Shown in pieces: positions 1-37,266 of a stretch of DNA of 37,266 nucleotides. Both the position numbers and the translations under genes were made by a program. The stretch comes from Cephaloticoccus sp. (GTDB taxonomy: Bacteria > Verrucomicrobiota > Verrucomicrobiia > Opitutales > Opitutaceae), in contig JAIPJW010000019.1 of assembly GCA_021734075.1 (NCBI GenBank), forward strand, positions 1 to 37,266, read 5' to 3'. How positions within the stretch are numbered: the stretch's first letter is position 1; every line of letters begins with the position of its first letter. The notes beneath the pieces are model-generated. The model was not told the origin of the DNA and made no database searches. It saw only the letters and a program-made list of their open reading frames with translations.

Positions 1-20
1 CCCCCGCAGGCGGCCACCCC

Positions 21-653
21 TTGCCTGCCACCCCGTCGGATGCCGACCGCGCCGAACTGCGGCGCCAGGGCATTCTGCTCACGAGCCTGCAGGAACTTTA
101 CACTTGGGGGAACAGCAACTCCGTCTGGCCGCTCAATTTCGGCCTCGCCTGCTGTGCGATCGAGATGATTGCCGCGTCCATGGCCAAGTTCGACATCGCA
201 CGATTTGGCTCGGAGGTTTTCCGCCCGTCGCCGCGTCAGGCCGATCTGCTTATTGTCTCCGGCACCGTCACCAAGAAAATGGCTCCGCAGGTCATCCGGC
301 TTTGGAACCAGATGCCCGAACCGAAATACTGCATTGCGATGGGGGCTTGTGCGATTTCCGGCGGCCCGTTCAAGCAGGGGTTCAACGTGCTCAAGGGCAT
401 CGACCGCTTCATCCCGGTCGACATCTACATCCCCGGTTGCCCGCCGCGGCCCGAGGCGCTCCTGCACGGGCTCGTGCAGCTGCAGAAAAAAATCAAGGGC
501 TTCAAGCTCACCGGGCCGGAGGCACCCCGCCATTTGCGGGCTGACCTGAACTGCGATTACCCGGTGCCGGAGTTTGGCGAACACGATCTCGAACCGCCGG
601 CCAACCCCGGGGTTTGGCGTGCACCCGCCATCGATCGATCGGAAAACACCTGA
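21..653 (+). CDS. nuoB: NADH-quinone oxidoreductase subunit B (cluster 1)
   Basis: NuoB carries cluster N2, the last iron-sulfur centre of complex I, and passes electrons to quinone in the peripheral arm. The N2 ligands are visible: the tandem Cys44-Cys45 in LACCAIEM, Cys110 in MGACAISGG and Cys140 in the [10 protein letters not shown] motif. The body matches the family closely. The start is uncertain: the first possible codon is TTG at 21, but the frame is open to the left edge, so the true start may lie outside the window. The C-terminus carries about 35 residues beyond the conserved core. nuoC follows after 6 bases. This is the first visible gene of cluster 1; nuoA is presumably just to the left. 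A second, distinct NuoB is encoded at 14836-15366. Confidence 0.95.
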
Positions 654-659
654 CCCGGC

Positions 660-1313
660 ATGGAAACCATCGAACAGATCCGCGACCGTTTGCTCGCCCG
701 GTTTCCCGGCGCGGAAGTCGCCGTGATCATGAATCCCAGCGCCGCGGAACAACATTCGCTTTTGATTGGCAACGCGCAGGCGGGTGACATCGCCCGGTTC
801 CTGCGCGACGACGCCACGCTCAAACTGGACCAATGCTCCAATGTCACCGGCGTCGACTGGCCGGAAAAGGAAGTCATCGATTCTAAAAAAACGAGCGTGC
901 CGGATGCGGACGGGGGTCCCGGCATGGTCATCGAGGAAAAGACCAAGCGCATCGAGCCCGGCTATCTGGAGGTCGTCTATCACCTCTACTCCATCGCCTT
1001 GCGCCACGGTCCGGTGATTCTGCGTCTGCGCACTGGCAACCGCACCGATCTGGTCACGGTGCCCTCACTGACCCCGGTGTGGCGGTCGTGCGAGTTTCAG
1101 GAACGCGAGGTGTTCGATCTCTACGGGGTGGTCTTTGCGGGGCATCCCGATCTCCGGCGCATATTGATGTGGGATGGGTTCAAGGACCATCCGATGCGCA
1201 AGGACTACGTCGAGCCCGACGACTACGAGTGGGAGCCCACCCCGCACGGTGACGTGCTCGAGAAAGCCAAGGCGCATTATCCGCCCGCGGCCAAACCGGA
1301 GGGCGCAGCATGA
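660..1313 (+). CDS. nuoC: NADH-quinone oxidoreductase subunit C (cluster 1)
   Basis: NuoC (30 kDa-type) is a peripheral-arm subunit without cofactors that packs against NuoD near the quinone site. The 217-residue product has the family signature in its C-terminal half: [20 protein letters not shown] followed by [11 protein letters not shown], which is diagnostic. The middle contains a charged insertion (about residues 75-100, rich in Lys, Asp and Gly) before the conserved EVVYHLYS strand. The start ATG at 660 lies 6 bases after the nuoB stop. The stop overlaps the nuoD start (ATGA), implying translational coupling. Confidence 0.95.
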
Positions 1314-2482
1314 GTATTTCCGATCCCCTGGCGCTTGCCGGTGGTGGCGGTGCGCAGGTGCGCGCCGTGCACGATGAATTTCACGGCGATCTCCTCGAGG
1401 TATCGATGGGGCCGCACCACCCGTCCACCCACGGGGTGTTCCGCATGATCGTGACGCTGGACGGCGAACAGATCGTCAAGCTCAAGCCCGTCTTCGGTTA
1501 TCTGCACCGCAACCACGAAAAGATCGCCGAGAACACGTCCTATCTCGGCTCGATGCCTTACACCGACCGGCTGGATTATTTTTGTTCGATGACGAACAAC
1601 TGGGCCTACGCTCTGGCGGTGGAAAAACTCTCCGGGCAACCCGTGCCCGAACGCGCGGAATACCTCCGCGTCATTCTGGCCGAGCTCACCCGGCTCCTGA
1701 ATCACACCTGTCTGGCGGGCTTTCTCATGCAGGACTGCGGGTGCTCGGGCACGCCGCTGATGTATGCCTTTCGCGAGCGCGAAAAGATCCTCGATCTCTT
1801 CGAGTCGCTCAGCGGCTCGCGCATGATGTGCAACTACCAGCGGTTTGGCGGCTGCCGGGTCGGTCCGTCGGCCGACTGGCTGGAGGCGGCCCGGAAATTG
1901 GCCGCCGGCTACGGCAAGTTTCTCGATGAGTTCGAGGCCTTGCTCACCGGCAACGAGATCATCATGGCGCGCACGCAGGGCGTGGGCCGGCTCTCACCGG
2001 AACTCGCCATCAGCGCCGGCATCACCGGCCCGATGTTGCGGGCGGCGGGGGTCAACTACGATTTGCGCAAGGTGGATGGCTACGGGGTCTATCCGCGGTT
2101 TGATTTTCGCATTCCCCTGGGCGACCACGGCGACGTTTACGACCGCTACATGATCCGCGTCCTCGAAATGCGGGAATCGATCAAGATCCTGGAACAGGCC
2201 TTTGCCGGCCTGCCCGCCGGTCCCATTTTGGATGCGAAAGCCAAGAACCGGGGCTTTCGCCCCAAGCCCGGTGAGGCTTACGGACGCATCGAGGGGCCCA
2301 AGGGTGAGATCGGTTTCTATTTGATCAGTGACGGTGGCGCCAATCCGCTGCGCTATCGGATCCGCCCGCCTTCCTTCATCAACTTGACCGTGCTCGAGGA
2401 CCTCTGCCTCGGCCGCACCGTGGCCGATGCGGTGGTGATCCTGGGTTCCATTGACATCGTCCTCGGGGAGGTCGACCGATGA
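1310..2482 (+). CDS. nuoD: NADH-quinone oxidoreductase subunit D (cluster 1)
   Basis: NuoD (49 kDa-type, related to [NiFe]-hydrogenase large subunits) forms the quinone-reduction cavity together with NuoB. The 390-residue product shows [14 protein letters not shown] near the N-terminus, [12 protein letters not shown], the NxxLNHT-type segment and the invariant C-terminal LGEVDR ending, so it is full length. It overlaps nuoC by ATGA. Unusually for a nuo operon it is not followed by nuoE-F-G: a 160-base gap with a large palindrome comes next and then nuoI. Confidence 0.96.
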
Positions 2483-2526
2483 AAATGCCAGGGCTAATAT
2501 CGCTAAATTTCGGGAGTCATTCCGTT

Positions 2527-2601
2527 GTAGGGCGGGGATTCCGCTCCCCGCCTTGCAAGTCGTTAGGTATTCGATGGCGGGGAGCGGAATCCCCGCCCTA
2601 C
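2527..2601. repeat. GTAGGG-type palindrome with 26-bp perfect arms between nuoD and nuoI
   Basis: Arms 2527-2552 and 2576-2601 are exact reverse complements (26 of 26), separated by 23 bases. The outer ends are GTAGGG and CCCTAC. Each arm is itself a near-palindrome (GGCGGGGA...TCCCCGCC), so the element could fold as one long hairpin or as two short ones. It sits inside an operon and is not followed by a T-run, so a terminator role is not supported. A role in mRNA processing or stability is possible by analogy with REP elements. It belongs to a family seen several more times in this window. Confidence 0.92.
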
Positions 2602-2623
2602 AGCCCCCGTATTTCATTGGTCC

Positions 2624-2630
2624 AAGGAGG
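2624..2630 (+). promoter_or_regulatory. Shine-Dalgarno site of nuoI
   Basis: AAGGAGG lies 11 bases before the nuoI ATG at 2642. Most genes in this operon start by overlap with the previous stop. nuoI is separated from nuoD by the palindrome and has its own strong ribosome-binding site, which fixes the start at 2642. Confidence 0.75.
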
Positions 2631-2641
2631 AGTCCAATAAC

Positions 2642-3250
2642 ATGCTCGGCTCCGGCATCATCAAGGGTCTCGCCGTCACCGCGAAAAATTTCGTGGGCAG
2701 CTTTCATGACCCGGCCCGTTATACCACGGTCGAGTATCCGGAGGTTAAGCCGAAGTTGCCGGAGGCTTATCGCAATTTCCCGTTTCTGGTCTCCGAGACC
2801 GCCGCGGATCCGATGGGCACGCTCCGTTGCGTGGCCTGCAAAATCTGCGAGAAGGAATGTCCGCCGCAGTGCATCTATATTGTCCGCGAGACCGACGAGA
2901 AGGGCAAACCGAAGCCGGTGCCCAAGGTTTTCGACATCGATATCTCCGTGTGCATGAGCTGCCAGATTTGCGTCGAGGTCTGCCCTTTCGATGCGATCAA
3001 GATGGACCAGGAATTCGAGATCGCTAAGACCGGTCGTTTCACGGAGCTGCTGCTCAACCGCGAACAACTGGCGAAGCCCAACTCCTACTACCACCAGATA
3101 CATCCGCAGGAGGCCGCCGGAGTGGATGCGGCCCTCGCGGAGCAAAAAGCCAAGGCTGAGGCGGCCAAGGCAGCCAAAGCGGCGAAGGCCGCCGCCGCCA
3201 TCGCGCCGAAAGCGGCCGAGCCTCCGCCCCCAACGCCGCCTGCCCCATGA
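2642..3250 (+). CDS. nuoI: NADH-quinone oxidoreductase subunit I (cluster 1)
   Basis: NuoI is the 8Fe ferredoxin-like subunit that holds clusters N6a and N6b and relays electrons to N2 in NuoB. Two CxxCxxCxxxCP motifs are present: Cys63, 66, 69, 73 and Cys104, 107, 110, 114. An extra Cys77 follows the first. At 202 residues it is longer than the usual 160-180 because of a low-complexity tail of Ala-Lys repeats followed by a Pro-rich end (about the last 40 residues). Gene order is I then H, the reverse of the usual H then I and of cluster 2. The stop overlaps the nuoH start. Confidence 0.95.
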   Translation: MLGSGIIKGLAVTAKNFVGSFHDPARYTTVEYPEVKPKLPEAYRNFPFLVSETAADPMGTLRCVACKICEKECPPQCIYIVRETDEKGKPKPVPKVFDIDISVCMSCQICVEVCPFDAIKMDQEFEIAKTGRFTELLLNREQLAKPNSYYHQIHPQEAAGVDAALAEQKAKAEAAKAAKAAKAAAAIAPKAAEPPPPTPPAP

Positions 3251-4479
3251 ACGCGACCGTGCTCAACGACGCTCTGCTGGAACGCGCGCCGCTACTGCTG
3301 CGCGATGCGGTCACCGGGTTTCTCCCCGAACCCTGGCGCGGGTTGGTCAACAGTTTGGTCACCATCGCGGTCATTCTCGCGGTCTTTGGGGTGCTCTTCG
3401 CCTTCCTCACCCTGGCCGAAAGAAAAATTTTGGGCCGTGTGCAGAACCGCCCCGGCCCCAACCGCGCCCCTTTGCCCTTTTTCAAGAAAATCCGCACCTA
3501 CGGTCTCGCGCAGCCTTTCGCCGACGGCGTGAAGGCGTTGACCAAGGAGGATCTGGTGCCGCGCGGGGCGGACAAGCTGCTGCACTTTCTGGCCCCCGTC
3601 GCCCTCTTGGCGTTTTCCATCCTCACCTTTGCCGTGCTGCCCTACGGGCGTCATCTCGTGCCGGTGGAACTCGACGCCGCGGTCCTCTATTTTTTCGCGG
3701 CCGGGGCGGCGACGGAGCTCGCGGTTTTCATGGCGGGTTGGTCGAGCCATAATAAATATTCACTGCTCGCCGCGATGCGCGCCCTCGCGCAGCTCATCAG
3801 TTACGAACTGCCGTTGCTCCTCTCGTGGGTGCCGGTGGTAATGCTCGCCGGCACACTTTCCACCACCGGGATTGTCGACGCGCAAGCGGGTTGGCACGGC
3901 GGTTTTGTCCCAAACTGGCACGTGTTCACGCCGTGGGGTTTCGCCGGCTTCGTCATCTTCATGGTGTCCGCGCTGGCGGAATCAAATCGTTCGCCCTTCG
4001 ATCTGCCCGAGGCGGAAAGCGAACTCATCGCCGGTCATCTCACGGAATACAGCGGTTTCAAATACGCCCTCTTCTTCATGGCGGAGTATTTCGGCATGAT
4101 CGCGCTCAGCGGCATGGCGATCACGCTCTTCCTCGGCGGCTGGCGCGCGCCGCTGCCCTTCCTCACCTTCATTCCCTCCTACCTCTGGTTCGGCGGCAAA
4201 CTGCTCGTGCTGCTGCTCGGCTTCATCTGGATCCGCGCGACGTTGCCCCGCCTGCGCATTGATCAGCTCATGCGCTTTGCCTGGAAATTCCTCGTGCCGC
4301 TCGCGTTGATCAACCTTGTCAACGCGGCCGTCTGGTCCCTCACCGCCGGTTGGTCCGGCCCGCTGCAGCTCGTGCGTTGGGCCGGGTGCCTGGCGCTGGT
4401 CATCGTGCCGTTCATTGTGCTGGGGCGCAGCCAGAGTGCCGGCGTCGCCCCGCGCATCTATCGTTTCGCCGCGTCATGA
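3247..4479 (+). CDS. nuoH: NADH-quinone oxidoreductase subunit H (cluster 1)
   Basis: NuoH is the membrane subunit that joins the two arms and lines the quinone channel. Family signatures are AERKILGRVQNRPGPNR, QPFADGVKALTKEDLVP, the N-K-Y-S-LLAAMRALAQLISYE stretch and FDLPEAESELIAG.LTEYSG with its conserved acidic residues. At 410 residues it is longer than a typical 330-350-residue NuoH. About 30 residues of the excess are an N-terminal stretch before the first membrane segment; the rest lies in loops and the C-terminus. It overlaps nuoI upstream and nuoJ downstream. Confidence 0.95.
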   Translation: MNATVLNDALLERAPLLLRDAVTGFLPEPWRGLVNSLVTIAVILAVFGVLFAFLTLAERKILGRVQNRPGPNRAPLPFFKKIRTYGLAQPFADGVKALTKEDLVPRGADKLLHFLAPVALLAFSILTFAVLPYGRHLVPVELDAAVLYFFAAGAATELAVFMAGWSSHNKYSLLAAMRALAQLISYELPLLLSWVPVVMLAGTLSTTGIVDAQAGWHGGFVPNWHVFTPWGFAGFVIFMVSALAESNRSPFDLPEAESELIAGHLTEYSGFKYALFFMAEYFGMIALSGMAITLFLGGWRAPLPFLTFIPSYLWFGGKLLVLLLGFIWIRATLPRLRIDQLMRFAWKFLVPLALINLVNAAVWSLTAGWSGPLQLVRWAGCLALVIVPFIVLGRSQSAGVAPRIYRFAAS

Positions 4480-5093
4480 GCCTTCCGCTGATCATCTTTA
4501 CGCTGCTTATCCTGGGCGCCGCCAGCGCGGCGCTGACGCGGCGCAACCTGATTCACAGTGCGCTCTTGCTGGTGTTAACTTGGGCGGGCATCGCGGGCTT
4601 TTATCTTTGGGCCGGCGCCGAGTTTGTCGCCTTTGCCCAAGTCCTGATTTATGTGGGCGCCATCTCCATGGTGGTGCTGTTTGCGGTATTGTTGACCCGC
4701 CAGAACCCCGCGGATGTGGTGATCAGTCCCTCTTCCCATCGGCGCGCGGTCAGCGCGATTTTGGTCGGGGCCCTGACTCTGGCCGTGCTGGGTGCGGCGG
4801 TGTGGCAGACCCCGTTTCCTCCCGGACCCGCGTCAGCCCCCGAGCTTTCCGTGCTGCAGCTCGGGCAGCAACTCATGGGCCCGCACGCGGCCGCGGTGCT
4901 GGTGATCGGCGTCCTGCTCACCGTGGCCCTGCTCGGTGCGACCATTATTGCCTCGAGTGAAAAGACCGAAGCATCTCCAGTAGGGCCGGACCTTGGTCCG
5001 GCCGAAAAAGGCACGCACCAAGGTGCGGCCCTACCTCGCGCCCGCGGGCAGCCGCAAGGTGCGGCCCCACAGAAACGGGAGGAAGCGCCATGA
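4476..5093 (+). CDS. nuoJ: NADH-quinone oxidoreductase subunit J with repeat-derived C-terminal tail (cluster 1)
   Basis: NuoJ is a small membrane subunit between NuoH and NuoN. The start is taken as ATG 4476 because it overlaps the nuoH stop; an upstream in-frame start at 4350 would lie inside nuoH. The 205-residue product has five likely membrane segments and the family stretch FAQVLIYVGAISMVVLFAVLL with its pi-bulge region. The last membrane segment ends near TIIASSEK (about residue 166). The remaining roughly 39 residues are encoded by a GTAGGG-type palindromic repeat plus a partial second copy, giving a Gly/Pro/Arg-rich tail unrelated to the family. The frame stays open through the repeat to the overlap with nuoK. 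Confidence 0.93.
   Translation: MSLPLIIFTLLILGAASAALTRRNLIHSALLLVLTWAGIAGFYLWAGAEFVAFAQVLIYVGAISMVVLFAVLLTRQNPADVVISPSSHRRAVSAILVGALTLAVLGAAVWQTPFPPGPASAPELSVLQLGQQLMGPHAAAVLVIGVLLTVALLGATIIASSEKTEASPVGPDLGPAEKGTHQGAALPRARGQPQGAAPQKREEAP
4980..5034. repeat. GTAGGG-type palindrome inside the 3' end of nuoJ
   Basis: The ends GTAGGGCC (4980-4987) and GGCCCTAC (5027-5034) are exact reverse complements. Inside are two short palindromes, GGACCTTGGTCC and CACCAAGGTG. A partial further copy of the right half (CGCAAGGTGCGGCCCCAC) follows at about 5053-5070. Its internal motifs match the repeats at 21028 and 24740 in the other nuo operon. Here the element is translated as the C-terminal tail of NuoJ. 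Confidence 0.88.
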
Positions 5094-5401
5094 ATCCCCT
5101 GACGCTCTGCCTGTTGCTCTCGAGCGCCCTTTTCTGCATCGGCCTGACGGCGGCCCTGGCACGCAGCAACACCATCCTGGTGCTGCTCGGAATCGAGGTC
5201 ATGCTCAACGCGGCCTGTCTCAACTTCATCGCCTTCTGGCGCTTTGGACCCAACCCGGCCCCGGCCTCGGGCGTGATCTTTGTGCTCTTTGCCATTGCGG
5301 TCGCCGCCGCCGAGGCCGCCGTGGGACTAGCCCTGGTGATCGCAATTTACCGGCATCAGAAAAACATCCGGCTGCAGGAGGCCACGCGCCTGAAGGGCTG
5401 A
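5090..5401 (+). CDS. nuoK: NADH-quinone oxidoreductase subunit K (cluster 1)
   Basis: NuoK is a three-helix membrane subunit related to MrpC, part of the proton path between NuoH and NuoN. The 103-residue product matches the normal size and keeps the two membrane glutamates of the family, in LLGIEVMLNAACLN and AAAEAAVGLALV. The start overlaps the nuoJ stop (ATGA). A GGAGG-like sequence (cgggaggaagcgcc) lies just upstream, within the end of nuoJ. nuoL follows after 3 bases. Confidence 0.95.
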   Translation: MNPLTLCLLLSSALFCIGLTAALARSNTILVLLGIEVMLNAACLNFIAFWRFGPNPAPASGVIFVLFAIAVAAAEAAVGLALVIAIYRHQKNIRLQEATRLKG

Positions 5402-5404
5402 ACC

Positions 5405-7435
5405 ATGAGCCTCTCCGTCCAAAACATCTGGTTGATTCCCGCCCTGCCCCTGGTGGCCGCGGCGATCACCGCCCTGCTGCCGCGCGGGGCCCGCCGTCTG
5501 GCCTCGGCCCTTGCGATCGGGGCGCTCGCGCTTTCATTCCTCCTTTCCTGCGGCGCGCTGGTGACGGCCTTGGCCGATCCGGCGGCGCATGCCGTCGCCA
5601 ATTTTGCCTGGTTTGATCTGGGCGCCACAGCCGTGAGACTGGGCTGGTTGCTCGACCCCCTGACCGCGTTCATGTGCGTGATGGTCACCTTTGTCGGCAC
5701 GCTGATCTTTGTTTTTTCTACCGGTTACATGGCGGAGGACGCGAACGCCAAACAGTTCTTCTGCTTCCTCAGTCTCTTTGCCGCCGCGATGCTCGGCCTG
5801 ATCGTGGCCAACAGCCTACTGTTGCTCTTTGTCAGTTGGGAATTGGTCGGCCTCGCCTCGTATCTGCTCATCGGGTTTTGGTTCCACAAACCCGCGGCCG
5901 CGGCCGCGGCCAAGAAGGCGTTCATCACCACGCGCATCGGTGATCTCGGATTTTTGCTGGGGCTGGTCTGGCTCTATGACGCGCGCGGCACCCTCCTCCT
6001 CTTTGATGGCGGTGCCGGGATCTTGGAACTGACCTCGCTGCACGTGCTGTCCTCCACGCTGGTTGGCGGTGGACTTGCGGCATCCACGGCCATCGGGCTC
6101 CTGCTCTTCTGTGGCGCGGCGGGCAAGTCCGGTCAGTTCCCGCTGCACGTGTGGTTGCCGGATGCGATGGAAGGCCCGACTCCGGTCTCCGCCCTGATCC
6201 ATGCGGCCACCATGGTGGCCGCGGGTGTCTTCCTAATGGCGCGGGTTTATCCGTTGATGGCGGTTGATCAGGTGTTGTCCGGCGTGCCGGTGCATGCGCT
6301 GACCATCGTCGCCTTTATCGGCGCGATCACAGCGCTGCTGGGGGCCTGCATTGCGGTGGCGCAAAACGACCTCAAGCGCGTGCTCGCCTTTTCCACGGTG
6401 TCACAACTCGGCTACATGATGCTCGCGATCGGCGTCGGCTCCTGGGTCGCGGCAATTTTCCATTTGCTGACGCATGCCTTCTTCAAGGCCCTGCTCTTTT
6501 TGGGTGCCGGATCCGTCATTCACGCGGTGCATCACGAGCAGGACATGCGGCAACTCGGCGGCCTGCGCGGGAAGATGAAGGTCACCTTCCTCACCTTTGC
6601 GGTGGGCATGATGGCGCTGTCCGGCGTGCCGTTCCTTTTCTCGGGTTTCTGGAGCAAGGAGGGCATCCTGCACGCGGCGCATGCCTGGGATGTTTCGCAT
6701 CTGCCCTTCTACATCGGTCTCGCGGCAGTGGTGCTGACAGCTTTCTACATGACGCGCCTGGTGTTCGAGGTTTTCTTTGGCCAACCGCGCAGTCCGGCAG
6801 CGGAACACGCGCACGAAAGCCCGGCCGCGTTGACCGTGCCCCTTGTGCTGCTGGCCATCGGTGCCGTGGCCCTGGGTTTTCTCGGCACCCCGGCCTGGCC
6901 GTGGCTGCAGGCCAAACTCCTGGGTGAAACCGAAGTCCACGGTCATCCTATTTTTGGTGAAGGCACCGGGTTGATGATGCTATCCATCCTGCTGGTCGGC
7001 GCCGGTCTGGCGCTGGGTTGGTGGCTTTACGGCCGCAAGTTGCGGACCACTGCGACAGCCCGCGATCCCCTCGAGGTGGCGGTGCCCGGCGTGTTTGCCG
7101 CTTTGGCGGCGCGCCTGGGTTTCGATGAACTTTATGCCGCCACGCTATTTCGGGTTAACGATGCCGTGGCTTTTCTCGCGGACTTCCTTGACCGCTGGGT
7201 CTGGGCTGGGGTCGTGCGCGGCCTGGCCGCCCTCGGTCGTTGGGTGGGGGTAATGAATCTCGATACCGACGAGCAGATCATTAATGGGGGCTTTGACCGC
7301 ACCAGTGCGGCGGTGCGGACCAGTGGCCGGGCCTACTCCCGCGCCCAGACCGGCGATGCCCACGGCTACCTGCTCACCATCGCGGTCGGATTTGTGGTGC
7401 TGGTGGTGTTGCTTGTGATCGGAGGTGCCCGATGA
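5405..7435 (+). CDS. nuoL: NADH-quinone oxidoreductase subunit L with long C-terminal arm (cluster 1)
   Basis: NuoL is the distal antiporter-like proton pump of complex I and carries a lateral amphipathic helix that runs along the membrane arm. The 676-residue product has the key residues: Glu146 in FVSWELVGL (TM5), Lys241 in GKSGQFPLHVW (TM7) and the GPTPVSALIHAATMV stretch. From FDELY near residue 572 to the last membrane helix there are about 82 residues, against roughly 50-57 that I recall for E. coli and Paracoccus NuoL. The family QTG motif is recognisable (RAQTGDAHGYLL). The longer arm fits the fourth antiporter-like subunit encoded two genes downstream. It overlaps nuoM by ATGA. Confidence 0.95.
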   Translation: MSLSVQNIWLIPALPLVAAAITALLPRGARRLASALAIGALALSFLLSCGALVTALADPAAHAVANFAWFDLGATAVRLGWLLDPLTAFMCVMVTFVGTLIFVFSTGYMAEDANAKQFFCFLSLFAAAMLGLIVANSLLLLFVSWELVGLASYLLIGFWFHKPAAAAAAKKAFITTRIGDLGFLLGLVWLYDARGTLLLFDGGAGILELTSLHVLSSTLVGGGLAASTAIGLLLFCGAAGKSGQFPLHVWLPDAMEGPTPVSALIHAATMVAAGVFLMARVYPLMAVDQVLSGVPVHALTIVAFIGAITALLGACIAVAQNDLKRVLAFSTVSQLGYMMLAIGVGSWVAAIFHLLTHAFFKALLFLGAGSVIHAVHHEQDMRQLGGLRGKMKVTFLTFAVGMMALSGVPFLFSGFWSKEGILHAAHAWDVSHLPFYIGLAAVVLTAFYMTRLVFEVFFGQPRSPAAEHAHESPAALTVPLVLLAIGAVALGFLGTPAWPWLQAKLLGETEVHGHPIFGEGTGLMMLSILLVGAGLALGWWLYGRKLRTTATARDPLEVAVPGVFAALAARLGFDELYAATLFRVNDAVAFLADFLDRWVWAGVVRGLAALGRWVGVMNLDTDEQIINGGFDRTSAAVRTSGRAYSRAQTGDAHGYLLTIAVGFVVLVVLLVIGGAR

Positions 7436-8949
7436 AAACCGTGCCGCTGTTGTCCCTGATCATTCTGTTGCCCTGGTTGGGGGCGCTGGTCCTCGCGTTG
7501 TTGCCGCGCCTGAAGGACACCACGAGTCGCTGGCTGACGCTGGCCTTCAGTCTATCAACTCTGGCGCTGGGTCTGATGGCTTATGCCCGGTTTGAACCGT
7601 ATCTCGGCTTTCAATTCAGTGAGCAGCATGCGTGGATTCCCTCGCTCAACGTCACCTGGCATCTTGGGCTCGATGGCATGAGCCTGCTGCTGGTGTTGCT
7701 GACCGGCATCATCGGCCCGATGGCTTTGATCGCCTCGTGGCGGGAAGCACGCGACGTGCGTCTCTTCAGCCTGCTCTTCCTGCTGTTGCAAGGGGCGGCA
7801 CTCGGCGTGTTTCTCGCGCTCGATTTTTTCCCTTGGTTCGTGTTTTGGGAGCTGAGCCTCGTGCCGGCGTTTTTCCTGATCAAGCTCTGGGGAGGGCCCG
7901 GCGCCTCGCGCGCGGCCTACCAGTTCGTAATCTACACCATGGCGGGCAGCGTCTTCATGCTCGCGGGCTTTGCCGCCCTGTATGTGGCCACGGGCACGCT
8001 GGACTTTGTCTCGCTGGCCGCCCTGCGGGCCGATGGCACCCTGGCCACGCTGCTCGGCGGCAACTGGGGCACGGTGGTCTTTGCCGGCATCCTGCTCGGT
8101 CTGGCCGTCAAGGTGCCGCTCTTTCCCTTTCACACCTGGTTGCCCGCGGCTTACGCGGAAGCGCCCACCGGCGGCTCGATGTTCCTGACCGGCGTGATGT
8201 CAAAGATGGGCGTCTACGGTTTTCTCCGCATTCTCTGGCCGCTGTTTCCCGCGCAATTGCACGCGTGGTCCGCGCCGTTGCTCTGGCTGGCCCTGGGCGG
8301 CGTGGTGCTGGGTGCCTTTGCCGCGCTGCGGCAGACGGACCTGAAACGCATGATCGCGTATTCCTCGGTCAATCACCTGAGCTATTGTCTCTTGGCCCTC
8401 TTTGCCGTGGCCGCGTCCCGGGGCGTCACGACCTCGCCGGATGCGACGGCCGCGGCCTTCAGCGGCACCCTGCTGCAGGTTTTCAACCACGGTCTGTCCG
8501 CGGCGGCACTCTTCGCTTGCATCGGCGTGCTGGAAACGCGCAACGGCGGCCGGCGCGGCCTCAATGATTTTGGCGGCGTGCGCACGAGCATGCCGGTCTT
8601 TGCCGGTTTGTGCGGGATCGCATTGTTCTCCTCGCTCGGGCTCCCCGGCCTCAACGGTTTTGTGGGTGAGTTCCTTATCTTCCGCGGGGTCTTCGGCCTC
8701 GTGCCCTGGGCGGCGGCCGTGGCGACCCTGGGACTGCTCGCGACCGCGCTCTTCCTGCTGACCTTCTGGCAGAGGGTGTTTCACGGACCGCAGCGTGGCA
8801 CCGTCGCCACATTCACCGATGTTACCGGACTTGAACTGGTGACCCTGTTGCCCGGCGTCATCCTGATGTTCGTGCTCGGCATCCATCCCCAACTACTGGC
8901 CGGTTTGATCAATCCGCTGATCACGTCCTGGGCCGCCTCGATGCCATGA
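7432..8949 (+). CDS. nuoM: NADH-quinone oxidoreductase subunit M, first copy (cluster 1)
   Basis: This is an antiporter-like proton-pumping membrane subunit of 505 residues, the normal NuoM length. Visible hallmarks are the HLGLDGMSLLLVLLT opening, the TM5 glutamate in FVFWELSLVPAFFLI, the TM7 Lys227 in AVKVPLFPFHTWLP, the TM8 lysine in SKMGVYGFLR and the TM12 glutamate in GFVGEFLIF. All four charged positions expected of a working pump are intact. It overlaps nuoL and the following second nuoM-type gene by ATGA, so the two M genes are tandem and translationally coupled. Confidence 0.95.
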   Translation: MKTVPLLSLIILLPWLGALVLALLPRLKDTTSRWLTLAFSLSTLALGLMAYARFEPYLGFQFSEQHAWIPSLNVTWHLGLDGMSLLLVLLTGIIGPMALIASWREARDVRLFSLLFLLLQGAALGVFLALDFFPWFVFWELSLVPAFFLIKLWGGPGASRAAYQFVIYTMAGSVFMLAGFAALYVATGTLDFVSLAALRADGTLATLLGGNWGTVVFAGILLGLAVKVPLFPFHTWLPAAYAEAPTGGSMFLTGVMSKMGVYGFLRILWPLFPAQLHAWSAPLLWLALGGVVLGAFAALRQTDLKRMIAYSSVNHLSYCLLALFAVAASRGVTTSPDATAAAFSGTLLQVFNHGLSAAALFACIGVLETRNGGRRGLNDFGGVRTSMPVFAGLCGIALFSSLGLPGLNGFVGEFLIFRGVFGLVPWAAAVATLGLLATALFLLTFWQRVFHGPQRGTVATFTDVTGLELVTLLPGVILMFVLGIHPQLLAGLINPLITSWAASMP

Positions 8950-10442
8950 ACCTGCTTCCCCTGGCCATCTACATTTCCTTCAGCGGGGCTCTGCTGGCCC
9001 TGTGGGCGGGTTCGCGCTCGGCCAGCGCGGCCCGCGTGGTCGCGTTGCTGACAGCGCTGTCCAGTTGGGGTTGCGTGCTGTATGCCGCGGTCAATTTCAC
9101 TCCCGCCCCCGGTCTGCAGACGATCATCGATCTGCCCTGGATTGCCGCCTACGGCATTCACTACCACCTCGCGGCGGATGGCATCAGCCTCACGCTGCTC
9201 GTGCTCACCGGTCTGGCCGCGACCGCGGGCATCCTGTTCTCGTGGAACATCGAGGAACGGGTGGGTGAGTTCTTCGCGTTTTATCTGACACTGATCGGCG
9301 GGGTCTACGGCGTGTTTCTCAGTGCGGACGCCTTTTTGTTCTTTGTCTTCTACGAGATTGCGATCGTGCCCAAGTATTTCCTGATCGCGAACTGGGGCTC
9401 CACCAACCGCACCTACGGCGCGATGAAGCTGGTGCTTTATTCCTTTGCGGGCAGTGCGCTCGTGCTGGCCGGCCTGCTTTGGACCTATGCGGCGGGGGGC
9501 TCGCACAGCTTCTCGCTGACCGCCCTCACCTGGGCGGCCGCCAGTATCGCTCCCGGCCAACAGCTGGTCATTTTTGCCCTGATCTTTTTCGGCTTCGCCA
9601 CGCTGGCGGGTATCTTTCCGCTGCACACCTGGGCCCCCACCGGTCACGTGGCCGCCCCCACCGGGGCCTCGATGTTGCTCGCGGGTGTGGTCATGAAACT
9701 CGGGGCCTACGGTTGTCTCCGGGTGGCCCTGCCGCTGTTTCCCACCGCCTTCGTGGTCTGGCAACCGGCCATCGCGGGACTCGCCCTCGTGGGCATCCTT
9801 TACGCGGGTTCGGTCGCGCTGGTGCAGAAGGATTTCAAGTTCGTCATCGCCTACTCCAGTGTGAGCCACATGGGTTTTGTCCTGCTCGGGTTGGCCGCGG
9901 CCAATCTGCAGGGGCTGGGGGGAGCCGTGCTGCAGATGTTTTCCCACGGTGTGCTGGCCGGCCTGCTCTTCGCGGTGGTCGGACGCATGGTCTACGAACG
10001 CACCCACACCCGCCAACTCGCGGAACTTTCCCAACGGCCCCTGTTCCGCCTGATGCCATTCGCCGCCGTCACCTTTGTGATCGCCGGCCTGGCCTCGATG
10101 GGCATGCCCGGGTTCAGCGGCTTCCCGGCGGAACTGTCCATTTTGATTGGCGCCTGGCAGGTCTCGCCGATCTGGGCGCTGGCGGCCGCCCTCGGGGTGC
10201 TCGTGGCCGCGGCCTTCACCCTGCGTGCGATGCAACTCGCCTTCTTTGGCCGGATCGAGCCCGAGACAAACCCATCCCTGCCGCCGTATGCCGCCATCAC
10301 GCTGCCTGAAAAAGCCGGCACCATCCTGCTGCTGGGTGCGACCGTTCTGATCGGTTTGCGGCCGGACCTCCTGCTCGCATGGATTGAACCGGCCCTGCAG
10401 TCACCAGTGATGCAGGTGTTGATGAAAGGAGCGACGTTATGA
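8946..10442 (+). CDS. nuoM: Second NuoM-type subunit (extra antiporter-like subunit, cluster 1)
   Basis: A 498-residue NuoM paralogue, clearly divergent from its neighbour and not a recent duplicate. It keeps the LAADGISLTLLVLTG opening, the TM5 Glu137 in FVFYEIAIVPKYF, the TM8 Lys251 in VVMKLGAYG, the membrane histidine in MFSHGVLAG and the TM12 Glu396 in GFPAELSIL. The TM7 lysine is missing: the aligned position in FATLAGIFPLHTW is Leu220 (codon CTG at 9603). NuoL, M, M' and N together give four pump-like subunits, the layout described for two-M complex I variants. Presumably it is built into the membrane arm next to NuoM. Whether it pumps is open. Confidence 0.92.
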   Translation: MNLLPLAIYISFSGALLALWAGSRSASAARVVALLTALSSWGCVLYAAVNFTPAPGLQTIIDLPWIAAYGIHYHLAADGISLTLLVLTGLAATAGILFSWNIEERVGEFFAFYLTLIGGVYGVFLSADAFLFFVFYEIAIVPKYFLIANWGSTNRTYGAMKLVLYSFAGSALVLAGLLWTYAAGGSHSFSLTALTWAAASIAPGQQLVIFALIFFGFATLAGIFPLHTWAPTGHVAAPTGASMLLAGVVMKLGAYGCLRVALPLFPTAFVVWQPAIAGLALVGILYAGSVALVQKDFKFVIAYSSVSHMGFVLLGLAAANLQGLGGAVLQMFSHGVLAGLLFAVVGRMVYERTHTRQLAELSQRPLFRLMPFAAVTFVIAGLASMGMPGFSGFPAELSILIGAWQVSPIWALAAALGVLVAAAFTLRAMQLAFFGRIEPETNPSLPPYAAITLPEKAGTILLLGATVLIGLRPDLLLAWIEPALQSPVMQVLMKGATL

Positions 10443-11905
10443 GTCCCGACTACAACGGCTTGTTTCATGCGCTCCTGCCCGAGACGGCGCTGGTGTTGGG
10501 TGCGCTCATCGTGCTGGGTTTTGACCTGATCACGGGTCGGCGACGCAGCCGGGAAGAACGGTTGCGGGCGGCGGCCATGCTGGGAGGTTTTGCCGTGGTG
10601 GTGGCGGCGGCGGAAACCGTGGCCGCCGGTTTGATGGGGCCGGTCTTTGGCGGGGTGCTCATGCTCGACACGCTCGGCCTGTTCACGCGCATGGGGGTTC
10701 TCCTGCTGGCTTTGCTGGCGATATCCCTCGCGCCGGGCACGGTGAAATTCCGGCATCCGGCGGAGTTTGTGGCGGTGCTCCTGTTCGCAACCGCGGGGTT
10801 CACCCTGATGGCCGTGGCCCAACAGTTGTTGCTCGTCTTTCTCGCGGTCGAACTCGCGAGTCTCTCGCTCTACATCCTGGCCGGGTTCGACAAGCAAAAG
10901 CCCGATTCGGCGGAAGCCGCCCTCAAGTATTTCCTGTTCGGCGGCATGGCCGCGGCCTTCATGCTCTTCGGTTTCAGCCTGCTTTATGGGCTGTCCGGCT
11001 CGATTGAATTGCCGCAGATAGCGGCGGCCCTGGCCGCGGGTTCCGGCGGGCCCCTGTTGCAGGTGGCGCTGGTCATGGTTTTGGTGGCCTTCGGCTTCAA
11101 GGCGGCTGCGGCGCCGTTTCATCTCTGGGCCCCGGATGTTTATCAGGGCGCGCCTCCGGCGGCGACGGCGCTGATTGCCTCGGCATCAAAATTTGCCGGC
11201 GTCACGATCTTTGTGCGGCTGCTTTGGCCAGGGTTGGGTTCGCTGGCCGGACACTACGATGCCTCGCTGCAAGGGGCGGGTTGGCTCACGGCGGTTGCCC
11301 TGATTGCCCTCGCCTCCTTGTTGGTGGGAAATCTGGCTGCCCTCGCGCAATCGAATGTGCGCCGGCTGCTCGCCTATTCGGCCATCGCCCATGCCGGGGT
11401 CATGCTCATCGGCGTCATGGTCACAGGCGTTGCGGGCGTTGGTCCGTTGATGTATTATGTTATGACCTATGGGCTTGCGACGATCGGGGCCTTTGGCGTG
11501 ATCGGTATCCTCGACCAGAGTGGAGGCTGCCAAAAGATTACCGATCTGGCCGGGCTGCACCGGCGTTCCCCTCTGCTCGCCGGGGTGCTGCTGGTCTATC
11601 TCCTCTCCCTGGCGGGCGTGCCCCCGTTGGCGGGCTTCTTCGGTAAGTTCGCGGTCTTTGCCGAGGCGCTGGCAATCGGCGGTGCCACCACCCCGGTCGG
11701 CGTCCTGGCGTTGCTGGCCATCGCGCTGAGTGCGGTGGCACTCTATTACTACCTGCAGGTGTTGAAACAGGCCCTGGTGAAGGCGCCCGCGCCTGCAGCT
11801 CCGCGCATTCCTGTCTCCCTGGATCTGGCGGTTCCCCTGGTGATGGCCGCGGGTTTGTTGCTCGGGCTCGGTTTGTGGCCGTCGGTGATCCTGAACCTGT
11901 TCTGA
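10439..11905 (+). CDS. nuoN: NADH-quinone oxidoreductase subunit N (cluster 1)
   Basis: NuoN is the antiporter-like subunit closest to the quinone arm. The 488-residue product carries the family motif FGFKAAAAPFHLWAPDVYQGAP with its TM7 lysine, SASKFAG with the TM8 lysine, and PPLAGFFGKFAVF with the TM12 lysine. It starts at ATG 10439, overlapping the previous stop. It is the last gene of cluster 1. After the stop no convincing intrinsic terminator is visible: the following 50 bases are A-rich but lack a GC-rich stem. Confidence 0.95.
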   Translation: MSPDYNGLFHALLPETALVLGALIVLGFDLITGRRRSREERLRAAAMLGGFAVVVAAAETVAAGLMGPVFGGVLMLDTLGLFTRMGVLLLALLAISLAPGTVKFRHPAEFVAVLLFATAGFTLMAVAQQLLLVFLAVELASLSLYILAGFDKQKPDSAEAALKYFLFGGMAAAFMLFGFSLLYGLSGSIELPQIAAALAAGSGGPLLQVALVMVLVAFGFKAAAAPFHLWAPDVYQGAPPAATALIASASKFAGVTIFVRLLWPGLGSLAGHYDASLQGAGWLTAVALIALASLLVGNLAALAQSNVRRLLAYSAIAHAGVMLIGVMVTGVAGVGPLMYYVMTYGLATIGAFGVIGILDQSGGCQKITDLAGLHRRSPLLAGVLLVYLLSLAGVPPLAGFFGKFAVFAEALAIGGATTPVGVLALLAIALSAVALYYYLQVLKQALVKAPAPAAPRIPVSLDLAVPLVMAAGLLLGLGLWPSVILNLF

Positions 11906-12005
11906 TCCATTCTTCCGATAATTTGAGCTATTAAAAAAACACGAAAAAAACCGGGTGTCCGGATTCGGCTCGTTGTTGGAAATTTTTTACCTTAGTTTGT
12001 CTGAC

Positions 12006-12284
12006 ATGCTGCTTTTTGCCCTCACCACTCTCGAAAAGTTGCAGCGGGTTCCCGTGGAATTCTGGCTGAGAATCGTGATGATCATCGCGGTTTTTGTGCT
12101 CACCATCGTGCTGATCCGAAGTATCTCACAAATGAACAAGGTTTTGCTGACCATCACGATTTTTGTCACGATCACGATCCTTGGCTTTACCTGGGTCTAT
12201 GAGCGCAACGAGCCCAAGATACTCACACCCTTTGTCGATACCATTGCCCCGTTTTTCCCGAGCAAGAAAACGAACCGCTGGTAG
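12006..12284 (+). CDS. Small two-helix membrane protein of unknown function
   Basis: A 92-residue product if read from ATG 12006. An in-frame GTG at 11955 would add 17 residues; neither has a clear ribosome-binding site. Two membrane segments are visible: FWLRIVMIIAVFVLTIVLI and VLLTITIFVTITILGFTW, followed by a charged C-terminus ending in KKTNRW. It lies alone between the two complex I clusters, 100 bases after nuoN. Base composition is lower in GC than the nuo genes. I do not recognise the family. A link to complex I is suggested only by position. Confidence 0.6.
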   Translation: MLLFALTTLEKLQRVPVEFWLRIVMIIAVFVLTIVLIRSISQMNKVLLTITIFVTITILGFTWVYERNEPKILTPFVDTIAPFFPSKKTNRW

Positions 12285-12336
12285 GTTTTGGACGGGGTGC
12301 CGGGTTGGTTGGGCCTAAAATTGCGTCGGTGCTCTT

Positions 12337-12368
12337 CCCTGGCGTTGGCTCGCCGGTTGACGCCAGGG
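12337..12368. repeat. Hairpin downstream of the small membrane protein gene
   Basis: CCCTGGCGT (12337-12345) and ACGCCAGGG (12360-12368) form a perfect 9-bp stem with a 14-base loop. No T-run follows on either strand, so this is at best a weak terminator. It may serve the small gene ending at 12284 or the convergent hydrolase gene ending at 12572. Apart from it, 12285-12571 shows no supported gene. Confidence 0.55.
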
Positions 12369-12571
12369 GTCATTGCGGCGTGGTGCTGTTCGGTATCCTA
12401 CTCATAGCGTCACATGCAGGCTGAATCTTCCCGCCACCGAGTGATTGGGATGGGCGGGCAATTCGCGTCAATGGGATTACCGCTCTCAAGTTTGGCTGAG
12501 CGCCCGCGGTGGGTTGGATCGCTGCTCGCGCTGATGCCGGTGGGAGCGAACGGGCCGGAAAATTCCCGCGA

Positions 12572-14056
12572 TCACGCCGGGCCGGATTTGCCGCTGTAGG
12601 CCATGGCCAGCCGGAACACGGCCCAAAGCACTCCGGTCACCGGAATGGCGATCAACACCAAACCCATATCGGGCTGGAACAGGTTGAGGGTGCCGAAGGA
12701 GGCGCCGAGCAGGCCCGGCATGAGGCTGAAAATAACCCAGGCCGAGCCCAGGGTGGTGAACAACGGGAACCACAAACTGAAACGGCCGAAAGGGCCCGAC
12801 TTGGCGCGCAGCTCGCGGCGGTGAAACCAGGCCCAGACCATGCTGAGCAGGAACATGACCGGCATGAGCACCAAGGAGATGAACAAGGTTTGCCGGGACC
12901 ATCGCGACCCCTCGCCCTGGTAATCGAGCCCGAGCGCCCTGGCCGCGATGCCGTTGCGGAGTTGGAGCGTTTCCCCAAAGCCGATGCCGCTCCCGGCGTT
13001 GACCAGCACGACCACCCCCTTGTTCTCTGCCGGGACCATCGTCGCGAGCGATTCGTATCCGGGGCTGTTCCCGGTGTGGTAAACGGTTCCATTTCCGGTA
13101 TCCACAAACCACCCGAAGCCGTAGAAGGGTGAGGCTGCGCCGGCCGGGCGCATCATGGCGGCTTTGCCCATGGCGCTGAGGACATCATCCCTGCCATTCA
13201 TCATCATTTGCAGGTAGCGCGCCAGATCGCTGGCGCTGGCGACGATCCCACCTTGGGGAGCCGTGCCCAGATCGGTCTTGTTTTCGGCCAAAGGTTGCTT
13301 GGTGGCAAACCAGGGTCGGTGCCCGGTCGCCATGGCATTGTGGATTTCTCCATCCGCGACAAAGCTGTGCGCCATGCCCACCGGCTCCAGGATGTGGGTG
13401 GCAATGTAACTCTGGTAGGTCTGCCCGCTGACGACTTCGATCAGGCGGCCAAGAATCTGATAATTTAGGTTCGAATACTCCCACTTTGCGCCCGGTGGAT
13501 AGGCGGGAATAACCCCGGCCAGCCGATCAACCGCGCGCGCCAAGGCGTCCTTGTGCGTGGGGTTGTCCTTGGGTGAGCTGTTCCCCTTAAAGGTGGAAAA
13601 CCCGCTCGTGTGACTGAGCAACTGGCGGATCGTGATTGCCCCGGCGGGTTTTCCGGAGAATACGGCAAGGTAGTTCGACACTTCGATATCCAGACCGACC
13701 TTGCCCGCCTCAACCAATTGCATCACGGCCAGCGCTGTAAAGCTCTTGGAGATCGAGCCGGTAATAAACGGGGTGTCGGGCGTGACGGCCTTGTCTCCGC
13801 CCATCCTGACGACACCGCGCGCGCCAACCATTCGGATTTCGCCGTCAGCCACGACGGCGTAGGCCAGACCGGGCACGCCGGAGACCGGGCTCTCGCTGGC
13901 GATGAAGTCGTCGATGGACCCTGCCGGTATGCCGGCTTGCAACGCCGCGGTGAACCCAAAGGCCAGAAGAGCCAGAATTCTCCGTCCAACCTCCTTCCTG
14001 TAATTCCCTGCCCGCAAACCCGTTCCGGCTCTGTTCCTGGCTATAAGAACGGCCAT
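12572..14056 (-). CDS. Serine beta-lactamase-family hydrolase with C-terminal membrane domain
   Basis: A 494-residue member of the beta-lactamase (class C/penicillin-binding protein-like) family. All three active-site motifs are visible: Ser101-Ile-Ser-Lys104 (SxxK), Tyr194-Ser-Asn196 (YxN) and His327-Thr-Gly329 in the place of KTG. A hydrophobic stretch (RRILALLAFGFTAALQAG, residues 25-42) looks like a signal sequence, preceded by a long basic N-terminus that may mean the true start is further in. After the catalytic domain, residues from about 385 contain three or four membrane segments. Such proteins may be peptidases or esterases of cell-wall or small substrates; antibiotic resistance cannot be inferred. 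It is transcribed opposite to both nuo operons. Confidence 0.88.
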   Translation of the reverse strand: MAVLIARNRAGTGLRAGNYRKEVGRRILALLAFGFTAALQAGIPAGSIDDFIASESPVSGVPGLAYAVVADGEIRMVGARGVVRMGGDKAVTPDTPFITGSISKSFTALAVMQLVEAGKVGLDIEVSNYLAVFSGKPAGAITIRQLLSHTSGFSTFKGNSSPKDNPTHKDALARAVDRLAGVIPAYPPGAKWEYSNLNYQILGRLIEVVSGQTYQSYIATHILEPVGMAHSFVADGEIHNAMATGHRPWFATKQPLAENKTDLGTAPQGGIVASASDLARYLQMMMNGRDDVLSAMGKAAMMRPAGAASPFYGFGWFVDTGNGTVYHTGNSPGYESLATMVPAENKGVVVLVNAGSGIGFGETLQLRNGIAARALGLDYQGEGSRWSRQTLFISLVLMPVMFLLSMVWAWFHRRELRAKSGPFGRFSLWFPLFTTLGSAWVIFSLMPGLLGASFGTLNLFQPDMGLVLIAIPVTGVLWAVFRLAMAYSGKSGPA

Positions 14057-14464
14057 TACTGATAGTAAACTCCTTGTGGGTGACGCATCATGAGGGTGAG
14101 GGCGGGGGTGATGAACTCATCGGACGGACTAAAACCTCGTTCGACGCTGCGATGGCGGTCGAAGCAATGGTGATCGCAGCCATGCAAGTGATTTTCTTGC
14201 CGGAGACGAGCTTCAATCCGCCCCCAAGCGCTCCCGGCAGCCGCTCGCTTGTTCACGCGCCGGAGGCCCGTGCGCCCGGTCCGGTGAGTTAAGGCCATTT
14301 AACCCCATAACCCTATAAGTTGGCACGGGTTTGGCGCGGTTCGCCCGGCGGGGCAGGACAAGATATGCGGATGTAAGGTCAAGGGGCGCGTGGCAGATCG
14401 GGGGGTTTCTTGTTAACGTTCTCCACCCAACGTTAAACGGCCCTTTCCATTCTTCCACCAACCC
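14057..14464. other. Intergenic region between the hydrolase and nuoA of cluster 2
   Basis: No convincing coding sequence is seen in these 408 bases. The divergent genes on both sides mean that promoters for both must lie here. I see no clear -35/-10 pair. The only structured site is the TTAACGTT inverted repeat close to nuoA. Confidence 0.6.
14413..14436. promoter_or_regulatory. Inverted repeat upstream of nuoA (candidate operator)
   Basis: TTAACGTT (14413-14420) and AACGTTAA (14429-14436) are exact reverse complements separated by 8 bases, ending 28 bases before the nuoA ATG. The core of each arm, AACGTT, is itself palindromic. Symmetry, spacing of about one and a half helical turns between arm centres, and position suggest a binding site for a dimeric regulator. 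Which regulator is unknown. Confidence 0.45.
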
Positions 14465-14851
14465 ATGAACGCAGTCCAAACCGGCGACTTGATTTACCTC
14501 TTTGCCTTTTGTTTGGGCGGGTTGGCCTTCGCCCTTGGCCCTTTCGTGATCGTCTACTTCCTGGCCCCCAACTGGACCCGCAATACACTCAACAAGACGG
14601 GACAGGCGATTGAGTGCGGCATGGAACCCATCGGGGATGCCTGGATCCGCTACAGTGTGGTCTACTATCTCTACGCGCTCGTCTTCGTCGCCTTTGCCGT
14701 CGACGTGCTTTTTTTGATCCCGGTTGCGCTGGTTTACGGCCGGGCGTTTGCAATCCGCGATTTCGTCGAACTGACGATGTTCGTCGGCGTGCTGTCCCTT
14801 GTCATCGTCTACGCTTGGAAGAAAGGAGTCTTCGAATGGAAACGCCACTGA
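14465..14851 (+). CDS. nuoA: NADH-quinone oxidoreductase subunit A (cluster 2)
   Basis: NuoA is a three-helix membrane subunit at the junction of the two arms. The 128-residue product has the family loop [15 protein letters not shown] with its conserved Cys and Glu, then [20 protein letters not shown], equivalent to the usual YYL.AL.F..FD.E..FL.P. It is the first gene of the second complex I operon. nuoB begins inside it (16-base overlap), with a GAAAGGAG ribosome-binding site at 14821-14828 within the nuoA coding sequence. Confidence 0.95.
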
Positions 14852-15366
14852 ACCCGTCAGCCGCGCCCGAGATCCCCGTTGAGTGCTCGCAAATTGTCAA
14901 ATTCGCCAAGCTTGACGAGCTGCTCGCGCTTGGTCGGGCCAATTCCCTCTGGCCGTTGACCTTCGGACTCGCCTGCTGTGCCATCGAGATGATGGCCGCC
15001 GGCATGGCCCGCTTCGATCTCTCCCGCTTCGGCGCCGAGGTGTTTCGTCCCTCCCCCCGCCAGGCCGATGTCATGATCGTGGCCGGCACGGTGAACAAGA
15101 AAATGGCCCCGGCCGTCAAGCTGCTCTACGACCAGATGCTGGAGCCAAAATGGGTCATTGCCATGGGCAACTGCGCCCTGTCCGGCGGTCCGTTCAAATT
15201 CGAGGGTCAATACGCCGTGGTCGAGGGGGTCGACCAGTTGTTCCCGGTGGATGTCTATGTGCCGGGCTGTCCGCCGCGGCCCGAGGCCCTCATCGAGGGT
15301 TTGCTTAAACTGGAAGAGAAAATCACCGGCACCCGCCGGTTCCCGGAGGCCAAACTCAAGGAATGA
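14836..15366 (+). CDS. nuoB: NADH-quinone oxidoreductase subunit B (cluster 2)
   Basis: Second NuoB of the window, 176 residues from ATG 14836, chosen because a GAAAGGAG site precedes it. The frame is open further upstream, but that part lies inside nuoA in another frame. The N2 ligands are Cys47-Cys48 (LACCAIEMM), Cys113 (MGNCALSGG) and Cys145 ([10 protein letters not shown]). It lacks the long C-terminal extension of the cluster 1 copy. The two proteins share the core but differ at many positions, so the clusters are old paralogues or of separate origin. The stop overlaps the nuoC start. Confidence 0.95.
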
Positions 15367-15920
15367 GCGCTTCACTCGAGCAACTTACCGCGGATTTTAT
15401 CCGGTTGATCGGGCCGGAGGCCTTTGTGCCGAAGGTGCGGCCCCCCGCGCCTGAAGTGGCGCCAGCACCGGCACCGGGGTCACCGACCCCGGCTACAGCT
15501 CCTGCCGCGGCCCCCGCGCCGGTCAGTCCCGTGCAAACGGTGGATTTTGCGCTGAGGGGTTACAATTTCGATGCAACCGTGGCGTCCACCCAGGTCGTCG
15601 AGGCGGCGAAGATTCTCGACCGGTCCGGCTTTGCCCTCGATGCCATCACCGGGGTCGACTGGATCGCGCAGGAGGAGATGGAAATTGTCTACGACTATTT
15701 CCACCCGGTTGAACCCTTGCGCGTGGTGGTGCGCACCCGCGTGCCGCGCGCCACGCCCGAATTGCCGACGATCTCCACCGTCTTTCAGGGCGCGAACTGG
15801 CACGAACGCGAAACCCACGACTTTTTCGCCATCAAGTTCCTCGGTCATCCCAATCTCAAGCCGCTCCTCCTGCCGGAGGACGCCACTTTTCACCCGCTCC
15901 GCAAGGACTACCAGCCATGA
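15363..15920 (+). CDS. nuoC: NADH-quinone oxidoreductase subunit C with Pro/Ala linker (cluster 2)
   Basis: The 185-residue NuoC has the conserved [11 protein letters not shown] strand and the C-terminal signature [20 protein letters not shown]...[10 protein letters not shown]. Compared with the cluster 1 copy the last motif is shortened: it ends directly at RKDYQP. Residues about 20-58 form a low-complexity linker dominated by Pro and Ala between a short N-terminal helix and the core domain. It overlaps both neighbours by ATGA. Confidence 0.93.
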
Positions 15921-17056
15921 ACGTGACCAAGGAACCCGTCGCCAAGCCGGCCGGTGACCAGTCGCCGGACGAGACCTTTGTGCTCAACCTCGGCCCGCAA
16001 CACCCGGCGGCCCACGGGGTGCTGCGCGTGCTCCTGACGATGGACGGCGAATGGATCAAGCGAGCCGAGCCCGTCATCGGTTACATCCACCGGATGCACG
16101 AGAAGATGGGCGAGAACCGCACCTACGCCAAATTTCTGCCCAACCCCAGCCGGATCGATTATCTCTCGGCCATGCAATACACCCACGGCTACGTGGGCGT
16201 GATTGAGCGCGCGGCGAAGATCGAGGTGCCGCCCCGGGCGGAATTCATCCGCGTCATCACCTCGGAACTGAACCGCATCTCGAGCCACATGGTCTGGTGG
16301 GGCGCCCTGCTCCTCGATCTCGGCGGCTTCACCCCCATCCTTTACGCCTTCGATGATCGCGAAAAGATCCTCGATCTGCTCGAGGGCATTTGCGGGGCGC
16401 GCCTGACCTACTGCTACTATCGCTTCGGCGGCCTCTGCAACGATGTCGACGACACCTTTCTCAAGGGCACGCGCGCTTTCGTGAAGCACCTGCGTCCGCG
16501 CTTGAAGATGTATCGCGAGCTGGTCACCGACAACGTCATCCTTCGCGGCCGGCTCACGGACATCGGCCCGATCAGTGCCGACCTTTGCCGGAAATACGGT
16601 GCGACCGGTCCGGTCATCCGCGGCTCCGGGGTGGCCTACGACGTCCGCCGGGCCGAGCCTTATTCCGTTTACCCGCAACTCGAATTCGAGATTCCGACCT
16701 ACCCCGAGGGCGACTCGATGGCCCGCTACCTCGTGCGCATGGACGAGATGGAACAGAGTTTGCGCATCATCGAGCAAGCGCTTGACCTCCTGCCCGAGGG
16801 TCCGGTCCTCGGCAAGGTGCCGCGGGTGCTCAAGATTCCGCCCGGTGACACCTGTTACGCGGTCGAGGGTTCGCGCGGCCGGTTCATGGTGCGCCTCGTG
16901 ACCGACGGCAAGGACACCGCCTACCGGCTCAAGCTCCGTGCCCCGTGTTTTTCCAATCTCAGCATCTATGAGGAGGCAAGCAAGGGCATGATTCTGCCCG
17001 ATGCCCTCGCCATGCTGGGGAGCCTCGATATGTGCATCCCCGACGTCGATCGATGA
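15917..17056 (+). CDS. nuoD: NADH-quinone oxidoreductase subunit D (cluster 2)
   Basis: The 379-residue quinone-site subunit shows [37 protein letters not shown], and ends in the conserved P-D-V-D-R. It is a full-length NuoD. NuoH follows directly by ATGA overlap at 17053, so nuoE, F and G are absent from the place where they would normally be found. Confidence 0.96.
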
Positions 17057-18096
17057 ACTGGACCGCCGCCATGAACTTTCTCGCGATCGAGCCCGTCCGC
17101 CTGCTGCTCTATCTGGTCGGCATTTGCGCGTTCGTGGGGGCCAACGCCGCCTACCTGGTGCTGGCCGAGCGCAAGGGCGCCGGTCGCTTCCAGCGCCGGC
17201 CCGGACCCAACGAGGCGGGCTGGGGTGGTGTGCTGCAACCGGTCGCCGATGGCCTCAAGCTGATGGCCAAACAAATGATCGTGCCGCCCGGCACCGACCG
17301 GCTGCTCTTCCGGGCCGCGCCCCTCATGGTGATGGCCCCGCCGCTGCTCTGCCTCGCGACGATTCCGTTCGGCGAAAGCATCGTGGCGCGCAACCTCAAC
17401 ATCGGCCTGCTCTTCGTCTTTGCCTTCGGCTCGATCAACGTCATGGCGCTGATGCTGGGCGGCTGGGCCTCGCGCAACAAGTTCGCGATCATCTCCTCCG
17501 CGCGCGTCGTCTCCCAGAGTGTCGCCTACGAGATTCCGATGCTGCTCGTGGTCATCACGGTGCTGATGGTCGCCGGCACGCTGAACCTGCAGGAAATCAT
17601 CGTCCAGCAGGCGGGCGGGTTCTGGCACTGGAACCTCTTCAAGGTCTGGGTCAACCCGCTCATGCCGGTGACCTTCCTGATCTTTTTCACCTGCATGCTG
17701 GCCGAGACCAATCGCGCGCCGTTCGACATGGCGGAGGCCGAGAGTGAACTCGTGGCCGGGGCCTTCACCGAATATGGTGGGATGGGTTTCGGCGTCTTCT
17801 TCATGGCGGAATACGCCAACATAGTCGTCGGCTGCAGTCTCGCCACCGTGATGTTCCTGGGTGGCTGGCAAAGCCCCTTCGGGGTGCTTTCCGGCGGACT
17901 CTGGGGTCCGGTTTGGTTCCTCGCGAAAATGTATACGCTCATCTTTGCGGTTATCTGGATCCGGTGGACCTTTCCCCGCACCCAGTTCTACAGCCTGCTC
18001 AACCTGTCCTGGAAAATCCTCATTCCCCTCTCGCTGGTTACCCTGCTGCTGACCGGCGCGATGATCAAACTGCCGCTGTTGTTTAAACTTTTTTGA
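17053..18096 (+). CDS. nuoH: NADH-quinone oxidoreductase subunit H (cluster 2)
   Basis: The start at ATG 17053 is preferred over the in-frame ATG 17032 because it overlaps the nuoD stop as at the other junctions. The 347-residue product is of normal NuoH size and has LAERKGAGRFQRRPGPNEAGW, QPVADGLKLMAKQMIVP, GGWASRNKFAIISSARVVSQSVAYEIP and FDMAEAESELVAGAFTEYGGMGF. The membrane-arm acidic residues are conserved. nuoI follows after 3 bases. Confidence 0.95.
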   Translation: MNWTAAMNFLAIEPVRLLLYLVGICAFVGANAAYLVLAERKGAGRFQRRPGPNEAGWGGVLQPVADGLKLMAKQMIVPPGTDRLLFRAAPLMVMAPPLLCLATIPFGESIVARNLNIGLLFVFAFGSINVMALMLGGWASRNKFAIISSARVVSQSVAYEIPMLLVVITVLMVAGTLNLQEIIVQQAGGFWHWNLFKVWVNPLMPVTFLIFFTCMLAETNRAPFDMAEAESELVAGAFTEYGGMGFGVFFMAEYANIVVGCSLATVMFLGGWQSPFGVLSGGLWGPVWFLAKMYTLIFAVIWIRWTFPRTQFYSLLNLSWKILIPLSLVTLLLTGAMIKLPLLFKLF

Positions 18097-18099
18097 CCC

Positions 18100-18666
18100 A
18101 TGAGCCTTTTCACCGCAGTTCGAGAGACCTTTGTTGGCATCAAGAGCCTTTTCACCGGCATGCGCATCACCTTGGGTGAAGCGGTCAAACCCAACATCAC
18201 GGTCCAGTATCCCCACGAGACCCTGAAGATGGCCGATCGTTTCCGCGGGCACATCAAACTCGTGCTCGACCCCGAGACCGGCAAATCCCGCTGCACGTCC
18301 TGCAATCTCTGTGTCCGGGCCTGCCCCAGTGGCTGCATCGAGGTCGAGGGCATGAAGCGCGAGGGCGAGAAGAAGAAATCCGTCACCGAGTATAGGCTCG
18401 ATTTCACCACCTGCAGTCTCTGCGGTTCCTGCATCGAGGCCTGCCCGAGCGACGCGATCGAATTTTCCAAGGACTACAACAAGGTCTCCCTGAACCGGGC
18501 GGATTTCGATAGCATGGACTTGATGAAGAAGCTGGAGGCCGAGGCGAAGGTCTGGGCCGATATCAACCCGCAGACGATTCCCCCAACCCCGCCCAAAATT
18601 TCCATTCCTGAACCCGCCACCGGTTCGGAGCCCAAACCTTCCGCGGAGGCGCCGACGTCATCATGA
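18100..18666 (+). CDS. nuoI: NADH-quinone oxidoreductase subunit I (cluster 2)
   Basis: The 188-residue ferredoxin-like subunit carries two 4Fe-4S motifs: Cys65, 68, 71, 75 (CTSCNLCVRACP) and Cys105, 108, 111, 115 (CSLCGSCIEACP), with an extra Cys79. Between them is a basic loop (KREGEKKK). The C-terminal 30 residues are Pro-rich. Gene order here is H-I, as in most nuo operons and unlike cluster 1. The stop overlaps nuoJ. Confidence 0.95.
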   Translation: MSLFTAVRETFVGIKSLFTGMRITLGEAVKPNITVQYPHETLKMADRFRGHIKLVLDPETGKSRCTSCNLCVRACPSGCIEVEGMKREGEKKKSVTEYRLDFTTCSLCGSCIEACPSDAIEFSKDYNKVSLNRADFDSMDLMKKLEAEAKVWADINPQTIPPTPPKISIPEPATGSEPKPSAEAPTSS

Positions 18667-19196
18667 GTGAAATACCCTTCGCCCCAGTGATCGTGCTCGC
18701 GATCTTCGCGCTCATTGTGGGCGTCACGGTCGCGGGTGCGCTGATTGCGGCGCTCAGCACGCGCATCATCCGGGGTGTCGCCGGTTTGATGGTCTGCTGC
18801 GTGGGCATTGCCGGGCTCTACTTTTTTCTCAACAGCCCTTTTCTCGCCCTGATGGAGATTCTCATCTATGTGGGTGCGGTCTGCATCACCATCGTTTTTG
18901 GCGTAATGCTTTCCGAGACCGACGAGCCCGCCTCGAACGCGTCACGCCGGTCCGGCATCCTCTGGGGTGGTTCGGCCATGTTGGTTGCGGCCGTGGTGTG
19001 GGTGACGTTGTCCCGGCTCAGTCTCGCCGGACCCTGGCCGGTGCCCGCCACGCTGGTCAGCGACGGCTCGATCCGCGCGATCGGGCTGGCCCTGCTGACG
19101 ACCTACAGCCTGCCGTTTGAACTCATTTCGCTGGTGCTCCTCGTGGCCATTCTGGGCGCGCTGGTGATCGCCCGAGCCGGGAGGACCAAGGAATGA
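18663..19196 (+). CDS. nuoJ: NADH-quinone oxidoreductase subunit J (cluster 2)
   Basis: A 177-residue membrane protein with five likely helices and the family stretch ALMEILIYVGAVCITIVFGVML. It ends normally at LVIARAGRTKE, without the repeat-encoded tail found in the cluster 1 NuoJ, which is a useful comparison for that tail. It overlaps nuoI and nuoK by ATGA. Confidence 0.94.
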   Translation: MSEIPFAPVIVLAIFALIVGVTVAGALIAALSTRIIRGVAGLMVCCVGIAGLYFFLNSPFLALMEILIYVGAVCITIVFGVMLSETDEPASNASRRSGILWGGSAMLVAAVVWVTLSRLSLAGPWPVPATLVSDGSIRAIGLALLTTYSLPFELISLVLLVAILGALVIARAGRTKE

Positions 19197-19519
19197 ACCT
19201 GCTCCAGATCCACCAACAGCCGGCCATCTACTTTGTGCTCGCGGCGTTCCTGCTCGCCACCGGCATCTACGGCTTGATCCGCCGCCGCACCCTCATCGGC
19301 ATGCTCATCGCCGGCGAACTCATCTTTGCCGCGGCCTCGCTGAACCTCATGACCGTGAATCGCTTTTTTGCGCCCGATCCCACGGTTGGCCAGATCTTCG
19401 TGCTCTTCATCATGGGTCTTGCGGCGGCCGAGGTCGCCATCGCCCTCAGCATCATCATCGCGGTTTATCGCAACTACCGCTCGATCCATCCCTCCGACAT
19501 CTCGGAACTCAACCGCTGA
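19193..19519 (+). CDS. nuoK: NADH-quinone oxidoreductase subunit K (cluster 2)
   Basis: A 108-residue, three-helix subunit related to MrpC. Both membrane glutamates are present, in LIAGELIFAAASLNLM and GLAAAEVAIALSIII. The start overlaps the nuoJ stop. The next gene, an MrpD/NuoL-type subunit, begins 3 bases after the stop. Confidence 0.95.
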   Translation: MNLLQIHQQPAIYFVLAAFLLATGIYGLIRRRTLIGMLIAGELIFAAASLNLMTVNRFFAPDPTVGQIFVLFIMGLAAAEVAIALSIIIAVYRNYRSIHPSDISELNR

Positions 19520-19522
19520 CCC

Positions 19523-20998
19523 ATGGACGCGCCCCAAGACATCCGCCTGCTGATCGCGATTCTCGCCCCACTCCTCGGGGCGGGTCTGGTCATGGCGACG
19601 GGCAAGCGCCCCAACCTGCGCGAAGCCTGCTCCCTGCTCGCCGCGGTGGTCCTGTTCGGCGTCGTGGTCTCGCTCGTGCCCGCCGTGCTGGCCGGTGAAA
19701 AGCTGCGTTACACGCTTTTCGAGCTGCTCCCGGGCCTGAGCTTCACCCTCCGCGCCGACGCCCTCTCGATGATCTTTGCCGTGGCCGCCTCTTTCTTGTG
19801 GCTGCTGACGATCTTCTATTCGGCGGGCTACATGCGCAGCCTGGGTGAGCACGCGCAGACGCGGTTCAACACCTGCTTCGCGCTCGCGATCTTCGGCGCC
19901 ATCGGCGTCGCCTTCGCCGACAACCTGCTCACCCTCTATCTCTTTTACGAGATCGTCAGCGTCTGCACCTACCCGCTGGTCGCCCACCACCAGGATGCGG
20001 AAAGCTACGAGGGCGCCAAAAAGTATATCTCTTACCTGACCACCACGGCCAAGGGGCTCATTCTGCCGGCGATGGTCCTCATCTACGTGCTTTCGGGCAC
20101 GCTCGATTTTGCGACCAACATCTCGACCGGCATCATTCCCCTGGGAGTGCACAACGGTTTGGTCACCATCCTCTACATCTGCTGCATCCTCGGCTTCGCC
20201 AAGAACGGCGTCATGCCGCTGCACAACTGGTTGCCGAGCGCCATGGTCGCGCCGACTCCGGTCAGCGCCCTGCTCCATGCCGTGGCGGTTGTGAAGGTCG
20301 GTGTGTTCTCGACCGTCCGGGTGATGCTCTACGTCTTCGGCGTCGACACGATGGACCGGCTCAACCTCGGCCTGCCCACGGCCTGGTTTGTCGCCATCAC
20401 CATTCTGGTTGGCTCGGTCGTCGCTCTGAGCAAGGACAACCTGAAGGCGCGGCTCGCCTACTCCACCGTCAGCCAGCTGTCCTACATCATCCTCGGCGTG
20501 GCGCTGCTCACCCCCACGGGCATTGCCGGCGGCCTCTTTCACATCGCGGCCCACGCTTTCGCCAAGATCACCTTGTTCTTCTGCGCCGGCGCGATCTATG
20601 TCGCCACGCACAAGAAGAACATTTCGGAAATGAACGGACTCGGTCGCGCCATGCCGTGGACCTTCGGCGCCTTTGCCTTGGCCTCCCTCAGCATGATCGG
20701 CGTGCCGCCGGTGGGCGGGTTCATTTCCAAGCTATACCTCCTCGTCGGCGCACTGGACGCCAACTCGATCGGCATCCTGATTGTGCTGATCGCCAGCTCC
20801 GTGCTCAACGCGGCCTACTTTGTCCCGGTAATTTACCAGGGCTTTTTCGGGCAGACCCCCTCGACCGATGCCGGGCATCATCACGGCGAGGCTCCGCTTG
20901 CGATGGTGGTGCCGCTGTGCATCACCGCCGCAATCTCGGTGCTTATCGGCATCTACCCCGACTTTTTCATGCGCCTGGCCCAGGCCGTCGTATCATGA
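19523..20998 (+). CDS. MrpD/NuoL-type antiporter-like subunit without C-terminal arm (cluster 2)
   Basis: A 491-residue proton-antiporter-type membrane protein standing where nuoL is expected. It has the TM5 glutamate in LYLFYEIVSVCTYPLV, Lys227 in GFAKNGVMPLHNWLP (TM7), the PTPVSALLHAVAVVKVG stretch with a TM8 lysine, and a TM12 lysine in GGFISKLYLL. It ends soon after the fourteenth helix, so it lacks the lateral helix of NuoL. This is typical of MrpD-like subunits of Na+/H+ antiporters and of Mrp-linked complex I variants. With NuoL, M and N downstream it makes a fourth pump-like subunit. Annotation as NuoL or MrpD is equally defensible; ion specificity (H+ or Na+) cannot be read from the sequence. 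Confidence 0.9.
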   Translation: MDAPQDIRLLIAILAPLLGAGLVMATGKRPNLREACSLLAAVVLFGVVVSLVPAVLAGEKLRYTLFELLPGLSFTLRADALSMIFAVAASFLWLLTIFYSAGYMRSLGEHAQTRFNTCFALAIFGAIGVAFADNLLTLYLFYEIVSVCTYPLVAHHQDAESYEGAKKYISYLTTTAKGLILPAMVLIYVLSGTLDFATNISTGIIPLGVHNGLVTILYICCILGFAKNGVMPLHNWLPSAMVAPTPVSALLHAVAVVKVGVFSTVRVMLYVFGVDTMDRLNLGLPTAWFVAITILVGSVVALSKDNLKARLAYSTVSQLSYIILGVALLTPTGIAGGLFHIAAHAFAKITLFFCAGAIYVATHKKNISEMNGLGRAMPWTFGAFALASLSMIGVPPVGGFISKLYLLVGALDANSIGILIVLIASSVLNAAYFVPVIYQGFFGQTPSTDAGHHHGEAPLAMVVPLCITAAISVLIGIYPDFFMRLAQAVVS

Positions 20999-21027
20999 AA
21001 ACGCACACTCCATTTCTTTCCGATTTT

Positions 21028-21095
21028 GTAGGGCTGGACCTTGGTCCATGCCTTTCGTTTGGAAAGAACCGGCGTGCACCAAGGTGCAGCCCTAC
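21028..21095. repeat. GTAGGG-type palindrome between two antiporter-like genes
   Basis: The ends GTAGGGCTG and CAGCCCTAC are exact reverse complements over 9 bases. Inside are GGACCTTGGTCC on the left and CACCAAGGTG on the right. It is closely similar over its whole length to the copy at 24740-24808, apart from the central loop. It creates a false upstream extension of the following small gene (open from 21041), so the real start is later. Confidence 0.88.
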
Positions 21096-21148
21096 CCCGG
21101 AATCGGCGTTCTCGCCAGTCGCTACTCACCACTCGCTACTGCCCAGCC

Positions 21149-21403
21149 ATGCTTCGCTTTATTGAATTTCTTCGCCGTCACCTGAAGGTCGTCATTCGCG
21201 TCTGCCTGGCGTTGCTGGTCGTGCTCATCGTCGTCGACGCGATTCCGCTGTTTGTCGACAAGCACCACGCCCACACTGCGGCCGAGCATGTCCCGGGATT
21301 CTGGTCGGTGTTTGGTTTCATTGCCTGTGCCCTGATCGTCTACGTCTCCAAGGCCTTCGGCCACAGCGGCATCATGACCCGGGAGGATTACTACGATGAG
21401 TGA
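21149..21403 (+). CDS. Small two-helix membrane protein inside cluster 2
   Basis: An 84-residue product from ATG 21149. The frame extends upstream to 21041, but that part is encoded by the palindromic repeat and is not believed. A basic N-terminus (FLRRHLK) leads into VVIRVCLALLVVLIVVDAIPLFV, a His-rich loop (DKHHAHTAAEH), a second helix FWSVFGFIACALIVYVSKAFG, and the acidic end REDYYDE. The stop overlaps the start of nuoL (ATG 21396). I recall small proteins with an EDYYD-like end near Mrp/NuoL-type genes elsewhere but cannot name the family. It is probably an accessory subunit or assembly factor of this complex. Confidence 0.78.
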   Translation: MLRFIEFLRRHLKVVIRVCLALLVVLIVVDAIPLFVDKHHAHTAAEHVPGFWSVFGFIACALIVYVSKAFGHSGIMTREDYYDE

Positions 21404-23192
21404 CCTCTGGCTGCATCCCTCGTTGATCCTGCTGGTCGGCGGCCTGCTGCTGCCGCTCCTGCCGGCCAAGTTGCGCCCGGCCTGGCTGGTCTTCATCCCC
21501 GTGCTGACCTTTGCCCGCATCGTGATGCTGGCCAAGGGCACCTTTGGCGTGGTGCATTTTCTCCAGTTCACCCTGACCTTTGGTCGCGTCGATGCCCTCA
21601 GTTCCGTCTTCGCCTACATCATGGGTCTGATGTGCATCCTGGGTTCCCTTTACGGCCTGCACGTGAAACGCTCGGTCGAGCACAGCGCGGCGTGGACCTA
21701 CGTGGCCGGGTCGCTCGGCGCGATCCTCGCGGGCGATCTGCTCACCCTCTTTCTCTTCTGGGAATTGATGGCGATCTCGTCGGTCTTCCTGATCTGGTTC
21801 CGCGGTCGCGAGCAATCCCTCGGGGCCGGCTTCCGCTACCTGCTGGTCCACATGGTCGGCGGCGTGGTCTTCCTCGCCGGCATCATCCTGCAATATCACG
21901 CCTCCGGCGGCGACCTTTCCTTCGGTCTCTTCGACGTCCATCACATGAGCCTCGCGGGTTGGCTGATCATGACGGGCTTCATCCTCAATGCCGCCGTGCC
22001 CCCGCTGCACGCCTGGCTGCCCGACGCCTACGGCGAGGCCACCTTCAACGGTTCGGTTTTCCTCTGCGCTTTCACCACCAAGACCGCCGTCTATGCACTG
22101 ATCCGCGGCTTTGCCGGGTTGGAAATACTCGTCGTGCTCGGTGTCATCATGGCGCTCTACGGGGTGGTATACGCGGTGTTGGAAAACGACAGCCGCCGCC
22201 TGCTCGCCTACCACATCGTCAGCCAGGTCGGCTACATGGTGGCCGCGGTCGGTCTCGGCACCCAACTCGCCATCAACGGCGCGGTGGCCCACGCCTTCGC
22301 CCACATTCTTTACAAGGGCCTGCTCTTCATGGGTTGCGGCTCCGTGCTTTACATGACGGGCAAGAGCAAGTTCACCGACCTCGGCGGGCTCTATAAAAAG
22401 ATGCCCTGGACCTTCGCCTTCACCCTGATCGGCGGACTGTCGATCTCGGCCTTCCCGCTCTTCAGTGGGTTTGTCAGCAAGTCGATGATCGTCCAGGCCG
22501 GCTTCGAGGATCACAAACTCTGGGTCGGCTTCCTGCTCCTCCTCGCCTCCGCCGGAACGTTCCTGCACACCGGTCTGAAGGTGCCTTACTTCATCTGGTT
22601 CGGCAAAAACCACTGCGAGCAGGAAACCTGGGAACGCGCCGCCGAGCCACCATGGAACATGCTGGCCGCCATGGCGCTCACCGCCTTCCTCTGCATCTTC
22701 ATCGGCTGCTACACGCCGTATCTCTACCGGATGTTGCCCTACCCGGTGGACTTCGTGCCCTACACGTCCTACCACGTGTCGGAGACCCTGCAGATCCTGC
22801 TCTTCACCGCCGCCGGTTTCTTCCTGCTGATCAAGAAGCTCGAGCCCGAGGCCAAGATCAGCCTCGACCTCGACTGGCCCTACCGCATCGGCGGCCGCGC
22901 CTTCCTCTGGATCGCCCGGAAACCCGTGCAATTCATCGACACCGCGATCGGCGAGATCTACCGCGTGGGCGGCCTCGTCCCGCTGATGTTCACCGCCCGG
23001 CTCTCCGCCGTTTTTGACAACTCCATCATTGATGGCGCGGTCGATGGTCTGGCCAACACCGTGCGCAACCTTGGCGGACGCCTCCGTTCGGCCCAACGTG
23101 GCGCCCTGCAGGAAAATCTCACCATCGCCTTCGGCGTCGCCGCGGTGCTCGTGATCCTGTTTCTCCTCATCTTCAACACCGTCGCCCGATGA
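21396..23192 (+). CDS. nuoL: NuoL-type subunit with long lateral-helix arm (cluster 2)
   Basis: A 598-residue antiporter-like subunit with a C-terminal arm of about 80 residues before a last membrane helix (AIAFGVAAVLVILFLLIF in essence), matching the NuoL lateral helix and final anchor. Charged positions seen: Glu123 in FLFWELMAISS (TM5), Lys229 in FTTKTAVYAL (TM8) and Lys362 in GFVSKSMIV (TM12). The TM7 lysine is replaced: the aligned residue in FILNAAVPPLHAW is Asn198 (codon AAT at 21987). It starts inside the small upstream gene and overlaps nuoM by ATGA. The arm is similar in length to that of cluster 1 NuoL, which suits a four-pump membrane arm. Databases may call it Na+/H+ antiporter subunit D. 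Confidence 0.9.
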   Translation: MSDLWLHPSLILLVGGLLLPLLPAKLRPAWLVFIPVLTFARIVMLAKGTFGVVHFLQFTLTFGRVDALSSVFAYIMGLMCILGSLYGLHVKRSVEHSAAWTYVAGSLGAILAGDLLTLFLFWELMAISSVFLIWFRGREQSLGAGFRYLLVHMVGGVVFLAGIILQYHASGGDLSFGLFDVHHMSLAGWLIMTGFILNAAVPPLHAWLPDAYGEATFNGSVFLCAFTTKTAVYALIRGFAGLEILVVLGVIMALYGVVYAVLENDSRRLLAYHIVSQVGYMVAAVGLGTQLAINGAVAHAFAHILYKGLLFMGCGSVLYMTGKSKFTDLGGLYKKMPWTFAFTLIGGLSISAFPLFSGFVSKSMIVQAGFEDHKLWVGFLLLLASAGTFLHTGLKVPYFIWFGKNHCEQETWERAAEPPWNMLAAMALTAFLCIFIGCYTPYLYRMLPYPVDFVPYTSYHVSETLQILLFTAAGFFLLIKKLEPEAKISLDLDWPYRIGGRAFLWIARKPVQFIDTAIGEIYRVGGLVPLMFTARLSAVFDNSIIDGAVDGLANTVRNLGGRLRSAQRGALQENLTIAFGVAAVLVILFLLIFNTVAR

Positions 23193-24670
23193 CGACCCTG
23201 ACCCAACTCACCGCCAACTGGCCCCTGCTCAGCGTGCTGATTTTCAGTCCGCTGGTGGCCGCCGTGGTCACGGCTTTCATCGGCAACGAGCGCCTGTTGC
23301 GCTGGTGGACCTTTGCCAGCACCACGGTCATCGCCCTCGTCTCGCTCCCGCTCTGGGGCCGCTTCGATGCCGACACGGCCGTATTCCAGTTCCGCGAGCA
23401 AGCGGCGTGGATCCCCTCGCTGAAGATCGACTACTCCCTCGGCATCGACGGCATCAGCCTGCTACTCGTGTTGCTCACGACGCTGATCATGCCGCTCTGC
23501 GTGCTCGCCTCGTGGAACTACATCAAGGTCCGGATCAAGGAGTTCATGCTCTGCCTGCTCGTCATGGAGGCGGCGATGATCGGTGTCTTCAGTGCGCTGG
23601 ATGCGATTCTGTTTTTCATCTTCTGGGAATCGATGCTGATCCCCATGGCCATTTTGATCGGGGTCTGGGGCGGACCGCGCAAGGTCTATGCCTCGCTCAA
23701 GTTCTTCATTTACACGATGTCCGGCTCCATCTTCCTGCTGGTCGCACTCATCGCGCTGCGCCTGCAGACCGGCAGCTTCAGCATCCCCGGCATGATGGGG
23801 CAGGGTTTTTCGGACGGATTCCAGTTCTGGGTCTTCGCCGCGTTCTTTCTTTCCTTCGCGATCAAGGTGCCGATGTTCCCGTTCCACACCTGGTTGCCGG
23901 CGGCGCACGTCGAGGCGCCCACCGCGGGCAGTGTGATTCTGGCCAGCGTGCTCCTGAAGATGGGCACCTACGGTTTCCTGCGCTTCTGCCTGCCGATCAC
24001 GCCGCATGCCACCCAGGTCTTTGCCCCGTGGGTGCTCGGCCTCTCGGTCATTGCCATCCTTTATGGTGGCATGACCGCCCTTGCGCAGAGCGACCTCAAG
24101 AAAATGGTCGCCTACTCCAGCGTGGGGCACATGGGCTTCGCCACGCTCGGTATTTTCTCCCTCAACGTGAACGGACTCGAGGGTGCCACCTTGGTGATGA
24201 TCAACCACGGCATCACCACGGGAGCGCTCTTCATCTGTGTCGGCATCATCTACGAGCGGCTTCACACACGTGACCTCGGCGAGGTCGCCGGCATCGGCAA
24301 GTTCATGCCGGTCTTCGCCGGTTTCTTCGGCGTTTTCTGTCTCTCGTCCCTCGCGTTCCCCGGCACCAACAGCTTCATCGGCGAATTCCTCGTGCTCGCG
24401 GGCAGCTTTGCCCATTCGAAAATTGTCACCGCCTTTGCCGTGCCGGGAGTCGTGCTCGCCGCCGCCTACATGTTCCGCACCCTGCAACGAGTCGCCTGGG
24501 GTGGCACCAACAACCCGAAGCATCACGATCTGCACGATCTCGACTTCCGCGAAATCGTCACCCTCACCCCATTGCTCGTTTTCGTTTTCTGGATCGGGCT
24601 GCACCCGCAACCTTTCGTCCACGTCATGCACGCCTCGGTGGTGCAAATCCTTCAATTCGCCAACGGCTAA
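23189..24670 (+). CDS. nuoM: NADH-quinone oxidoreductase subunit M (cluster 2)
   Basis: A 493-residue NuoM with all expected charged positions: the TM5 glutamate in FIFWESMLIPMAILI, Lys226 in FAIKVPMFPFHTWLP (TM7), the TM8 lysine in LLKMGTYGFLR and the TM12 glutamate in SFIGEFLVLAG. It is the only M-type gene of this cluster. The stop at 24670 is followed by 174 bases, including a palindromic repeat, before nuoN, so the tight packing of the operon is interrupted here. Confidence 0.95.
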   Translation: MTTLTQLTANWPLLSVLIFSPLVAAVVTAFIGNERLLRWWTFASTTVIALVSLPLWGRFDADTAVFQFREQAAWIPSLKIDYSLGIDGISLLLVLLTTLIMPLCVLASWNYIKVRIKEFMLCLLVMEAAMIGVFSALDAILFFIFWESMLIPMAILIGVWGGPRKVYASLKFFIYTMSGSIFLLVALIALRLQTGSFSIPGMMGQGFSDGFQFWVFAAFFLSFAIKVPMFPFHTWLPAAHVEAPTAGSVILASVLLKMGTYGFLRFCLPITPHATQVFAPWVLGLSVIAILYGGMTALAQSDLKKMVAYSSVGHMGFATLGIFSLNVNGLEGATLVMINHGITTGALFICVGIIYERLHTRDLGEVAGIGKFMPVFAGFFGVFCLSSLAFPGTNSFIGEFLVLAGSFAHSKIVTAFAVPGVVLAAAYMFRTLQRVAWGGTNNPKHHDLHDLDFREIVTLTPLLVFVFWIGLHPQPFVHVMHASVVQILQFANG

Positions 24671-24739
24671 TCCACCCATGATACCGACGATTTTGAAAAG
24701 TTTTTCAGCCGGTTCGCACTTAGGCATCCCGTTTGTTTA

Positions 24740-24808
24740 TAGGGCTGGATCTTGGTCCATGCCGTCCGGTTTGTTGGATTCCAGGCGTGCACCAAGGTGC
24801 AGCCCTAC
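24740..24808. repeat. GTAGGG-type palindrome between nuoM and nuoN (cluster 2)
   Basis: TAGGGCTG (24740-24747) and CAGCCCTA (24800-24807) are exact reverse complements, with CTTGGTCC and CACCAAGGTG inside. The first base of the usual GTAGGG is A here. It closely resembles the copy at 21028-21095. Like that copy it opens a false upstream extension of the next gene. Confidence 0.87.
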
Positions 24809-24844
24809 GATTCGGTGCGCCCACCCTCAATCCTACATCCCGGC

Positions 24845-26305
24845 ATGAACTCGTCCTCCTTCATCGCGTTTTTGCCCGAGTTGGTGCTGCTGACCGGCGC
24901 CTTGGTGCTGTTCTTTGTCACCCTGGGTGAAAAGCTCGTCGCCCGCGCCCGGCTGGTCGCGCTCATCACGGCCGTTGCGGTCATTGCCGCGTCCATCCTG
25001 AGCTTTCACCAGACTGCCGTGCTCTTCACCGGGGCCTATCGCATCGATGCCTTTTCCCAGCTCCTCAAGCTGGTGCTCAGCGGTGGCTTTGCCGCCGTGT
25101 TGCTGCTCAGTGGTCCGCTGCCCGACATCCGGGAACGCATCCGGCCGGAATACTACCTCTTCCTCACGCTCAGTGTCACCGGGTTGATCATGCTGGTGAG
25201 CTGTGTCGACGTGATCGCGTTGATCATCGCGCTCGAGCTGTCGTCCTTTCCGCTCTACATGCTTGTGCCGATGCGCCGGGAACGCGAGGGCCAGCGCGCG
25301 CAGATGGAGGCCGCGGTCAAATACATCATGTTCGGCGTCGCGGCCAACGGGCTGATGCTCTTCGGCGTGAGCTACCTCTTTGGCCTGACCGGCACCACCT
25401 CATTGCCGCTCATGCTGGAAAGACTGGCTCCGGTCGTCCATTCGCCGCTCGCCATCGTCGGTCTCGCCCTCACCTTCTGCGGTCTCTTCTACAAGCTGGC
25501 CGTCTTCCCCTTCCATTTCTGGACGCCCGACGTTTATCAGGGTGCCGCCAACGAGACTGCCAGCCTGATCGCCTCGCTGCCCAAGGTCGGGGCCATCGCC
25601 GTGCTGGTGCGCTTCACTTCGCTCGCCTCCACCGAGAACCATACGCTCGCGCTGCTGCTCACCGGCCTGGCGGTCATCTCGATGTTCTACGGCAATTTGA
25701 TCGCGCTCGGCCAAAAGGATTTCAAGCGCCTGCTCGGCTTTTCGAGCATCGCCCACGCCGGTTATGCCGTCGTCGGTTTTGTCGCCCTGAGCGAGGCGGG
25801 CTCGGCCGCGGCGCTCTATTACATCACCGGCTACATGGTGATGGTCCTGGCCTGCTTCACGGTGATCAGCCGCGTCTCCCGTGACGGCACCAACGTCGCC
25901 ATCTCGGAGCTGGCTGGTCTCCACCGCCGCTCGCCCCTGCTCGCCGCCACCCTGATCATCGGGGTCTTCGGCCTTGCCGGCATCCCACCCTTCGTGGGCT
26001 TCATGGGTAAACTTTCCCTGCTCACCGCTGCACTGGCGAAGGGCTACCTCGGCCTGGTCATCGTGACGATGATCAACGCCGCCATCGCGGTTTACTATTA
26101 CCTCCGCGTGATCCGCGAGGCCATCTTCGGCGACCCGGGGGTAAATGCCGCGCCGATCATCCTCACGACCTCGACCCGCATTCTCTGCGTCACCCTGATC
26201 GTGGTGATCATCGCGCTGGGGGTGGCTCCGTCCGCAGTGATGGATGCCATCGGCAGTTCGCTAGCGGAGATCAATGCCCCCGTGGTCACGACCTATGTGC
26301 CCTGA
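24845..26305 (+). CDS. nuoN: NADH-quinone oxidoreductase subunit N (cluster 2)
   Basis: NuoN of 486 residues from ATG 24845. An in-frame ATG at 24752 lies inside the palindrome and would add 31 residues encoded by repeat DNA, so it is rejected. Family signatures are FYKLAVFPFHFWTPDVYQGAAN with the TM7 lysine, LPKVGAIAVLVRF with the TM8 lysine, and IPPFVGFMGKLSLL with the TM12 lysine. It is the last gene of cluster 2, as nuoN is in cluster 1. Confidence 0.95.
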   Translation: MNSSSFIAFLPELVLLTGALVLFFVTLGEKLVARARLVALITAVAVIAASILSFHQTAVLFTGAYRIDAFSQLLKLVLSGGFAAVLLLSGPLPDIRERIRPEYYLFLTLSVTGLIMLVSCVDVIALIIALELSSFPLYMLVPMRREREGQRAQMEAAVKYIMFGVAANGLMLFGVSYLFGLTGTTSLPLMLERLAPVVHSPLAIVGLALTFCGLFYKLAVFPFHFWTPDVYQGAANETASLIASLPKVGAIAVLVRFTSLASTENHTLALLLTGLAVISMFYGNLIALGQKDFKRLLGFSSIAHAGYAVVGFVALSEAGSAAALYYITGYMVMVLACFTVISRVSRDGTNVAISELAGLHRRSPLLAATLIIGVFGLAGIPPFVGFMGKLSLLTAALAKGYLGLVIVTMINAAIAVYYYLRVIREAIFGDPGVNAAPIILTTSTRILCVTLIVVIIALGVAPSAVMDAIGSSLAEINAPVVTTYVP

Positions 26306-26363
26306 GCTAAGTTTGCCGTAAGCACGCCGCGGTGCTCCTGGGAAAAACATCAAACACCATGCC

Positions 26364-26386
26364 TTGACCCCTATTGGGGTCCCCTT
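26364..26386 (+). terminator. Candidate terminator after nuoN (cluster 2)
   Basis: GACCCC (26366-26371), loop TATT and GGGGTC (26376-26381) form a compact six-pair stem followed by CCCTTT, 60 bases after the nuoN stop. The T-run is short, so efficiency is doubtful. The same bases could instead be the end of a small mobile or repeat element, since TGACCCC recurs inverted at 27265-27271. Confidence 0.4.
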
Positions 26387-26439
26387 TGCCAAAGCAAAGT
26401 TGAGGGGAATTTACATAGTTAAAAGTTGATCCATTTAAG

Positions 26440-27138
26440 TTGGCGAGCGTGATTACCGATTCATCAGTCCTCTTGGTTGCGGCGAGCATAGTCGGCGGAG
26501 TCCTCGGCTTGATCGGTTTTTGGAATCGCCGGCCGCGCCAGCAGAAAAATAACCGCCTGCTGCATATTGCGGTCCTGCTCACCGGGAGTATGGCGTTAGG
26601 TGTTTCCATGCTGCTTTTTGCAAGGGTGTTCGGGGCCAGCTCTGCGGTATTCGCAGCGACCACGACCGTGTTGGTTGCCGCCTGGACCGGGATGTTACAC
26701 ACGGTATTTCCACTGTATCTTCCCGCGGCGATCCGGGAAGTGGGGCGAAGTGAATTGAGGTTTCTTCGCTGGCGGTGGTCTGGGGTAGCGGGGTTTGGTG
26801 TGCTCTTACGTAAAACTCCTCTGCGGCACTTGGGTGGACCTGTGTTTCTTGCCACTTGTGACCATGCCTCGGACCGCGTTCTGCGAGGCATCCAAGAAGC
26901 GGAAGCGATCCATGTCTGGTCGGTGCTATTCTGCGCGCCATGGGTGATGTTTTGGTTTTGGCAGGAGATGTGGCTCTCGGTGGCCGCGAGCGTTGCCGTT
27001 CATTCGCTGATCAACATCTATCCCATATTACACCTGCGGATGTCCTGCGGGCGGTTGGAAAGAGTTACCGCTAGATTTGGCCATCGGAAGTTGGAAGGGC
27101 TGAAGGAAAGAGAACAATGGGTTGAAGGTCATATTTGA
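26440..27138 (+). CDS. Integral membrane protein, possibly CrtO-like acyltransferase family
   Basis: A 232-residue product. The first start in frame is TTG 26440, with GTG 26449 as an alternative; no ATG is near, so the start is uncertain. Membrane segments lie at about residues 8-27, 41-60, 65-90 and 165-195. The C-terminal half (LRKTPLRHLGG..., EAEAIHVWSV, VHSLINIYPILHLRMSCGRLERV) resembles the glycosyl-4,4'-diaponeurosporenoate acyltransferase (CrtO) family as I remember it, especially the NIYPI.L.R....R end. That assignment is tentative and no carotenoid genes are nearby. GC content appears lower than in the nuo genes. It stands alone between two repeat-like boundaries. Confidence 0.6.
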   Translation: MASVITDSSVLLVAASIVGGVLGLIGFWNRRPRQQKNNRLLHIAVLLTGSMALGVSMLLFARVFGASSAVFAATTTVLVAAWTGMLHTVFPLYLPAAIREVGRSELRFLRWRWSGVAGFGVLLRKTPLRHLGGPVFLATCDHASDRVLRGIQEAEAIHVWSVLFCAPWVMFWFWQEMWLSVAASVAVHSLINIYPILHLRMSCGRLERVTARFGHRKLEGLKEREQWVEGHI

Positions 27139-27410
27139 TGGGTTTGTAGCCGCCGTCATACGGGTTGCAGCGTTGATGCCACAGACCAGAGGCTCGAGGG
27201 TCATGGAACTCTAATTATATTCTTCGCCTCGGGGATGCACGCAGCCTATGACCGGGAAAAAAAAGGGGTCAGGTTTTAAGTGTTTAAGTTTTTTGTGGAC
27301 TGGGGATCCAAGGGCAGCGAGTTCCGGCACCATGCTGCCGGTGAACCCGGGCAATGCGGGACGCCGGTGGGTTCGCTTGACTGTCGGCCTGCTTTGACCA
27401 AGGAAAAGTC
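27139..27410. other. Intergenic stretch with repeat remnants
   Basis: No gene is seen. It contains one copy of a 39-base direct repeat (27221-27259), an A-run followed by GGGGTCAGG (27257-27273) of a kind often found at edges of small transposon-like elements, and a T-rich segment after it. The A/T content differs from the surrounding coding DNA. Confidence 0.5.
27221..27259 (+). repeat. Direct repeat, copy 1 (matches start region of the heparinase-like gene)
   Basis: About 33 of 40 positions match 28091-28130, with an uninterrupted 18-base identity CAGCCTATGACCGGGAAA. The two copies are 870 bases apart in the same orientation, and the second ends exactly at the heparinase-like gene's ATG. 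The segment between them holds one ORF. Confidence 0.75.
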
Positions 27411-27920
27411 ATGGACTTCGCGAGGCTTTGGCTAATCGGCGAAAGGGCACGGAAGCGCATTCGATTGACCCCGGAGGAAAGGAAATTTGTCGGCGAAATT
27501 GTGCCGGCTGAACTGTCGCCGCTCCCCAGCCTGCCCTATCCCGCCAAGGTGCGACATCCCGCGGGTTTTTCGCTCTCCGGTGCACCGGTCCGGACCCTGA
27601 CCCGATCCACGCTCGTCTTGTGCGCCTTTCGGGCCCTCGGGCCAAAATATGATGCAGAATCCGGGTTTTATCACCGGATTGCCGCCGACCTGGCCCTGGG
27701 GATCATGCGGGCGAATTTTCACCAGGGTGAACCAAAGGGCACGTTCTGTTGTGCGCAATGCACCCTCATTATACTGCCGGTTCTTGAGGCTGGTGCCCTG
27801 CGTTGGTTTGACGGTCGGGCGCTGGCCGATGATGTGCGCCGCCTGGTCGAAAAGAAACAGTGGCGGTTTTCCGGCACCACGAATCGACCGCTGCAAAACT
27901 GGGCCCTGGGCCAAGGTTGA
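27411..27920 (+). CDS. Hypothetical protein with a CCxxC motif
   Basis: A 169-residue product from ATG 27411. The N-terminal half is basic and Pro-rich (RKRIRLTPEERKFVGEI). The C-terminal half contains GTFCCAQCTLIILPVLEAGALRWFDG and a helical end (ADDVRRLVEKKQWRF). The Cys cluster could bind a metal or form disulfides; no signal peptide is seen. I do not recognise the family. Overlapping open frames exist on the minus strand, but this frame has the most protein-like composition. It lies between the two copies of a 39-base direct repeat, which raises the possibility that it was inserted together with that segment. Confidence 0.55.
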   Translation: MDFARLWLIGERARKRIRLTPEERKFVGEIVPAELSPLPSLPYPAKVRHPAGFSLSGAPVRTLTRSTLVLCAFRALGPKYDAESGFYHRIAADLALGIMRANFHQGEPKGTFCCAQCTLIILPVLEAGALRWFDGRALADDVRRLVEKKQWRFSGTTNRPLQNWALGQG

Positions 27921-28090
27921 CCATCGGGGTGCAGAAGCCGCGCGCGGAGCGCACGGCCCACCCGTCAGGCTGGAGCGCGAGTCCCGCTAAGTTTGCCCCG
28001 AGGGGAGCGCAGAAACGGATTGGAAGGCGGAGTTTCGTCCCAACCATGGTGGCCGTTGGGGGCGACGTGCTGCGTCATCGGTGACTATTT

Positions 28091-28129
28091 CCGTCGCCGC
28101 GAGGACGCACCCAGCCTATGACCGGGAAA
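28091..28129 (+). repeat. Direct repeat, copy 2 (at the heparinase-like gene start)
   Basis: Partner of 27221-27259. It overlaps the N-terminal codons of the open frame that begins with GTG at 28081 and ends where ATG 28129 begins. This favours ATG 28129 as the real start, with the repeat as leader or inserted DNA. Confidence 0.72.
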
Positions 28130-30840
28130 TGCATTCCGTCTTTTTTCCGGAACCGGCCCTGACTGCCCTGCGCGCGAATCTGCAGAAAGATTCGCACGCC
28201 CTAGCCCAGGCGCAGGCCTGTCTTGCCGCCGCCCGCGAGTGGACCGACCGTTCCGACGAGGAACTCTGGTCCGCCATGTTCGGCGCCACCATCACGCGCT
28301 CGTGGATGGTCTGGTCCAACGGCCACTGCCCTGCCTGCAAGGGCGATGTGCCGATGTATGATTGGAAGGCGGACCCTCTCCACGTCCCGTGGAAGGTTAC
28401 CTGTCCCCACTGCGCGGAGCAGTTTCCCAAGAATGATTTTGGCGCGTTCCATCACTCCGGGCTCGATGTCCATGGCGTCTTTGATCCCGCTCTCGCCGAC
28501 CGCACGCTGCTTTTCAATACGGAGCATCCCTCGCCGGACGATCCGCTGCACATGTTTGGCGTCGACGACGGCGAAGGTTACTTCGACGGCACCAACCGCT
28601 GGCGTTTCATCGGGTCCTTCATCGTCAAGGCGCAGTGGAAGCACTACATTCAGGCGGGCATCCGCACCCTCGCGCTGGCTTATATCCTGAGCGGCGAACA
28701 GGTTTACGCGCACAAGGCGGTCATCCTGCTCGATCGCGTGGCCGACCTTTACCCGACGTTCAACTATCTCACCCAGGGTCTGAGCTATGAGATCGCCAGC
28801 CCGACGACGGGGGCGGGTCTGGTGTCCGTATGGCACGACGCCTGCCGCGAAACCCGCGACATGGCACTGGCGTTTGACATGATCGCACCCGCTATCGCCG
28901 CAGACGGGGAACTGGTGGAATTCCTGGCGCAAAAGGCCACCCGGCACCAGTTGGCCAACCCGAAGGATACGCCGGAGAAAATCCGCGAGAACATCGAGGC
29001 CGGCATTCTGCGGCACGTCATCGAGCATCAGGAAAAAATTCTCAGCAATTTCCCCAACACCGAGGTCACGCTCATTGTCGCTCATGCGATTCTGGGCTGG
29101 CGGGACAACCGGCCGCAATTGTTGGCCGACCTGCAGACCATGTTGGAGAAGGTCACCGCAGTCGACGGCCTGTCCGGCGAAAAAGGGCTCGGCGGTTACG
29201 CCGCGATCGCGCCGCGGTTGGTGGCGGGGGTGCTGGCGCTGTTCAGCCGCCTTGCGCCCGATCTGTTGGCGGAAATGGTCCGGCGCGTGCCGGGGCTGGT
29301 GGCGATGTTCCGCTTCCATGCCGACACGTGGGTCGCTGAAACCCACTACCCGCGCATCGGCGACACCGGCGCCTTCGGCCGGGCCGACCCGCACTACCTC
29401 GGCGCCACGTTTTCGCGCAACCCCTTCGATCCCGAGTGGACCAACCTGCCCTTCTGTTCGGACTTCACTCTTTTCCAGGAGCTTTACCATCTCACGGGCG
29501 ATCCGATATTCGTGCAGTTGCTCTACCGCGGCAACGAGCGACAGTTGGAGGGCCTGCCCCACGATCTGTTGGCCACGGATGCAGCCGGATTCCAGACGAA
29601 GGTCGCCGCGGTGATCCGCGAGCATGGCGCTGCGCTGCCTGTCCGTTCGGTGAACAAGGAGCAATGGGCGGTCGCTCTCCTGCGCACCGGCGCGGGCACA
29701 ACGGAGCGCGCGGTCTGGCTCGACTACGATGTCGGCGGCAACCACGGGCGGCCCGACGCCATGGGCATCGGGCTTTACGCCAAGGGCGTGGAATTGCTGC
29801 CCGGTTTCGCCTATCCGGCAGTGCACTTCGGCGGGTGGTATTCCCCTCGCGCGCTTTGGTATAAACGGACCGCGGCCCACAACACGGTGGTGGTCGACGG
29901 CAAGGATCAGACTTTGTTGCGCAACACGCCCGAGACCGAGCCGCTCAAGATCCAACTCAACCCGTGCAAGGGACTCGTGCGCGGCACCACGACCGCTTGG
30001 GCGGACGGCACGCAGGTGAAGCTCATTCAAGCCACCGGACCGCATCTCGTGCAAACCACACCGCTGCAACGCTACGAACGGGCGCTCCTGCTGGTGGATA
30101 TTTCCGCGGAAGACAGCTACGTGCTCGATATCTTCCGGGTCGCAGGCGGATGCGATCATGCCAAGTTCATGCATGGCTACTTTGGCACGGCGACCGCCAC
30201 CGGGCTCGGAGCTGAACCATGGCCGACGGACTTCGGTCCCGAGGTGCAGATGCGCAATTTTCGCGGTGGCGCCCCTGACGCGGGCTGGTTGGTCGACTGG
30301 CAGATCGATGACCGGCTCAAAGTCTTGGCCGCAGGATCTGACATCCATCTGCGCTACACCGATCTCACCACCGGTGCACAGGCCGCCCTCGCGGAAAGCT
30401 GGATTGCCTATCGCGACCATGAGGCGAATCACGAGGCGTGGTTGCCGAGTCTGGTGGTGCGGCGTCAGGCGACGGAGGCCCCGCTGTCCTCCACCTTTGT
30501 GGGTGTGATGGAGCCCTACGCCGGCCAATCGAACCTCGGCGAAATTCGCCGTCTACCCTTGCAGACTTCCTCCGGGCAGGCTGCGGGCGATGCCCATGTG
30601 GCAGTGGTGGTGACCTTGGCGGATGGCCGCACGGATTTGCTGATTGCCGCAGCAGCGGGGGAAGCACGCGCGACACTCGTGCAACCCGATTGGTCGTGCA
30701 CGACCGATGCCGATTTCTGCGTCATCCGCCGCAACGCCTCGGGCAAAATTGAATACGTCCTGCTCCACGGCGGCACCCACGTGCAATGCGGCGACCGCCG
30801 CGTCGAACTCCCGTCGGGATCAGCGTGGGTTGAAATGTAG
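28129..30840 (+). CDS. Heparinase II/III-family protein (putative polysaccharide lyase)
   Basis: A 903-residue product from ATG 28129; GTG 28081 would add 16 residues. The layout matches large heparinase II/III-type proteins: an N-terminal alpha-helical toroid (about residues 130-480) and a C-terminal beta-sandwich region. The segment DYDVGGNHGRPDAMGIGLYA followed by HNTVVVDGKDQTL (His584) is characteristic. Near the N-terminus, Cys67-x2-Cys70 and Cys92-x2-Cys95 (GHCPACKG, CPHCAEQF) look like a zinc ribbon. No signal peptide is visible, which is unexpected for a lyase of extracellular glycans; it may act on imported oligosaccharides. Lyase activity and substrate are inferred from family only. 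Confidence 0.85.
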   Translation: MHSVFFPEPALTALRANLQKDSHALAQAQACLAAAREWTDRSDEELWSAMFGATITRSWMVWSNGHCPACKGDVPMYDWKADPLHVPWKVTCPHCAEQFPKNDFGAFHHSGLDVHGVFDPALADRTLLFNTEHPSPDDPLHMFGVDDGEGYFDGTNRWRFIGSFIVKAQWKHYIQAGIRTLALAYILSGEQVYAHKAVILLDRVADLYPTFNYLTQGLSYEIASPTTGAGLVSVWHDACRETRDMALAFDMIAPAIAADGELVEFLAQKATRHQLANPKDTPEKIRENIEAGILRHVIEHQEKILSNFPNTEVTLIVAHAILGWRDNRPQLLADLQTMLEKVTAVDGLSGEKGLGGYAAIAPRLVAGVLALFSRLAPDLLAEMVRRVPGLVAMFRFHADTWVAETHYPRIGDTGAFGRADPHYLGATFSRNPFDPEWTNLPFCSDFTLFQELYHLTGDPIFVQLLYRGNERQLEGLPHDLLATDAAGFQTKVAAVIREHGAALPVRSVNKEQWAVALLRTGAGTTERAVWLDYDVGGNHGRPDAMGIGLYAKGVELLPGFAYPAVHFGGWYSPRALWYKRTAAHNTVVVDGKDQTLLRNTPETEPLKIQLNPCKGLVRGTTTAWADGTQVKLIQATGPHLVQTTPLQRYERALLLVDISAEDSYVLDIFRVAGGCDHAKFMHGYFGTATATGLGAEPWPTDFGPEVQMRNFRGGAPDAGWLVDWQIDDRLKVLAAGSDIHLRYTDLTTGAQAALAESWIAYRDHEANHEAWLPSLVVRRQATEAPLSSTFVGVMEPYAGQSNLGEIRRLPLQTSSGQAAGDAHVAVVVTLADGRTDLLIAAAAGEARATLVQPDWSCTTDADFCVIRRNASGKIEYVLLHGGTHVQCGDRRVELPSGSAWVEM

Positions 30841-30873
30841 GCCGCCTGCTTGCAGGCGCTGGTTACGTTTGGG

Positions 30874-30945
30874 GTAGGGACGAGCGGCCCGCTCGTCCGC
30901 GAATTTCGAATCAGAGCCACGGTCGGGCGAGCCGCCCGACCCTAC
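30874..30945. repeat. GTAGGG-type palindromic element (ACGAGCGG/TCGGGCG flavour)
   Basis: It begins GTAGGGACGAGCGG and ends in CCGCCCGACCCTAC, with two internal hairpins: GACGAGCGGCCCGCTCGTC and TCGGGCGAGCCGCCCGA. The two hairpins are joined by a spacer containing GAATTTCGAATCA. The same spacer and hairpins occur at 32127-32230, and the element is present inverted at 35504-35593. Confidence 0.88.
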
Positions 30946-31145
30946 CTTCTATATTGTAAGGTCAATGCGAGTTTAGTGGAGGTGGCTCGCTCGGCTCAGT
31001 TGCAGCCGGCCTCGCCTGCTGCGCCCGCTGAAGCCTTGTGCGAAGGCTGGGTCCTGAGCTTGTCGAATGGGGTGAGTCCGGTCCGGAGTCGACCTGTCCG
31101 CCGAAGCTTCAGCGAAGGAGGGCGAATCCGGCTACATGACTTTCA

Positions 31146-31177
31146 TTTCGTGGGTTTGGTGTTTTTCGTGGTGACCT
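31146..31177 (+). repeat. 32-base T-rich repeat, copy 1
   Basis: 29 of 32 bases match 32078-32109. The shared parts are TTTCGTG, TTTGGTGTTTTT and GTGGTGACCT. Both copies sit in repeat-filled gaps on either side of the methyltransferase gene, in the same orientation. Confidence 0.75.
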
Positions 31178-31259
31178 CTGCTTGAGGGTTTGGGGCTGAT
31201 CCGGTTGGACATTCCTGCGCGCTAAACCTTGTCTCCCATAAACCTCAATTCCCGCACCC

Positions 31260-32045
31260 ATGAATCATCAGGAAGTCGCACAATATTGGAACGGCAATGC
31301 CGAGGCTTGGACGCAACTCGCCCGGGCGGGCTACGACGTTTACCGGGACCATTTCAACACCCCGGCGTTCTTTCAAATGCTGCCGGATGTCATTGGGTTG
31401 TCGGGCTTGGATATTGGATGCGGTGAGGGTCACAATACGCGGTTGTTGGCACAACGCGGCGCAAAGGTGACGGCCGTGGATGTGGCGGAAGTGTTCATCA
31501 CCCACGCCAAGGCATCTGAAGCGGAGAAGCCGCTGGGGATCACCTACCAGATTGCCAGTGCCGTCGAGTTGCCGTTTGCCGACGGCACTTTCGATTTTGC
31601 CACGGGGTTCATGAGTTTCATGGACATCCCGGAAATCGACCTCGTCCTGGCCGGGGCCTTTCGCGTGCTCAAGCCCGGCGGCTTTCTCCAGTTTTCCATT
31701 TGCCACCCCTGCTTCGACACCCCGCACCGGCGGAACCTGCGCGATGCCAACCACGTGACCTATGCAATCGAAGTGGGCGACTATTTCCGCAACATGGATG
31801 GCGAAGTGACTGAATGGCTTTTCGGTGCCGCCCCGGCCGAATTGAAAGCCAGTCTGCCCAAATTCAAGACACCGCGCTTTACCCGAACAATCAGCCAGTG
31901 GCTGAATCTGATTGTGGCCGCCGGATTCACGATCGAACGCGTCGAGGAACCCCGGGCCAGCGATGAAGCCGTCCGCGCCTGCCCCGACCTTCAGGACACC
32001 CAGGTCGTCGCCTACTTTCTCCACTTCCGCGTTCGCAAGTCGTAG
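31260..32045 (+). CDS. SAM-dependent methyltransferase, class I
   Basis: A 261-residue cytoplasmic protein of the Methyltransf_11 type. Motif I LDIGCGEGHNTRLLA (about residues 50-64) binds S-adenosylmethionine, an acidic residue follows in VTAVDVAE, and the post-motif segments ASAVELPFADGTFDFATGF and AFRVLKPGGFLQFSICHP are typical. The substrate cannot be told; the C-terminal half is not diagnostic. It has no operon partner, being flanked by repeat-rich gaps on both sides. The start at ATG 31260 lacks a clear ribosome-binding site. Confidence 0.88.
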   Translation: MNHQEVAQYWNGNAEAWTQLARAGYDVYRDHFNTPAFFQMLPDVIGLSGLDIGCGEGHNTRLLAQRGAKVTAVDVAEVFITHAKASEAEKPLGITYQIASAVELPFADGTFDFATGFMSFMDIPEIDLVLAGAFRVLKPGGFLQFSICHPCFDTPHRRNLRDANHVTYAIEVGDYFRNMDGEVTEWLFGAAPAELKASLPKFKTPRFTRTISQWLNLIVAAGFTIERVEEPRASDEAVRACPDLQDTQVVAYFLHFRVRKS

Positions 32046-32069
32046 GGCACAGCCACCGGCTGTCCTTAC
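32042..32069. repeat. Short GTAGGG-type hairpin after the methyltransferase gene
   Basis: GTAGGGCACAGCC and GGCTGTCCTTAC pair imperfectly around an ACC loop. It begins at the methyltransferase stop codon. It is a fourth, shorter flavour of the GTAGGG-type elements. Confidence 0.65.
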
Positions 32070-32077
32070 CCGGTAAG

Positions 32078-32109
32078 TTTCGTGTCTTTGGTGTTTTTAG
32101 TGGTGACCT
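32078..32109 (+). repeat. 32-base T-rich repeat, copy 2
   Basis: Second copy of the repeat at 31146-31177, differing at three bases. It directly precedes another GTAGGG-type element, whereas the first copy follows one. Confidence 0.75.
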
Positions 32110-32126
32110 GGAATTGGGTTTAGGAG

Positions 32127-32230
32127 GTAGGGACGAGAAGCTTGTCAGACATAGCCTTGTGCGAAGTCTAAACCCGCTCGTCCGCGAATTTCGAATCAAT
32201 GCCCCGGTCGGGCGAGCCGCCCGACCCTAC
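32127..32230. repeat. GTAGGG-type element interrupted by another small repeat
   Basis: The ends and the right half match 30874-30945 (CCCGCTCGTCC, GAATTTCGAATCA, then TCGGGCGAGCCGCCCGACCCTAC in two parts). After GTAGGGACGAG the expected CGG is replaced by about 35 bases that contain AGCCTTGTGCGAAG (32153-32166), a sequence also found at 31032-31045. This looks like one small repeat inserted into another. Confidence 0.82.
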
Positions 32231-32317
32231 CCGTGGAGCCGATTCCACGGGATTATGACAGTCCAATGAAAATTCAGGTGGTTTTCGGCCGGGGTTCCTC
32301 TAGAACTGGGCTCGAAT

Positions 32318-33820
<1,503 letters not shown>

Positions 33821-33849
33821 GTAATAGGGTGGATGTAGGTCTACTTTCG

Positions 33850-33877
33850 GCCGCGTTCCTTTGTGAGCGCGGCTTTA
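33850..33877 (+). terminator. Intrinsic terminator after gnd
   Basis: GCCGCGTTC (33850-33858) pairs with GAGCGCGGC (33865-33873) at eight of nine positions, with a six-base loop, followed by TTTATT. It is 30 bases after the gnd stop and is the clearest terminator in the window. Confidence 0.68.
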
Positions 33878-33891
33878 TTGGGTCGATATAA

Positions 33892-33937
33892 AATCATTTT
33901 TGATCCGAAAAGGCTTTCCATAATCATTTTTGATGCG
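33892..33937. promoter_or_regulatory. Tandem operator-like repeats upstream of the Fic gene
   Basis: AATCATTTTTGATCCG (33892-33907) and AATCATTTTTGATGCG (33922-33937) match at 15 of 16 bases and are spaced 30 bases apart, nearly three helical turns. Each contains the dyad ATCA-TTTT-TGAT. The second ends 14 bases before the Fic start codon. The arrangement suggests two sites for one regulator on the same DNA face, possibly the Fic protein itself if its C-terminus is a winged helix. Confidence 0.6.
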
Positions 33938-33951
33938 CTAAATACGAATTT

Positions 33952-35439
33952 ATGCGCACTGTAGGCACCCTGAGACTCATCGAAGAGTTCAAGACGGCAC
34001 CCGTGGTGATTGGTCAAAGTTCACATATTGCGGGCAAACGCAGTAGTGTGACCAAGCCCGACGGCAAGACAGAGGAAGTCTATCCAAAGAGCTATTGGCC
34101 CGGGGATGCCCCTCTCGATCACGTGGTTTTTGCGCTCAAACATGAACCGGTCAGTTTGGACCTCTTAAACCAGGTATTCACCGCGCTGCCGGAGCGCGAA
34201 GTGGATCGTTTTATTGCGACCAATCCCACGGGTAAATACGCGCGCCGCATCGGATTTCTCTACGAGCAACTGACATCGCGCACGCTAGGCACCAAGGTGG
34301 CAGGCAATTTTGTATCCGCACTTGACGAGAAGCGCTACTTCACTGGTCGACCTCGTTTGGATCAACGGTGGCGGGTGCGCGACAATCTGCTGGGATCGGC
34401 GGGGTTTTGTCCCGTAGTCCGTCGCACGCCTGCGTTGCTGCGGAAACTTGCACCCGACTATGCAGCGGAGATCCGCGAGCTTAGCCAGAAAGCGAGTCCC
34501 CAGCTGCTCAACCGGGCCATTCATTATCTCTATCGTAAAGAAACCAAAGCGTCCTTTGAAATTGAACATGAGACAGTCGGCGGGGCCAGGGAACTGCGGT
34601 TTCTGCAAGTGTTGTCCGATGTGGGCAAGGTTCAGGCCGCCGATCTGCTGGTCGAGCCCAGATTGGTCACTCTGCAAAACTCGATTGTAGACTCCCGCTA
34701 TGCCAATCAATCCTTTCGCACCAACCAGAATTATGTGGGCCAAACTTTGCCCAATTTGCAGGAGCGAATCCATTATGTATGTCCTCCCCCGGCATTGGTT
34801 AAGACCCTGATGGCGGGGTTGCGCACTTTTATGCTGCGCAGCAATGGGATTCCATCGCCCATCCGGGCCGCGGTGGTTGGCTTCGGTTTTGTTTATACGC
34901 ACCCCTTTGAAGATGGTAATGGACGTCTCCACCGCTTGCTGATGCACGAGACTCTGGCGAGTGATGGTTACACTGACCCGGGAGTAGTCCTGCCTTTATC
35001 TGCGGGCATTTTGCGCGAACCTCATCGTTATGATCAAACGCTTGAAAGTTTTTCTCAAACCGTGCTCAAGCGGGTTGACTACGATTTGGATACCAGGGGC
35101 CGCATGGTGATCAAGAACGTGGGTCGGGCATCAGGGGTTTGGCGCTATCCTGATCTCACGGTTCACGCCGAATACACGCTTGATTTGATCGAACGGGCCG
35201 TGCGCCATGATTTGCCGAACGAACTTGATGTGTTGCAACGTTTCGATGTCGCGAGTCAGGCAATATCCGAGGTGGTTGATCTTCCCAACCGGAAACTCCA
35301 ACTCCTCTTGCGCTTGTTGCACCAGAACCACGGGAAGCTGTCCAAACTCAAACGCAAATCCGAATTTCCCGAACTAACCAGCAACGAGATTAATCGTATC
35401 GAAAGGACTTTTGCGGGAGCTTTTGTGCTTCAAGACTGA
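33952..35439 (+). CDS. Fic-domain protein (putative AMP-transferase) with inhibitory motif
   Basis: A 495-residue Fic protein. The active-site motif HPFEDGNGR is at residues 317-325, with catalytic His317 and the phosphate-binding GNGR. Upstream, Ser201-Phe-Glu-Ile-Glu205 fits the S/T-x-x-x-E inhibitory helix that blocks ATP in many Fic proteins, so it may be auto-inhibited. The last 65 residues (RKLQLLLRLLHQNHGKLS...LTSNEINRIERTF) have a helix-turn-helix look. Family members transfer AMP or related groups to target hydroxyls; no target or antitoxin gene is adjacent. Codon use is less GC-biased than in gnd and the nuo genes, suggesting acquisition by transfer. It stands alone behind its own operator-like repeats. 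Confidence 0.9.
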   Translation: MRTVGTLRLIEEFKTAPVVIGQSSHIAGKRSSVTKPDGKTEEVYPKSYWPGDAPLDHVVFALKHEPVSLDLLNQVFTALPEREVDRFIATNPTGKYARRIGFLYEQLTSRTLGTKVAGNFVSALDEKRYFTGRPRLDQRWRVRDNLLGSAGFCPVVRRTPALLRKLAPDYAAEIRELSQKASPQLLNRAIHYLYRKETKASFEIEHETVGGARELRFLQVLSDVGKVQAADLLVEPRLVTLQNSIVDSRYANQSFRTNQNYVGQTLPNLQERIHYVCPPPALVKTLMAGLRTFMLRSNGIPSPIRAAVVGFGFVYTHPFEDGNGRLHRLLMHETLASDGYTDPGVVLPLSAGILREPHRYDQTLESFSQTVLKRVDYDLDTRGRMVIKNVGRASGVWRYPDLTVHAEYTLDLIERAVRHDLPNELDVLQRFDVASQAISEVVDLPNRKLQLLLRLLHQNHGKLSKLKRKSEFPELTSNEINRIERTFAGAFVLQD

Positions 35440-35503
35440 CGGTGTGAATACCGACCGCGCCTTTTGTGCGCATAGTGGCCATCTTGCGGTCACTTGACTG
35501 GCG

Positions 35504-35593
35504 GTAGGGTCGGGCGGCTCGCCCGACTGCGGCTAGACCCCCGCGCACCTCGCACTATCGGATAACACGGACGAGCGGGCCGCTCGTCCCTAC
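35504..35593. repeat. GTAGGG-type palindromic element, inverted copy
   Basis: It begins GTAGGGTCGGGCGGCTCGCCCGA and ends with ACGAGCGGGCCGCTCGTCCCTAC (in two parts), that is, the two hairpins of 30874-30945 in reverse order and orientation, with a longer central spacer. It lies between the convergent Fic and transporter genes, where it could also act as a transcription stop. Confidence 0.87.
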
Positions 35594-35642
35594 CCAACCG
35601 CAGGCAGAAGTCTGCCATTAGACCACCATTTATTTATTACAC

Positions 35643-37019
35643 TCAGGTCGTAGCCTTGCGTGCGGCCAGATCCAGTTCGATCTGCTTCACCATGGATTCC
35701 TTGAGCGGGTAGAACGCCATCATGGCCACGCTGAGCAGGGCGAAGGTGGCCGGGGCCGCGGTGAACAGAATACGGATGCCACCCAGAGACCGCGCGGTTT
35801 GCTCCACGTTGGCCACGTAACCGAAATATGCCAGACACCAGCCGGCGACGGAACCTCCCAGTGCGAGCCCCATCTTCTGACCGAATTGGGCGGCGGAAAA
35901 TATCAGGGCGGTGGTGCGGCGGTGGAACTTCCAGTCCCCGTAGTCGGCGGCATCGGCATACATTGCCCAGACGATGGCGGGGGTCGGACCGACGATGAAG
36001 GTGCCGGTGATGTTGATTACATACATCAGGGCAACCTGGTCCCGAGGCACGTAGTAGAAGGCCAGCATGGAGAGGGCGTTGAACAAACTGAGGACGATCA
36101 TCAATTCGCGCTTGCCCCAGCGCCGGGTGAAGAACGGCGTGGAGGCCACGCCGAGAATCATCGCCAGCATGCCCGAGGTCATGAACAGCGCGGTCTGGTC
36201 AAAAAACAGGAAGACGCGGTGACCGTCATCCCCGACGAAATACTTGAAGAAATAAACCGTCACGCCGTTGCGCACCGCGACATTGGTCAGGGTGAAGATC
36301 GCCACGAAGAACAGCACCACCCAGGCACGGTTGCGCAGGAGAAAGCCCAAGTCCTGCTTGAGATTGCTCTGCTCGTCGCCCGAAGCCAGCACGCGCTCGC
36401 GGGTGTTCCAGAAGGTGAACAGGAACATCGAGATCGAGATGACGGCGAAGATGGCCATCGTCCATTGGAACCCGCGGACTTCGCTGCCGCCGCCGAGCAG
36501 GTTCTTGAGGGGGGTGACCAGCATGGCGACGAGGAGTCCGCCCCCGAAGGCACAGACAAAGCGGAAGGTCGAGAGCGAGGTGCGCTCCACGGTTGAGGGG
36601 GACATCACGCCCATCAGGGCCGAATAGGGAATATTGATGGCGGTGTAGGCCAGCATCATGGCCGAGTAGGTCAGGTAGGCGTAGACCAGCTTGCCGCTGT
36701 CCGAGAGCTCGGGGTTCATGAACATCAGGTAACCCAACACGCCGTAAGGCACGGCGATCCACAGCAGGTAGGGCCGGTATTTGCCCCAGCGGGTTTTGGT
36801 CCGATCCGCCAGCATGCCCATCAGCGGATCGGTGATCGCATCGAAAATCCGCGTGAAGATGAACATCGTGCCGACCGCACTGGCCGCGAGGCCAAACACG
36901 TCGGTGTAATAATAGATAAGGAAGATGTTGAAGGTCTGGAAAAAGAAATTCGAGGCGGTGTCGCCGAGACCGTAGGCAAATTTTTCCTTGAACGAGAGAG
37001 GTTCGGGCGTGGGGGTCAT
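35643..37019 (-). CDS. GPH-family sugar:cation symporter (MFS)
   Basis: A 458-residue inner-membrane transporter of the glycoside-pentoside-hexuronide family (MelB/XynP/YicJ type) with about twelve membrane segments. The start is taken at ATG 37019 (MTPTPEPLSFKEKFAYGLGD), since the 27 residues upstream are a Pro-rich, unlikely extension. Diagnostic motifs are FAYGLGDTASNFFF at the N-terminus and RIFDAITDPLMGMLADRTKTRWGKYRPYLLW between helices 2 and 4 (in two parts). It would import a glycoside or uronide with a cation. An SMP-30-like gene lies just upstream on the same strand, which fits a sugar-acid or glycoside uptake locus that continues to the right. Confidence 0.92.
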   Translation of the reverse strand: MTPTPEPLSFKEKFAYGLGDTASNFFFQTFNIFLIYYYTDVFGLAASAVGTMFIFTRIFDAITDPLMGMLADRTKTRWGKYRPYLLWIAVPYGVLGYLMFMNPELSDSGKLVYAYLTYSAMMLAYTAINIPYSALMGVMSPSTVERTSLSTFRFVCAFGGGLLVAMLVTPLKNLLGGGSEVRGFQWTMAIFAVISISMFLFTFWNTRERVLASGDEQSNLKQDLGFLLRNRAWVVLFFVAIFTLTNVAVRNGVTVYFFKYFVGDDGHRVFLFFDQTALFMTSGMLAMILGVASTPFFTRRWGKRELMIVLSLFNALSMLAFYYVPRDQVALMYVINITGTFIVGPTPAIVWAMYADAADYGDWKFHRRTTALIFSAAQFGQKMGLALGGSVAGWCLAYFGYVANVEQTARSLGGIRILFTAAPATFALLSVAMMAFYPLKESMVKQIELDLAARKATT

Positions 37020-37166
37020 GGGGAGGAGAGCAGGCGGGGGAAAGCTGATGCTGGCCGGAGGCGGGGTTGGGGTGACCAGACGGAAGCTGGTGGGTGCCAA
37101 AGTGGATGACCGGGGTGGCCCGATCGGGCAACAGGCCTTTCACTGACACCGTTCAATGAAGCGGGT

Positions 37167-37265
37167 CTACTTGGGTGCGGTCAGGCGGATGGCGTAGAGG
37201 GACGTGCGCGCGGCGATAAAGAGGGTGCGGTCGTCGGGTCCGCCGAAGGCCAGTGCACTGGGTCG
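37167..37265 (-). CDS. 3' end of an SMP-30/gluconolactonase-like gene (partial)
   Basis: Reading the minus strand from the right edge gives 32 residues, RPSALAFGGPDDRTLFIAAR followed by TSLYAIRLTAPK and a TAG stop at 37167-37169. FGGPD..TL.I.ARTSLY.I.L is the usual C-terminal end of SMP-30/gluconolactonase/LRE-type beta-propeller proteins, which hydrolyse sugar lactones. The rest lies outside the window. It is upstream of, and in the same direction as, the GPH transporter, with about 147 bases between them. Confidence 0.75.
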   Translation of the reverse strand, partial: RPSALAFGGPDDRTLFIAARTSLYAIRLTAPK

Positions 37266-37266
37266 C

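Follow-up and report, generated by a model that had tools for sequence, protein, structure and literature searches.

Two different complex I operons, each with four antiporter-like genes, lie side by side in the genome of Cephaloticoccus sp. (Verrucomicrobiota, Opitutaceae; GCA_021734075.1). They are located in the window, by which we mean the whole stretch of 37,266 nucleotides analysed here (contig JAIPJW010000019.1, positions 1 to 37,266). Both clusters probably encode a ferredoxin-fed, ion-pumping complex I without the NADH module: cluster 1 a 2M complex I with a normal quinone site, and cluster 2 a green-type enzyme in which a Da-sm-Lx module takes the place of NuoL and the quinone site is altered. 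What sets the two operons apart is the pump end and the electron exit site. Both architectures (2M and green) have already been published, their pairing in one genome was not found in print, and no report of either in Verrucomicrobiota was recognised in a limited literature search. The comparison is made at the sequence level and draws on gene content and order, the long arms, the lost NADH module, residue changes and linkage in relatives.

Operon layout and gene content

The whole genome has 11 matches to PF00361, eight in the window and three on contig C44. The eight correspond to four antiporter-like genes in each cluster, which bears out the preliminary description of the window as holding two different four-antiporter complexes side by side; the distance of 2.6 kb given there is 2.56 kb from the end of cluster 1 (11905) to the nuoA start of cluster 2 (14465). 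Profile searches named the genes of cluster 1 as B, C, D, I, H, J, K, L, M, M and N, and those of cluster 2 as A, B, C, D, H, I, J, K, "MrpD" (NF006236), NF009310 (PRK12668), M and N. Scores below the cut-off were obtained for C and J of both clusters, I of cluster 1 and N of cluster 2, none of which had a better alternative match. The nuoA gene of cluster 1 lies beyond the contig end and is present in relatives. A third, ordinary complex I (c3) is encoded on contigs C173 and C44 of the same genome. The features are:

21..653, +, cluster 1 nuoB; NF011394, 322 bits (cut-off 312); cysteines readable, 5' end uncertain (contig begins at 1)
660..1313, +, cluster 1 nuoC; TIGR01961, 105 bits (below cut-off 122)
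1310..2482, +, cluster 1 nuoD; NF004739, 415 bits (cut-off 360); quinone-site Tyr retained (PYTDR)
2642..3250, +, cluster 1 nuoI; TIGR01971, 89.5 bits (below cut-off 113); two 4Fe-4S motifs
3247..4479, +, cluster 1 nuoH; NF004741, 305.4 bits (cut-off 305)
4476..5093, +, cluster 1 nuoJ; NF005168, 94 bits (below cut-off); C-terminal tail is an interspersed repeat
5090..5401, +, cluster 1 nuoK; NF004320, 90 bits (cut-off 57)
5405..7435, +, cluster 1 nuoL; NF005141, 634 bits (cut-off 556), and tree; 676 aa; arm lengthened to 104 aa (counted from FDELY to the C-terminus)
7432..8949, +, cluster 1 nuoM (first M); TIGR01972, 464 bits; TM5 Glu, TM7 Lys, TM8 Lys, TM12 Glu
8946..10442, +, cluster 1 nuoM2 (second M); TIGR01972, 427 bits; TM7 Lys replaced by Leu
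10439..11905, +, cluster 1 nuoN; TIGR01770, 354 bits (cut-off 332.6)
12572..14056, -, beta-lactamase-family gene (PF00144); neighbour, outside the enzymes
14465..14851, +, cluster 2 nuoA; PF00507, 84.6 bits
14836..15366, +, cluster 2 nuoB; NF005012, 234 bits (cut-off 116); likely start at 14836
15363..15920, +, cluster 2 nuoC; TIGR01961, 90 bits (below cut-off)
15917..17056, +, cluster 2 nuoD; NF004739, 419 bits (cut-off 360); quinone-site Tyr replaced by Asn (LPNPSR)
17032..18096, +, cluster 2 nuoH; NF004741, 305.1 bits (cut-off 305)
18100..18666, +, cluster 2 nuoI; TIGR01971, 116 bits (cut-off 113); two 4Fe-4S motifs
18663..19196, +, cluster 2 nuoJ; NF005163, 93 bits (below cut-off)
19193..19519, +, cluster 2 nuoK; NF004320, 74 bits (cut-off 57)
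19523..20998, +, Da, Mrp-type antiporter-like subunit; NF006236, 832 bits (cut-off 663); NuoL/MrpA side of the tree
21149..21403, +, sm, conserved small protein of 84 aa; predicted to form two long helices; overlap with the Lx start
21396..23192, +, Lx, antiporter-like core with 71-residue arm helix and C-terminal helix; NF009310, 750 bits (cut-off 564); TM7 Lys replaced by Asn
23189..24670, +, cluster 2 nuoM; TIGR01972, 595 bits
24845..26305, +, cluster 2 nuoN; TIGR01770, 331.9 bits (0.7 below cut-off); open frame from 24752, likely start 24845

The synteny comparison that had been proposed for related genomes found both operon orders conserved, for cluster 2 even across phyla; among the eight family genomes whose Lx is at 42-50%, the context was inspected in six. 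A promoter and terminator scan of the gap between the clusters gave nothing above chance. Where this gap has the beta-lactamase-family gene, three relatives have korAB.

Cluster 1

Cluster 1 is predicted to encode a 2M complex I with the order L-M-M2-N. It has both hallmarks of that type, a second NuoM adjoining the first and an insertion of about 26 residues in the NuoL arm. The two NuoM proteins are 35% identical, both match TIGR01972 over the cut-off and both fall in the NuoM clade, in agreement with the earlier reading of NuoL, M, a second M and N. A recent in-place copying of M was ruled out by this low identity and by the tree, which joins M2 to the NuoM of c3, although on long branches. 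The NuoL arm, measured from FDxLY to the C-terminus, comprises 104-105 residues in 14 of 15 genomes (in the fifteenth, L229, the motif was unmatched), compared with 73 in Escherichia coli, 77 in c3 of the same genome, 77 in c3 of G003, 80 in Paracoccus and 75 in T. elongatus. An arm of 77 residues was also seen in two NuoL-sized frames, L034 and L035, not otherwise identified.

Cluster 2 and the Da-sm-Lx module

Cluster 2 has no NuoL and instead encodes two Mrp-type subunits, Da and Lx, on either side of the two-helix protein sm. In the antiporter tree (a quick search with several long branches, covering frames of at least 380 aa and no published 2M sequences) neither Da nor Lx was placed inside the NuoL clade, and a duplicated NuoL was therefore rejected. 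Of the preliminary assignment of cluster 2 to the second-L type, with an MrpD/NuoL-type subunit, a NuoL with arm, M and N, the Mrp-type subunit, the long arm, M and N stood, but the armed protein (21396-23192) does not group with NuoL and sm had been missed. Foldseek matched Lx to NuoL, MrpA and MrpD alike with large rmsd and did not place it. The predicted structure of Lx (pLDDT 85.5, pTM 0.81, weakest at 560-572) has a single helix at 494-564 followed by a helix at 571-597. For sm no Pfam or NCBIfam family was matched, and alignment against the PDB was weak (best E 0.0012, a light-harvesting protein); PF01578, matched by nine of 40 members in Pfam (best 7.5e-05), was taken as membrane-helix noise.

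The clades of Da and of Lx both include stand-alone Mrp-type antiporters, an outcome named beforehand as one half of what would speak against complex I subunits. It is countered by gene neighbourhood and by the arm. Complex I genes adjoin Lx in 72 of the best 80 of at least 580 relatives, a set in which near kin are over-represented. Among frames longer than 550 aa, complex-I-type Lx resembles the window Lx by 60-90% in the core and 36-80% in the arm, the stand-alone type (10 rows) by 46-76% and 15-24%, respectively. The encoded Lx arm thus varies with genomic context far more than the core, which we did not find in print. A long C-terminal part as such is not peculiar to complex I (102-106 residues in stand-alone Lx vs 99-105). 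The stand-alone clusters are not pieces of complex I operons cut by contig ends, as in seven of the eight such loci among these 80 the search for complex I genes came up empty over 7-22 kb; the eighth, L154, spans 3.8 kb, too little for a judgement. In L057, from the same family, Da-sm-Lx stands beside MrpE, F, G, MbhD, MbhE-MnhB, MrpC and MrpD, with a different Lx arm and no redox genes recognised.

Number of pumps

The TM7 lysine is Leu in M2 of all 20 genomes read and Asn in all 83 Lx rows (a few of them duplicates), so each cluster has one antiporter-like subunit without it, a feature not found in print. This speaks against four equal pumps. The TM5 Glu, the TM8 Lys and the TM12 Lys/Glu are nevertheless retained in both proteins, and the NuoM of the ordinary c3 also has Leu at the TM7 position, so the loss is no proof of inactivity. 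We infer that in each complex ions would be moved at least by the three subunits with the full residue set, the contribution of the fourth, and with it the additional proton mentioned in the preliminary description, being uncertain. One could go further and regard M2 and Lx as structural or regulatory subunits moving no ion, both complexes then pumping like three-pump enzymes. The absence of the lysine from M2 and Lx favours this reading, but with the other residues in place and the same Leu in c3 we consider it possible though somewhat unlikely. Much less credible is that Da-sm-Lx forms a separate Mrp-like antiporter that shares only the operon with cluster 2. The trio does occur with MrpE, F, G, C, B and D in the stand-alone L057, yet the profile search recognised no MrpB/E/F/G-type gene in cluster 2, NuoL is missing there, the Lx arm differs between the two contexts and the operon order is kept across phyla; all this makes a separate antiporter very improbable.

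Electron donor and quinone site

A tblastn search with NuoE, NuoF and NuoG queries from E. coli, S. meliloti and the genome itself found none of the three in the window or inside the cluster 1 and cluster 2 operons of the relatives covered; in this both clusters agree with an 11-subunit complex I without the NADH module. At the relatives' loci the nearest NuoE/F/G-like genes are about 5 kb or more downstream (L093 and L097), and PF01512 has no match on contig C190. Ferredoxin is the likely donor, because korAB adjoins one or both clusters in five relatives (G021, G043, G006, G003 and G085). It is next to cluster 2 in four of 13 Opitutaceae loci with at least 3.3 kb upstream, and next to cluster 1 in four of 15 loci (mostly 5-6 kb downstream, with only 0-2.7 kb upstream covered); three of the korAB-linked loci represent one shared arrangement. 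In the window's own genome korAB is elsewhere, on C173. Also encoded there are [FeFe] hydrogenases with NuoF-like partners, five POR_N-type proteins and, on contig C51, adjacent NuoF-like and NuoG-like genes (40% and 30%). This last pair could belong to a formate dehydrogenase or else to a loose NADH module able to serve either cluster. With both clusters devoid of the NADH module and korAB-linked in some relatives, the suggestion that they serve different electron donors is not likely to hold; their sequences differ on the pump and acceptor side.

The His and Tyr of the NuoD quinone site are both present in cluster 1. In cluster-2-type NuoD all 72 rows have Asn in place of the Tyr (a few duplicates; rows of at least 900 bases and 100 bits), with the His kept in the rows shown. 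The Tyr was found in five cluster 1 rows, c3, E. coli and four further second NuoDs, and Leu in the rhizobial green NuoD, L126 and L210. No report of Asn at this position was recognised in a limited literature search. The C-terminal DPCxxC motif is typical of hydrogenases; it was not seen by eye in the NuoD sequences, and a hydrogenase identity was rejected. Cluster-2-type NuoD is the sole NuoD at 40% identity or more in five of seven deltaproteobacteria-type genomes searched, and directly after the L103 operon come rimP, nusA and infB-type genes, so this type is probably the main complex I there. Given the altered site, what separates the two enzymes is probably acceptor chemistry or working potential, not the donor.

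In reverse operation, quinol would be oxidised and ferredoxin reduced at the expense of the ion gradient. Such ferredoxin could, for instance, drive KorAB reductively, and the fourth subunit would add driving force. Reverse operation is proposed for the Nitrospira 2M complex in PMC6606698. The korAB linkage is compatible with either direction; there is no sign of autotrophy here, however, and the hydrogenases and POR_N-type proteins could themselves supply reduced ferredoxin, so we hold this direction to be unlikely. Still more doubtful is that cluster 2 reduces another hydrophobic acceptor in place of ordinary quinone. The MBS complex, which reduces polysulfide, is described in PMC7684303 as having neither the His nor the Tyr (equivalents of H38 and Y87), the Asn is uniform in cluster-2-type NuoD with Leu or Tyr elsewhere, and many Lx holders among the best 80 of at least 580 relatives are named as sulfur-cycle bacteria. 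Against this stand the conserved His and the probable role of the type as main complex I in deltaproteobacteria-type genomes.

Proposed working of the two enzymes

In the forward scheme that we prefer, reduced ferredoxin would feed electrons into both membrane-bound complexes. In cluster 1 the lengthened NuoL arm may hold the four antiporter-like subunits L-M-M2-N together, electrons passing to (mena)quinone at the normal site. In cluster 2 a module like that of stand-alone Mrp-type antiporters would replace NuoL, with Lx at the far end and its arm helix running back along Da, M and N; the donor would be the same and the acceptor chemistry or working potential probably different. Assembly, ferredoxin donor, acceptor, direction of electron flow and ion number are all inferences from the genes. 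More speculatively, and on balance improbably, cluster 2 might represent a widespread unnamed complex I class without NADH module, with NuoD Asn and an extra small subunit, its pump module swapped with stand-alone antiporters mainly via the Lx arm; some Opitutaceae would pair this class with a 2M complex I and a ferredoxin-producing enzyme, routing electrons to ordinary quinone or to a different acceptor.

A genome with 2M, green-type and ordinary complex I offers a natural comparison of pump and acceptor exchange. It bears on how many ions a fourth antiporter-like subunit moves and on how such a subunit is held in the complex. The pump core shared by antiporter and complex I at up to 76% identity with differing arms makes arm function testable, as the clade with the changed Tyr does for the need of the tyrosine and the paired enzymes for pump number.

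Relation to known complexes

The 2M complex I was reportedly described by Chadwick et al. in 2018, and the green complex I of rhizobia by Degli Esposti and Martinez Romero in 2016. The 11-subunit complex I of Desulfitobacterium has three antiporter-like subunits. Like both clusters it is without NuoEFG, as presented in PMC11238625, where PFOR/ferredoxin input is proposed. Cluster 1 resembles the 2M complex I described for Nitrospira and others in PMC9040806 and PMC6606698 in its second NuoM after the first, its NuoL arm, about 24-31 residues longer, and its lack of NuoE/NuoF; Nitrospira CI_1, as outlined in PMC6606698, is without nuoH and has an enlarged NuoG, whereas cluster 1 carries nuoH but no nuoG. 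In place of NuoL, as in cluster 2, a pair of MrpD-like subunits is described in PMC9040806 for rhizobial green complex I and, as green-type subunits, for Complex_I_3 of "Ca. Manganitrophaceae". Complex_I_3 has a further 26-residue MrpD2 insertion and combines two MrpD, two NuoM and NuoN, five pumps in one enzyme; here the paired MrpD-like subunits and the second NuoM are split over two neighbouring operons.

The green cluster on pSymA of S. meliloti has the order J-K-Da-sm-Lx-M-N, the same as cluster 2, and its small protein matches sm at 43% identity over 68 residues. It carries nuoE, F and G, all missing from cluster 2, and its NuoD, with Leu instead of Asn at the quinone site, falls outside the cluster-2-type clade (100/99), which places the core in another lineage as far as a single subunit with long branches can tell. 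The Lx arms of the two are only 27% alike.

Gene Content of the Two Clusters

The window comes from a draft genome of 3.53 Mb (91% complete), and profile matches delineate two complex I operons in it, the second of which includes the gene for a small protein, sm:

contig start to 11905: cluster 1, gene order B-C-D-I-H-J-K-L-M-M2-N (M2, second NuoM)
14465-26305: cluster 2, gene order A-B-C-D-H-I-J-K-Da-sm-Lx-M-N (Da and Lx, Mrp-type antiporter-like subunits)
21149-21403: sm, conserved protein of 84 amino acids encoded between Da and Lx

In relatives, nuoA of cluster 1 lies upstream of B; in the window it is lost off the contig start. Eleven antiporter-like proteins (PF00361) are encoded genome-wide, eight of them in clusters 1 and 2 and three in a third complex I (c3), which is divided between contigs C173 and C44 and includes nuoE, F and G. 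Gene content and the PF00361 count thus bear out the preliminary description of two different four-antiporter complex I clusters side by side. Its second NuoM in cluster 1 was likewise recovered, but the NuoL that it placed in cluster 2 does not exist there, so that its interpretation is only partially supported. In similarity searches no NuoE/F/G-like genes were found in the window or inside the cluster 1 and cluster 2 operons examined in relatives; at two loci (L093, L097) some such genes lie approximately 5 kb or more downstream of the operon.

Interspersed repeats occur within both operons (2531-2597, 4980-5070, 21028-21095 and 24790-24808), one being the C-terminal tail of the cluster 1 NuoJ and another the apparent N-terminus of the cluster 2 NuoN. 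Two further genes were noted downstream of the clusters: one at 28081-30840 for a Heparinase II/III-like protein, whose match falls slightly below the family threshold, and one at 33952-35439 for a member of the Fic/DOC family.

Cluster 1

Judged from sequence, the complex I of cluster 1 is of the 2M type. In trees its NuoL groups with NuoL (99), M and M2 both fall in the NuoM clade (100) and N in the NuoN clade. Counted from its FDELY motif onward to the C-terminal end, the arm of NuoL has 104 residues, as in relatives L037, L040 and L042, and 104-105 in 11 of 12 further cluster 1 loci (among which L238 repeats L040); in the other, L229, the FDELY-type motif was unmatched. The same measure gives 73 in E. 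coli, 75 in T. elongatus, 80 in Paracoccus, and 77 in c3, in its counterpart in genome G003 and in the NuoL-sized frames L034 and L035. Cluster 1 shares its second NuoM and the lengthening of NuoL with the 2M enzymes as described in the available text of PMC6606698 and PMC9040806.

Cluster 2 and Its Relatives

In profile searches Da and Lx match two curated "antiporter subunit D" families, each exceeding the cut-off. According to the available text of PMC9040806, NuoL is replaced by two MrpD-like subunits in the rhizobial "green" complex I, and S. meliloti pSymA carries the same block, J-K-Da-sm-Lx-M-N. There, however, it is accompanied by nuoE, F and G, which cluster 2 does not have. In the NuoD tree, the cluster 2-type proteins, from Verrucomicrobiota and from deltaproteobacteria-type relatives, form a clade of their own (100/99); since the S. 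meliloti NuoD falls outside it, the pump block rather than the whole enzyme is clearly common to both.

Among the best 80 genome loci recovered with Lx, out of at least 580 relatives, complex I genes adjoin Lx in 72 (66 with core genes, and six cut off upstream yet with M or N), seven are stand-alone and one is too short to class. One stand-alone locus from the same family, L057, reads MrpE-F-G-MbhD-MbhE/MnhB-MrpC-MrpD-Da-sm-Lx, sharing the Da-sm-Lx trio with cluster 2 but having Mrp genes next to it. A different complex I arrangement, K-M-Da-sm-Lx-N, was seen in Desulfocapsa-type genomes (L125, L126, L130).

The sm gene, of about 84 codons, is present in 78 of these best 80 loci, the two exceptions starting at a contig end. 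The small protein of S. meliloti is 43% identical to sm over 68 residues and that of L057 is also matched by the sm profile, so that sm-type proteins are seen in rhizobial clusters as well as in those of complex I and of the stand-alone Mrp type. Pfam and NCBIfam gave no family for sm, which is predicted to form two long helices (12-31 and 51-73; pLDDT 86). We interpret sm as a Da-Lx module subunit.

The predicted structure of Lx comprises an antiporter core, a single helix (494-564) and a final helix (571-597), with pLDDT 85.5, lowest at 560-572. Identity to the window Lx is 60-90% in the core and 36-80% in the arm for complex-I-type proteins, 46-76% and 15-24% for ten stand-alone-type ones, and 55% and 27% for S. 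meliloti. The stand-alone L149 has a core as near (76%) as those of Verrucomicrobiota complex-I proteins, with which it groups in the tree (99), and an arm of 20% identity. Stand-alone and complex-I-type proteins have C-terminal parts of similar length, so the arm differs in sequence and not in length. The simplest reading would be that antiporter-like cores have passed between antiporter and complex I, the arm being swapped to fit; such core transfer with arm exchange supports a putative docking role for the arm.

Pump Residues and the Quinone Site

Charged residues of TM5, TM7, TM8 and TM12 have roles in antiporter-like subunits. The TM5 Glu and the TM12 Lys/Glu were found in all eight antiporter-like proteins of the window, and in each cluster the usual set is present in three subunits and incomplete in one. 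In place of the TM7 Lys, M2 has Leu (20/20 genomes read) and Lx has Asn (83/83 rows), the TM8 Lys being retained in both; NuoM of the ordinary three-pump c3 (L001:3883-5415) likewise has Leu at the TM7 position. With one subunit per cluster lacking this Lys, an extra proton from the fourth antiporter-like subunit should not be assumed.

In Thermus, Tyr87 and His38 are the quinone headgroup residues (PMC7684303, available text). The Tyr87 equivalent, in the motif PYTDR, is retained in five cluster 1 NuoD rows, c3, E. coli and four further second NuoDs, and Tyr occupies the position in the five PDB alignments shown. It is Asn in all 72 cluster 2-type rows, and Leu in the S. meliloti green enzyme, L126, L210 and the hydrogenase-4 HyfG. 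Because the cluster 2-type NuoD is the sole one at >=40% identity in five of seven deltaproteobacteria-type genomes, quinone is favored, and the acceptor of cluster 2 is more likely quinone with changed chemistry.

Distribution, Linkage and Electron Donor

Across 387 genomes of the phylum, our own counted, Lx (>=61% identity) was found in 13, M2 in 18 and both in three; both were absent from the three other sampled genomes of the genus. Among 100 genomes of the family, Lx at >=61% identity occurs in 19 (own included), always with complex I genes adjoining, and at 42-50% in eight, of which all six inspected are stand-alone. The two architectures are each known, published kinds; as far as literature searches show, with no published report found, their adjacency, the Asn change in NuoD, the Lx arm exchange and sm are new to print.

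M2 of cluster 1 accompanies complex-I-type Lx in 5 of 28 genomes. Cluster 1 lies immediately upstream of cluster 2 in four (the window, G021, G043 and G006), and 1.4 Mb separate them in G013. At another Verrucomicrobiota locus (L091/L233, G464:C228) cluster 2 is nested in cluster 1, between nuoD and nuoI. The korAB genes separate the two clusters in G021, G043 and G006; they are upstream of cluster 2 alone in G003 and divergent beside cluster 1 alone in G085. Where flanking DNA is available, korAB adjoins 4/13 cluster 2 and 4/15 cluster 1 loci. In the window a beta-lactamase-family gene fills this slot, and korAB is on contig C173. The genome encodes five POR_N-type proteins, and contig C51 bears a NuoF/NuoG-like pair. 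Ferredoxin would, as our best inference, be the electron donor of both clusters; for the Desulfitobacterium 11-subunit complex I it has been proposed as such (PMC11238625, available text).

Contigs C125, C22 and C51 (L064, L065, L066) account for two loci of [FeFe] hydrogenase accompanied by NuoF-like proteins, one NuoF-like protein being fused to a pyridine-nucleotide reductase domain, and for the NuoF/NuoG-like pair, which is the one on C51.
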